Source of the DNA: Patescibacteria group bacterium
GTDB lineage: Bacteria; Patescibacteriota; Microgenomatia; UBA1406; GWC2-37-13
Assembly (NCBI GenBank): GCA_023380935.1
Contig: JAMCST010000008.1
Span: 1 to 42,520, forward strand
Reading direction: 5' to 3'
DNA length: 42,520 nucleotides
The notes beneath the pieces are model-generated. The model saw nothing but the letters and a program-made list of their open reading frames with translations. It was not told where the DNA came from and did no database searches. The position numbers and the translations under genes are program-made. Of the stretch, positions 1 through 42,520 are shown in pieces. Every line of letters begins with the position of its first letter. Positions within the stretch are counted from its first letter, which is position 1.

Positions 1-178
1 TAGCGGCGGGCTTTGGTTGGTCGGCCGGCTTGGCTGCTTTGGCCACCGCCGCCTCCGGTTTTGCCTTAACGGTTTTGTCTTTTTTCAGTTTTTTTTCTTC
101 GGCCTTGCGCTTCTGTTCCTGTTTTTGTTTTACTTCCACCGCTTCCAATCCCAAGACTCTGGCTTTGACTTTTCCCAT
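1..178 (-). CDS. rplA: Probable 50S ribosomal protein L1, N-terminal extension only (partial)
   Basis: The open frame starts at an ATG on the minus strand at 178 and runs off the window edge. The visible 59 residues begin MGKVKARVLGLEAVEVKQ and become a charged Lys/Glu then Ala/Lys/Pro-rich segment with no recognisable fold. The call rests on position: the gene directly follows rplK in a secE-nusG-rplK cluster, where rplA normally sits. Long basic N-terminal extensions on L1 are, as I recall, common in this kind of bacterium. None of the L1 core is inside the window, so another ribosome-associated or unrelated basic protein cannot be excluded. Confidence 0.55.
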   Translation of the reverse strand, partial: MGKVKARVLGLEAVEVKQKQEQKRKAEEKKLKKDKTVKAKPEAAVAKAAKPADQPKPAA

Positions 179-180
179 AT

Positions 181-243
181 TTTATTTAATTAAACCAACT
201 CACTAACCCACTAACACGTTAACTCGTCAACTGGTTAATTATT
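181..243. repeat. GTTA-type dispersed repeat in the rplK-rplA spacer
   Basis: The spacer is a run of GTTA/GAGTT-type units. On the minus strand it reads roughly gttgacgagttaacgtg, then ttagtgggttagtgagtt. Related runs occur at 2284-2316 and 13025-13063, where they are translated, and looser versions flank the four-helix-bundle gene near 41970-42010 and 42365-42400. Function unknown. Confidence 0.5.
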
Positions 244-666
244 TTATTCCGTCTCTACTCCCATGCTTCTCGCCGTTCCCCGCACAATATTCATCGCCGC
301 CTCGATTTGGTGACAGTTAAGGTCGGCCAACTTTTCTTTGGCAATCGCCTCGATCTGGACCTTGGTTAACTTACCCACCTTATCGGTGTTGGGCTTGCCC
401 GATCCTTTGGCCAACCCGAGCTGTTTTTTGATCAACGCCGCCACCGGCGGCAGTTTGGTAATAAAAGTAAAACTGCGGTCTTCGTAAACCGTGATCACCG
501 CCGGAATCACCTGTCCCTTAAGTTTGGCGGTGCGGGCGTTGTACTCCTTGATAAACTCCATGATCGGCACGCCGTGCTGACCCAAGGCCGGGCCAACCGG
601 CGGCGCCGGCGTTGCCTCGCCGGCCGGCAAATTCAATTTAATTAATGTCTTTATTTTTTTAGCCAC
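244..666 (-). CDS. rplK: 50S ribosomal protein L11
   Basis: L11 binds the GTPase-associated region of 23S rRNA and helps elongation and release factors act on the ribosome. The 140-residue product has the family's usual length. It begins [20 protein letters not shown], carries the conserved [12 protein letters not shown] segment near residue 22, and ends with the C-terminal RNA-binding domain including the GTARSMGV motif. It lies between nusG and the rplA-like fragment in the standard order and strand. A 59-nt AT-rich spacer with a perfect palindrome separates it from nusG; no separate promoter is obvious, so read-through from secE-nusG is likely. Confidence 0.97.
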
Positions 667-698
667 TTTATTTGAATTTAAAATTCATAATAATTTAT

Positions 699-720
699 AA
701 TCCAGAATTAATTCTGGATT
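699..720. repeat. 22-bp perfect palindrome between nusG and rplK
   Basis: Two copies of AATCCAGAATT face each other with no spacer, forming a perfect 22-bp palindrome 33 nt upstream of rplK. It is not followed by a U-tract in the direction of transcription, so it is not an ordinary intrinsic terminator. It could be a protein-binding site, a processing signal or a small repeat insertion. Confidence 0.6.
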
Positions 721-725
721 CTAGA

Positions 726-1319
726 TTATAGTTTTGCAACCTGCAAAAAATCCAGTTCAACCGGGGTTTCCCGATCAAAGATCGAAACCAGCACGCGCAC
801 CTTGCCTTTTTCCTCGTCGATTTTTTCGATCGTTCCCAAAAAGTCGGCAAACGGACCCTCGGTGATCTTGACCGCCTCGCCGACCGAAAACTTGGTTTTG
901 AATCTCGGTTGCTCCTGCTGGACGAACTTCATGATCGCCGCCACCTCTTTTTCCGAGATTGGGGTCGGCCGCAAGCCGGCGCCGACAAAACCGGTTACTC
1001 CCTCGGTAGTGCGCACCACCAACCAGGAATCGTCGTCCATCACCATCCGTATCAACACATAACCCGGAAAGACTTTTTCCACCGCCTTTGACTTTTTGCC
1101 TTTTTTCACCACCACGATATTCCGGGTAGGAATGATGACGGCAAAAATCTTGTTGTCCACGCCGAGACTTTTAATTCTTTGCTCCAACGCCTGCTTTACT
1201 TTATTTTCGTAACCGGTCTGGGTATGGATGACGTACCATTTGCCTTTGGCGCTGGCGTCCGGCGCCTGGGATAAGGCATCAATCGCTTTCTTCTCCTCGG
1301 CAAGTTGCTGTGACTGCAT
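726..1319 (-). CDS. nusG: Transcription termination/antitermination protein NusG
   Basis: NusG binds RNA polymerase and couples transcription to Rho or to the ribosome. The 197-residue product has a 25-residue non-conserved leader, an NGN domain starting at KWYVIHTQTGYENKVKQAL (about residues 27-130, including FPGYVLIRM) and a C-terminal KOW domain from FSVGEAVKITEGPFADFLG (about 144-197) ending PVELDFLQVAKL. Length and domain order are normal. It sits between secE and rplK on the same strand, the textbook arrangement, and is probably transcribed from the promoter in front of secE. Confidence 0.97.
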   Translation of the reverse strand: MQSQQLAEEKKAIDALSQAPDASAKGKWYVIHTQTGYENKVKQALEQRIKSLGVDNKIFAVIIPTRNIVVVKKGKKSKAVEKVFPGYVLIRMVMDDDSWLVVRTTEGVTGFVGAGLRPTPISEKEVAAIMKFVQQEQPRFKTKFSVGEAVKITEGPFADFLGTIEKIDEEKGKVRVLVSIFDRETPVELDFLQVAKL

Positions 1320-1373
1320 GAATGTCTGGCTTAAATTATTAGATTTAGGCGGTTATCATATTCCCAATCGCAT

Positions 1374-1574
1374 TTATCTAATACTGGTCAAGATTTCTAA
1401 CCCCCGCGTCAATAAGACGTCTATTATACCGATATATATCCCGATTATCAAGGAGATTAACAAGACAATACTTGTTAATCTGATCGTCTCTTGCCGGCTG
1501 GGCCAGGTAACTTTTTTCAACTCGTCAATGATATCGGTGGCAAAGTTCTTATTAATGGTTGATGCGTTGCTCAT
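1374..1574 (-). CDS. secE: Preprotein translocase subunit SecE
   Basis: SecE is the small essential subunit of the SecYEG protein-conducting channel in the cytoplasmic membrane. The 66-residue product has the short single-span form: an amphipathic region with the conserved ELKKVTWPSRQET motif (residues 18-30) and one transmembrane helix, LTSIVLLISLIIGIYIGIID. The gene precedes nusG by 54 nt on the same strand. A TAAAAT -10 element lies only 6 nt before the ATG, suggesting a leaderless or nearly leaderless transcript. Confidence 0.95.
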   Translation of the reverse strand: MSNASTINKNFATDIIDELKKVTWPSRQETIRLTSIVLLISLIIGIYIGIIDVLLTRGLEILTSIR

Positions 1575-1580
1575 GGTTCT

Positions 1581-1586
1581 ATTTTA
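1581..1586 (-). promoter_or_regulatory. Putative -10 box of the secE-nusG-rplK operon
   Basis: On the minus strand TAAAAT lies 6 nt before the secE ATG; the best -35 at a 17-nt spacing is a poor TGGCGT. If used, transcription would begin at or next to the start codon. The facing gene begins at 1639, so the two transcription units diverge from this short region. Confidence 0.45.
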
Positions 1587-1638
1587 ACACAGTTTCACCC
1601 ACGACGCCATTGGTTTTCGTGGTACACTGGATAATAGA

Positions 1639-2286
1639 ATGTCCCAGGCGGTTTTTCATGCACTAGCCCTATTGGCAACGGTGTGTTTGTCCTTTCTGGT
1701 CAGTAAAACCGGCTTGGCTCAGTATGACCTGCAGCTTGGCGCGCTGGCCTTTCTGATTCTGTTTGTCGGCCGCAGACTGCTGCCGGTCAGATCACATTTG
1801 TTCGAATCACTGCTCTTCACCTTCATCATCACCCTGATCGTATACGGCAGCGGCGGGGCGGCCTCTCCGTTTTTTTTCCTGATATACTTTCTCCTGTTTG
1901 CCCTGGCCCTTTTGCTCGAGCCGATTATCTCCATTACCACCACCTTGTCGTTGATCGTCGTGTTCCTGCTGACCTTACCCGATAATCAAAGTTTAACCGC
2001 GCTGCTCCCGGTTTTTTCTTTGGCGTTTCTGACGCCGTTTGCCCTATTCCTCGGCCAGGAATACCTGGAGGTCCGTCGGGAAAAACGGAAAACCCAGAGG
2101 CTGGAAACCCAATTGGCCCATCGCCAGGAAGACACGTTTTTGTTTCTATCGCTGCTGCTGAAAAACCACCTGAAAAACGTCAAAGACGCGGTAACCGATT
2201 TTATGGGAGATCACGAACTGCATCTGATCAAGAAAAACGTCCAAAGAATGGAAAAGTTGATCGAGGAGTATGAGAAAAACGATTAA
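1639..2286 (+). CDS. Polytopic membrane protein with cytoplasmic coiled-coil tail
   Basis: The 215-residue product has about five hydrophobic segments (roughly residues 5-145), then a charged, coiled-coil-like tail beginning EYLEVRREKRKTQRLE. The layout recalls the sensor half of a membrane histidine kinase, but there is no His box and no ATPase domain. The protein encoded at 35798-36517 has the same plan and a similar junction (RKEYLRLKESEKKILILE), so the two look like paralogs. The next gene starts inside this one (17-nt overlap), implying translational coupling to the secreted protein. A weak extended -10 (TGGTACACT) ends 10 nt before the ATG. Function unknown; a signalling or scaffold role is a guess. 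Confidence 0.75.
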   Translation: MSQAVFHALALLATVCLSFLVSKTGLAQYDLQLGALAFLILFVGRRLLPVRSHLFESLLFTFIITLIVYGSGGAASPFFFLIYFLLFALALLLEPIISITTTLSLIVVFLLTLPDNQSLTALLPVFSLAFLTPFALFLGQEYLEVRREKRKTQRLETQLAHRQEDTFLFLSLLLKNHLKNVKDAVTDFMGDHELHLIKKNVQRMEKLIEEYEKND

Positions 2287-3118
2287 TGAGTTACGAGTTA
2301 GCGGGTTACGGGTTATATTTCTATGTCTGATAACATTGGTAATTATTGGTTTAGGGGCACCGGTGCGGGCGCAAGACATGAATTCGCGGGAGTACACGAT
2401 TCAGGCGCCCAACGTGAACATCGGGGGGAGCAACCGCAGCCAGGGAACAGCTAACTATAAATTAAGTACCACCCTCGGGCAGCTGGCCGCCGGCGAGTTT
2501 CAGTCCAACGGCTATATCGTTAAAGCGGGATTCCAATATATTGACTCCATTATTCCCTTTACCTTTTCCATCTCTAAAACCAACATCGATTTTCAAACGC
2601 TGGTTGCTTATACTCCCAAAACCGACAGTGCCGTTATCAGCGTGTCGTTTGGCTCGGCCGGTCAGTACACGGTGACGGCCATCAGTGAAACTCCGTTTAA
2701 CAACTTTTCCGGCAGCGGCACGATTGCCGCTACCGCTTGCGATCCAAGTTACTCCTGTACCACCAGCACCGCCAATCTTTGGTCGTCAGATACCACCACC
2801 GGCTTTGGCTATAACATGGAGGGCCAGGATCTTCCCACTGACTTTACCAGCTGTGAGGCGCTCCACGGCGTCAACCAGTGTTACCGACCCTTTCCCGATC
2901 GCAGCGTCAGTAACAATCCAGAGATCATTATGACCAGTACAAATGTTACTCTGAATATTACACCGACTCCCAACCCGACCGTCATCCCCAACCCCACCGG
3001 CACGCCGCGGGACATTGTCCATCAATCGACCATTACCTTTAAGGTGAACATTCCCGATACCCAGGCCGGCGGCAACTACGGCACCGTCATTAATTTTGTT
3101 GCCACCCCAGGGTATTAA
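2270..3118 (+). CDS. Secreted WxL-like surface protein
   Basis: The 282-residue product has an N-terminal signal sequence (hydrophobic FLCLITLVIIGLGAPVRAQ, likely cleaved after the Ala-Gln region). The mature part is a predicted beta-rich domain with spaced cysteines (CDPSYSC and others), a GFGY motif and a Thr/Pro linker before the C-terminal strand IPDTQAGGNYGTVINF. The C-terminal half of the protein at 8510-9946 has the same landmarks in the same order (GGY/GQY, paired Cys, GFGY, YR-F, then a TQ-AG-Y strand at the very end), so the two are homologous. Each is followed by a DUF916-like anchored partner, as WxL proteins are in Firmicutes. The codons just before the signal peptide lie in a dispersed GTTA-type repeat. 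Confidence 0.75.
   Translation: MRKTINELRVSGLRVIFLCLITLVIIGLGAPVRAQDMNSREYTIQAPNVNIGGSNRSQGTANYKLSTTLGQLAAGEFQSNGYIVKAGFQYIDSIIPFTFSISKTNIDFQTLVAYTPKTDSAVISVSFGSAGQYTVTAISETPFNNFSGSGTIAATACDPSYSCTTSTANLWSSDTTTGFGYNMEGQDLPTDFTSCEALHGVNQCYRPFPDRSVSNNPEIIMTSTNVTLNITPTPNPTVIPNPTGTPRDIVHQSTITFKVNIPDTQAGGNYGTVINFVATPGY
2284..2316. repeat. GTTA-type dispersed repeat translated in frame
   Basis: A run of degenerate GAGTTACG/GGGTTACG units encodes NELRVSGLRV in the n-region of the secreted protein. The copy at 13025-13063 is read in the same frame and gives NELRITDYGLRV. Confidence 0.55.
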
Positions 3119-3156
3119 ATAGTAATCAGGGATTAAGAGATCAATCGTTAAAAGTT

Positions 3157-4185
3157 ATGGAGAACATGAATAAAGTCATAAAAATCCTGGTCGCTCTTAT
3201 CCTCGTAGCTACTAACTATTATTTAATAACCCCCTCTCTCGTCAACGCCCAACAAACCACGCTGTCCCTCTCTCCGCCTTTGCTGGAAACGATCATCAAG
3301 CCCGGCAAGAGCATCGTCGTCGGCTACCGACTGGAAAACCTGGCCGACCCGGTGATCGTCAAAGCCATGGTTCGACCATTTAGGCCACAGGACAATACGA
3401 ACGCCATCACCATCCAACCAACTTTAACCGGGCCGATCGCTTTTACCTTGGACAACGCCGATCTGCAGCTGGAAGAAGCGTTTTTTTTACGGACGAAAGA
3501 AAACCGTCAATTACTACTGCGTCTGACTGTGCCGACAGACACGCCCGAAAGCGATTATTATTACACATTAATCGTCCAAACCCAACCGCCTCCGCAGACC
3601 GAAGGCTCTACGACGTCCCGATCGCAGATGACGATCGGCTCGAACATTCTCGTTACGGTCACGGCAACCGGGTCGGTGGACATCAAAGGCAAGATTGCCC
3701 TATTCACCGTTGTTCCCCGCTACCGGATCAGCCTGTTGGGAAAAAACTGGAACATCGTCGACAGTCAAGACCGCATTCCTTTAATCGCAGTCGTCCAAAA
3801 CATAGGGAAGAACGTCATTAAGCCTCAAGGTGAAATTATCCTCCGGGGAAACTTCGGAGAAAAGGCCAGCTATGACGTTACCCCGAAGAATGTCCTGGCC
3901 CAGTCACAACGGATACTCAGCGCCACACCGACGCTTACGGTTGACTGCCAAAACCAGCCCACCGACCCGCTGTGTCAAACCGCTTCCAGCCTGGTATTGG
4001 CGGGTTTTTTTGTCGGTCAGTATAACCTTTCCACCACCTTAAACTTCGGCGAATCCACCCCCAATCTCTATGCCGCGACAACCTTTATCGCCGTTCCTTT
4101 TAGGTTATTGCTTGCTGTCGGCGTCGTAATCCTCATCAGCCTCGTGATCATCCGTCGTTCCAAAAAAGAAAAACAGACACCGTAA
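3157..4185 (+). CDS. Membrane-anchored DUF916-like beta-sandwich protein
   Basis: The 342-residue product has an N-terminal signal peptide (residues about 7-31), an extracellular beta-sandwich beginning LSLSPPLLETIIKPGKS and continuing with the phrase YRLENLADPVIVKA, and a C-terminal membrane helix (LLLAVGVVILISLVII) followed by a short basic tail. This is the architecture of the DUF916-type partners encoded beside WxL proteins, which anchor them at the surface. The gene lies 38 nt after the WxL-like gene. The protein at 9971-10987 has the same plan, so this cassette is duplicated in the window. Two starts are possible (3157 or 3166); the longer form is given. Family assignment is by pattern, not by search. 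Confidence 0.7.
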   Translation: MENMNKVIKILVALILVATNYYLITPSLVNAQQTTLSLSPPLLETIIKPGKSIVVGYRLENLADPVIVKAMVRPFRPQDNTNAITIQPTLTGPIAFTLDNADLQLEEAFFLRTKENRQLLLRLTVPTDTPESDYYYTLIVQTQPPPQTEGSTTSRSQMTIGSNILVTVTATGSVDIKGKIALFTVVPRYRISLLGKNWNIVDSQDRIPLIAVVQNIGKNVIKPQGEIILRGNFGEKASYDVTPKNVLAQSQRILSATPTLTVDCQNQPTDPLCQTASSLVLAGFFVGQYNLSTTLNFGESTPNLYAATTFIAVPFRLLLAVGVVILISLVIIRRSKKEKQTP

Positions 4186-4268
4186 TTGGCTCCAAACCGA
4201 CACTTTTGTCGACTATAGTCCGTTGATTAACGGCGACAAACCCACTACCGTAAATAACGAAGATTAAT

Positions 4269-4934
4269 ATGTCAGGCGTCCCGAAGTCATTCCCTTCCAT
4301 TGTCAAAAGGTTGCGCCGCTATCCGGTGGAAACCGGGCTGCTGGCCGCCGCCGTGGCCACTGCCGTTGTTTCGGCGTTGATCTTTTTTGTCAGTCAGGCA
4401 CCCCGTCCCGATGACGACGGTCTGGTACCGGCTGTCACCCTGCCGTCAGCCGTTAACCAGGGCGGCGTTAAACTGGTCGAGGTGGCCGGCGCCGTGATCA
4501 AACCCGGCGTCTACCCCATCAGTCAAAGTGCCCGGCTGAACGACGTGATTAAACTGGCACAGGGGCTGTCCGACCAGGCCGATAAACCGTTTTTCGCCCG
4601 CAACTATAACCTGGCGCGTTTGGTGAGTGATCAGGAAAAGATCTATGTCCCCTCGACCGCGGAGACCGACCAGGGCCTGTTTGTCGAACCAGCCCACGCC
4701 TTTGATTTTGCCAGCCCGGTTACTCCGAATACCGCTGCCGTCGGAGATCAAGCATTGATTGACATTAACTCGGCCACGCTTGACGAACTGGACGGCCTAC
4801 CGGGCATTGGCCAGGTAACTGGAGAAAACATCATTAAAAACCGGCCGTACCAAAACGTCAGTGACTTGCTTGACAAGAAAATCGTCAAAAGTAACGTTTA
4901 CGAAGCGATTAAGACCTTAATTACGGCGAATTAG
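4269..4934 (+). CDS. comEA: ComEA-like DNA-binding competence protein
   Basis: ComEA is a membrane-anchored receptor that binds incoming double-stranded DNA during natural transformation. The 221-residue protein has a basic N-terminus, one membrane helix (about 22-42), a SLBB-type domain (about 67-128, VEVAGAVIKPGVYPI...YVPS) and a C-terminal helix-hairpin-helix module (about 163-221) with IDINSATLDELDGLPGIG, the hallmark DNA-binding loop. Length and domain order match ComEA. The two comEC-type genes follow directly on the same strand, giving a compact DNA-uptake operon. Confidence 0.92.
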   Translation: MSGVPKSFPSIVKRLRRYPVETGLLAAAVATAVVSALIFFVSQAPRPDDDGLVPAVTLPSAVNQGGVKLVEVAGAVIKPGVYPISQSARLNDVIKLAQGLSDQADKPFFARNYNLARLVSDQEKIYVPSTAETDQGLFVEPAHAFDFASPVTPNTAAVGDQALIDINSATLDELDGLPGIGQVTGENIIKNRPYQNVSDLLDKKIVKSNVYEAIKTLITAN

Positions 4935-4962
4935 CCAATCGGGTCAAATCACGGTATGCCCT

Positions 4963-5757
4963 ATGATCGGTCCGGAAATTTTCACGTCGGTAATTGATTC
5001 ATATCTGCCTGAACCGCAGGCTGCCCTACTCAACGGAATTATTTTCGGGGTCAAGCTGAAAACGACCACCGCCTTCTATCAACAGATAAAAACGGTTGGG
5101 CTGCTGCATATCGTCGTGTTGTCGGGAGCCAATATCACTATCTTAACCGCAATTGTTCTCCGTTTGACCCAATTTCTTAGCAAATCTATATCAATAGTGA
5201 TAAGTATACTAATCACGATTTTCTTTATAGTTTTCGTTGGTCCTCAAGCCCCAGTTATCCGTGCCGCCGTAATGAATATTTTAACGTTAGTGGCAATATT
5301 ACTGGGAAGAAAAAACTACGCCCTTTATTCCCTATTACTGTCGTTAATTTTTATCGCGATTTTTTACCCAGACTGGTTAACCACCTTGTCGCTGCAATTG
5401 TCTTACGGAGCCACTTTGGGACTGATTCTCTTTTCGCGTTTTCGCTTCCGTTCCCGGCACCCGTGGTTAAACTATCTTGGGGACGAGCTGACAACTTCGT
5501 TGGCGGCCCAGTTTTTTACCGTGCCGCTGATCTTTGCTTATTTCCGTACCGTCTCCCTCATCTCCCCGCTGGCTAATGTCTGCGTTAGCTTTACCATTGC
5601 GCCGGTGATGATCCTTGGACTGGTCACGGCGCTTGCCGGTCTTGTTTGGCACCCGCTCGGCCAACTGTCCGCTTATCTATGTTACGGCATTCTGGTTTAC
5701 ATTACTACCGTGATTAAATGGTTGTCCCAAGTCCCGGGCGGGTACTGGACTTTTTAA
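4963..5757 (+). CDS. comEC: ComEC-like DNA uptake channel, membrane (competence) domain only
   Basis: ComEC forms the channel that carries single-stranded DNA across the cytoplasmic membrane. This 264-residue product holds the competence domain: it starts at a LNGIIFGVKLKTTTAFYQQ segment, has the family's GLLHIVVLSGANITIL motif near residue 46, and continues through about seven hydrophobic helices. The usual N-terminal OB-like (DUF4131) part is missing and the metallo-hydrolase domain is encoded by the next gene, 7 nt downstream in another frame. A split ComEC has been seen in reduced genomes, so this is probably natural, although a frameshift near 5757 cannot be excluded from one sequence. 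Confidence 0.87.
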   Translation: MIGPEIFTSVIDSYLPEPQAALLNGIIFGVKLKTTTAFYQQIKTVGLLHIVVLSGANITILTAIVLRLTQFLSKSISIVISILITIFFIVFVGPQAPVIRAAVMNILTLVAILLGRKNYALYSLLLSLIFIAIFYPDWLTTLSLQLSYGATLGLILFSRFRFRSRHPWLNYLGDELTTSLAAQFFTVPLIFAYFRTVSLISPLANVCVSFTIAPVMILGLVTALAGLVWHPLGQLSAYLCYGILVYITTVIKWLSQVPGGYWTF

Positions 5758-5764
5758 AACGTCT

Positions 5765-6571
5765 ATGATGGCGCCGGTCGGCAAGCGCGTTCTCGCGCTA
5801 ACGTTAGCGTTGGCTTCATCCGTCGTCTTGATACTGTGGGTTAACCAAGCCGGCGAACGGCGCACCGCGTTGGTATTCTGCGACGTCGGCCAAGGCGACG
5901 GCGCCTATCTGCGCATCAATAATCGGTTTGACGTCCTGGTCGACGCCGGACCCAACGATGCCATCCTTGGCTGTCTGGGAAAACACATGCCGTTCTACGA
6001 CCGCACCATCGAACTGGTCATTGTCTCCCACTGCCACCAGGACCATATCGGCGGTTTGGCGGCGCTCACCAGTCATTACCGCCTCCGTCAGGTAATCCTG
6101 ACTACCAGCACCTGCAACGACCGATCACCGACCTGGACTAAAACCGCCGCCCCGCTGCATCAACACCAGGTAAAAATAATCACATTGGCGCCTCCAAGAC
6201 GGTTACGGGTACTGGACGCGGTCTTTGATCTCCTTTATGATGCCGATTCCCTTATTTGTCTTTATTCCCAAAAACAGCAACGCGTGCTTTTTACCGGAGA
6301 CGCCGACGCCGCCGGGTTGGATAAACTGCTCGTCGAACCGTCATTTTTGTCGAGGCTGCCGATTACCATCCTAAAAGTTCCCCATCACGGCTCAAAAACA
6401 GCGCTTAATCGCAAATTATATTTGTTAGCACATCCGGCTGTCGCTGTGATAAGTGTCGGCGCCAAAAACAGCTATGGCCATCCTGCCCCCGACGTGTTAG
6501 CGGTACTAAAAGCCTTAAAAATTAATATTAAACGGACGGACGAAGACGGCGAGGTTGTCTTTAAATTTTAG
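5765..6571 (+). CDS. ComEC-type metallo-beta-lactamase-fold hydrolase domain
   Basis: The 268-residue protein has one N-terminal membrane helix (about 9-26) followed by a metallo-beta-lactamase fold. Visible motifs are DVGQGDGAYLR (40-50), LVDAGP (58-63), SHCHQDHIGG with His89, His91, Asp93 and His94 as metal ligands, LFTGDAD, and VPHHGS. This set is typical of the C-terminal domain of ComEC, which is thought to degrade one DNA strand during uptake. Here it is a separate gene behind the channel gene, and its membrane helix could correspond to the last helix of a full-length ComEC. It ends against the PaaX-like gene with a 4-nt convergent overlap. Confidence 0.9.
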   Translation: MMAPVGKRVLALTLALASSVVLILWVNQAGERRTALVFCDVGQGDGAYLRINNRFDVLVDAGPNDAILGCLGKHMPFYDRTIELVIVSHCHQDHIGGLAALTSHYRLRQVILTTSTCNDRSPTWTKTAAPLHQHQVKIITLAPPRRLRVLDAVFDLLYDADSLICLYSQKQQRVLFTGDADAAGLDKLLVEPSFLSRLPITILKVPHHGSKTALNRKLYLLAHPAVAVISVGAKNSYGHPAPDVLAVLKALKINIKRTDEDGEVVFKF

Positions 6572-7362
6572 CCAAGCAGAATGGTTCTGATTTCCTTGAA
6601 GATGTTGTACGCCTCGAAACCGACATAGTTTTCTCCCACCAGTTCGGCCGGCAAACCCGGATCGATTTTCAACAGGTTAACGTACCCGTCGACTACTTTA
6701 CGGAATTTGTCGGTTTTTTCCGCCGCCTCCGACAAAGTGTCGTGCCAGGTCTTGAACAAGGTGCGGTATTGCTTATCGAGCTTCTTTGTCTCCCAGACCT
6801 TTTCGATCAAGACTTCCCGATCGCCAAAGGCATGGGACGCATTAAAGGCCTGGATGTATTTTTCCTCTTCTTTGCCGAAAATCAGGTTTTTCAAGCGCTC
6901 GATCACCGGATGGGGAGTCAACCAAAACGAACGGTGCCACGGTCCCAACCCCCACCCCTGCATCTCCCGGCGCAGCCGATCGCGCATCTCCCGTTTGCTT
7001 TCGGGTATCTCGTAGGAAATGATGCGCCACTGCCCGTCCCATTTGTCTTTGAGGAAACGGAAAAAAGGGAACTGAAAGCACAGGTCGGCAAAACCCGACT
7101 CGGTCAGGTGATAGTGACTCGGATCAACTGCCGACGTAGTCATCAATGCGGGCGCATCGGGAGGTAACGGCGCTGTTTGGCCATCGGCCTTGGCAATCAT
7201 TCCCTCCTTTAATAACCCGGACAAGGTTCCGCGGGTTTTTTGGTTCATGGGAAGATCAAACGCCTGCTGGATCTGGTCACTAAAAGCGACCGGACTAAAA
7301 TCTACGCCCGTTAATAAGAATAATGAAAGTAAAATTTTCGTTCGTCTATCTTTTATCCCCAT
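6568..7362 (-). CDS. PaaX-family transcriptional regulator-like protein
   Basis: The 264-residue product has three parts expected of PaaX-type proteins: an N-terminal winged-helix region (about 1-95), a central ferredoxin-like, Cas2-resembling domain beginning KWDGQWRIISYEIPESKRE (about 107-125) and containing DRLRREMQGWGLG and SFWLTPH, and a C-terminal helical region ending DPGLPAELVGENYVGFEAYNIFKEI, close to the PaaX end motif. Classical PaaX represses phenylacetate catabolism, but no such pathway is present here, so the target is unknown. It is divergent from the methyltransferase gene. A good promoter lies just upstream with its -10 only 9 nt from the ATG. Confidence 0.8.
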   Translation of the reverse strand: MGIKDRRTKILLSLFLLTGVDFSPVAFSDQIQQAFDLPMNQKTRGTLSGLLKEGMIAKADGQTAPLPPDAPALMTTSAVDPSHYHLTESGFADLCFQFPFFRFLKDKWDGQWRIISYEIPESKREMRDRLRREMQGWGLGPWHRSFWLTPHPVIERLKNLIFGKEEEKYIQAFNASHAFGDREVLIEKVWETKKLDKQYRTLFKTWHDTLSEAAEKTDKFRKVVDGYVNLLKIDPGLPAELVGENYVGFEAYNIFKEIRTILLG

Positions 7363-7371
7363 ATCGGTATC

Positions 7372-7400
7372 AATGTAACAGACGGAAAAAAATAAGTCAA
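7372..7400 (-). promoter_or_regulatory. Promoter of the PaaX-like gene
   Basis: On the minus strand TTGACT (7400-7395) is followed after 17 nt by TACATT (7377-7372), and the ATG comes 9 nt later. The predicted start of transcription leaves only two or three bases of leader. Confidence 0.6.
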
Positions 7401-7438
7401 GGGAAAATGAAACGGATTACGTGATTTGCGTTTTGTGT

Positions 7439-7444
7439 TATGAT
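7439..7444 (+). promoter_or_regulatory. Extended -10 box of the methyltransferase gene
   Basis: TGTTATGAT (TGn plus TATGAT) ends 8 nt before the ATG at 7453. No good -35 is visible, as is common with extended -10 promoters. It implies a nearly leaderless transcript. Confidence 0.5.
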
Positions 7445-7452
7445 AGACTACG

Positions 7453-8178
7453 ATGATCGCAAAACTGAAAAAGACCGGTTGGTTCATCAAATGTTTTATC
7501 AATCGCCACCTACTGCTCCCCTACTTAATCAAAACCAAACCGCGTCTGCACATCGGCTGCGGCGCGGTAAGATTGTCGCGATTTATCAATATTGACATCG
7601 TCGCGACGCCGGCCACGGATATTATTCACGACTGTAACGATCTATCATTTATCCCATCGCAATCAATTAAAATCATTTATGCCCACGCCTTTATCGAACA
7701 TCTTTTTCCCGACCAGGTGGATCGTCTTCTGGCAGAATTGAAACGAGTGTTAAGAAAAGACGGACTGATCATCTTCCTTGGCATTCCTGATTTCCGAACC
7801 ATCGCCCGGGCCTATTTGCTGAAAAAACCGGGACTGGTCGGGAAACGCTTTGATCTCTATCATGTTTACCGTTATACCCACGGCGCCGCGCATGAAGTGG
7901 CGCTCTGGCAGAACCAATTACACAAATCCCTGTACGATCGGAAAAAACTGAGAGAGCTGCTCGTACGGACAGGCTTCAAACCGGTGTTGATCTTCAACTA
8001 CCGCTACCAAAAAGAATATCTCCCGGTGAACCTCGGCTGCATCGCTTCTCTGCGCCAAATAAAATATAAGACAAAAAACAAGCCGGCGTTTTTATTCTTA
8101 AAAGGGAAGGATATCGGAAGAGTGAACCTCCAGGACACGGATGATGTTGTAAATTTTTTCCAAAGACGGATTAACTAG
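7453..8178 (+). CDS. SAM-dependent methyltransferase (class I, type 11-like)
   Basis: The 241-residue protein has a Rossmann-fold methyltransferase core: glycine motif RLHIGCGAVRL (motif I near 31-41), an acidic strand end NIDIV, the IHDCNDLSFIPSQSIKIIYAHAFIEHL region and the LKRVLRKDGLIIFLGIPDF segment (motif IV/post-IV). Such enzymes often act on sugars or lipid carriers in surface-glycan pathways, but no substrate can be named here. The last 81 nt overlap, in antisense, the 3' end of the XRE regulator gene, so the two genes converge and share coding DNA. Confidence 0.85.
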   Translation: MIAKLKKTGWFIKCFINRHLLLPYLIKTKPRLHIGCGAVRLSRFINIDIVATPATDIIHDCNDLSFIPSQSIKIIYAHAFIEHLFPDQVDRLLAELKRVLRKDGLIIFLGIPDFRTIARAYLLKKPGLVGKRFDLYHVYRYTHGAAHEVALWQNQLHKSLYDRKKLRELLVRTGFKPVLIFNYRYQKEYLPVNLGCIASLRQIKYKTKNKPAFLFLKGKDIGRVNLQDTDDVVNFFQRRIN

Positions 8179-8322
8179 TCCCCTTTCGATCTTACCGTAA
8201 TAGCTTGGATTTAGCCCGGCATCGACGGCGACTTCCACTTGCTTTAGTTTTTTCATCCTGCGGATCTTCCTTAACCTTTTCCCGATTAGCTTCCGGATTT
8301 TGGACGTAAAATAATACGCCAT
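8098..8322 (-). CDS. Small XRE-family HTH DNA-binding protein
   Basis: The 74-residue protein is almost entirely a Cro/C1-type helix-turn-helix: IGKRLRKIRRMKKLKQVEVAVDAGLNPSYYGKIERGLVNPSLEKIYNIIRVLEV, including the typical SYYGKIERG recognition-helix segment and the NPSLEKIYNI helix. It is transcribed away from the secreted-protein gene at 8510, across a 187-bp divergent region, so it could regulate that gene or itself. Its 3' end overlaps the methyltransferase gene by 81 nt on the opposite strand. Confidence 0.9.
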   Translation of the reverse strand: MAYYFTSKIRKLIGKRLRKIRRMKKLKQVEVAVDAGLNPSYYGKIERGLVNPSLEKIYNIIRVLEVHSSDILPF

Positions 8323-8380
8323 ATAGTTATTATTTCTCCAAAATCGGCAATATAATTGTCTTTATATAGACTTTTTAGCT

Positions 8381-8410
8381 TTGACGTTGCTCTTGACAAG
8401 TATTTAAAAT
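8381..8410 (+). promoter_or_regulatory. Possible upstream promoter for the 8510 gene
   Basis: TTGACG (8381-8386) and TAAAAT (8405-8410) are separated by 18 nt. A second TTGACA lies at 8393-8398 but has no good -10. This is weaker than the site at 8467-8495. Confidence 0.3.
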
Positions 8411-8466
8411 TACCCTACTGTTGTATTATTAGGAAGATTAAGATTGAGCCGAATAATGTAATGGCC

Positions 8467-8495
8467 TTGACAAGGATAATCAATAACTTTATAAA
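8467..8495 (+). promoter_or_regulatory. Strong sigma-70-type promoter for the 8510 surface operon
   Basis: A perfect TTGACA (8467-8472), a 17-nt spacer and TATAAA (8490-8495) place the transcription start near 8502, about 8 nt before the first ATG. The promoter faces the WxL-like/DUF916-like operon. Confidence 0.75.
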
Positions 8496-8509
8496 TATCA
8501 TATACATAT

Positions 8510-9946
8510 ATGATTATGGTTTATAGACATATGCGTAAGGTTGCCGTATTCTGCGTTTCCCTACTAATCCTATCACCCATCTATCTGTCTATTAGTTTAA
8601 CCAGGCCCGTTTTGGCCGCCGGCGTTTTTCAGCAGGCTTACACCACACTAACCAACTCGCGTTTTTCCTACTACGGCTCGGTAAATACGGCCGTAGCGAC
8701 CGGCGGCAGCGACGTCGTCGTCAAGTCCAGCGGCGAGCCGGACAACGACACTAACAACTTGTTCAACGGCGATATCCTATGTTTTAACAACCCTGCCTCG
8801 ACTGGCTGCGCCAATCAAACCACTTATACTACCTCCAACGTGGTCGATTCGACTCATTTTTCCGTCAGCAGCGGCGTCACCGGCGGGCTGCAACCCGGTG
8901 ACCGAGTAGTTGCCAGCCAATCGGCGAGAATGGCCATTACTTTTCAACCCACCACCGTCGCCAACTTGAACCACATCAGAATCTACGTACCGGCTGCCTC
9001 ATCAAGTAGCGGCGACGGCATCCCCGACTCCGGTAAATTTGACGCCAATACTCTGGATACGGATATTGCGTCGGCCGGAGTGGTATCTTTGTCCTGTAGT
9101 GCCAGCTGTGCCGGCGCCGAGACCCTAACCTCACCAGCCTATTCCACCACCACCATTGCCGGACAGACCTATCATATGATTACCGCCACCACCGGCGGCA
9201 CCTGGAGCACTTCTAGAGTCTACACCGTTACCTTGGGTCATGCCTCAACCGTCACCGACCGGTTCATTAATCCGGCACCCTCCGGCACCTCCCACACCCG
9301 TGGCGTCGGAGATAAGCTAGTGGTGACGGTCCAAACCGAAAATTCTACCAACGACATCATCGAAAAGGCCGACACAGGTGTTACTGCTAACGACGGTGTA
9401 TTTGTCAGCGCCTATGTCCCGATCTCGGTCACCTGGACGATTAGCGGCATAGCCGCTTCCCAGTCGGTCTGTGGCACTACCACCTCTGTAGCGACAACCG
9501 CTACCTCGGTACCGTTTGGAACGATATATGCATCCGATACTTTCTTTGACGCCGCCCACTTACATACTATAACCACCAATGCACCAGGAGGATATGTACT
9601 GCAGGTGATGTCTGACGGCGACCCGAAAAAAAATGGTTCAACCCCAACCATCCCTTCAAATAGAACCAATAGCTGTGACGGTAGCTGCACTACTACTGTT
9701 ACCGGCACCTGGGCAACTGCAACTAACAGCGGCTTTGGCTATACGTTGTCCGGAACTAATGCCAGCTTTAGCTACACCTCCGGATATCGTCTGTTTGACT
9801 CCACCGGATTCCAAACCATTGGTTCTTACTCTTCGACGATTTCCAGCGACACTATTTATACCTGTTATCGTCTGTCAGTCAGCGGAACACAAACAGCTGG
9901 TTTATACTGGGATAAGATCACCTATCATGCTTATCCAAAATTTTAA
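8510..9946 (+). CDS. Secreted WxL-like surface protein (larger paralog)
   Basis: The 478-residue product has an N-terminal signal peptide (hydrophobic VAVFCVSLLILSPIYLSI, cleavage likely near VLAAG). The mature protein is Thr/Ser/Gly-rich and beta-strand-like, with cysteine pairs such as SCSASC and SCDGSC. From about residue 350 it shows the same landmarks as the 2270-3118 protein: NAPGGYVLQV, paired Cys, SGFGYTLSG, a YRLF segment and a terminal TQTAGLYWDKITYHAYPKF. It is followed 24 nt later by a DUF916-like anchored protein. Possible ATGs are at 8510, 8516 and 8531; the last gives the most compact signal peptide, but no ribosome-binding site decides between them. Exact function unknown; surface display is likely. 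Confidence 0.75.
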   Translation: MIMVYRHMRKVAVFCVSLLILSPIYLSISLTRPVLAAGVFQQAYTTLTNSRFSYYGSVNTAVATGGSDVVVKSSGEPDNDTNNLFNGDILCFNNPASTGCANQTTYTTSNVVDSTHFSVSSGVTGGLQPGDRVVASQSARMAITFQPTTVANLNHIRIYVPAASSSSGDGIPDSGKFDANTLDTDIASAGVVSLSCSASCAGAETLTSPAYSTTTIAGQTYHMITATTGGTWSTSRVYTVTLGHASTVTDRFINPAPSGTSHTRGVGDKLVVTVQTENSTNDIIEKADTGVTANDGVFVSAYVPISVTWTISGIAASQSVCGTTTSVATTATSVPFGTIYASDTFFDAAHLHTITTNAPGGYVLQVMSDGDPKKNGSTPTIPSNRTNSCDGSCTTTVTGTWATATNSGFGYTLSGTNASFSYTSGYRLFDSTGFQTIGSYSSTISSDTIYTCYRLSVSGTQTAGLYWDKITYHAYPKF

Positions 9947-9970
9947 TCATTGGCAATAATGAATTAGACT

Positions 9971-10987
9971 ATGATAAAGAAGATTGGGGCCGCCATTATC
10001 GCCCTTGTCATGGCCGGCGGGCTGGTTATCCGGCAAACCAGGGCGCAATCCAACGTTTCCCTTTCGGTTTTTCCCGCCATTCAGGAAAAAACCGTCAGAC
10101 CAAACGAAACCACCCGGCTGCAGATCCAATTCCGCAACGCTGCGGACAATGCCGTCGCCGGCAAGGTCAAGGTGGCGGATTTTGTCGTTAAAGACAACAG
10201 CGGCACACCGGTAATGGTCGAACCCGGCCAGATGGCGTCAAAATACGGCGCGGCCGCTTGGATTACTCCGTCGGCCACCAATATCTCCATTCCCGGACGT
10301 GACTTTGTCACCATCGACCTGACCATTAAGGTCCCGGCGCAGGTAAGCACCTGCAGCAAACACGCCATCGTTTACTTTGAACCGATCTCCCAAACATTTG
10401 CTGCACCGCAAGGCGCCCAAACCCAGACCCAAACCACTTCCTCATTAACGGCCCAACTGGGTGGACTAGTAAACCTGCTAGTAGAAAATAATCAGTGTAA
10501 GGAAATGATCAATATCAGCACACTCAAGAGCGCCGGCTTTTCCGAATACGGCCCGCTGCCGGTTTCTTTTTCCGTATTCAACCTTGGCGATTTCTTTATC
10601 ACCCCTCAAGGAACGGTCACAGTCTATAACGCCTTTAATCAGTTAGTTGAACAGAAGACCCTGACCAGCGAAAGAGTCTTTCCTGAAGCGTCACGTCAAT
10701 ACAGCGATACCCTGGGCCACCGCTGGATGATCGGAAGATATAAGATTGCCGTTAAAGTTTCTTCCAATGGAAAAAATCCGGTCGTTAAAGAAGCAACCGT
10801 ATTTGCCTGGATATTCCCGTGGAGAGTAGCTGTGGCTGTCCTTTTAACGATCGTAATCATTGTCCTGTTGGCACGTGGCCTGATCTTGCGCACAGCTAAA
10901 TACGAAGCCAAACTGGAGAAAGAGATCTCTTCGGAAAAATCGGAGATCGAAAAACTCAAGGAAGAATTGCGCAAGCGCCATGAATGA
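9971..10987 (+). CDS. Membrane-anchored DUF916-like protein (second copy)
   Basis: The 338-residue product has a signal peptide (about 5-26), a beta-sandwich ectodomain starting VSLSVFPAIQEKTVRPNET and containing VTIDLTIKVPAQVSTCSKHAIVYFEP, and a C-terminal membrane helix (VAVAVLLTIVIIVLLARGLIL). A short cytoplasmic coiled-coil tail rich in Lys and Glu follows. The plan matches the protein at 3157-4185, and the partner upstream is likewise WxL-like. The next gene starts with an ATGA overlap, so the two are translationally coupled. Confidence 0.7.
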   Translation: MIKKIGAAIIALVMAGGLVIRQTRAQSNVSLSVFPAIQEKTVRPNETTRLQIQFRNAADNAVAGKVKVADFVVKDNSGTPVMVEPGQMASKYGAAAWITPSATNISIPGRDFVTIDLTIKVPAQVSTCSKHAIVYFEPISQTFAAPQGAQTQTQTTSSLTAQLGGLVNLLVENNQCKEMINISTLKSAGFSEYGPLPVSFSVFNLGDFFITPQGTVTVYNAFNQLVEQKTLTSERVFPEASRQYSDTLGHRWMIGRYKIAVKVSSNGKNPVVKEATVFAWIFPWRVAVAVLLTIVIIVLLARGLILRTAKYEAKLEKEISSEKSEIEKLKEELRKRHE

Positions 10988-11883
10988 AAAAACCCACCGT
11001 CTTCGTCACCCTTAACTTAGTCTTGCTGTTAATTTTATTCTCCTTATTGTCCAATCAAAACCGGGTAGACACAAAGGTACTGGGCGTCTTTCAGAGCTCG
11101 GCGACCAGAGACGTGGCGGTATCGGTCGGCATCGGCGGTTATCGTTTTACCTTAAGCGGCTATACCTCACCGCGCGCCCTGGTGACCATCCAAGGGATGG
11201 GAATTTATGATCAGACTTATGCCGACGCCGCCAACGGCTACTTTGAATTTACCAACAGCTTTTCTCCTTTTGCTCCCCGAGAGGCCTGCTTAACCGCCCA
11301 GGATCAGTTCGGCCGCCTTAGCGCTCCGCTGTGCTTGCCGCCTTTTGAAACAAACCGGAATATGGTGATCGGCCCGGTGCTCCTGCCGCCGACCTTGTCA
11401 CTCGACAGGGATAATTATTATGTCGGAGACGAAGTCGTACTGTCCGGACAGTCGATCCCCAACAGCGAGATCAACCTATCGACCTTTACCACCGACAATA
11501 ACCCTCTGTCCCTGGTTACGCCGGTTGAGGCCGCTACCATCCCTTCGGTCAGCGCGCCGACCGATTCCGCCGGCAACTACTCCGTCGCCCTTCCCTCCGC
11601 TTCGGCAGACAACCTGCGCCTGTTTGCCCAAACCGACTTCCTCAAGCAGCAGTCACCCCAGAGCATCACTCTTAACGTACGGGTCCTGCCGGTCTGGATG
11701 ATTATTTTGCAGTTCTTCGCCTGGATCATCACCCTGCTCAAACCGCGCTGGATGGAGATCGTCATCTCCGGCCAGATGATCGGCCTGACGATTTATCTGC
11801 TCAGGCACTTTTCTCACGCGTCGAAACGACGATTGATGTTGGTCAAACGGGAAAAGTACGCCCTAATGAAATCGCTACGTTAA
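10984..11883 (+). CDS. Membrane-anchored Ig-like surface protein
   Basis: The 299-residue protein starts with a hydrophobic signal or anchor (VFVTLNLVLLLILFSLL). Two carboxypeptidase-regulatory or Ig-like beta domains follow: GGYRFTLSGYTSPRALVTIQG (about residues 50-115) and SLDRDNYYVGDEVVLSGQSIPNSEINL (about 137-230). Hydrophobic segments near 240-275 (VWMIILQFFAWIITLL and IGLTIYLLRHF) precede a basic tail. It is coupled to the DUF916-like gene by an ATGA overlap and probably belongs to the same surface complex. Its end overlaps the convergent Ig-like gene by 4 nt. No enzymatic motif is visible. Confidence 0.7.
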   Translation: MKKPTVFVTLNLVLLLILFSLLSNQNRVDTKVLGVFQSSATRDVAVSVGIGGYRFTLSGYTSPRALVTIQGMGIYDQTYADAANGYFEFTNSFSPFAPREACLTAQDQFGRLSAPLCLPPFETNRNMVIGPVLLPPTLSLDRDNYYVGDEVVLSGQSIPNSEINLSTFTTDNNPLSLVTPVEAATIPSVSAPTDSAGNYSVALPSASADNLRLFAQTDFLKQQSPQSITLNVRVLPVWMIILQFFAWIITLLKPRWMEIVISGQMIGLTIYLLRHFSHASKRRLMLVKREKYALMKSLR

Positions 11884-12293
11884 TAATAAGACAGGTGGAC
11901 TTTTTGGGGCAACGTCGTATTCTCTACTTTAACCTCAAGATAATATTCGCCGGTCTGGCTGCCGGTGACGTCGAATACCGCCTTGCCGGAGTTGTCGGTC
12001 AGTCCCTGAATCGTTTCCACGGTCAGGTTTTTGCCGGGGGCGACCGTCACGGTCTTACCCATCACCCCCAACCCCTGGTTGTTTAATACGAACACGGTGA
12101 CGCGGATCTTATCCTGGTTATTGGCCTTGGCGCGCAACGGAGTCACGAACATATAGGAATTGTCCACCGAAAAAGAGGCGTGGCTGACGTCGGCGCGGCC
12201 GATGAAATACTGTGCTTCATAAAGCCAAAAATAACCGGAAAACACCAGCAGAATGAACAGGGCAATCAGTAAAAAAATAAGCGTTTTTCTCAT
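11880..12293 (-). CDS. Small anchored Big-1 (invasin-type) Ig-like protein
   Basis: The 137-residue product has one N-terminal membrane helix (residues about 4-24) and one bacterial Ig-like domain of the Big-1 kind: ANNQDKIRVTVFVLNNQG, then GKTVTVAPGKNLTVETIQGLTDNSGKAVFDVTG and a closing GEYYLEVKVENT strand. Such domains serve as extracellular spacers or adhesive modules. The gene faces the operon at 8510-11883 and its transcript would start in the long non-coding region. A perfect 10-bp inverted repeat lies 70-100 bp upstream of its start. Confidence 0.75.
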   Translation of the reverse strand: MRKTLIFLLIALFILLVFSGYFWLYEAQYFIGRADVSHASFSVDNSYMFVTPLRAKANNQDKIRVTVFVLNNQGLGVMGKTVTVAPGKNLTVETIQGLTDNSGKAVFDVTGSQTGEYYLEVKVENTTLPQKVHLSYY

Positions 12294-12362
12294 AACGTCC
12301 GTTGCTATTCATGCTAAAACAACTGGTTTTTAAAGTCAAGCCGAGCGCAATTAATACTATAA

Positions 12363-12392
12363 GTAGTGTTACGGCAGGATTAGTAACACTAC
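12363..12392. promoter_or_regulatory. Perfect 10-bp inverted repeat, possible operator
   Basis: GTAGTGTTAC and its exact complement GTAACACTAC are separated by 10 nt. Neither side is followed by a T-run, so it is not an intrinsic terminator. The half-site length and spacing suit a dimeric DNA-binding protein; it lies upstream of the minus-strand Ig-like gene. Confidence 0.45.
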
Positions 12393-12856
12393 GAACTAGA
12401 TTTTAACGCATACGATTAATCTTTACAGCGCCAATCGATTTCATGGCAGATAAACAATCTGTTTGCTAATAATAGTTTAGCAATCAAGGCTAATTGTTGT
12501 CGACGACGGTATTTCAGGTAGAAGAAAACGAAAATCGAGATTTTGTCAATCTGAAAAGTCCGATATTTAACCGGGATAAAACCGGAAAATTTAGCAAAGT
12601 TTATGATTATTCGGGTTCGGTTCTGGTTCATCTCCTTCATCGTTCAAAAACCAGCTGTAATGCTATTACTATAGTATATATTTCTTATAGGTTTAATGAT
12701 ATTTATTGATATATATAGGTAATTAAATTTTAGATGCGGTAATTATTATAAATTTAATTAAATATTAATATAGGTTTATATTACCCACATGTATTTCAAT
12801 GTCAATTTACATAAAAATACGTCTGTAACTATATCATAATAGTATTAAAATACCTC

Positions 12857-12886
12857 TTGACAGCTTTAGTCCATTTCTTTTATTAT
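12857..12886 (+). promoter_or_regulatory. Promoter of the Xer-like gene and perhaps the giant locus
   Basis: A perfect TTGACA (12857-12862) is followed after 18 nt by TATTAT (12881-12886). The ATG at 12896 is 9 nt further on, which predicts an almost leaderless transcript. Confidence 0.65.
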
Positions 12887-12895
12887 TAAAGACGT

Positions 12896-13372
12896 ATGGA
12901 CAACCGGTATAATCTTGATAATTTCGAGGCTGGTTTTCGCCAGTACCTGATTGCGGAAAATCGTTCTCGCGCCTCGATAAAAAATTACCTCTCGGACTAC
13001 CGTCATTTTGCCGGCTGGATGATCAATGAGTTGCGGATTACGGATTACGGATTACGGGTTGAAAAAATCACCAGCGATCTGGTCAAACTATACAAAGCGT
13101 ATCTGTCCGACAATCTGGTTCCAAACAAAACGGTTAACCGGCGTTTATCGGCACTGCGCAAGTTTTGTTCTTTTTGCATCGACCAAGGCTGGATGAAGGA
13201 AAATCCGGCCAAACAAGTAACAAACATCGGTGCCGCCGGGCCAATTGGGTCAATCAACATTCTGGCAGAATATCGCCAGCACCTTACTCAACAAAAGATT
13301 GATCAGTCAGACATTACCAGTTACCTCAGCGATGCTGAGGAATTTTATCAATATGTTAAAACTATTGTCTAA
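12896..13372 (+). CDS. Xer/phage-integrase core-binding (SAM-like) domain protein, no catalytic domain
   Basis: The 158-residue product resembles the N-terminal DNA-binding domain of tyrosine recombinases: FEAGFRQYLIAENRSRASIKNYLSDYRHFAGWM, then VNRRLSALRKFCSFCIDQGWMKENPAKQV. There is no catalytic Arg/His/Tyr domain. After one complete domain it starts a second one (LAEYRQHLTQQKIDQSDITSYLSDAEEFYQYV) and stops. The start of the giant protein at 13613, in the same frame, reads like the missing second half (NTIIRYLKYLHERGE...LRKLRSVDKFFAW). The intervening 240 bp contain many in-frame stops. Residues NELRITDYGLRV come from a dispersed repeat. It may be a DNA-binding regulator or the detached front of the surface protein. 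Confidence 0.7.
   Translation: MDNRYNLDNFEAGFRQYLIAENRSRASIKNYLSDYRHFAGWMINELRITDYGLRVEKITSDLVKLYKAYLSDNLVPNKTVNRRLSALRKFCSFCIDQGWMKENPAKQVTNIGAAGPIGSINILAEYRQHLTQQKIDQSDITSYLSDAEEFYQYVKTIV
13025..13063. repeat. GTTA-type dispersed repeat, in frame in the Xer-like gene
   Basis: Three tandem GGATTAC units followed by GGGTTGAA are translated as NELRITDYGLRVE. The unit and reading frame match the copy at 2284-2316. Confidence 0.55.
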
Positions 13373-13612
13373 GGCTTATAGAGGCCTAAAACTTCTATGC
13401 GACCCGTCGATTGAGGGTAATCCATACGTAGGTGGTAAAAATAACGGACGCCGCTCTAACCCTCACCGATTCATGTTTATCAGTCGAAAATTTTCCTGGC
13501 GATGAAATTTGATCTTATCGGTCCCATTGGTCTTATTGGACTTATAGGTCAACGCCATAATCTGTTTGATTAACCAGGTTAATTTTCTTCTCGAAAAGAC
13601 TAAAACAAAGAT
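13373..13612. other. 240-bp spacer separating two halves of a core-binding domain
   Basis: The spacer has many stops in the frame shared by the flanking genes. It includes a run of degenerate GGTCTTATT/GGACTTATA units (about 13510-13550) that resembles a shorter run at 39459-39492. No convincing promoter or terminator is visible. Confidence 0.45.
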
Positions 13613-16600
13613 ATGCAAAAAATTAGCAAAAATACCATTATCCGCTACTTAAAATATCTTCACGAACGTGGAGAATCTACCGATGTGGTCCTAAGAAAAC
13701 TCCGGTCTGTGGATAAGTTTTTTGCCTGGGCTCACGCGCGCGCATATATAAAAGAGGAACTATATAAGCAGACGAAACGGGAAATTGATAAGGCGATCAA
13801 TCATGAAATCAAAACTTATGAGGCTAAAATTAAAACGCAAAAGGCTGATTTTGATCCGGGCAGCCGTCAGGCCTTAGACAATTGGGGACTGCGTCATTAT
13901 CTGGGCATTGCCCTTACTCTTATCTTGATGGCCTTTCTTGGCGTCGGCGTCTATACGCGCTTTTTCCTTAAACCAACCCAACCGTTCGCCTATCCCGCCG
14001 TTCCCACCGGTCCGGGAACCACTGCCGGTACTTCACGGATCATCTCGTTTCAAGGCCGATTGACCGATAGCTTGGGAAATCCGATCACCGCCACCATAGG
14101 AGTTGAGTACCGATTTTATAACGCGGCTACCGGAGGTACGCTATTAACTTCACGTTTATGTAACGTCTCCCCTGATGTCGACGGCATATTTTCTAGCCTG
14201 ATCGGAGAAGACTGCGGCGCCGCTTTGCCCGCCAGCCTGTTTACCGAGAATCCGGACGTGTACCTTGCGGTAAAGATGCAATCAGAAGCATCCGAAATGA
14301 CACCGAGACAACACATCGCGAACGTAGGCTACGCCATGAATGCCGAAACTTTGCAGGGCTTGCCGGCGGGGACAGGCACGTCTTCCATTCCTTTTATCAA
14401 TAAAGATGGTAATCTGCTAGTGGCCGTGGCTAACCCAGGTATCCGTTCCACCTTCACCAGCGCCGCCTTTACCATTTCAAGCGCTTCTACAGCCACAGTT
14501 CAGTCAGCCGGCACGGGTGACGTTATTCTTCAGGCCACTGAAAGTGGAACGCTTAAATTCCGTACGGCCGGTGCTAATGACACCTATACACGCATGACTA
14601 TTGATAACTACGGCAATGTTGGGATTGGGACGACCGTACCAAATGCATTATTAGACGTTCGCGGCAAGCTGAAGGTCGCTGACGGCACTCAAGGCGCCGG
14701 CTACTTTCTCACCTCTGACGCTAATGGAGTGGCTTCGTGGGTCGACCAAAGCAGTGTTGCCGGACCCTGGACCTACTCCGGTGCGCCAAACTACTATCTT
14801 TATCCCGACGACTATACCAATGCCAAGGTCGGGATCGGCACCACCACCGCATCGAATCTCCTGACCGTCCACGATCCGACCGGTGCCGGCGGTACGCTGG
14901 TCAAAATCGATACCAGTGCTTCCGGCACGACCGGAGGTTATCTGGAACTGACTGCGGCCACCAGAACCGTCAGACTGGGAGCAGACAGCCTGATCGGACC
15001 GCATTTCGGCAGCACCACCACCGGTGGCTTGATGTTCTTGGATAATTTCTCCATCAGCCCGATGCTCGCGCTTTCACCAAACAACGGCAGCATCGATCTG
15101 GGAACCGGCAGTTACCGGTTCGGCACCCTCTACAACACCAACGCCAACGTCAGCACCGCTTTGGGAGTCGGGTACGACCCCTCTTCCCTTTCCGGCGGCG
15201 TGGCCGGTTTCAACGGCAACGTCGGGATCGGAACTAGTACGCCGGCCGGAAAACTTGACGTTAAGTCAACGCAAACGTCGGGAACGATCGCCCTGTTCGG
15301 CGCACCTTCCGCCGTCTCGATGGCCGGAACCCTGACCGGAGTCAACCTCGATCTTTCCACCAACTATACCGCCACCGGATACGGCGTTACCGGTCAGTCT
15401 ATCGCTCTGCCCGCCGTAACCAACACTGGAACGGGAACGTATGCTTACAAAGGATTAACTATCGCCGGAGGCAATCTGGTCCAAAACACCGGCGCCGGCA
15501 CCGATACCTGGACCGGGCTGGACATCACCATGCCACCTACCCTCACCCAAACTACCGGATCGGTAACGGCGACAGGATTGAAGATCACCGGCCCGACCTC
15601 GGTCACTGGAGCAACCCGCTACGGACTGATCGTTGACGCCAACGCCGGCAACGTCGGCATCGGTACCACTTCTCCAGGTCAGAAGCTGGATGTCCAGGGA
15701 GGAGTAAGACTGGGAGCGGCTCTGGGAACCAATGACATCTTGAATACTTCAGCGGCTGGAGGAGCACCCAGTGGTAGTCTGTACTGGGGATCAAGGATAG
15801 TCTGTGACAACAGCGGTAACTGTGCGGGAGTGGGATCATTACCGTTGTCCAGTATTACGGCTGCCACAGGTACCAATACCATAGACAGTGGTGCCTATGC
15901 CCAGACCTGGAACTGGAATAGTCTGGCATCAGGTAATGCCTTCACGTTAGGATCATCGTCAACTGCAGGAGCTGCCAGCGGTACCAGTACGGTACTAAAC
16001 ATCTCCCGCTCAGGAGCCAATGCCAATACTGCTCATACTGCCTATGGTCTCTACTCAACAGTTACCAATACCAATGTCACCTCAGGCACCAATGTGGCCG
16101 GGTACTTCTCGGCATCGGGAGCAACCACCGCCAACTACGCTCTCTACTCGGCCGCCGGAGTGAACTACTTTGGGGGGAATGTGGGGGTGGGAACCACCTC
16201 GCCTGGAGCTGCCCTTGATATTGCAGGGAGTCTTCTGGTGAATAACGGGGGAACAATTGACACAAGAGCTGCAGGAACATTAGCCATTGGGGGGGCAACA
16301 CAGACCGGACTGACCATGGGGAGATCAGGCGCTACCACTACCATTAATGGCTCATCGGTGATAGTAAATAGCTTAACCGGCATGATTAAGGGAACAACCG
16401 GGACATTGTCTGCTGTGACCGGAACAACTAATTATGCCGCTTACTGGAGTGACGCCAATACCATCGCCGCTGAACAATACCTGGCCACTTCCCGGGGAGG
16501 ACTGGGAGCCAATGTCACGGCGGCCGGAGCCGGAGAACTGCTCTATTCCAGCGGGACAACTGCCTACGGTCATCTGGCAGCCGGGACATCGGGACAGATA

Positions 16601-18691
16601 CTAAAAGCCGCCGGAGCTGCTTCTCCTACCTGGAATACACCCGGAGCCTTGACCAAAACAGATGATACCAACGTGACCCTTACCCTGGGCGGCTCTCCCA
16701 CCACCTCTTTAGTTAACGCCGCTTCCATTACGGTCGGATGGAGTGGTCAACTGGCCATTGCCCGGGGAGGCACCAACAGTACTGCCACTCCAACCGCCGG
16801 AGGAGTTGCCTACGGAACAGGAACCGCCTATGCCTTTACCGGTGCCGGAACCAGCGGACAATTCTTGATCTCCAACGGAGCAAGCGCTCCTTCATGGACC
16901 TCAACCGTACCTGCTACCTCAATGAAGTGGAATGCCTTGACCAATCCCGACGGTAACCTTTCCCTCTCTATGGGGGCATACACTTCAACCTTCACCTACA
17001 ATGCTGCCACCTCAACCAACAACCTGTTCAATCTGACAGATACGGCTTCCAATACCGGTACAGGTTACCTACTCAACGTTACCACTGCCACAGGATCTAC
17101 CCTCAAACCATTCCATGTGTCGGTCAAGGGAGGAACAGAAGCGTTGATGGTGGATGCCAATGGCAACGTCGGCATCGGGACGACAAGTCCTGGAGCTCCG
17201 CTTGAGGTAAGAAAGTCAACAAGTGGAACAGTGACAAAATTTTTATCATCTGCCAACGCTAACAACGCTGATTTTATCTTCTCTAGCGGAATTGCTGGTA
17301 ATGTTAATAGTGGCCAAGTAAATCTTTACCTCGCTGATCGGGAAAGCAATAAATGGGGAATTAGGATGAACTTTACTACTCCTAATTTAACCTTTGAAGA
17401 TATTGCGAACAGTAAAACACCGTTTACCATTGAGACTAATACTCCGTCGAACACTCTGTATTTAAAAAGCACGGGCAACGTCGGCATCGGGACGACAGGG
17501 CCGGGGAGTAAATTAGATGTTGTTGGGCAGATTAATATTGCGAATGCTGGCGGAGATGCTATTCATATTGGGAACAATCAATTTATTAAAATGGCCAATA
17601 CTGGTGGAACTCAAAAGTTGCTGCTCGGCATAAGTTCTAATGACGAAACATATCTTCGTGGAGCAACCGTATTGCATTTGCAAGCAAACGATGGCGGTCA
17701 AGAAGTCACAATATTAAATAGCGGCAACGTCGGCATCGGGACGACAGGACCAGGGTATAAGTTGGAGGTGGCTGGTGATATTTATACTAACTCAAGAATA
17801 GCGATTGGCACAGCTCCTGTGGGCGGCGCCGGCACATTAGTTACCAATAGTTATGCTTTAATTAGAGGTATTTATGCAGGGTACAATAGCACCACTTCTT
17901 TAGGGAACGTAAACGATGGTGAAATGATACAGTTTGGCGGAGCCTCAGCAACGGATTTGGTATTGAAAAAAAATAGCGGCAACGTCGGCATCGGGACGAC
18001 GGGACCAGGATATAAACTTGCGATTGGAGATTTTGTTGATGGTAATAATTATGCGATTTCGGTGCAAGCAGGAAATGGGGAAAAGGCCTCATTAAAATTA
18101 TTCGATTATTCCACAAACTACGGTTTTACTATTGAAAATGATGGTACTTTACCTGCAGGAGAGGGGGGATTAAATATTATTCGCCATAATAATAGCGCCG
18201 CAGGAATAAGTGCAGTGTATATAAATAGAACCAGCGGCAACGTCGGCATCGGGACGACGAACCCCCTGGCAAAACTTCATGTTGAAGGCAGTTGTGTCAC
18301 CGGTGATACTTTACTGCCGATCAGACGACGTCGCCGCAAGAAAAAAAACAATCCTGACACTGCTGGTGACCCCAACGACTGGGAATGGGAATATTTATAT
18401 TGCCGTATCGACGAAGTTTTACCAGGAGATGAAGTATTATCGCTTAATGAGTCCATCGGCCGCGTGGAGTGGCATCAGATCAAAAATCGCATGGATATGG
18501 GAGTACGGGATATTTATGAAATAGTCACCAAGACTGGCAGACACATAAAGACAACGAGCAACCATCCATATTTGGCATTAATAGAGAAACCAGGGAAAGA
18601 GGAACTTGCGATTAAAAATCCTGTCAATACCGGCAGCGGGATAAAAAATGTAGATTATAAACGATTGACAAATCAACCAAAATTTCCGTAA
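13613..18691 (+). CDS. Giant tail-fibre-like surface protein, N-terminal part ending in an N-intein
   Basis: The 1692-residue product begins with half of a Xer-type core-binding domain (about 1-50) and a charged linker. One membrane helix follows (about 97-119), so the rest should lie outside the cell. A head domain starts with SRIISFQGRLTDSLGNPITA (about 142-250). Then come about ten copies of the motif NVGIGTTSPxxKLxV separated by variable beta-rich cassettes. Residues 1-1560 form the extein, ending AKLHVEGS. Cys1561 opens an intein N-half (CVTGDTLLPI; TxxH in TTSNHPYLAL) and the frame stops 132 residues later. Cassettes at 15761-16172 and 16712-17034 recur exactly in the downstream gene. 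GC falls in the last cassettes (about 17200-18290). Confidence 0.88.
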   Translation: MQKISKNTIIRYLKYLHERGESTDVVLRKLRSVDKFFAWAHARAYIKEELYKQTKREIDKAINHEIKTYEAKIKTQKADFDPGSRQALDNWGLRHYLGIALTLILMAFLGVGVYTRFFLKPTQPFAYPAVPTGPGTTAGTSRIISFQGRLTDSLGNPITATIGVEYRFYNAATGGTLLTSRLCNVSPDVDGIFSSLIGEDCGAALPASLFTENPDVYLAVKMQSEASEMTPRQHIANVGYAMNAETLQGLPAGTGTSSIPFINKDGNLLVAVANPGIRSTFTSAAFTISSASTATVQSAGTGDVILQATESGTLKFRTAGANDTYTRMTIDNYGNVGIGTTVPNALLDVRGKLKVADGTQGAGYFLTSDANGVASWVDQSSVAGPWTYSGAPNYYLYPDDYTNAKVGIGTTTASNLLTVHDPTGAGGTLVKIDTSASGTTGGYLELTAATRTVRLGADSLIGPHFGSTTTGGLMFLDNFSISPMLALSPNNGSIDLGTGSYRFGTLYNTNANVSTALGVGYDPSSLSGGVAGFNGNVGIGTSTPAGKLDVKSTQTSGTIALFGAPSAVSMAGTLTGVNLDLSTNYTATGYGVTGQSIALPAVTNTGTGTYAYKGLTIAGGNLVQNTGAGTDTWTGLDITMPPTLTQTTGSVTATGLKITGPTSVTGATRYGLIVDANAGNVGIGTTSPGQKLDVQGGVRLGAALGTNDILNTSAAGGAPSGSLYWGSRIVCDNSGNCAGVGSLPLSSITAATGTNTIDSGAYAQTWNWNSLASGNAFTLGSSSTAGAASGTSTVLNISRSGANANTAHTAYGLYSTVTNTNVTSGTNVAGYFSASGATTANYALYSAAGVNYFGGNVGVGTTSPGAALDIAGSLLVNNGGTIDTRAAGTLAIGGATQTGLTMGRSGATTTINGSSVIVNSLTGMIKGTTGTLSAVTGTTNYAAYWSDANTIAAEQYLATSRGGLGANVTAAGAGELLYSSGTTAYGHLAAGTSGQILKAAGAASPTWNTPGALTKTDDTNVTLTLGGSPTTSLVNAASITVGWSGQLAIARGGTNSTATPTAGGVAYGTGTAYAFTGAGTSGQFLISNGASAPSWTSTVPATSMKWNALTNPDGNLSLSMGAYTSTFTYNAATSTNNLFNLTDTASNTGTGYLLNVTTATGSTLKPFHVSVKGGTEALMVDANGNVGIGTTSPGAPLEVRKSTSGTVTKFLSSANANNADFIFSSGIAGNVNSGQVNLYLADRESNKWGIRMNFTTPNLTFEDIANSKTPFTIETNTPSNTLYLKSTGNVGIGTTGPGSKLDVVGQINIANAGGDAIHIGNNQFIKMANTGGTQKLLLGISSNDETYLRGATVLHLQANDGGQEVTILNSGNVGIGTTGPGYKLEVAGDIYTNSRIAIGTAPVGGAGTLVTNSYALIRGIYAGYNSTTSLGNVNDGEMIQFGGASATDLVLKKNSGNVGIGTTGPGYKLAIGDFVDGNNYAISVQAGNGEKASLKLFDYSTNYGFTIENDGTLPAGEGGLNIIRHNNSAAGISAVYINRTSGNVGIGTTNPLAKLHVEGSCVTGDTLLPIRRRRRKKKNNPDTAGDPNDWEWEYLYCRIDEVLPGDEVLSLNESIGRVEWHQIKNRMDMGVRDIYEIVTKTGRHIKTTSNHPYLALIEKPGKEELAIKNPVNTGSGIKNVDYKRLTNQPKFP
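15761..16172 (+). repeat. 412-bp direct repeat, copy 1
   Basis: By eye this segment is identical to 22127-22538. The offset of 6366 bp is a multiple of three and both copies are in the same codon phase of their genes. Confidence 0.9.
16712..17034 (+). repeat. 323-bp direct repeat, copy 1
   Basis: By eye identical to 23012-23334 (offset 6300 bp, in frame). The 155 bp just upstream differ at about 25 positions but by only one amino acid. Confidence 0.88.
18293..18688 (+). other. N-terminal half of a split intein
   Basis: The 132-residue segment begins with the catalytic Cys in block A (CVTGDTLLPI). An Arg/Lys-rich insert follows, then YCRIDEVLPGDEVLSLNE, and block B TTSNHPYLAL with Thr88 and His91 of the intein. 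After block B come about 40 residues with no further intein motif, then a stop. The strand normally found after block B (W-xx-xx-LKVGxxIAV) is absent here and present at the start of the C-half. The Hint fold and motifs fit protein splicing rather than Hedgehog-type cleavage because a matching C-half with His-Asn-Thr follows. Confidence 0.9.
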
Positions 18692-18699
18692 ATAAAACT

Positions 18700-20133
18700 A
18701 TGAAATCTTTAAAGAAATTTCTAAATAAAACCCTCACGCTTTTTGGAAGAAAAGCAAAAATCACACAAAATCGTGAGGAAACAGCTCCACCGAATCGTGA
18801 GGTAAAACCATCAAAATTAGTGATGGAATCCCTCGCCTGTCCTTATTGTTCCTCGACCGATTTCCAAAAACGCGGCTTCCGGCAGAAAAAGCTGGAGCGG
18901 GTACAACTTTATTTGTGCTTGTCCTGCAAAAAAACCTTCACTCCCCACTTAACCCGCGGCAAGCATTATCCGCTGGCGGTGATGTTGGATGCGGTCAGTA
19001 TATATAATTTGGGATATTCACTGGAGCAAACGTGCAGAATCGTAAATGAGCGTTCCAGTGCCGACCTTAATCGAAGTTGCAAACGAGTCCCGGCCGCCGT
19101 ATTGGAAAAAAGGGAGCGGGGCGTTCAACCATCTACCTTGTCAAACTGGCTTTCCGAAACCGCCGAACTCTGTCGTTTTGCCCGTATGCGCGAATATGCC
19201 ATGAAGAAATACCTACCTAAAGAAATGGTAATTCATGCCACCCTTGCCCATCGTCAACTGTATCGCTATCGCTTTCATCGTGCAAAGTGCGATCTTATGA
19301 TTAAAGAGGAATATCAACACCGCAAATTTTTGCCGCTCAAAGAGTTTTTAGAAATGATTCCTGTTGAGTGTCCGCATCAATATTTTCAAGAAGGATTAAG
19401 AGCGTCGGAGGCACCGTTGACATTTTCCAAAACTCAGATGATTGTTCGCGCAAAACAAAACTATGCCACCAAATTAGCGACATTCGTCCTGCAATCGGTC
19501 AAAGAAAGAAAAGGCCGCCATGAAGCCCTGCAAAAATTTATGTTGGTAAATGACAGCGTGACGGTGGCAACGGAAGTACCGGTGTATATTACCCGTGACG
19601 ACCTGGAGCATTTGAAAACTCAATTGGGATTTAAGATATATACCAAAAATTCAAATGATAAAATTCAAATGACAAATCAAATCTCAAATTCAAAACCCAA
19701 TAATCCCGCTGCCGGAATTAACCGAGATCTATCAGCAAAGTCCCTGCCGAAAACCTCCGCAACCACTGCGGAGGTTGGTATTGCCGATGTTGCATCCCTA
19801 CCAAAACTCATAACCGGCCATATTGACTTTATTCAAATTAGAAACGGCCAGATCCATATCCTTGACTATAAACCACGCGCGGAAAAAGAACGACCGATTG
19901 AACAACTAACTCTGTACGCAATGGCTTTATCCCGCCTAACCGGCTTAAGATTATACGAATTCAAATGCGCATGGTTTGACGAGAAAGATTATTTTGAATT
20001 TTATCCGCTGCACGTTCTGCACAAATCAAGGAAAACCAAGCGACGCAGAAAAGTGTACACGATGGAAGGAATTTATAGCGTAAATAAAGATGAAACGAAA
20101 ATTACTAATTTAAGGGCAAGTATGAAATTTTAA
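18700..20133 (+). CDS. Zinc-ribbon/HTH protein with C-terminal PD-(D/E)XK nuclease domain (candidate homing endonuclease)
   Basis: The 477-residue product starts 8 nt after the N-intein stop. It has a four-cysteine zinc ribbon (Cys47, Cys50, Cys73, Cys76) and a transposase-like HTH region (YSLEQTCRIVNE...VQPSTLSNWL, about 108-150). A C-terminal RecB/Cas4-type nuclease domain follows: GHIDF (Asp376), LDYK (Asp389, Lys391) and EQLTLYAMAL (Gln402, Tyr406), which match the D, (D/E)xK and QxxxY motifs. No DDE transposase catalytic core is visible. About 50 residues before the nuclease domain come from inserted repeats. Sitting inside a split intein, it is a good candidate for the homing nuclease; repair or mobile-element regulation are alternatives. 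Confidence 0.8.
   Translation: MKSLKKFLNKTLTLFGRKAKITQNREETAPPNREVKPSKLVMESLACPYCSSTDFQKRGFRQKKLERVQLYLCLSCKKTFTPHLTRGKHYPLAVMLDAVSIYNLGYSLEQTCRIVNERSSADLNRSCKRVPAAVLEKRERGVQPSTLSNWLSETAELCRFARMREYAMKKYLPKEMVIHATLAHRQLYRYRFHRAKCDLMIKEEYQHRKFLPLKEFLEMIPVECPHQYFQEGLRASEAPLTFSKTQMIVRAKQNYATKLATFVLQSVKERKGRHEALQKFMLVNDSVTVATEVPVYITRDDLEHLKTQLGFKIYTKNSNDKIQMTNQISNSKPNNPAAGINRDLSAKSLPKTSATTAEVGIADVASLPKLITGHIDFIQIRNGQIHILDYKPRAEKERPIEQLTLYAMALSRLTGLRLYEFKCAWFDEKDYFEFYPLHVLHKSRKTKRRRKVYTMEGIYSVNKDETKITNLRASMKF
19644..19703 (+). repeat. AT-rich dispersed repeat inserted in frame in the nuclease gene
   Basis: Tandem AAATTCAAATGA-type units encode the low-complexity run NSNDKIQMTNQISNSKPNN between the central region and the nuclease domain. 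Such strings are usually intergenic in these genomes; here the frame stays open. Confidence 0.55.
19752..19776. repeat. 10-bp hairpin repeat inside the nuclease gene
   Basis: AACCTCCGCA and its exact complement TGCGGAGGTT are separated by 5 nt. It is GC-rich in an AT-rich gene and lies next to the AT-rich repeat, in a stretch (PKTSATTAEVGIAD) that looks like linker. It resembles a small REP-type or palindromic insertion. Confidence 0.55.
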
Positions 20134-20187
20134 ATTTGAAATTTTTAATCAATATCAAATTTTTATTAATTTAATTTTTAAAATATT
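20134..20187. repeat. AT-rich spacer repeat
   Basis: The 54-bp gap before the first four-helix-bundle gene is nearly pure A/T (AAATTTGAAATTTTTAATC and similar). Related strings occupy 20542-20606 and 21911-21949, all inside the intein module. Confidence 0.45.
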
Positions 20188-20541
20188 ATGACAAACATAT
20201 ACGATTTAGAAGAAAGAACTACGATATTTTCCGAACGACTAATTGATTTTTATAAGAAATGTCCTAGAAATATCATCACCATTCCTCTCATTGACCAAGG
20301 GTTACGAGCGGGAACCAGTATTGGAGCTAATTATATGGAAGCAAATGGGGCATCAAGCAAAAAAGACTTTAAAAACAAAATCTTTATCTGTAAAAAGGAA
20401 GGCAAGGAAACTATGTATTGGCTTCGGCTTACGGCACGAGTAATAGATGAGGAAAATCTTAAAGAAGAATGTAGATTTTTATGGAAAGAAACACATGAGT
20501 TAACTTTAATATTTTCTAAAATCGCCTCTAAAACCAAATAG
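20188..20541 (+). CDS. Four-helix-bundle protein (TIGR02436-type), copy 1
   Basis: The 117-residue protein matches the common short four-helix-bundle family: it opens YDLEERTTIFSERLIDFYKK and contains IDQGLRAGTSIGANYMEA, SSKKDFKNKIFICKKEGKET and a final HELTLIFSKI helix. Members are found as intervening-sequence proteins in 23S rRNA genes and, in related form (Avd), as accessory proteins of diversity-generating retroelements. Neither a reverse transcriptase nor an rRNA gene is near. Placement inside a split-intein module is unusual. The function of the family is unknown; nucleic-acid binding is suspected. Confidence 0.88.
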   Translation: MTNIYDLEERTTIFSERLIDFYKKCPRNIITIPLIDQGLRAGTSIGANYMEANGASSKKDFKNKIFICKKEGKETMYWLRLTARVIDEENLKEECRFLWKETHELTLIFSKIASKTK

Positions 20542-20606
20542 TTTACAAATTAAGAAATTAAATATTAAAAATTGATTACAAATTTTAAATTAAAAATTAA
20601 AAATTT
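20542..20606. repeat. AT-rich spacer repeat
   Basis: A 65-bp AT-rich spacer of AAATTAAAAATT-type units between the two four-helix-bundle genes, running up to the next ATG. The same units recur at 21911-21949. Confidence 0.45.
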
Positions 20607-20996
20607 ATGAACTATTATCCAAAACGACCGGTAAAGAGTTTTCAGGATTTGGAAGTGTATCAAAAAGCTTTGGCTATCTGTGTCGCTGTTGTCAAAAAAA
20701 TACCGGCGCAAGAGGAACTGCATCAATGCATCGTCGCTCTCCCCCGCCTCATTGCGACTGCTCATTCTCTGCGCTTTTCCGATCAGCAAAAAGCGATTGA
20801 TATTTTGGAAGACGCTATGCTTAAATGTAATTTAAGCGTGGTCTATCTTGACCAGTATCGCGACATTGACAATAAAGAGATAGAAATTGAATTCTTTGAG
20901 AAACAAATTAAAGATTTACTGTCGCTGCGGATAAAAATCATGCATCTACAACGGTCGTGGAGAAAGTTTTTTCAAACAAAAATCTATGAAAAATAA
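20607..20996 (+). CDS. Four-helix-bundle protein (TIGR02436-like), copy 2
   Basis: The 129-residue protein begins with the phrase SFQDLEVYQKALAICVAVVKK, the usual opening of this family. It then follows an all-helical pattern with LHQCIVALPRLIATAHSLRF in place of the typical antibiotic-like GAxSIxANI segment, so it is a divergent member. It lies between copy 1 and the NYN gene and overlaps the latter by 11 nt, which suggests co-translation. The pair, one typical and one divergent, may form a hetero-oligomer; that is an inference only. Confidence 0.75.
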   Translation: MNYYPKRPVKSFQDLEVYQKALAICVAVVKKIPAQEELHQCIVALPRLIATAHSLRFSDQQKAIDILEDAMLKCNLSVVYLDQYRDIDNKEIEIEFFEKQIKDLLSLRIKIMHLQRSWRKFFQTKIYEK

Positions 20997-21579
20997 AAAA
21001 AGAGTCACTTATGCTTTTATTGATGCCACTAATATCATTTATGGAACTGGTGGCGCTGGTTGGAAAGTTGATTTTAAAAAATTAATAAGTTATTTAAAGG
21101 GCCGCTATCAAGCGCTAAAAGTATTATATTACGGCGGTGTTGATTCAAACAATCAAAAACAGCTAAATTTTTATAAAAAACTTAAATCTTTCGGTTATGA
21201 ATTAAGGCTCGTTCCGGTTAAAACATTTAAAGACGGAAAGAAGAAAGCGGATGTTGATTCAAGAATGACTTTTGAAATTATGTTGTTATTAAACCAATAT
21301 AATAATGCTATTTTTATGACAGGAGATGGCGATTTCTTCTGGGTATTTGAATATTTAATACAAACAAAAATAAATGTTAAATTAATAGCTAATTCTAGAT
21401 CAACCGCCAGAGAATTAAAGCAACTATTCAAACAACATTTTACTGATTTACAGCTTTTAAGACATTTGGTTGCTAAAAAAAATGAGGTAGACGCCTTTGT
21501 GGAATCTACCTCTCGGGGTTATGGAAAAAGTATATCACGAGTTAAAAATTCTGTCAAGAAGAAAAATAATAATGTTTGA
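20986..21579 (+). CDS. NYN-domain (PIN-like, LabA/DUF88-type) putative nuclease
   Basis: The 197-residue protein has the acidic motifs of NYN domains: AFIDATN (Asp13, Asn16) at the first strand, KKKADVDSRMTFEIML (Asp89, Asp91) and FMTGDGDFFWV (Asp114, Asp116). These residues bind metal in PIN-like RNases, so it is probably an active ribonuclease or nuclease. A Ser/Lys-rich tail follows. The stop codon overlaps the start of the C-intein gene within ATGTTTGA, so this gene and the downstream giant gene are translationally coupled. NYN proteins act in RNA processing; a role inside an intein module is not established. Confidence 0.88.
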   Translation: MKNKKRVTYAFIDATNIIYGTGGAGWKVDFKKLISYLKGRYQALKVLYYGGVDSNNQKQLNFYKKLKSFGYELRLVPVKTFKDGKKKADVDSRMTFEIMLLLNQYNNAIFMTGDGDFFWVFEYLIQTKINVKLIANSRSTARELKQLFKQHFTDLQLLRHLVAKKNEVDAFVESTSRGYGKSISRVKNSVKKKNNNV

Positions 21580-21985
21580 CGCGTTAGCCAATTACATCAG
21601 CGAGGTTGTCCGCGGTAAAAAAATCCGCATCGGTGGGCAGGATGCCCAGTGGAAAAAAGTGGTCGATATAAAAGTAGGAATGAAGATTGCGGTGACAAAA
21701 CAAAATTCGAACATTATTTCTGATTTCGGATTTAGTGCTTCGGATTCTGATGTAGAGTGGGATGAAATTGTCTCCATCAAGCGGTTATCGCCCGAGCGCG
21801 TCTATGATATCGAAGTCGAAGATACACACAATTTCGTCGCCGGGCATTTTATAGATTTGCCTTCCGGCAACGAGACAATTTTGACCGATGAACCGCAACG
21901 CGGACCACCCACAAATAATTTTAAAATTAAAAATTTAAAATTAAAAATCGGCCAGAAATGGTTTGGTGGTATTATTGCTCATAAT
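21572..21985 (+). other. C-terminal half of a split intein
   Basis: The 138-residue segment has WKKVVDIKVGMKIAV (residues 27-41, a strand usually encoded in the N-half), VEWDEIVSIKRL, block F VYDIEVEDTHNFVAG (Asp79, His86) and block G GIIAHN with penultimate His137 and terminal Asn138, followed by Thr as the +1 residue. About 42 residues, including repeat-encoded NFKIKNLKLKIG, are inserted between blocks F and G where only a few are normal. Confidence 0.9.
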
Positions 21986-24900
21986 ACATATGCGGCGATA
22001 TTTAATGGCGGCAACGTCGGCATCGGTACCACTTCTCCTGCTGCCAAGCTGGAAGTCTACCAGGGAGGAGTCAAGCTGGGATCAACGGCAGGGGCGAATA
22101 ACATTCTCGATACAGCCTCATCTGGTGGAGCACCCAGTGGTAGTCTGTACTGGGGATCAAGGATAGTCTGTGACAACAGCGGTAACTGTGCGGGAGTGGG
22201 ATCATTACCGTTGTCCAGTATTACGGCTGCCACAGGTACCAATACCATAGACAGTGGTGCCTATGCCCAGACCTGGAACTGGAATAGTCTGGCATCAGGT
22301 AATGCCTTCACGTTAGGATCATCGTCAACTGCAGGAGCTGCCAGCGGTACCAGTACGGTACTAAACATCTCCCGCTCAGGAGCCAATGCCAATACTGCTC
22401 ATACTGCCTATGGTCTCTACTCAACAGTTACCAATACCAATGTCACCTCAGGCACCAATGTGGCCGGGTACTTCTCGGCATCGGGAGCAACCACCGCCAA
22501 CTACGCTCTCTACTCGGCCGCCGGAGTGAACTACTTTGCTGGGAATGTGGGAGTGGGGACGACTTCCCCATCCTCCTACACTCTTCAAGTTGTAGGCACA
22601 GGAGGATTTAGCACGTCCGTTAATTCTCCCCTTTTTCAAGGCCAAGGAGCAGCGGTGACATTGGGGAATGCGTCGTATACGACCAGCGTCACCGGCTCAA
22701 CCGTATACGTCAGTCCTTTAACCACTAACGGAGTGGTATATACGTCGGGAAGCAACGGTGCATTAAACAGCGAACAATATCTCGCCACTTCCCGGGGAGG
22801 ACTGGGAGCCAATGTCACGGCGGCCGGAGCCGGAGAACTGCTCTATTCCAGCGGGACAACCGCCTATGGCCATCTGGCAGCCGGGACCAGTGGGCAGATA
22901 CTAAAAGCGGCCGGAGCCGCTTCTCCGACCTGGAATACGCCCGGAGCTTTAACCAAGACCGATGATACGAACGTAACCCTTACCTTAGGCGGTTCTCCCA
23001 CCACTGCCCTGGTTAACGCCGCTTCCATTACGGTCGGATGGAGTGGTCAACTGGCCATTGCCCGGGGAGGCACCAACAGTACTGCCACTCCAACCGCCGG
23101 AGGAGTTGCCTACGGAACAGGAACCGCCTATGCCTTTACCGGTGCCGGAACCAGCGGACAATTCTTGATCTCCAACGGAGCAAGCGCTCCTTCATGGACC
23201 TCAACCGTACCTGCTACCTCAATGAAGTGGAATGCCTTGACCAATCCCGACGGTAACCTTTCCCTCTCTATGGGGGCATACACTTCAACCTTCACCTACA
23301 ATGCTGCCACCTCAACCAACAACCTGTTCAATCTTACCGATACGGCTTCCAATACCGGTACAGGATATTTACTTAATGTTACTACTGCTTCCTCTTCCAC
23401 TCTTCATCCTCTTCATGTCTCTGCTGCCGGGACAGAGGCACTCATGGTTGATACCAATGGATATGTGGGGATTGGGACGACGAGTGCGAGTTATCCTCTA
23501 GATGTAAATGGAACAATCAAAACAAATACTGGCTTGCGCATCGTGGAAACCAGTGCAGCCGAAAGGTCTATTGTTAACTACAACACTATAAATGGCGGTT
23601 GGTATATGGGTAATACCACAGATGGACGTTTCTTTTTGGATGGTATGACTTCGGGGGGAGCATACGAAAGAACCTTACTCACTCAAGTATCGCATAGTTT
23701 AAGCGATATGTATTTTACTGGTAATCTTGGCATCGGTACCACAACTCCAGGAGCAAAGCTGGAGGTTTCGGGAACTGCAATTATCTCAGGAACAGGAACA
23801 GCCTTAACACTGTCAGGAGCAGCCACAACAGCCATCAACATCTCCAATACCGGGGTTACTACCGATATTAATCTTCAAAATGGAGCAACAATTGATAATG
23901 ATGTTAGTGGTAGTATCAGACTTGGTTCAACCACTCTTACCCTAAATGGCACCACCACTCTTACCGCTTCCTCTTTAGCTACCTTTACCAGTGCAGCCAC
24001 TCTGGGAATGACCAGTACTACTACTCTTAATCTTGGCACCAACGCCACCTTGACCAACAACTCGGGAACACTGACGGTCAATGCCAACAGTACAAGCAAC
24101 CTTCTGCTCAACAGTAACGGCGGCAATGTGGGGATTGGGACGACGGGGCCGGGGGCGAAGTTGGAAGTATTTGGAAATAGCCCAAGCATCAAGATTACGG
24201 AAGATTCTAGTTCTAGTTATTATTTACAAACACAGGTTAACTATAACGCCGCTGATTCTGTCAACTTTATTGGACCCTATGGCGCCACCTTTTTGCAATT
24301 TGACGCAACAACAAATACTCCCACAACGCTTGGGACAACGAGTGGATACACAATATTACAAGGTAACGTCGGCGTCGGGACGACCAGTCCGGCGGCGAAA
24401 TTGGATGTTAATGGCGATATAACAGCCGAAGGCAACTTTATCTCAAGTACTTTTGTCCAAGGCATGCCCACCAATCTTATTGTGAACGGCGGATTTGAAA
24501 CTGATCTGGGGGGATGGTCGGCTAATTTAGCCACAATTACACAACAAGCAGGCGGATACTACGGCGGTTACTCGATGAAGGCTGTTTACAGCGGTTCTGG
24601 CGACAATTACATTTCCTACACATTGCCCACAGTAGCCCAAACACTTGCCAGTCGAAGTTACACGTTTTCTTTCTGGGCAAAAGCTGATTTAGCCGGGAGT
24701 TTTTCATCTGCACCTTTTCTTCAAGAGTTAGGTGGAGGCACTTATGCCTGTAATCTTTCCGATACTGCGCTTACCACGTCTTGGAAGAAATTTAAAGCTA
24801 CATGCACTTGGGGAGCCGGCATTACAGCGACAACATGGAGGGTCATTCTAAGAACAACCGGAAACGTGAGTAATAATGTTTACTTCGACGGCGTTAATGT

Positions 24901-27900
24901 GCAAAACGGCACAACCGGTACTGATTACACAAATATTGCCGCGAACGATACGGGAAACACATATTTATATGATGGCAACGTCGGCATCGGCACCACTTCC
25001 CCATCGAACAAGCTTGACGTTAGGGGGGCAACCGGAACAAGGGCAGCTTACTTTGATGGCAGAGTCAGAGGAGAAAATGCTTCTTCTTCTGATGAATTCG
25101 TTACCCTGGCTCAACTTCAGGGAGGATCAGGATCATTGTGGTTGGATGGTGGAACATACCTGTATCCTAACTCGACATACGCCACTGACGTCATGGTGCC
25201 GTCAGGTAATGTGGGGATTGGGACAAATGCACCAGAGACTTCGTTAACTATCAAAAATACAGGATATCGACAACTTGCTATTAGGGGTGGAGCCACAGGC
25301 CACCAAACATTGAACTTAGGTAGTGTAGAGAGTACTGTCGGTTCATACATTTACAATAACGCTTATTATGCGACCTCCAATACTTATACTCCTTCACAAA
25401 CCAGTGCGTCTGGCATGCAGTTAAGGAACGATGGTTCTATTGATCTATTGACTGATACCGGATTGTCGATTGGAGTTAACTATACTCCAACTTCAAGAAT
25501 AAAAATTCTTAATAACGGCAACGTCGGCATCGGGACGACGGGACCAGCGCATAAACTCGAGGTAACGGGTGGGATATATGCTTCCACCTATTTAGATGTC
25601 GGAGGAAACAACTGGTTAAGACTGGGGGGAAGCAATGCTCTTTCGAATAACAGTAACTTTTTGTATATCGGTGACGGTTCAAGTCTTGCCAGCGGCATTT
25701 ATGCCCGCGCCACCTATAAAGCAGCTAGTGGATATAATGTTATTCCTTATACCACGCTTGGTTCTGACTTAGGCGACTCTTCGCATTATTGGGGAAACTC
25801 ATATATTCAAAACGGGTATTTTTCCGGCAATGTCGGTATCGGGACGACGACGACGGCAGCAAAGTTGGATATTCCTAGTGGCGGAATCATCGCCGGCACA
25901 ACGGGTGCTAATGGTAGTCAGTTTTATGCGATTGGCCTAACAAGAACAGCGGGAGCGATGTTATATGATCAAGCCAATTCTGCATTAACGCTAGGGGGTG
26001 ATTCTACTGGATCTGATATGACAATCTTGGCAAATGGCAACGTCGGGATTGGGACGACGAGTCCAGGGGCGAAGTTGGAATTAACCTCCGGGGATCTATA
26101 TATCAACGCCAACGGTACTGCCAACGTTGGCCTTCCTTATTTGAAAAACTCCACAAGCTTTGGCTCCAGTAGGAACAACTATTTAATCTCCATGGGAGGC
26201 ACTTTAGCCGGTAGGCTACTTAACCGAAATGCAGAGATGCTCGACGGCACTATCGGCTATGCCCTATATGATAACTCTGGCGGCGGACACACCACTATTT
26301 CTTCCGTAGCTGATTCTCAAGCTCCAAACACTTCAGGCAGTGTCCTTCGTCTCTCTTATGATGGACTAGGCACCCCTAGCTCTAATCCGACTCCTGGATT
26401 CGGTGGATTTAATATAGCGGTTGCTCGATGTTCGGGAACAAATAATGGCATTAACGGATTTTGCTACCGAGAAGGCAATCGCTATTTTATTAGAATCTGG
26501 GCAAAAATTCCGTCGGGAAGAAGTATTTATTTCGCTTCAAACTCTTATGGGACAGGTGGAAATTTTCAGTGGGAGTCATCACAAGCCGGAGCAGATGATT
26601 GGCGCGAATATGACGGAATCCAAACCATTGGGATTGGCGGAACATTTTCATCCACCGGCTTCTGGTATGTCAGCGGCGGAACCAATGCGGCTTTTAACTG
26701 GGATGTAGCTAGTGTGCAGATGGTTGGTCTTGATGAAACACCCAGTGTCGAAACTGCAAGCAATCTTAACGTTGGTTATTATCAGGGAAAAAACCTCAAT
26801 TATGGGGAACTTTTGACGACCCAGGGGGCATATCTGGCCGCATCGGGCGGCAACGTCGGCATCGGGACGACGGCGCCGGGACAAAAGTTGGAAGTGGCCG
26901 GCAATGTTATCGGAAGCGGGACGGTGGGCACCAGCGCCTCGCGCTGGAGTTCGGGATATTTTGATTCGTTGACAGTTACCGGCAGCATCTATGCCGCCGG
27001 CACCAACATCGCCGGAACCACCGCCAATGATTTTACCATTAACACGGACAACGCCACGGCCGATGCCGAAGCAATGAGCTTAACTTTTGAGAGAGGGACA
27101 ACCACTCCCAACTCCACTCTGGCTTGGGACAATACCAACGATACGTTCGATTTTAATTTCCCCATTTCGGTCGAAAACGCCGGTATTAGCTATATTCAAG
27201 GTAACGTCGGCATCGGTACCACCGCCCCGGGAACCTACAAGCTTTACGTTGCCGGAACAGGAAAGTTCACCGGAGCAGTTGATACTGACGTTCAGTTCTT
27301 GGGTCAAGCATCAGACACTGTCTCGGCTCCTTCCTTCTCCTGGACTGGTGATACAACTACCGGTATGTATCGTCCTGCCGCCAGCCAGATTGCTTTAACC
27401 CTGGGAGGAACCCAAAGGGCTCTGTTCACCGCAACCGCCTTGACGCTTACCGGACAAACAACATTGACCGCCTCTTCTCTTTCCACTCTCACGACAGGAG
27501 CGACACTGGGAATGACCAGCACCACCACCTTAAACTTAGGCACCAACGCTACCTTGACGAACAACTCTGGCACCTTAACTGTCAATGCCAACAGTACCAG
27601 TAACCTCCTCCTTAATACCAATGGAGGGAATGTGGGGATTGGGACGACGAGTGCAGGAACTCGACTTGACGTGGTCGGCGGAGCCATCCGCACCAACAAT
27701 CAACTAATCTCTACGGTTGCCACCGGCACCTCGCCGCTGGCGGTTTCGTCGACTACTGTCGTTACTAACCTTAACGCCGATATGGTCGATGGACTGCACT
27801 CCACATCACTAGTACAAACCGGCGGGTCCCTCTTAACTCTGGCCGGAGATTCGGGCAGCGTAGCGGTTAACCAAGGTAACACCCTGACCGTGGCCGGCGG

Positions 27901-30900
27901 ATCAGGTTTAACCTCCACGGCTGCGGCCGGCCCGACCGTCACTCTTAATGTCGGCGCCGGCACCAACATTCAGGTCAACGCCAACGACGTGGCCACGGTA
28001 ATGAACCCGTCATTTACCACGTCCGTAACCACACCATATTACTATGTCACAGCTGGAAACGGATACGGAGTCGGATACTGGGCCTCTGCCCCAACCACAT
28101 ATGGAACCTTTATGAGCAACTCGGCAAGCTATATGTACGGTGATGTAACTGATTATTATATTGCCAATGTTATGTCGAGTGGAACTGGCCGTGGATTTAC
28201 CTGGTCGTATGGAACCACTCCCAGCATGGGCCTGAATGCCAGCACCGGAAACCTGGCAATCAAAGGTCTGTTTACGGCTAATGGATCAGGTAACAATTAT
28301 TTTGCCGGCAACGTCGGCATCGGGACGACCGCACCTGATACTCAATTAGAGGTCACCGGGTCTATCGATACCTATGCCAACAGCAATCGATACTACTACA
28401 ATGTCTATCAATACTCCGATTCCGGCAACCCTGATACCGGAACATTAGCCATCGCCATGCCCCGAGGTTGGACAAGCACAATGATGAGGGCCCATATAGT
28501 CGGTTATGATTACAGCGGGCTTGGTACTTGGGAAGTAATCGTCGGGGGTTACAACTATTCCGGCACGCCGGCCTGGATAAATTATACTGCCGAAGTACGA
28601 GGCACGGCGCCTTTTAATCAAGTCCGGTTGGCCTACAACGGCAGCAAGATGGTAATCCTATTGGGAACTACTACTACGACGTGGCGTTATCCCAAATTTG
28701 CCGTGACGGAATTCATGGCCGGGTTCGGCAGTTATTCTGGTTGGGGTAGTGGCTGGTCTTCCTCATTCCTCACTTCTGAAGCTAGTATTACCAATTCGGT
28801 TACACCTACTCTTTATACCTACATGGATTCGGGCGGAAACGTCGGTATCGGGACCACCGGGCCGAGCTACAAACTGGATGTTGCCGGCGACGTAAGGGCT
28901 ACCGGCGATTTATATGCCAACGGAACAGATGTTTTTGGCGCCAACTCTATGTCACTTAATCTTGGCACATCAGCTAACTTGATCGGTTTTAAGGATTCCA
29001 CCGGTTACAACCGTATTACAATTGATACCGCCCAAACCAGTTATCCAAGAATTTATGGCTATACCAATGCTGGGGCCGCCACTTTAGTTCAGTTCACATC
29101 GGGCATTTTTAATAACGGTGGTACGCTTTATTCCCAAAACCAAATTTACGCGCGTGGTGGAATTGCCAATGACACTGCTTCAACCGCTCTTTCTCTTAAT
29201 GACGCCGAAGGTGTAATCTTTGCCGGTCCAATCTCCGGCATCAGCACCATCACTACTTCCAGTACTATTAACAGCCAAACGATTTCCTCGGCGGCCAGTT
29301 TTACCGGCACGTTAGCCGTTGCCAGTGATTTGACCGTTACCGGCGGAGATATTAAACAAGGCGGCTCCGACGACCTGCGGCTTTGGGCCGGCACCGGCGG
29401 AGATGTTTGGTTTTACAAATCCGATGGCACGGCGGCCGGCCGGGTCGACACCTCGGTTGCCAGCGGTTCGGGTACCGATGTCCAAGACGCCAATTATTTG
29501 ACTGGTGATGATGCTAATTACACTGTTTTTTACGGCAACAGCACCTCTAGCGCTTGGAATTCACAGAGTTTCACCACCGGCGGAACCGGCGGGTCTTTAT
29601 CAAAGATCAATTTTAAACTATGGCGTAACGAAACTTCATATAGTTATAGTGTCTGGACCGAAATTCAAACCTGCACTGGCGATACCCCGACCGGCGTGGT
29701 GTTGGGAACGTCCGACGTGGTTGCATCTTCATCAATTAGTTCGACCAGTCCGGGAGCAGCTGTTACTTTTACCTTCAGTAATCGACCGTACCTGAACTCA
29801 AGTACCAAATACTGTGCGGTTTTGAAAACTACCACGCCATCCGACGGTACCCATTATATCAACATGCGTGTCGACAGCACTAGTTCTTCCTATTCTGGCG
29901 GACAGCTTTGCCGCACTACCAATTCCGGTCAGACTTGGGACTGTGGCTCGTATACTGCGGTCGATGCCTATTTTGATGAATATTATAATAACCGTTACGG
30001 GACCTTGTATATCGGCGCAGTCAACACCAGTTCAGCGGACTTGGCGGAAAAGTATCCGTCCGTGCAAGATTTATTAGCGGGTGAAGTCGTTGCCTTTGAC
30101 CCGCAAAACGAAAATCACGTTATCCGCTCCACCCAGGCTTACGAAAAGAACCTGATGGGTGTCGTTTCCACCGACCCCGGTTTGTTGCTTGGCGCGCCTG
30201 ACGGAAGCGGCGACAAGCAGTATCCGGTGGCCCTTTCCGGCCGGGTGCCGGTCAAGTTCAGCGCGGAAAACGGTAACGTGGTGGTCGGCGATCCGCTTAC
30301 CAGCTCGGCCACCAAACCGGGCTATGCCATGCGCGCCACCCAGCCCGGATTGATTATTGCCAAGGCCCTGGAGTCGTCGCAAAAATGTGCCCAAACTTCC
30401 GATTGCAAAATAAACGCCTTTATCGCCCTTAAATATGACGAACCACAGATGATGCTGGCAGACAGCGGTGATGTTGTTATTTTGGAAAACACCAACTCTG
30501 GTTCACCCGATCAAGGCAACTCATCTTACTCCATTGCCACGGCCGCCGGTGAAACCATCACCCGTGTCGGTGCCTTTGCCCGGCTAACCGCGGCCAACCT
30601 GGAAACCGGCGCCGTCAAAGCCAAAACCGTTACGACCGATTCGTTGAATGTGGGCGGACAAACGTTGAGAGAATTTGTTACGAACGTTGTAAATGAAACC
30701 ATTGCCCGAAGCAACACGATTATCAACGGAACAATCGATAAACTGATCGTCCGTGAAAAGACCATCTCCCCGATCGTCGAGACGACCGATCTGGTCGCCA
30801 GCGGCTCGGCCGACATTGCCCAATTGCAGACCAATGAAATTAAACCGAAAAATAACGCTTTAACGATTGATTTGTCAAATGTAGGGGACGGATCCCCCGT

Positions 30901-32131
30901 CCCGACGCCGGAAAACCGCGGCGAATTCGCCCGGCTGATGATTAAGGGAATGGAGGGCAAAACCGTCGCCAGCATTGATGCCGCGGGCAACGCCACTTTC
31001 AGCGGCACGTTGGCGGTCAAGGAAGCGTCGGTTTCCGGCAATCTCGCCGCCAATTCGGTTAATACTAACTCTCTCAACTCGCAACTCGCCTCGATTTCCG
31101 GCAAGTTAGTGGCCAAACAGATCGAGTCGGACACGATCAATGCTCTGAACAACCAGATCAGCAGTTCATCGGCCAATATTAACAAGGTAATCACCGACAA
31201 CCAGCAGCTCACCACCGACATCAACGATATTCAAAAATTACTGAGCGAATTGAAAAACCAACCGCTGCCCGACCCCAACGATTATCAAACTATCCCCAAT
31301 CTCACCGTCAATCCCGATCCGACCGCGACCGGTTCCAGCCCCACGCTGCCGGCAACCGGTAGCTTTGACAGTCTTACCGTAACCAATGGCGCCAACTTTT
31401 ACAATGCGACGGTTTCCAACTCGCTGGTCGCCGGAAACGTGATGATCCAAAACGACACGATTCTGGCGCTGGCTTCAGAATTAAGATTGTCGGCGCTGGT
31501 TGACATCAACCTATTTGACGGCGCGGTCGTCATCGCCAAGAACGGCGACATTACTACCAAGGGTGAACTAACCGCGCTATCTGGCATCCGCACCAACACC
31601 ATTAAACCTGTCACGTCCAGTAACGATCTGGCGATTCAACTGGATCAGTCCGGTCAGAACGCCGCCAACCCCAAACTGAAAGTCGCCAACTCAAATGGCG
31701 ACGAGGTGGCGTCAATTGATGCTTCGGGCTCGGCCCGATTCAAGTCGCTTGGACTTGAGAAGTTCCTTGACGCTACCGGTTCAGCCGCCATTGTCGCTGC
31801 CCCGGATAACTTTGCCAAAAACGGCATTTACGCGCCGGCCATCGAAACCAAGGCGCAAACGGCCGGCGTCGGCATTCTGCCGGCTAACGAAAACACCGTA
31901 ATTATTTACAATACGAGCGTGAAAAATGATTCTTTGGTCTACCTGACACCCACCTCTGACTCGGCCAATGAACTGCTCACGGTGGAGAAAAAAGAAAGTT
32001 GCCCGACCAACCTGTCCGATCTGACTGGTACAACCGTACAGGCCGCCGAGACCTGCCATCCTTATTTTCAAGTTACCAGCCGCACCAACCTCCACGACGA
32101 TATTAAGTTTAACTGGCTAATCATCAACTAA
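21572..32131 (+). CDS. Giant tail-fibre-like surface protein, C-terminal part beginning with a C-intein
   Basis: The 3519-residue product from the ATG at 21572 overlaps the NYN stop by 8 nt; an upstream ATG at 21497 lies inside the NYN gene and is less likely. Residues 1-138 are the C-intein, ending GIIAHN before Thr139. The extein then has about sixteen NVGIGTT-type repeats, a carbohydrate-binding-like module (NLIVNGGFETDLGGW, about 967-1113), other lectin-like stretches (about 1544-1726 and 2643-2806) and a Peptidase_G2-like region (LAEKYPSVQDLLAGEVVAFD...YPVALSGRVPV, about 2820-2960). A long repetitive stalk completes it. There is no signal peptide, so export must depend on splicing to the upstream part. 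The predicted ligated product is about 4,941 residues. Confidence 0.88.
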   Translation: MFDALANYISEVVRGKKIRIGGQDAQWKKVVDIKVGMKIAVTKQNSNIISDFGFSASDSDVEWDEIVSIKRLSPERVYDIEVEDTHNFVAGHFIDLPSGNETILTDEPQRGPPTNNFKIKNLKLKIGQKWFGGIIAHNTYAAIFNGGNVGIGTTSPAAKLEVYQGGVKLGSTAGANNILDTASSGGAPSGSLYWGSRIVCDNSGNCAGVGSLPLSSITAATGTNTIDSGAYAQTWNWNSLASGNAFTLGSSSTAGAASGTSTVLNISRSGANANTAHTAYGLYSTVTNTNVTSGTNVAGYFSASGATTANYALYSAAGVNYFAGNVGVGTTSPSSYTLQVVGTGGFSTSVNSPLFQGQGAAVTLGNASYTTSVTGSTVYVSPLTTNGVVYTSGSNGALNSEQYLATSRGGLGANVTAAGAGELLYSSGTTAYGHLAAGTSGQILKAAGAASPTWNTPGALTKTDDTNVTLTLGGSPTTALVNAASITVGWSGQLAIARGGTNSTATPTAGGVAYGTGTAYAFTGAGTSGQFLISNGASAPSWTSTVPATSMKWNALTNPDGNLSLSMGAYTSTFTYNAATSTNNLFNLTDTASNTGTGYLLNVTTASSSTLHPLHVSAAGTEALMVDTNGYVGIGTTSASYPLDVNGTIKTNTGLRIVETSAAERSIVNYNTINGGWYMGNTTDGRFFLDGMTSGGAYERTLLTQVSHSLSDMYFTGNLGIGTTTPGAKLEVSGTAIISGTGTALTLSGAATTAINISNTGVTTDINLQNGATIDNDVSGSIRLGSTTLTLNGTTTLTASSLATFTSAATLGMTSTTTLNLGTNATLTNNSGTLTVNANSTSNLLLNSNGGNVGIGTTGPGAKLEVFGNSPSIKITEDSSSSYYLQTQVNYNAADSVNFIGPYGATFLQFDATTNTPTTLGTTSGYTILQGNVGVGTTSPAAKLDVNGDITAEGNFISSTFVQGMPTNLIVNGGFETDLGGWSANLATITQQAGGYYGGYSMKAVYSGSGDNYISYTLPTVAQTLASRSYTFSFWAKADLAGSFSSAPFLQELGGGTYACNLSDTALTTSWKKFKATCTWGAGITATTWRVILRTTGNVSNNVYFDGVNVQNGTTGTDYTNIAANDTGNTYLYDGNVGIGTTSPSNKLDVRGATGTRAAYFDGRVRGENASSSDEFVTLAQLQGGSGSLWLDGGTYLYPNSTYATDVMVPSGNVGIGTNAPETSLTIKNTGYRQLAIRGGATGHQTLNLGSVESTVGSYIYNNAYYATSNTYTPSQTSASGMQLRNDGSIDLLTDTGLSIGVNYTPTSRIKILNNGNVGIGTTGPAHKLEVTGGIYASTYLDVGGNNWLRLGGSNALSNNSNFLYIGDGSSLASGIYARATYKAASGYNVIPYTTLGSDLGDSSHYWGNSYIQNGYFSGNVGIGTTTTAAKLDIPSGGIIAGTTGANGSQFYAIGLTRTAGAMLYDQANSALTLGGDSTGSDMTILANGNVGIGTTSPGAKLELTSGDLYINANGTANVGLPYLKNSTSFGSSRNNYLISMGGTLAGRLLNRNAEMLDGTIGYALYDNSGGGHTTISSVADSQAPNTSGSVLRLSYDGLGTPSSNPTPGFGGFNIAVARCSGTNNGINGFCYREGNRYFIRIWAKIPSGRSIYFASNSYGTGGNFQWESSQAGADDWREYDGIQTIGIGGTFSSTGFWYVSGGTNAAFNWDVASVQMVGLDETPSVETASNLNVGYYQGKNLNYGELLTTQGAYLAASGGNVGIGTTAPGQKLEVAGNVIGSGTVGTSASRWSSGYFDSLTVTGSIYAAGTNIAGTTANDFTINTDNATADAEAMSLTFERGTTTPNSTLAWDNTNDTFDFNFPISVENAGISYIQGNVGIGTTAPGTYKLYVAGTGKFTGAVDTDVQFLGQASDTVSAPSFSWTGDTTTGMYRPAASQIALTLGGTQRALFTATALTLTGQTTLTASSLSTLTTGATLGMTSTTTLNLGTNATLTNNSGTLTVNANSTSNLLLNTNGGNVGIGTTSAGTRLDVVGGAIRTNNQLISTVATGTSPLAVSSTTVVTNLNADMVDGLHSTSLVQTGGSLLTLAGDSGSVAVNQGNTLTVAGGSGLTSTAAAGPTVTLNVGAGTNIQVNANDVATVMNPSFTTSVTTPYYYVTAGNGYGVGYWASAPTTYGTFMSNSASYMYGDVTDYYIANVMSSGTGRGFTWSYGTTPSMGLNASTGNLAIKGLFTANGSGNNYFAGNVGIGTTAPDTQLEVTGSIDTYANSNRYYYNVYQYSDSGNPDTGTLAIAMPRGWTSTMMRAHIVGYDYSGLGTWEVIVGGYNYSGTPAWINYTAEVRGTAPFNQVRLAYNGSKMVILLGTTTTTWRYPKFAVTEFMAGFGSYSGWGSGWSSSFLTSEASITNSVTPTLYTYMDSGGNVGIGTTGPSYKLDVAGDVRATGDLYANGTDVFGANSMSLNLGTSANLIGFKDSTGYNRITIDTAQTSYPRIYGYTNAGAATLVQFTSGIFNNGGTLYSQNQIYARGGIANDTASTALSLNDAEGVIFAGPISGISTITTSSTINSQTISSAASFTGTLAVASDLTVTGGDIKQGGSDDLRLWAGTGGDVWFYKSDGTAAGRVDTSVASGSGTDVQDANYLTGDDANYTVFYGNSTSSAWNSQSFTTGGTGGSLSKINFKLWRNETSYSYSVWTEIQTCTGDTPTGVVLGTSDVVASSSISSTSPGAAVTFTFSNRPYLNSSTKYCAVLKTTTPSDGTHYINMRVDSTSSSYSGGQLCRTTNSGQTWDCGSYTAVDAYFDEYYNNRYGTLYIGAVNTSSADLAEKYPSVQDLLAGEVVAFDPQNENHVIRSTQAYEKNLMGVVSTDPGLLLGAPDGSGDKQYPVALSGRVPVKFSAENGNVVVGDPLTSSATKPGYAMRATQPGLIIAKALESSQKCAQTSDCKINAFIALKYDEPQMMLADSGDVVILENTNSGSPDQGNSSYSIATAAGETITRVGAFARLTAANLETGAVKAKTVTTDSLNVGGQTLREFVTNVVNETIARSNTIINGTIDKLIVREKTISPIVETTDLVASGSADIAQLQTNEIKPKNNALTIDLSNVGDGSPVPTPENRGEFARLMIKGMEGKTVASIDAAGNATFSGTLAVKEASVSGNLAANSVNTNSLNSQLASISGKLVAKQIESDTINALNNQISSSSANINKVITDNQQLTTDINDIQKLLSELKNQPLPDPNDYQTIPNLTVNPDPTATGSSPTLPATGSFDSLTVTNGANFYNATVSNSLVAGNVMIQNDTILALASELRLSALVDINLFDGAVVIAKNGDITTKGELTALSGIRTNTIKPVTSSNDLAIQLDQSGQNAANPKLKVANSNGDEVASIDASGSARFKSLGLEKFLDATGSAAIVAAPDNFAKNGIYAPAIETKAQTAGVGILPANENTVIIYNTSVKNDSLVYLTPTSDSANELLTVEKKESCPTNLSDLTGTTVQAAETCHPYFQVTSRTNLHDDIKFNWLIIN
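21911..21949 (+). repeat. AT-rich repeat translated inside the C-intein
   Basis: The string TTTTAAAATTAAAAATTT and its continuation encode NNFKIKNLKLKIG between intein blocks F and G. It is the same kind of string as the spacers at 20134-20187 and 20542-20606. Confidence 0.55.
22127..22538 (+). repeat. 412-bp direct repeat, copy 2
   Basis: By eye identical to 15761-16172. It begins about 140 bp after the intein-extein junction and is in the same codon phase. Confidence 0.9.
23012..23334 (+). repeat. 323-bp direct repeat, copy 2
   Basis: By eye identical to 16712-17034; identity breaks abruptly on both sides while the protein sequence stays nearly the same upstream. Confidence 0.88.
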
Positions 32132-32141
32132 TCGGCGTTGT

Positions 32142-32984
32142 TTACGGACAGTGACAACCGTTGACCGGATCAAACCTGGAAGTGTAACAGGCGTCGTAGG
32201 TCTGGAACAGTTTTAGTCCGCCTTCGCACAGGTCGGTCTTACTATTGCAGTCGTTGGTGGTAAAGTTACAGGGTTTACAACCGCTAGTGGAACAATAATA
32301 TTGGGTAAAATTCGGGTCAATGGTGGGGCTGGGCCATGGGGTTGGCGCGGCCGTGGTAGTCGGACTTGGGGAAGAAACGGGGGTAACGGCTGCGGTCGGT
32401 GACGGTGTCGGTGACGGCGGCGGCGTGTTTGTCGCTACCACCGGAACGGTTGGGACGGGAGTCGCTGTTGGCAACGGACCTACCGGTGGCGTTTCTTCAA
32501 TTACGTCCCGACACAGGGATGAATCGGTGTTCGGGCTACCAATTCCGTAATTATATGCCAAATCCGGTGCGCCGCTGCTTTCGAGATGGCTGCAGATGCG
32601 ATACCACTGACGACCGCCGCTGCAGCTGAACTGGAACAGATAGCGGCGGCGCGGGTATTCGGGATCACAGTGGAGCTTTGGCAGATAGGCGCCGAAGTTG
32701 TTCCTCACCAAACCGCAGACATGACAGCTGCAGATTGATCCGTTTGCCACTACTGCATCGTCACACAGCTCGTTCGCAGACGGATAACCGTCTTTGTCGT
32801 TATAGTAATCTTCAAGGGTTTTTTGCATTACCGTCAGATCGTGTTTTCTCTGGGTATCCCAGGCCCTTTCCATTTCTTTTTTTGGGTTAAGAAACAACAA
32901 CGCAATCACCGTCATTACGGCCACCAACGCCATCACAATAATCACTTCGATCAGGGTAAAGCTCGCTTCTGTATGACTATTCAT
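32142..32984 (-). CDS. Cysteine-rich type IV pilin-like protein with Pro/Thr linker
   Basis: Starting at the ATG at 32984 gives a short leader MNSHTEAS followed by FTLIEVIIVMALVAVMTVIAL, the class III signal and helix of type IV pilins. An open frame extends upstream to 33062 but would put 26 extra residues before the leader. The residue before the predicted cut is Ser instead of the normal Gly. The ectodomain has many cysteines and the motifs LEDYYNDKDGYPS and YNYGIGSPN, shared with the protein at 36586. A long Pro/Thr/Ser linker and a second cysteine cluster end the protein. It could be a minor pilin or a pseudopilin of the uptake system. The giant surface gene converges with it, 10 nt apart. 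Confidence 0.85.
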   Translation of the reverse strand: MNSHTEASFTLIEVIIVMALVAVMTVIALLFLNPKKEMERAWDTQRKHDLTVMQKTLEDYYNDKDGYPSANELCDDAVVANGSICSCHVCGLVRNNFGAYLPKLHCDPEYPRRRYLFQFSCSGGRQWYRICSHLESSGAPDLAYNYGIGSPNTDSSLCRDVIEETPPVGPLPTATPVPTVPVVATNTPPPSPTPSPTAAVTPVSSPSPTTTAAPTPWPSPTIDPNFTQYYCSTSGCKPCNFTTNDCNSKTDLCEGGLKLFQTYDACYTSRFDPVNGCHCP

Positions 32985-33058
32985 ATGCCTATTAACATGA
33001 CCGATATGTTTGGGTTCCCCGGCCAGTCCATACATTACGCAAACATCAGCCACATCGA

Positions 33059-34462
33059 TCACACCTGTGAATGCACGATTCCCAGTCCCTCCGGATTTTC
33101 CAAACTGTATTTCATCTCCATCAGGTCATCATATTTGTATTTTTTCAGACTGAAGCTAAAGGTTGAACCTTGGTTGTGGCCGGCGGAAAACACCCAGATC
33201 TTTCCTTGGAGTTTCTCTATAATGCTTTTGCAGATATACAGACCCAAACCCGTGCCCTGATCGGCTTTTTGGTTGGTAACATACGAACCCTTCAGCATGC
33301 CGAATTTTTGGAAAAGCTTACCGATGTCTTCTTTATCAACACCCACACCGGTGTCGATCACGTCAGTTACGATCACCATATCGTCTTCACGAACGTTAAT
33401 TTTTATTAATCCGTTGGCCGGCGTGAATTTTAACGCATTACCAATCAGATTGATCAACACTTCTTTTATTTTATCGGTGTCGCCGATCACCCCGGATCCG
33501 TCTTCTAATGAAGAATTGAGCTGAAATTTGACTTTTAGCTCTTCGGCGCGCGGCTTCACTTCCTCGATCACGTCTTTAATCAGTTTTACCAGGTTGATTT
33601 TTTCGATGCTGAAGTTGATCCGGCCGGTTTCGATCCGGGAAATATTCAGAATGTCGTTTACCAGCTTGATCATTCTTGTGGTTGAGCTATACGAACGTTC
33701 GATATAGTACTTAAGCTTCCCTTCCACTGGTCCGCCCTTGCCCTGGATTGCCAACCACAAATAGGAACGAATCGCAGTCAACGGCGTTCTCAATTCATGC
33801 GAAGTGACCGAGATAAATTCGTCTTTGAGCCGATCCAGTTCCCGCAGATGCAGATTGGCTTTTTGCAACTCAATATTAAGATTCTGAATTTGGTCCCTTG
33901 ACTCGCGTTCGGCCAAAATCGTCTTGGCCAGCGCCCGGCTGTAAACCATCATAAATACCAGATACATCAGTCTTACCAGTAACAGTACAAAATTCATCAG
34001 GTCGGCCGGCTGTTCGTTTTTTAGGACAAGATACACCCATTCGCTGGCCGTCGCCGACATCATGGTCGCCACCACCAGGATCGAAATTTTGATGTTTAGG
34101 TTAAGCGACGACTCCATCATCGTCAAACCGTAAAGAATGAAAAAATGGCCGTTAATCCGATCAATGTGGTGTAAAAAATACGTCAGCAATAACACGCTGC
34201 TTACCAGCTGAACATTGAGAATGGCGGTAAAGCTTAAACCGTGTTTACGCCGGTAATATATCCAATATTCGAATATCAGGCTGGAGAAAAACGCGGTGAT
34301 AATACAACCGGTCACCTGGGGCAGGTCTTTTATCTGAATGTTGGTGAAACGCGGCAGCACCACGATCACGATCATGAACACCCCTTCAATAAAGATCTTG
34401 GTGGCCGAAGACAACAATCGCAGTTGGCTACGCCGCTTTTCATCCTCTTCCGGCTGGTTCAT
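33059..34462 (-). CDS. Membrane sensor histidine kinase
   Basis: The kinase has about six membrane helices (residues 25-185 of the longest form), a coiled-coil stretch, a HisKA domain with the phospho-acceptor box FISVTSHELRTPLTAIRSYL (His225 from the first ATG), and a HATPase domain with LINLIGNALKFT (N box), DTGVGV (G1) and GTGLGL (G2). All catalytic motifs are intact. Two ATGs are possible; the one at 34471 overlaps a TATAAT -10 box, so the start at 34462 is preferred. There is no periplasmic sensor domain, so the signal is probably sensed in the membrane. The response regulator at 35438 is its likely partner. Confidence 0.93.
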   Translation of the reverse strand: MNQPEEDEKRRSQLRLLSSATKIFIEGVFMIVIVVLPRFTNIQIKDLPQVTGCIITAFFSSLIFEYWIYYRRKHGLSFTAILNVQLVSSVLLLTYFLHHIDRINGHFFILYGLTMMESSLNLNIKISILVVATMMSATASEWVYLVLKNEQPADLMNFVLLLVRLMYLVFMMVYSRALAKTILAERESRDQIQNLNIELQKANLHLRELDRLKDEFISVTSHELRTPLTAIRSYLWLAIQGKGGPVEGKLKYYIERSYSSTTRMIKLVNDILNISRIETGRINFSIEKINLVKLIKDVIEEVKPRAEELKVKFQLNSSLEDGSGVIGDTDKIKEVLINLIGNALKFTPANGLIKINVREDDMVIVTDVIDTGVGVDKEDIGKLFQKFGMLKGSYVTNQKADQGTGLGLYICKSIIEKLQGKIWVFSAGHNQGSTFSFSLKKYKYDDLMEMKYSLENPEGLGIVHSQV

Positions 34463-34469
34463 GAATTTC

Positions 34470-34475
34470 ATTATA
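34470..34475 (-). promoter_or_regulatory. -10 box of the histidine kinase gene
   Basis: TATAAT on the minus strand overlaps the first possible ATG (34471) and lies 7 nt before the second (34462). A weak -35, TTCATA, is 18 nt upstream. This argues for a leaderless transcript starting at the second ATG. Confidence 0.5.
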
Positions 34476-34507
34476 ACAATAACAAGATTAATTTATGAAG
34501 ACGTAGG

Positions 34508-34536
34508 TTGCTTTATTAGCGCTCAAGTACTATAAT
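34508..34536 (+). promoter_or_regulatory. Promoter of the 34561 methyltransferase
   Basis: TTGCTT (34508-34513), 17 nt, then a perfect TATAAT (34531-34536). An AGGA sequence at 34550-34553 precedes the ATG at 34561, so this gene has a short leader with a possible ribosome-binding site. Confidence 0.6.
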
Positions 34537-34560
34537 GCTACGCACGAACAGGACGAGCAT

Positions 34561-35406
34561 ATGACTACAAGCCACACAGAACGAATTGGACCATATGTCC
34601 AGATAACCGAAAAAGGGCTACGCGTTACTTCACTTGGTCTGCTAGGACATGTTATTGCCAATCTACGACGGGGCGGTATGCCAAGAGACCTGCGACCTTA
34701 TACTGAAATCATGTCGGCGCCTAATGCGCCAAAACAGGCCGTAGATCAAGCATATTCGGGAGTTAAACAACTGGAGGACGGCTATCGCGCCATCGTAATG
34801 GCATATCCTGACGCATATATTCAAAGAATTATTCATCGTAGTGAAAGTGAACCAACCATTGTGGTCGTCGGAAGCGGAGGAGGAGGTATTGAGGCTCCTT
34901 ATGACGGACGCGCCAACATTATATCGGTGGATATTGCCTCTTCGGCCTTACCAAACCGGACCGAAACCCGATTTCCAGTACAGGCGTCGGGAATTCGGTT
35001 ACCTTTTCCTGACAATGCGGTTGACGGTGTGGTTTGTAATAATGTGCTTCACCATCTGCGCACGGCTAAAAATAACCAACCCGATCTCCAGGCCATGGTG
35101 GCCATTATGGCCGAAGCTGCCCGCGTAAGTAAAACGGGTCCGTGCATTGCCGACCCGTATCCTGACCCTAAAGCCCAACTGGCAGTTTCCGTATTGGCAT
35201 CAGTTCCTTTTAAAGGCAATCCTCTGGGAAAACATGAGGCAGTGATGTCGTATACGCTCGGAGTTCGTGAGGGCGACTTAAAAATGGCTATCGTGATGAC
35301 CAATATATTACTTGAGCGTTCTGGGTTAAGGGACAAAAAACTCGCATATTTTCAAAAACCGCCGTTTTTTCACGGGGCACGCGGCATGTATGATAACCAT
35401 ATTTGA
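34561..35406 (+). CDS. SAM-dependent methyltransferase (class I)
   Basis: The 281-residue protein has a methyltransferase core with motif I TIVVVGSGGGGIEAPYDG (about 99-116), acidic IISVDIASSA, and IRLPFPDNAVDGVVCNNVLHHLR, the typical type 11 signature after motif II. The first 95 residues are a family-specific N-terminal region without a known match. It lies divergently from the histidine kinase and 31 nt upstream of the response regulator. The substrate is unknown; the neighbourhood gives no pathway. Confidence 0.85.
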   Translation: MTTSHTERIGPYVQITEKGLRVTSLGLLGHVIANLRRGGMPRDLRPYTEIMSAPNAPKQAVDQAYSGVKQLEDGYRAIVMAYPDAYIQRIIHRSESEPTIVVVGSGGGGIEAPYDGRANIISVDIASSALPNRTETRFPVQASGIRLPFPDNAVDGVVCNNVLHHLRTAKNNQPDLQAMVAIMAEAARVSKTGPCIADPYPDPKAQLAVSVLASVPFKGNPLGKHEAVMSYTLGVREGDLKMAIVMTNILLERSGLRDKKLAYFQKPPFFHGARGMYDNHI

Positions 35407-35437
35407 CTTTCCCTTCTTCTTTTGTTAGCTTTATTGC

Positions 35438-35815
35438 ATGGATAAGAAGATCTTGATTATTGACGACGACCTGTATATCCGCGACCTGTACGAGGAAATC
35501 TTCAAAGATGCCGGTTTTAGCGTGACCAGCGCGGTTGACGGCAAAGACGGCCTGGAAAAAATCAGGCAGGGTGGCTACTCTGTCATTCTGCTGGATGTAA
35601 TGATGCCCAAACTCGACGGTCTGGGGGTGCTGACCGAACTGCGGACCAAACCGGCGCTTCAACCCAACGGTCCGATCATTCTTCTCACCAATCTCGCCCA
35701 CGATCAGGTAATCAAGGAAGCGATGGCTAAGGGCGTGAAAGGCTATTTGATCAAGGCCGATCTCAATCCGGACGAACTGGTACGCAAGGTAAAGGGCTTA
35801 GCGGGACTTCAGTAA
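35438..35815 (+). CDS. Response regulator, receiver domain only (CheY-like)
   Basis: The 125-residue protein is a single receiver domain: acidic pair and third acid in ILIIDDDLYIRD (Asp9-Asp11), phospho-acceptor Asp53 in VILLDVMMPKLDG, Thr84 in IILLTN and Lys106 in GYLIKADLNP. There is no output domain, so it must act by protein contact, as stand-alone receivers do. The histidine kinase at 33059-34462 is the only kinase in view and a natural partner. Its end overlaps the convergent membrane-protein gene by 18 nt. Confidence 0.95.
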   Translation: MDKKILIIDDDLYIRDLYEEIFKDAGFSVTSAVDGKDGLEKIRQGGYSVILLDVMMPKLDGLGVLTELRTKPALQPNGPIILLTNLAHDQVIKEAMAKGVKGYLIKADLNPDELVRKVKGLAGLQ

Positions 35816-36517
35816 TTTCTTTCCGGTGGCTGATTCCTCAAACTCTTTGACCATTTTCAATAACTCGTCGCTTAAGGTAATGATTTTTCTCTCTCGGTCT
35901 TTGTCCGCGCTGACGCGGATTTTCCGGCGCGCCACATAGGCAATCTGTCTGATGTCGTCGATCTTTTCCCTTAGCCGGGCCGACAACCGGGTGATTTGAT
36001 TGGCCAGCAACTCCTCTACTTGGTCTTTGAGCTGGCCGTGTTCCTTTTCCAAAATCAGGATTTTCTTTTCGCTTTCCTTTAAACGCAGGTACTCCTTACG
36101 CACCAAGTAGGAAACCGGGATGATCAGAAACATCGAGACCATCATCATGATGTCCCAGCTGAAGTCCATCGGTCCGACGTTGGGAATAAAAAGGAGAATC
36201 AGCAGGCTGATGAATACCGTGGCGATCAGGCGGGAGTATAAAAAGGTCAGAAAAATCGTCAGCAGGTACAACCAGTACATAAACGGCGACAAGAACCAGC
36301 CAGTGATGCCGACGACTAACAGAATAAAGGCAAAAAAACTGAAGACAATGGCATTGGACTGCTTTTTCTTGAACAGCACCAGGGAAATCATCAGACTGAT
36401 TACCAGAATCAACAGATGCAAGCTGTACGGTTTGGTCGCTGCCGCCGTGGTAAAAAGGTAGATCGCTCCGGTTAGCCCGATCACTCCCCATCCTGAATAA
36501 CGATTATGTTGATTCAT
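35798..36517 (-). CDS. Polytopic membrane protein with coiled-coil tail (paralog of 1639 gene)
   Basis: From the ATG at 36517 the product is 239 residues: about six hydrophobic helices, then a long charged coiled coil starting RKEYLRLKESEKKILILEKEHGQLKDQVEELL and a basic helical end. There is no kinase or phosphatase motif. The start at 36517 is chosen because a TATTAT -10 box overlaps the ATG at 36526; the frame extends to a TTG at 36553. The layout and the EYL-EK-LE junction match the protein at 1639-2286. Placed between a stand-alone receiver and a pilin gene, it might be a signalling scaffold; this is speculative. Confidence 0.75.
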   Translation of the reverse strand: MNQHNRYSGWGVIGLTGAIYLFTTAAATKPYSLHLLILVISLMISLVLFKKKQSNAIVFSFFAFILLVVGITGWFLSPFMYWLYLLTIFLTFLYSRLIATVFISLLILLFIPNVGPMDFSWDIMMMVSMFLIIPVSYLVRKEYLRLKESEKKILILEKEHGQLKDQVEELLANQITRLSARLREKIDDIRQIAYVARRKIRVSADKDRERKIITLSDELLKMVKEFEESATGKKLLKSR

Positions 36518-36524
36518 TATTTTC

Positions 36525-36553
36525 ATAATAGACACTTCTTTGGTTTTTTTCAA
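36525..36553 (-). promoter_or_regulatory. Promoter of the 35798-36517 membrane protein
   Basis: On the minus strand TTGAAA (36553-36548), 17 nt, then TATTAT (36530-36525); the ATG at 36517 follows 7 nt later. It overlaps the promoter of the divergent pilin gene, so the two may compete for RNA polymerase. Confidence 0.6.
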
Positions 36554-36566
36554 ATTTAGTTATAAT
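36539..36566 (+). promoter_or_regulatory. Promoter of the 36586 pilin gene
   Basis: A perfect TATAAT (36561-36566) overlaps the first possible ATG (36565). An imperfect -35, TTTGGT, lies 16 nt upstream at 36539-36544. This makes the ATG at 36586 the likely start with a leader of about 12 nt. Confidence 0.55.
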
Positions 36567-36585
36567 GAATATATTTCGCCCATTT

Positions 36586-37332
36586 ATGGTGCATCAGCCT
36601 GACCGCGGTTTTACCCTGATTGAGCTTATCCTGGTAATGGGAATTTTAAGCGTGCTTATCTACGCGTTATTTTCCATCTTTGACCCGTTGAAACAGTTCT
36701 ACAAAGCCCGCGACTCAAAAAAGAAAACCGAGCTCTCGTCTCTGAAAAGAACCCTGGAGGATTGGTACAACGATAAGGGTTGCTATCCCAAAGCCGAAGA
36801 GATATGTTACGGTTACGAAAGCGGCGGCAACATCGTCTACAACCATCCTCCTACCGCCGTCTTTCCCGCCGGCGTCAATCAGTGTTACGTCTGCGGGTTA
36901 CAGGCTGATTCGCCCGAAGCGGCCCCCTATGCCACCCGGTTTCCCTGCTCTCCCCAACACCGGGAAAACGGCAGCCGCTGGTGGCGGCAAGATTTTGCCT
37001 ATGAAGCTGATTCGCTCGATGCCGACTGTCCGCAGTCATATCGCATCTACGCCAAGTTGGAATATCCGCTCGACCCGGCCATCCGGACAGTAAGATGCAT
37101 CGCTTCAAGCTGCGGACCGCAACCCGACAGCTACGGCTATAACTACGGCATCTCCAGTCCGAACAGCGCCCTTTACCAATCAAGCGGCTCAACCTGTCTG
37201 GTTGACGACAATCTCGGCAGCCAGGCCTGTCAGGCGTGTGGCCCGGCCGGGTGCTCCGGAGTCGCCTGCCGGAGCCCGGTATACTCCAGCTGGGAACAGT
37301 GTTGTTCGACCAATCCGAATCAGTGTCCGTAA
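36586..37332 (+). CDS. Cysteine-rich type IV pilin-like protein
   Basis: From the ATG at 36586 the 248-residue product begins MVHQPDRG followed by FTLIELILVMGILSVLIYALF. This is a canonical prepilin leader with Gly at the cleavage site and Glu at +5. The ectodomain has about 20 cysteines, LEDWYNDKGCYPKAEEICYG and YGYNYGISSPNS, which match the protein at 32142-32984; the two are paralogs. Multiple disulfides suggest a stable extracellular tip or minor pilin. The start was moved seven codons downstream because the earlier ATG lies in the -10 box. Confidence 0.87.
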   Translation: MVHQPDRGFTLIELILVMGILSVLIYALFSIFDPLKQFYKARDSKKKTELSSLKRTLEDWYNDKGCYPKAEEICYGYESGGNIVYNHPPTAVFPAGVNQCYVCGLQADSPEAAPYATRFPCSPQHRENGSRWWRQDFAYEADSLDADCPQSYRIYAKLEYPLDPAIRTVRCIASSCGPQPDSYGYNYGISSPNSALYQSSGSTCLVDDNLGSQACQACGPAGCSGVACRSPVYSSWEQCCSTNPNQCP

Positions 37333-37338
37333 TTTCGG

Positions 37339-37367
37339 TTGACAGCGAGACAAATTAGTGCTTTAAT
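37339..37367 (+). promoter_or_regulatory. Promoter of the 37438 membrane/TPR gene
   Basis: TTGACA (37339-37344), a 17-nt spacer and TTTAAT (37362-37367) predict transcription from about 37374, giving a leader of about 64 nt. Confidence 0.65.
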
Positions 37368-37378
37368 TTTGTAATAAC

Positions 37379-37400
37379 ACAGATCGGTAGAATGATCTGT
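37379..37400 (+). promoter_or_regulatory. Hairpin at the 5' end of the leader
   Basis: ACAGATC and GATCTGT form a perfect 7-bp stem with an 8-nt loop. It begins about 5 nt after the predicted transcription start of the 37438 gene and could stabilise the mRNA or be an operator in DNA form. Confidence 0.4.
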
Positions 37401-37437
37401 TATTGGTTAATAGTTATTTAATTTATCTTTAGTGACT

Positions 37438-39453
37438 ATGTCGATCTCATCCCCATTAAAAACTCTTAAATCCGCCTTATTAATCGCCACCGTCTTGCTC
37501 TTTCCTCTTTTCTTTCTTCCTATTACCCAGGAGTTTTTTTATACCAATAAACTCTATTTATTGAGCGCCACCGGCCTGTTGCTGATTTTGTGTTCCACTA
37601 TTGAGTTACTGATCAGCCGAACATTAGTCTGGAAGAAAAGTTGGTTTGACAGTGCCTGGTTTTTGCTCTCGGGCACCGTCGCCCTGTCGGTACTAATCTC
37701 TTCCCCGAACAAAATCCAGGCGATCACCAACCCCAACTTTGGTCTATTGATGGTCGTCAGTCTGGCAATCATCGTTTATTACCTGGTCAGGGACACCAAT
37801 CAAGCGGCCATCAAATTGGCGCTTAATCTGGGAACGTTACTGGCCGCCTTGACCGCCATTGCGTTCTACTTCCAGCCGTTGAAAAACCTGTCGCTGGCTA
37901 CCAGTTGGCAGTTCCTGAAAAACCCCAGTTTTTCCACCTTCGGTCAGCCGCTGGGAGCGGTACTATACTTTGGCTTTTTCGCGGTCTACGGCCTGGCCCA
38001 GTTTTACCTAAGCGTTAACCGCCGGCACAAGAACTTTGTGCTGCCGCTTCTGGTCGCGGTCGTCAACGGCCTGGCTTTCGGTTTGTTGGCTTATCAGTTA
38101 ACCAAACCCGGCGCCTTGCTCCTGCCGCCGTTTAACATTTCCTGGTATGCGGCCGTGGAGATTCTTAAAAATCCGCTCACCGCTCTGTTCGGCGTCGGCG
38201 CCGATAACTTTGCCTCCCTGTTTACCCGCGTCAAGGATCTGGCCTACAACCAGTCGTCGTTGTGGCAGATTGCTTCATTTAACCTGTCGCGCTCGGCCCT
38301 GCTGCAAATCGTCAGCGAAGCCGGCATCTTTGCCTTGGCTGCCTTTATTCTATTAGTCACTGAAATCGGCAAGCGCCTGAGTCAGGCCGAACCGCCGGTA
38401 AAACTCGAGGCAGTTTATCTGCTGTTGGCCATGGCGCTTTTTCCCACCAGTTTACCGCTCTGGTTTTTGCTGATTGTTGTGGTGGCCGATATCAGCCGTC
38501 TGGAAAAAGAACCCAAGTCGACCCCGATGACTTTTTCCCTGGCCGGCCTGTTCCCGGTCTGGATCGGCCTGGTGGCCGCCGGAAGCATCGCGGTGATGGG
38601 ATTTGGTTATTTGATCGGCCGGTCGTACCTGGCCGAGGTCAAGTTTAAACAGGCGCTGGACAGCGCCACCCAAAACAATCTTCAGGGGCTGTATCAGTTT
38701 CAGCAACAAGCGATCGCCCTTGATCCCTATCAGGAAAAGTACCGGATTAATTTCTCCCAAACCAATCTGCTGGTGGCCAATAATATCGCCAGTAAGGCCC
38801 AGCCGGCCGCCGGAACCGGCGGAACAGCCAAAACTCCACCGCAGGAACTGACTACCCAGGATAAACAAACCATTAGTCAGGCGATCCAGACAGCCATATC
38901 CGAAGCCAAAGCCGCCAAAGACCTGAATCCGCAGAAATCCAGCAACTGGGAGAACTTGGCTTTGATTTACCGCAACGTTCTCAATGCGGTGCAGGGAGCC
39001 GACGTTTGGACGATTGCCTCATACCAACGCGCGATTGCTCTTGACCCGACCAATCCGACACTCATGCTTAATCTGGGGGGCGTATACTACGGTCTAAGTT
39101 CCTATGATGACGCTACCCGATTGTTCGAGCAGGCGGTAACCAACAAGCCCGATTGGGCCAACGCCCACTACAATCTGGCCTGGGCCAATTACCAAAAGGG
39201 AAACTACCAACAGGCAGCGGCGGAAATGCAGAACGTGATTTCCCTGATCGATCCCAAGACCAACCAACAGGATTACGACAAGGCAAAAAAAGATCTGGAG
39301 GAGTTCAAGAAGAAGCTGCCGGCCGAGGCCCAGTCAACCCCGACCCCCGCCCCGTCCCAGACGAATAAACAGTTGAGTCTGCCGACACCGGTCCCCACCA
39401 CCAGTGAACCGAAGATCCAGCTTCCCAAAGAAGCTAGTCCTGAAGCTAAATAA
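37438..39453 (+). CDS. O-antigen-ligase-like polytopic membrane protein with TPR tail
   Basis: The 671-residue protein has about ten hydrophobic helices in its first 400 residues, with the ligase-like phrase NPLTALFGVGADNFASLFTR and a following extracellular loop. A soluble region with tetratricopeptide repeats (about 524-600; SYQRAIALDPTNPTLMLNLGGVYYGLSSYDDATRLFEQAV and a second unit) and a Pro/Thr-rich C-terminus follow. This is the layout of Wzy/WaaL-type proteins common in these bacteria, which transfer glycans to lipid or protein acceptors. No catalytic residue can be confirmed, so the enzymatic role is an inference. A GTG at 37432 is an alternative start. Confidence 0.75.
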   Translation: MSISSPLKTLKSALLIATVLLFPLFFLPITQEFFYTNKLYLLSATGLLLILCSTIELLISRTLVWKKSWFDSAWFLLSGTVALSVLISSPNKIQAITNPNFGLLMVVSLAIIVYYLVRDTNQAAIKLALNLGTLLAALTAIAFYFQPLKNLSLATSWQFLKNPSFSTFGQPLGAVLYFGFFAVYGLAQFYLSVNRRHKNFVLPLLVAVVNGLAFGLLAYQLTKPGALLLPPFNISWYAAVEILKNPLTALFGVGADNFASLFTRVKDLAYNQSSLWQIASFNLSRSALLQIVSEAGIFALAAFILLVTEIGKRLSQAEPPVKLEAVYLLLAMALFPTSLPLWFLLIVVVADISRLEKEPKSTPMTFSLAGLFPVWIGLVAAGSIAVMGFGYLIGRSYLAEVKFKQALDSATQNNLQGLYQFQQQAIALDPYQEKYRINFSQTNLLVANNIASKAQPAAGTGGTAKTPPQELTTQDKQTISQAIQTAISEAKAAKDLNPQKSSNWENLALIYRNVLNAVQGADVWTIASYQRAIALDPTNPTLMLNLGGVYYGLSSYDDATRLFEQAVTNKPDWANAHYNLAWANYQKGNYQQAAAEMQNVISLIDPKTNQQDYDKAKKDLEEFKKKLPAEAQSTPTPAPSQTNKQLSLPTPVPTTSEPKIQLPKEASPEAK

Positions 39454-39458
39454 GACTG

Positions 39459-39492
39459 ATCGGGCCTATAAATCCTATTGGTCCTATTTAAG
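39459..39492. repeat. GGTCCTATT-type dispersed repeat
   Basis: A short run of GGGCCTATA/TCCTATTGGTCCTAT units between two convergent genes, extending into the last codons of the peptidase gene. It resembles the run at 13510-13550. Confidence 0.4.
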
Positions 39493-40548
39493 ATAGGAAA
39501 GGGGGTTTTCCAGCACCCCGCCGCTTCTGATTTCGAAATGAAGGTGAGTCCCGGTGGAGCGACCGGTAGAACCCATCACTCCAATCTGCTGACCCTGACC
39601 GACGCTCTGTCCAATCGAAACCCCGATGCTGGACAAATGACCATAAAGCGTCTGATAACCATTGTCGTGATCAATAATGATGTGACAACCGTAGCCGTAG
39701 TTGATGCAGCCGGCATAGGACACGGTCCCGTTATCCGAGGCGATCACTGGAGGCATGGTGGGATTGGCAATATCCAGCGCCATGTGGTACCAAACCGGAT
39801 ACTGGGTAATGATGCCCGAGGTCGGCCAGATGAAGTTGGATGATCCCCTGGCGCCCGACTGTACCTGGGAAACAAATTGGGTGGCATAGTATTTGGGCTG
39901 CTCCTCCTCAATCACGCCGTTGGGGACATAAAGAATTTGACCGACCGTTAGACTGAAGGTATCCATGTCGGCAAAGTCGTTAAACGGGAAGTTGACGATG
40001 TTTTGCGGGTCGGTTTTGTATTTTTTGGCAATAGTGTAGATATTGTCGCCGGACACCACCTTGTACACGACACCGGTCACCGGCGGGATTTTTAGCACCT
40101 GGTCCGGCTTGATCGTGTCGCTTTTAAGATCGTTGGCCCATTTGATGGTGTCCACCGAGATGTCGAACTTTTTCGCGATTGTCTCCAGCGTATCACCGGA
40201 CACCACCGTATAGTCGACAATCTTGTCGCGCGGCTTGGCCGAGATCACCGTCGACAACACGCTCTCGTAAGGATTGTAGGAAATCACCGCGGCCTGATAC
40301 TGCTTCGGCTGTTGACTGAAAATGGCGATAAACGGATTGTTTTCGATCACCACCGGACCGGCGATCACCGTGGCGGCCAGCAGGATAATAAACGAGGTGT
40401 TGAGAAACGAGGTGGAATATTTGCCCCGTTTGACGATCAAAAAGGCGACGATGACGTCCTTGAAGCGCTCGAAACCCCGCCCCCAACCGGTCAGTTTGGT
40501 GAATAAGTAGTCTTTAAGGAAAACCAGAAAGTCCTTGAGGTCGTACAT
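39484..40548 (-). CDS. LysM-M23 peptidoglycan endopeptidase, membrane anchored
   Basis: The 354-residue protein has one membrane helix (about 48-68), two LysM peptidoglycan-binding motifs (112-154, YTVVSGDTLETIAKKFDIS; 161-208, YKVVSGDNIYTIAKKYKTD) and a C-terminal M23 (LytM) domain. Zinc ligands are visible in HMALD (His255, Asp259) and HLHFE (His337), with His304 in LYGHLS; the site looks intact. It would cut peptide cross-links in the wall for growth, division or passage of surface structures. It is 12 nt downstream of glutamate dehydrogenase on the same strand. Confidence 0.93.
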   Translation of the reverse strand: MYDLKDFLVFLKDYLFTKLTGWGRGFERFKDVIVAFLIVKRGKYSTSFLNTSFIILLAATVIAGPVVIENNPFIAIFSQQPKQYQAAVISYNPYESVLSTVISAKPRDKIVDYTVVSGDTLETIAKKFDISVDTIKWANDLKSDTIKPDQVLKIPPVTGVVYKVVSGDNIYTIAKKYKTDPQNIVNFPFNDFADMDTFSLTVGQILYVPNGVIEEEQPKYYATQFVSQVQSGARGSSNFIWPTSGIITQYPVWYHMALDIANPTMPPVIASDNGTVSYAGCINYGYGCHIIIDHDNGYQTLYGHLSSIGVSIGQSVGQGQQIGVMGSTGRSTGTHLHFEIRSGGVLENPLSYLK

Positions 40549-40560
40549 ATCCAGGTCTTA

Positions 40561-41964
40561 TTATTCTACCACATCGACAATTCTTTCCACTGCCACCACA
40601 AATGCCGCCTGTTTCAGATCAAGACCAGGAGATTGCTTCATCCGGGCGGCTTTCTGCCAGATTTTTGTGAAGGCGGCGATCATCATCTGTTCAAGTTTCT
40701 TGTTCACTTTTTCCTCAGTCCATGATACATTTTGTATGTTTTGGTACCATTCCAGATATGATACGGTGACACCGCCGCTGTTGGCCAGGACGTCGGGAAT
40801 AATGATTACGCCCTTTTTTGTCAGGTAGTCGTAAGCCTCCTCGGTGATCGGCCCGTTGGCCATCTCCACAATGATCTTGGCCTTGATCTTTTTCATGTTG
40901 TCCTCGTTGATCACGTTTTCCAGCGCGGCCGGCACCAGAACGTCCACCGGCAGTTCCAACAGCTCGGCGTTGCTGATTATCTGGCCGCCCCGGGTATCGC
41001 AGACGCCGCCGGCACAGTAGCAGCCGGCCAACGATCCGCGTTCTTTTTTGCACTGATACACCAAATTAATATCCAGAGCCGATAGGTCCCGGCGGTCCGC
41101 CAACTCTGAATTTTTAATGATGCCTCCTTTGGAATCCGACACCGCCACCACTTTGAAACCGGCCGACTGGGCGATCTTGGCGAAATAATAGCCGACGTTG
41201 CCAAAACCCTGGACCGCAACCGTTAGCGCGTGCTCGGCGGAACGGGCGGCAGAGGAAGTTCTGACGCGATTCGGTAGATTTGACCCTAGTTTCTTCAACA
41301 GGGCTTGAAGAATAATTACTCCCCCGCGGCCGGTCGCCTCGGTTCGCCCCAACGTGCCGCCCTTTTCTACCGGCTTGCCGGTAAAGGTGGCGCGGAAGTA
41401 GTTCGGATTGAGTCTGGGGGGCTGAGCCGCATCCGACGACGCATAGAGCCGTTTTAACCGGTCCTGGTTTGCCTTAATGATCTCGTCCACCATCCAACTC
41501 ATGATGGTCGGATTGGTATTGACGTCCGGCGCCGGCACATCGGTGTAGGGGCCGACGATTGCCGCGATCTGACGGGCATAGGCCCGGCTCACCCGTTCCA
41601 GTTCCTTGGTCGACAACTGCTTTGGGTCAACCACCACTCCGCCCTTGCCTCCACCATAAGGCAGACCGGCGACCGCGCATTTAATCGTCATCAAGGTGGC
41701 CAGCGCCTGAACTTCTTCCCTAACCGTATCCGGATGAAATCTGATCCCGCCTTTGTATGGACCCAACACGCGATTATGCTGGATACGCCAACCCTTAAAC
41801 ATACGCACACTGCCGTCGTCCATGGTGACCGGAAAGTTGAATTCGTGGATTGCTTCCGGTTCCACCAGACGTTTCACCGTCTCGGTGTCCAGATTTAGAT
41901 CGGCCGCGGCTTTCCTAACGATGCTTTGGGCGGTTTCCAGCATTTTTTGTCCTTGACTGTCCAT
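40561..41964 (-). CDS. gdhA: Glutamate dehydrogenase (Glu/Leu/Phe/Val dehydrogenase family)
   Basis: The enzyme interconverts glutamate and 2-oxoglutarate plus ammonia using NAD(P). The 467-residue product has the N-terminal ELFV domain with GPYKGGIRFHP (Lys71), LMTIKCAVAGLPYGGGKGGV (Lys95, catalytic Lys107) and VPAPDVNT (Asp147). The Rossmann domain follows with VAVQGFGNVGYYFA. All key residues are present. Two short Cys- and Ser-rich inserts (near SSAARSAEHA and CKKERGSLAGCYCAGG) lengthen it a little over typical bacterial forms. It is one of few central-metabolism genes in the window. Confidence 0.95.
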   Translation of the reverse strand: MDSQGQKMLETAQSIVRKAAADLNLDTETVKRLVEPEAIHEFNFPVTMDDGSVRMFKGWRIQHNRVLGPYKGGIRFHPDTVREEVQALATLMTIKCAVAGLPYGGGKGGVVVDPKQLSTKELERVSRAYARQIAAIVGPYTDVPAPDVNTNPTIMSWMVDEIIKANQDRLKRLYASSDAAQPPRLNPNYFRATFTGKPVEKGGTLGRTEATGRGGVIILQALLKKLGSNLPNRVRTSSAARSAEHALTVAVQGFGNVGYYFAKIAQSAGFKVVAVSDSKGGIIKNSELADRRDLSALDINLVYQCKKERGSLAGCYCAGGVCDTRGGQIISNAELLELPVDVLVPAALENVINEDNMKKIKAKIIVEMANGPITEEAYDYLTKKGVIIIPDVLANSGGVTVSYLEWYQNIQNVSWTEEKVNKKLEQMMIAAFTKIWQKAARMKQSPGLDLKQAAFVVAVERIVDVVE

Positions 41965-41994
41965 ACGAATAAGGGGTTAAGGCATTAGTAGTTA

Positions 41995-42366
41995 TTAGTT
42001 AAGGGACTTACAACTACTAATTAAACTATTAATTAACTTGGACGACTCTATTACTTCGTTAATTAATTGATCCGCTTGCTCTGGCTTGATGTATTTCAAG
42101 TCCCGGGCGATTAATATGTGGTTGTGTAGCTCGGTATTTGCACCAAGAGCGATAAAATAGAACTGGATTTTTTCTTTCTTATTTTTCCTGACAAATCCTT
42201 CCGCAATGTTGGCTGTAATAGAAACAGCTGCCCGGTTCATCTGGGAAACCAGACCATATAATTCTCCTTGAGGAAATGTTTTTGTAACGGTATATATTTT
42301 CAACACGAGCGCATGTGCTTTCTGCCAAACGAAAAGATCAGTAAATACTAGCGGTTTTTTACTCAC
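41995..42366 (-). CDS. Four-helix-bundle protein (TIGR02436-type), copy 3
   Basis: The 123-residue protein carries the family signatures: FTDLFVWQKAHALVLKIYTVTKTFP at the N-terminus, then LVSQMNRAAVSITANIAEGFVRKNKKEKIQFYFIALGANTELHNHILIARDLKYI. It uses a GTG start at 42366. Compared with the two copies in the intein module, it is a textbook member of the family, and it stands alone between glutamate dehydrogenase and a thioredoxin reductase-like gene. AT-rich GTTA-type repeat remnants flank it. Function unknown. Confidence 0.9.
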   Translation of the reverse strand: MSKKPLVFTDLFVWQKAHALVLKIYTVTKTFPQGELYGLVSQMNRAAVSITANIAEGFVRKNKKEKIQFYFIALGANTELHNHILIARDLKYIKPEQADQLINEVIESSKLINSLISSCKSLN

Positions 42367-42372
42367 TTTCCC

Positions 42373-42520
42373 TTAACTTCTAACTAATAACCCCTTATCC
42401 CCCCCTATTTCCAGCCACTTTTCCGCATCCAAAGCCGCCGCCACTCCCGTCCCGACCGCAGTCGCGGCTTGACGGTAAACCGGATCGGCGCAGTCGCCCG
42501 CCGCAAATACCCCGGCCTGA
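42373..42520 (-). CDS. Thioredoxin reductase-like flavoprotein, C-terminal end (partial)
   Basis: The visible C-terminal 48 residues read [36 protein letters not shown] and then a short tail to a TAA at 42373. [10 protein letters not shown]-xYRQ is the conserved FAD-binding end motif of bacterial thioredoxin reductases. The rest lies beyond the window, so the redox-active CxxC cannot be checked; a related ferredoxin/flavodoxin-NADP reductase-like protein is possible. Confidence 0.85.

What the first reader, a model, noticed from the sequence alone, without database searches (positions are those of the whole stretch)
13613..32131. A giant surface protein is split into two genes joined by a naturally split intein
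The upstream gene ends in a Cys1-block A-block B intein half and the downstream gene starts with block F and block G (His-Asn then Thr). Removing both halves joins AKLHVEGS to TYAAIFNGGNVGIGTT, which restores the repeat register. The C-terminal 3381 residues have no signal or membrane anchor of their own, while the N-part has the only membrane helix, so display of the complete fibre would depend on trans-splicing. 'Fractured genes' with split inteins were described for phage-like metagenomic loci (Dassa and colleagues, gp41 and relatives); a structural surface protein of this size in this lineage is, to my knowledge, not a described case.
Basis: partly seen in the sequence, partly recalled or inferred. 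Interest (0 to 1): 0.95.

Follow-up and report, generated by a model that had tools for sequence, protein, structure and literature searches.

The report
Split intein joins giant surface protein
In tiny uncultured bacteria of the Candidate Phyla Radiation, a giant surface protein is encoded as two genes whose ends form a self-splicing "split intein" that should stitch the halves together, and the same arrangement, often with the same nuclease gene between the halves, turns up in a dozen related genomes.

Summary
Confirmed and extended. Gene 1 (13613-18691) ends in the N half of a class-1 intein (Cys1 at 18293); gene 2 begins with the matching C half (ATG 21572, His-Asn then Thr at 21986). The halves tile one Pfam intein profile (11-75 and 77-152). 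It is not a lone oddity: 13 further loci carry both halves of the same split intein, and 4 more carry one half at a contig edge. The 14 complete ones form one clade (97/97) beside 34 contiguous inteins of the family. All are cut just after block B, which is neither of the natural split positions named in the papers I read. Both halves evolve under purifying selection in the pairs close enough to measure; the window's own pairs were too divergent. The pair is present in 12 of the 13 further loci and its divergence tracks the intein's; where no intein half is found it often lies just downstream of an unsplit fibre gene. Trans-splicing is the best explanation (about 0.85). The nuclease's role is inferred. 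A 40-residue insert between blocks F and G of the window's C half is unusual but recurs in relatives. No splicing was measured.

The parts
13613..18292 (+). N-extein of the giant fibre protein (1560 aa)
13901..13957 (+). membrane helix, the strongest hydrophobic stretch of the two-gene protein
   Evidence: hydropathy 2.15
18293..18688 (+). IntN, N half of the split intein (132 aa); stop codon 18689-18691
   Evidence: Pfam PF14890 E=2.5e-6, profile 11-75; NCBIfam intein_Nterm just below cut-off
18551..18574 (+). block B, TTSNHPYL
18700..20133 (+). nuclease gene 'pd': IS1/IS1595-type zinc ribbon plus PD-(D/E)XK (RecB/Cas4-like) domain
   Evidence: Pfam PDDEXK_1 above cut-off; NCBIfam IS1_IS1595_Zn above cut-off; catalytic D376, D389, K391, Q402, Y406 invariant in 42 of 42 aligned
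20188..20541 (+). S23 / 23S rRNA-intervening-sequence four-helix protein
   Evidence: PF05635 6.1e-13; TIGR02436
20607..20996 (+). four-helix bundle 'hb' that follows pd in most relatives
   Evidence: model pLDDT 91.5, four helices; best Foldseek match S23 2rld; follows pd in 47 of 51 loci
20986..21579 (+). NYN-domain protein; its last 8 bases overlap the IntC gene start
   Evidence: PF01936 4.7e-22; sequence
21572..21985 (+). IntC, C half of the split intein (138 aa) with block F (DTHNFVAG) and block G (IIAHN)
   Evidence: Pfam PF14890 E=3.2e-9, profile 77-152; NCBIfam intein_Cterm above cut-off
21846..21967 (+). insert of about 40 residues between blocks F and G
   Evidence: absent in the five other members of alignment A3; an insert with a DEP.RGPP motif recurs in L101 and L083
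21986..32131 (+). C-extein of the fibre (3381 aa and stop), beginning with Thr+1
15646..17188 (+). N-extein copy of a duplicated fibre segment (15646-16203 and 16472-17188)
   Evidence: 93% and 90% DNA identity to 22009-22569 and 22772-23485
22009..23485 (+). C-extein copy of the same segment, starting 23 bases after the splice point

Best explanation
A naturally split class-1 intein joins the products of two genes into one giant membrane-anchored surface fibre by protein trans-splicing. IntN at the end of gene 1 and IntC at the start of gene 2 associate; Cys1, the block B and F residues, His-Asn and Thr+1 excise the intein and ligate LHVEGS to TYAAIF. The fibre gene is fractured by a cassette that carries a zinc-ribbon PD-(D/E)XK nuclease and a four-helix bundle between the intein halves. 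Shown here by sequence: intact motifs, complementary profile coverage, one clade for the split form, a conserved split point, purifying selection on both halves in measurable pairs, conserved cargo. Inferred: that splicing happens; that it precedes export of the C part; that the nuclease pair drives homing or recombination at fibre loci.
For: Complementary Pfam matches. 15 of 15 split IntN with Cys1 and TxxHP, 17 of 17 split IntC with HN|T. 14 split inteins one clade, 97/97, 96% of 200 bootstrap trees. dN/dS 0.05-0.22 (IntN, 4 of 7 pairs measurable) and 0.04-0.24 (IntC, 7 of 9). Both halves around the nuclease-hb pair in 12 of 51 independent nuclease loci. Intein and nuclease distances correlate, r=0.82, p=0.0001, 13 loci. 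The two halves of L117 match residues 19-80 and 84-142 of solved mini-intein 4o1r.
Against: No splicing data. IntN is below Pfam's and just below NCBIfam's cut-off. The window's IntC has a roughly 40-aa insert between blocks F and G that the other five members of A3 lack. The block-F His is Arg in 2 of 17 split IntC (L083, L137). dS for the window's own pair was saturated. Contiguous members of the family in G370 and G049 show frame-broken copies, so decay does occur. Relatives of the fibre without any intein are common, so splicing is not essential to the fibre as such.
Confidence: 0.84

Rival explanations
1. The halves associate but only cleave, as bacterial intein-like domains can; the intein is then a maturation device and the fibre stays in two chains.
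For: The host is a surface protein, as for some intein-like domains (recalled). L117 IntN has a weak match (E=0.14) to a solved bacterial intein-like domain.
Against: Thr+1 in 17 of 17 split IntC and in 48 of 57 family matches by an automatic pattern (two of the other nine are pattern artefacts); a cleaving domain needs no +1 nucleophile (recalled). Best solved relatives are DnaB inteins.
Confidence: 0.08
2. The intein is a dead remnant, or the gene was broken by the insertion, and the two fibre pieces act apart.
For: F-G insert; frame-broken copies in G370 and G049; IntN below the Pfam cut-off.
Against: Conserved catalytic residues, low dN/dS in measurable pairs, the same architecture in 14 loci.
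Confidence: 0.06
3. The nuclease-hb pair is not tied to the intein at all: it is a fibre-linked module (for example for recombination of fibre genes) that happens to lie between the halves.
For: In many loci without detected intein halves the pair lies 3' of an unsplit fibre gene: a fibre-like gene upstream on the same strand in 25 of 41 loci with at least 1 kb upstream, 0 of 41 on the other strand, 0 of 28 downstream in non-split loci. The nuclease tree needs 6 changes of the split label. L083 is split without the nuclease.
Against: The split intein is one clade and its distances track the nuclease's. Between window and L101 all four cassette parts are 65-67% identical while exteins are about 28-36%. 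L142 has an intact fibre, the pair and then an orphan fibre C-terminus, as expected if intein loss leaves the pair behind.
Confidence: 0.4
4. Assembly or binning artefact.
For: All sequences are from metagenome-assembled or similar genomes, and the fibres are repetitive.
Against: The same order of parts in 13 nuclease-bearing loci from different projects and codon-level selection.
Confidence: 0.02

Closest known systems
Fractured genes with split inteins (Dassa et al. 2009; recalled, seen only as a reference entry) and the AceL NrdHF intein (PMC7891396, passages)
   Same: One gene split in two by a split intein with a putative endonuclease gene between the halves
   Different: Host is a giant surface fibre in CPR bacteria, not a phage-type enzyme; split after block B instead of the usual site (98/48 aa in AceL NrdHF); the nuclease is zinc-ribbon PD-(D/E)XK instead of GIY-YIG, with a four-helix partner
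Atypically split inteins with an IntN of 15-25 aa (PMC11923092, passages)
   Same: Natural split away from the endonuclease site
   Different: Here IntN is 89-145 aa and the break lies between block B and the following W.KV..L..G..IAV element
DnaB mini-inteins (PDB 4o1r, 1mi8)
   Same: Closest solved sequences; the halves of L117 align to residues 19-80 and 84-142 of 4o1r
   Different: Contiguous chains; helicase host
Contiguous inteins of CPR fibre proteins (L013, L014, L016, L081 and others, found here)
   Same: Same intein family, often the same LHVxG|C...HN|TY junction
   Different: One chain, no nuclease-hb pair between blocks B and F; a fragmented nuclease lies downstream of one such gene in G381/L084
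S23/IVP proteins and DGR accessory protein Avd
   Same: hb model resembles S23 2rld and, more weakly, Avd 8ub7 and 4dwl (no match reached E 0.001); 15 of 37 hb members match PF05635
   Different: 22 of 37 hb members, the window's among them, give no PF05635 match; no retroelement was looked for

Membership tests
Naturally split class-1 intein | Splicing domain encoded as two complementary halves on separate genes | tested here: met
   Pfam profile 11-75 and 77-152 on two ORFs 2.9 kb apart
Naturally split class-1 intein | Cys1 (or Ser1) and block B TxxH in IntN | tested here: met
   window and 14 of 14 other split IntN
Naturally split class-1 intein | Block F His, His-Asn at the end, Cys/Ser/Thr at +1 | tested here: met
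   window meets all; HN|T in 17 of 17, block-F His in 15 of 17
Naturally split class-1 intein | Ligates its exteins | not testable with these tools
   needs a splicing assay or proteomics
Fractured-gene arrangement | Host gene split by the intein with an endonuclease gene between the halves | tested here: met
   nuclease with invariant catalytic residues between the halves in the window and 12 further loci
Fractured-gene arrangement | The endonuclease homes to the intein-free allele | not testable with these tools
   no cleavage assay; mobility only inferred
Canonical natural split site (endonuclease insertion position) | IntN about 100 aa including the element after block B, IntC about 40 aa | tested here: not met
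   IntN ends 4-38 residues after block B and IntC carries the W.KV..L..G..IAV element in 17 of 17
Atypical natural split (IntN of 15-25 aa) | Very short IntN | tested here: not met
   IntN 89-145 aa in 15 of 15
PD-(D/E)XK nuclease superfamily (pd) | Profile match and catalytic D...DxK with QxxxY | tested here: met
   42 of 42 match PDDEXK_1; residues invariant in 42 of 42
Bacterial intein-like (BIL) domain | No conserved +1 nucleophile (recalled) | tested here: not met
   Thr+1 in 17 of 17 split IntC

The most novel reading that the evidence does not exclude
A mobile cassette of CPR bacteria (IntN - zinc-ribbon PD-(D/E)XK nuclease - four-helix bundle - IntC) fractures giant surface-fibre genes. 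The nuclease and four-helix pair is a new kind of homing module that carries the split intein between fibre loci, and the trans-splice point, with repeats on both sides, lets cells exchange or delete fibre tips.
Probability: 0.33. Interest if true: 0.92.

Novelty: new variant of a known kind. Interest (0 to 1): 0.82.

Why it matters
It puts naturally split inteins into giant surface proteins of CPR bacteria, where my searches listed no report. It adds a natural split position between block B and the next strand, of use to protein engineers, with at least 14 natural pairs to choose from. It ties the split to a nuclease and four-helix pair that could explain how giant fibres vary, and it poses a direct question: a fibre of about 4900 residues whose C part has no evident export signal must be joined before or during export.

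Tried and rejected
Viral contigs, phage records and plasmid records gave no relative of the nuclease. The own genome holds no second intein pair and no second copy of the stretch with the F-G insert. That the F-G insert disables the window's intein was thought of but weakened: an insert with the same DEP.RGPP motif is in L101 and L083, and longer F-to-G gaps of other kinds are in L090 and L082. That the frame breaks in G370 and G049 inteins are a second natural split site was rejected: the breaks look like indels in the Arg/Lys-rich insert and most of the downstream frames I read begin without a start codon near the break. The repeat-register argument was dropped as uninformative. Promoter- and terminator-like sites were at chance level. 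Fold search of the nuclease model (mean pLDDT 77.9) gave only weak AddAB/RecB/Cas4 matches, none at E 0.001.

Rows dropped or labels forced: in the nuclease tree (quick method, no bootstrap) 3 of 52 sequences were left out as short, and the 33 'not split' rows include loci whose contigs end too near the nuclease to tell, so the 6 changes are only a rough count. In the intein tree L089 and L096 were dropped as copies of L101 and L102, IntN under 60 aa were dropped, and pairs of halves in different ORFs under 800 bases apart (frame-broken copies) were dropped. L083 has no nuclease and is absent from the distance test. In one search the start of the nuclease was set by hand for L103 and L112.

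Full report
CHECK. The two genes and the stated residues are there. The last 132 residues of gene 1 and the 138 residues from ATG 21572 match the Pfam intein splicing domain over profile positions 11-75 and 77-152 of 155, so together they make up most of one intein. NCBIfam agrees, with the N half just below its cut-off. The own genome (940 kb in 17 contigs, 85% complete) has no other Pfam intein match.

WHAT LIES BETWEEN. Six genes run in one direction. IntN stops at 18691; 8 bases later starts 18700-20133 (zinc ribbon plus PD-(D/E)XK nuclease, 'pd'); then 20188-20541 (S23/IVP four-helix protein), 20607-20996 (a further four-helix bundle, 'hb') and 20986-21579 (NYN domain), whose end overlaps the IntC ATG (21572) by 8 bases. 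The hb model (pLDDT 91.5) is most like S23 proteins and, more weakly, the DGR accessory protein Avd. 42 of 42 pd homologues match Pfam PDDEXK_1 and the catalytic residues are invariant in 42 of 42.

RELATIVES. The IntN profile finds matches in 36 of 373 genomes of the class at E 1e-6, own genome included; the weaker ones are probably other inteins. I fetched 20 stretches around stronger matches and mapped both halves there and in three earlier stretches. Most are contiguous inteins inside one ORF, many at LHVxG[QS]|C...HN|TY in NVGIGT-repeat proteins. Three (L083, L089, L096) are split like the window; L089 and L096 have the nuclease and hb between the halves, L083 has two other ORFs and no nuclease. 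A search with the nuclease over one genome per species, which does not look at inteins or fibres, gave 51 loci: mostly labelled as CPR/Patescibacteria groups, a few only as bacterium, one Aenigmatarchaeota (L140) and one Anammoxibacter (L145). hb follows the nuclease in 47 of 51; three of the other four contigs end within 28 bases of the nuclease. Both intein halves flank the pair in 12 of 51; 4 more (L106, L110, L112, L147) have one half and a contig that ends near by. L101 and L102 are the loci of L089 and L096. With the window and L083 this makes 14 complete split inteins. Of the 13 with the nuclease, an NYN gene also lies between the halves in 5 and an S23 gene in 2.

ANATOMY OF THE SPLIT. 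In 15 of 15 split IntN the chain stops 4-38 residues after block B (8 or fewer in 10). In 17 of 17 IntC a W.KV-type element (W..V/I..L..G..IA) lies before block F. The two halves of L117 align to residues 19-80 and 84-142 of the solved DnaB mini-intein 4o1r, so the break lies upstream of the endonuclease position of such inteins by roughly 20 residues (that position is recalled). A 2025 paper describes natural splits as either the endonuclease position, with fragments of about 100 and 40 aa, or an IntN of 15-25 aa (PMC11923092, passages). This one is neither. In a tree of 48 inteins of the family, the 14 split ones are one clade (ultrafast bootstrap 97, SH-aLRT 97; 96% of 200 bootstrap trees), which fits a single origin of the split from contiguous inteins; the root is not known. 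dN/dS is 0.05-0.22 for IntN (4 of 7 pairs measurable) and 0.04-0.24 for IntC (7 of 9), with many dS above 1, so these are rough; the window's own pair with L101 was saturated. Window, L101 and L083 share an IntC leader and an F-G insert.

CASSETTE. Between window and L101, IntN, pd, hb and IntC are 65-67% identical while the longest extein matches are 36% over 131, 34% over 135 and 28% over 737 residues. L136/L137 and L103/L106 show the same contrast, but L124/L148 (exteins 61% and 71%) and the C-exteins of L107/L109 (74%) do not. Intein and nuclease distances correlate (r=0.82, p=0.0001, 13 loci). The nuclease is rare: 6 of 373 class genomes, own included and one fragmented, and among 57 close relatives only the own genome. 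Fibre C-terminal relatives are in 36 of the same 57. Where no intein half is found, the pair often lies 3' of a fibre gene. By an automatic test a fibre-like gene lies upstream on the same strand in 25 of 41 loci with at least 1 kb there, against 0 of 41 on the other strand and 0 of 28 downstream in non-split loci. Of the 16 that failed, L127 and L148 have IntN, and reading the ORFs suggested fibre ends in L104, L108, L114, L123, L133, L138, L142 and L144; none was evident in L111, L122, L126, L130 and L139, and L131 is unclear. The nuclease tree needs 6 changes of the split label, at least 4 forced by supported branches (with the caveat on short contigs given under Tried and rejected). Taken with the single clade of split inteins, this reads best as repeated loss of the intein that leaves the pair behind. 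L142 has an intact fibre end, the pair, and then an orphan fibre C-terminus; that orphan was a hit with one fibre query set, which also held an intein-bearing ORF, but not with the second. Repeated gain is not excluded.

MECHANISM. Shown: a complete and conserved split intein. Inferred: trans-splicing, and its order before export, since the only clear membrane helix is in the N part. How the N chain waits for its partner is open. The first 1.5 kb of the C-extein repeats part of the N-extein at 90-93% DNA identity, starting 23 bases after the splice point, and in the same frame by my arithmetic. Recombination between the copies would delete the cassette and leave one shorter fibre gene; that is inference.

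NOVELTY. Searches for intein with Candidate Phyla Radiation (4 papers) and with Patescibacteria (2 papers), for fractured genes, for metagenomic split inteins with homing endonucleases, for atypical split sites and for intein-like domains with surface proteins listed, by title and start of abstract, no report of split inteins in CPR surface proteins. The library lacks most subscription papers. I read passages only of PMC7891396, PMC7090010, PMC6801210, PMC11923092 and PMC11270868. Verdict: a new variant of a known kind (fractured gene with split intein), new in host protein, split position and companion genes.

Noticed in passing
window 13613-14002; L016 2041-2484 (-); L117 651-1100; L084 7402-7812 (-): Fibre proteins start with a cytoplasmic-type DNA-binding domain (MerR over cut-off in L016; HTH_17 below cut-off in L117 and L084; weak integrase SAM-like in the window) ahead of a membrane helix in window and L117. 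Two other starts scanned (L136, L137) gave nothing; those ORF ends may not be true starts.
   Followed up: partly
L081, L082 (genome G370): One genome has 13 matches to the IntN profile in clustered fibre genes, several inteins per protein at the same LHVVGQ|C...HN|TY motif, some with frame breaks in an Arg/Lys-rich insert.
   Followed up: partly
L085, L086 (G142 contig C33): A 13945-aa open frame with two contiguous inteins.
   Followed up: no
window 15646-17188 and 22009-23485: Segment duplicated between N- and C-extein, starting 23 bases after the splice point; recombination could remove the cassette.
   Followed up: partly
L140, L145: The nuclease-hb pair occurs in an Aenigmatarchaeota and an Anammoxibacter MAG, with a fibre-like gene upstream (458 bases away in L145, 4.8 kb in L140): transfer from CPR or mis-binning.
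   Followed up: no
window 12896-13372: A 158-aa protein with a phage-integrase SAM-like N-terminal domain, too short for a catalytic domain, just upstream of the fibre gene.
   Followed up: no
window 19650-19780 and 21910-21950: Low-complexity coding stretches (NDKIQMTNQISNSKPNN; NFKIKNLKLKIG) that look like small repeats inserted in frame; similar ones are in cargo genes of relatives such as L101.
   Followed up: no

What the first reader, a model, noticed from the sequence alone, without database searches (positions are those of the whole stretch)
18700..20133. Zinc-ribbon/HTH plus PD-(D/E)XK protein as a candidate new homing endonuclease
Split-intein loci known so far carry Vsr-like or GIY-YIG/HNH endonucleases between the halves. 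Here the gene at that place has a four-Cys zinc ribbon, an HTH region and a RecB/Cas4-like nuclease core with D376, D389-x-K391 and QxxxY. DNA recognition by the ribbon/HTH and cleavage by the PD-(D/E)XK domain would suit homing into the repeat gene.
Basis: partly seen in the sequence, partly recalled or inferred. Interest (0 to 1): 0.85.

Follow-up and report, generated by a model that had tools for sequence, protein, structure and literature searches.

The report
Two-gene nuclease module in giant genes
A DNA-cutting enzyme and a small partner protein sit together inside, or just behind, giant surface-fibre genes across the Patescibacteria (often inside a self-splicing split intein), which makes them a probable new type of gene-invading endonuclease, though cutting and homing have not been tested.

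Summary
The 477-aa gene at 18700-20133 has a four-Cys IS1-type zinc ribbon, a helical HTH-like region and a RecB/Cas4-type PD-(D/E)XK core. D376, D389 and K391 are invariant in 38 aligned homologs. It lies between the halves of a complete split intein in a giant fibre gene. Of 38 Patescibacteria loci, 15 lie in this split intein family, but 21 lie 3' of an (apparent) giant fibre gene and 2 are unresolved. The constant partners are the giant gene and a four-helix protein (20607-20996), present in 35 of 35 assessable loci; the intein is optional. The two contexts interchange on the tree, and both genes are under strong purifying selection. An empty intein site and a same-genus locus without the pair exist, and so do inteins without the nuclease. 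Best explanation: a two-gene homing-type module specialised for giant fibre genes (confidence 0.5); cleavage is untested. Unexpectedly, the GNVGIGT repeat is written with one exact 18-mer in 77% of copies at q-bearing loci, against 11% in q-less Microgenomatia and 3% in viral contigs; further copies, in both orientations, sit inside the module's genes. This is a candidate DNA target, but the motif also occurs in q-less genomes.

The parts
13613..18691 (+). N-half of giant fibre gene (GNVGIGTT repeats, XerD/SAM-like N-terminus, TM-like helix) ending in intein-N
   Evidence: tail-fibre PHROG 2e-11
18293..18691 (+). split intein N part: C1 (TGT at 18293), block B TTSNHPYL, stop
18700..20133 (+). 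q: Zn ribbon / HTH-like / PD-(D/E)XK nuclease, candidate homing-type endonuclease
20188..20541 (+). 23S-IVP four-helix-bundle protein (variable cargo)
   Evidence: PF05635 6e-13; TIGR02436
20607..20996 (+). ivp2: conserved partner of q, four-helix bundle of the S23/IVP/Avd fold, no family match
   Evidence: follows q in 35 of 35 assessable loci; fold hits 2rld, 2gsc
20986..21579 (+). NYN-domain RNase (variable cargo)
   Evidence: PF01936 5e-22
21572..21985 (+). split intein C part, from ATG overlapping the NYN stop to HN; first C-extein residue Thr at 21986
21986..32131 (+). C-extein: rest of the giant fibre gene
17164..17182 (+). first of five exact copies of the DNA motif CAACGTCGGCATCGGGACG just upstream of the intein (copies start at 17164, 17476, 17725, 17980, 18238)
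18236..18259 (+). 24-bp motif copy GGCAACGTCGGCATCGGGACGACG, ending 33 nt before the intein insertion point

Best explanation
q (18700-20133) and ivp2 (20607-20996) form a two-gene mobile nuclease module specialised for giant fibre genes of Patescibacteria. q probably makes a site-directed DNA break in giant-gene DNA that lacks the module, and recombination repair copies the module in, as in homing; ivp2 would be its DNA-binding or assembly partner. The module takes up one of two addresses: the endonuclease slot of a trans-splicing split intein inside the giant gene, where splicing hides it, or the spacer just behind the giant gene. Shown: gene content, predicted fold, conserved active site, partner linkage, both addresses and switching between them, selection, empty alleles. 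Inferred: the cleavage, its target, the role of ivp2, trans-splicing and homing itself.
For: 38 homologs with invariant D376/D389/K391. ivp2 follows q in every Patescibacteria locus with enough sequence, often overlapping by 4 nt, and their distances correlate (Mantel r 0.85). 10 loci have both intein halves around q and 5 more have one half at a contig end, with q between blocks B and F, the classical endonuclease slot; in L028 q is fused in frame to intein-N. Intein and 3'-adjacent contexts interleave on the q tree, with at least 6 changes forced by well-supported branches. Sporadic presence: 6 of 374 Microgenomatia genomes, one of them with a fragmented copy. Orthologous locus with the pair (G040/L011) and without it (G052/L403) within one genus. 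Empty intein site in G180 aligned through the L008 junction, 67% identity. omega 0.04-0.21 for q and 0.035-0.18 for ivp2 in the pairs where dS is measurable.
Against: No cleavage or homing assay. The same intein family spreads without q: contiguous inteins, and a split intein without q in G236. 23 of 38 loci are not seen in an intein. In three related loci (L037, L041, L044) the module sits upstream of the same GAPDH gene, looking resident rather than mobile. The nuclease domain is nearest to RecB/AddB/Cas4 nucleases, not to I-Ssp6803I-type homing enzymes. Host phylogeny was not compared with the q tree, so horizontal transfer is not proven.
Confidence: 0.5

Rival explanations
1. Resident diversification system: q/ivp2 bind or cut the bipartite DNA motif CAAYNTCGGCANNGGGACG, repeated along the giant gene, to drive recombination between repeats and vary the fibre. 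The cassette stays because it helps the host.
For: Exact 18-mer in 86 of 111 GNVGIGT codings at q-bearing loci (24 of 25 loci) against 102 of 893 in q-less Microgenomatia and 6 of 176 in viral contigs. All 11 copies within 1 kb upstream of q are exact, and exactness falls with distance. 30 copies inside q and ivp2 genes in both orientations and several frames against 0.01 expected; none off-frame or reversed in 11 q-less giant loci. In G402 the giant gene next to the (broken) q has 7 of 9 exact, the other 1 of 10 (test). Strong purifying selection and a shared locus in Taylorbacteria relatives.
Against: 33 of 161 q-less Microgenomatia genomes with the repeat also have the exact 18-mer, including single-contig genomes such as G118 and G098. 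q+ G040 has no exact 18-mer. Binding was not tested; another protein could read the motif. A repeat-cutting nuclease would endanger its own chromosome.
Confidence: 0.25
2. Passenger in a hotspot: the giant-gene 3' end and the split-intein gap are tolerated landing sites for many small selfish or toxin-like genes (IVP, NYN, MazF-like, GIY-YIG, REP-transposase-like), and q/ivp2 is one of them with an unrelated nuclease job.
For: Varied cargo at these places; q broken with a GIY-YIG-like ORF between its pieces in G402.
Against: Only the q-ivp2 pair is constant; 36 of 38 Patescibacteria loci are in or behind such a gene.
Confidence: 0.17
3. A Cas4/RecB-like defence or repair nuclease that happens to carry a transposase-type zinc ribbon.
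For: Weak PADLOC match to a Cas4-like nuclease model, E 8.5e-5; AddAB/RecB/Cas4 fold hits.
Against: No helicase, Cas or Argonaute partner seen at the locus; constant link to giant fibre genes instead.
Confidence: 0.08

Closest known systems
Fractured genes: split inteins with an endonuclease gene between the halves (Dassa et al. 2009, NAR 37:2560; paper not held here, cited through PMC10448857)
   Same: A gene broken by a split intein with a free-standing nuclease gene between the halves.
   Different: From memory those nucleases are Vsr-like (EDxHD family) in metabolic genes; here a RecB/Cas4-type PD-(D/E)XK with a transposase zinc ribbon and a four-helix partner, in bacterial giant fibre genes, and also found without an intein.
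PD-(D/E)XK homing endonuclease I-Ssp6803I (family listed in PMC3943268)
   Same: Homing enzyme built on a PD-(D/E)XK core.
   Different: A group I intron enzyme; no zinc ribbon or partner gene known to me; not among the sequence or fold hits here.
RecB/AddB/Cas4 nuclease family (PF12705)
   Same: GxxD, DxK and QxxxY motifs and predicted fold.
   Different: No helicase; joined to an IS1-type zinc ribbon and a conserved middle region.
IS1/IS1595 transposases
   Same: N-terminal zinc ribbon.
   Different: No match beyond residue 116; PD-(D/E)XK domain instead of the DDE domain.
LAGLIDADG homing endonucleases in CPR rRNA genes (I-ShaI, PMC11270868)
   Same: Homing endonucleases in the same phylum.
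   Different: Different fold, host gene and splicing element.
23S-IVP family and Avd protein of diversity-generating retroelements
   Same: Four-helix fold of ivp2 (2rld, 2gsc; Avd 4dwl only weakly).
   Different: No RT at the locus; the genome's DGR, with its own Avd-like gene, is on another contig and shares no match with this window.

Membership tests
PD-(D/E)XK nuclease superfamily (RecB/Cas4 type) | Family profile match | tested here: met
   PF12705 24.9 bits against cut-off 22
PD-(D/E)XK nuclease superfamily (RecB/Cas4 type) | Catalytic D, D-x-K and QxxxY conserved across homologs | tested here: met
   D376, D389, K391 invariant; Q402, Y406 at least 90%
PD-(D/E)XK nuclease superfamily (RecB/Cas4 type) | Core fold | tested here: inconclusive
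   AF2 strands 288-298, 370-381, 384-390, helix 400-414 fit; nearest solved folds are AddAB/RecB/Cas4, but best E is only 4e-3 and TM over the full chain is low
Homing endonuclease | Gene inside a self-splicing element or next to its target | tested here: met
   15 of 38 in split inteins, 21 of 38 behind an (apparent) giant fibre gene
Homing endonuclease | Empty alleles exist | tested here: met
   Intein site: G180 against L008; module: G052 against G040/L011
Homing endonuclease | Horizontal spread incongruent with host | not tested
   No host tree was built; many loci are short MAG contigs
Homing endonuclease | Site-specific cleavage of the empty allele only | not testable with these tools
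   Needs protein and DNA
Split intein (fractured gene) | Splicing motifs with C1, TxxH, HN and a nucleophile at +1 | tested here: met
   C1, T and H of block B, HN and Thr+1 invariant in the aligned halves
Split intein (fractured gene) | Protein trans-splicing | not testable with these tools
   Needs expression
Diversity-generating retroelement | RT and TR/VR pair at the locus | tested here: not met
   RT only on contig C9; no match between the C9 region and the window
IS1 family transposase | Full-length family match including the catalytic domain | tested here: not met
   Only residues 47-116 match NF033558, 23.4 bits against cut-off 100

The most novel reading that the evidence does not exclude
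The q-ivp2 pair reads the bipartite DNA site CAAYNTCGGCANNGGGACG, which is kept almost letter for letter inside the coding repeats of giant fibre genes and is scattered off-frame through the module's own genes, and uses it to steer recombination: a programmed system that edits giant surface-fibre genes, with split inteins as one of its vehicles.
Probability: 0.17. Interest if true: 0.88.

Novelty: new variant of a known kind. Interest (0 to 1): 0.62.

Why it matters
If right, it adds a nuclease family with an obligate-looking partner to the few known to live in split inteins, and shows a free-standing and an intein-borne form of the same family, which bears on how mobile inteins gain and lose endonucleases. 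It ties this to the giant fibre genes of Patescibacteria, whose function is poorly understood, and the DNA-level motif gives a directly testable binding site.

Tried and rejected
DGR reading of the four-helix partner: rejected, no RT at the locus, and the genome's own DGR is on another contig. Phage origin: no q relative in phage records by tblastn, nor in viral contigs by the pattern scan. Motif as wholly q-dependent: rejected, exact copies occur in q-less genomes. Motif as a mere protein repeat: rejected, off-frame and reversed copies in q and ivp2 genes. Literature library: no paper with the motif peptide or nucleotides, nor with split inteins in Patescibacteria. My split of motif copies into two classes failed (the filter put all 152 in one class), so its pooled consensus is not used for the claim. 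The motif distance trend ignores shared ancestry and its p-value should be read loosely.

Full report
The gene and its domains. The ORF at 18700-20133 encodes 477 aa; it is called q here. Residues 47-81 are an IS1/IS1595-type zinc ribbon, followed by a helical, HTH-like stretch; the C-terminal part matches PDDEXK_1. In an alignment of 38 homologs D376, D389 and K391 are invariant, Q402 and Y406 at least 90% conserved, and a middle region (about 160-310) is conserved too, with H184, Q186, H193, K196, H226 and N254 invariant. The AlphaFold2 model is closest, weakly, to AddAB, RecBCD and Cas4-type nucleases; viral models give the same family.

The intein. The N-half of the giant gene ends in intein-N (Cys1 at 18293, block B TTSNHPYL, stop at 18691) and the C-half begins with intein-C (ATG 21572 to HN at 21985, then Thr). 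Aligned halves from other loci keep the splicing residues. q occupies the endonuclease slot between blocks B and F.

Homologs. A scan of one genome per species gave 37 further Patescibacteria loci and a few distant ones; with the window that makes 38. In 10, both intein halves flank q (window, L008, L009, L010, L014, L016, L022, L023, L028, L045). In 5, one half is seen and the contig ends (L013, L017, L018, L035, L036). In 19, q follows an upstream fibre-like ORF directly or after small genes (L011, L012, L015, L019, L021, L024-L027, L029, L032-L034, L038-L042, L044); L019's upstream gene itself carries an intein C-half. In 2 the fibre gene lies within about 4 kb (L020, L037). Two are unresolved (L030, L031). 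Of ten upstream ORFs scanned, seven carry Peptidase_S74 or a surface Ig-like domain; L012, L024 and L038 had no domain match, and their assignment rests on repeat motifs or on sequence character and neighbours. In all, 15 are in inteins and 23 are not seen in one.

The partner. An ivp2 homolog follows q in 35 of 35 loci where the contig reaches far enough (one, L035, only by a weak match); three contigs end too early. It has no family match but is predicted as a four-helix bundle like S23/IVP proteins. The IVP gene at 20188 and the NYN gene at 20986 are variable cargo.

Evolution. Intein and 3' contexts interleave on the q tree, with at least six changes forced by starred branches. dN/dS is far below 1 for both genes in the pairs where dS is measurable. 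q is present in 6 of 374 Microgenomatia genomes, one of them (G402) with a fragmented copy. An uninterrupted version of the L008 insertion site exists in G180. In one genus, G040 (L011) has IVP-q-ivp2 between the giant gene and a ComEC-like gene, and G052 (L403) does not. The intein family occurs without q, usually contiguous, once split (G236).

The DNA motif. In q-bearing loci the repeat GNVGIGT is written with the exact 18-mer AACGTCGGCATCGGGACG in 86 of 111 cases, in 24 of 25 loci from many lineages. Beyond the block, conservation falls to what the peptide explains (which was conditioned on a 12-mer core), and synonymous sites in q are saturated or nearly so between most related loci compared. 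In q-less Microgenomatia the fraction is 102 of 893, in a sample of viral contigs 6 of 176. Per genome, 6 of 9 q+ against 38 of 187 q- have it (p 0.005; counts combined by hand, with broken q copies counted as q+). Within q loci, copies within 2 kb upstream of q are nearly all exact (35 of 38). A relaxed bipartite form also occurs 30 times inside q and ivp2 genes, in both orientations and several frames (0.01 expected from shuffles; reversed-pattern control 0), and never off-frame or reversed in 172 kb of 11 q-less giant loci. By eye, the positions that vary among the off-type copies are those that the peptide fixes in the repeats, as expected of a protein-binding site; this is inference. Several off-type copies are preceded by a small hairpin (GCC-AAA-GGC and variants, by eye), so a REP-like element is another reading.

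What is shown and what is not. Shown: sequence, conservation, linkage, contexts, selection, empty alleles, DNA-level conservation of the motif. Not shown: cleavage, binding, trans-splicing, homing, horizontal transfer. Bias: q-bearing loci were drawn from all classes, the q-less comparison mainly from one class; several q loci are short MAG contigs, so an intein half may be missed.

Noticed in passing
window 15646-17188 and 22009-23485: Long intragenic duplication (about 90-93% identity, in two blocks) with copies about 6.3 kb apart on either side of the intein/q cassette.
   Followed up: partly
L418 (G000:C9:15000-26000): A diversity-generating retroelement in the same genome: Avd-like gene 4224-4574, TR 4630-4747, RT 4917-6113, VR 9021-9137 at the end of another gene; all six TR/VR differences are at template adenines.
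   Followed up: yes
window, between intein blocks F and G, just before 21985: An extra segment of about 40 aa between blocks F and G, shared with L008 (DEPxRGPP...WFGG) and, in other forms, L019 and L036; unusual for inteins.
   Followed up: no
window 13613-13900: The giant protein starts with a weak XerD/SAM-like match before a TM-like helix; other giant proteins seem to start with HTH-like segments (by eye).
   Followed up: no
L409 (G402:C45) 6303-7824: q broken into pieces with a GIY-YIG-like ORF between them.
   Followed up: partly
L413 (G236:C10) 2-6803: Split intein of this family with a four-helix gene but no q between the halves.
   Followed up: partly
viral contigs L138-L217: The exact 18-mer of the fibre repeat also occurs in at least 120 IMG/VR stretches, though it is a small fraction of GNVGIGT codings there.
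   Followed up: partly
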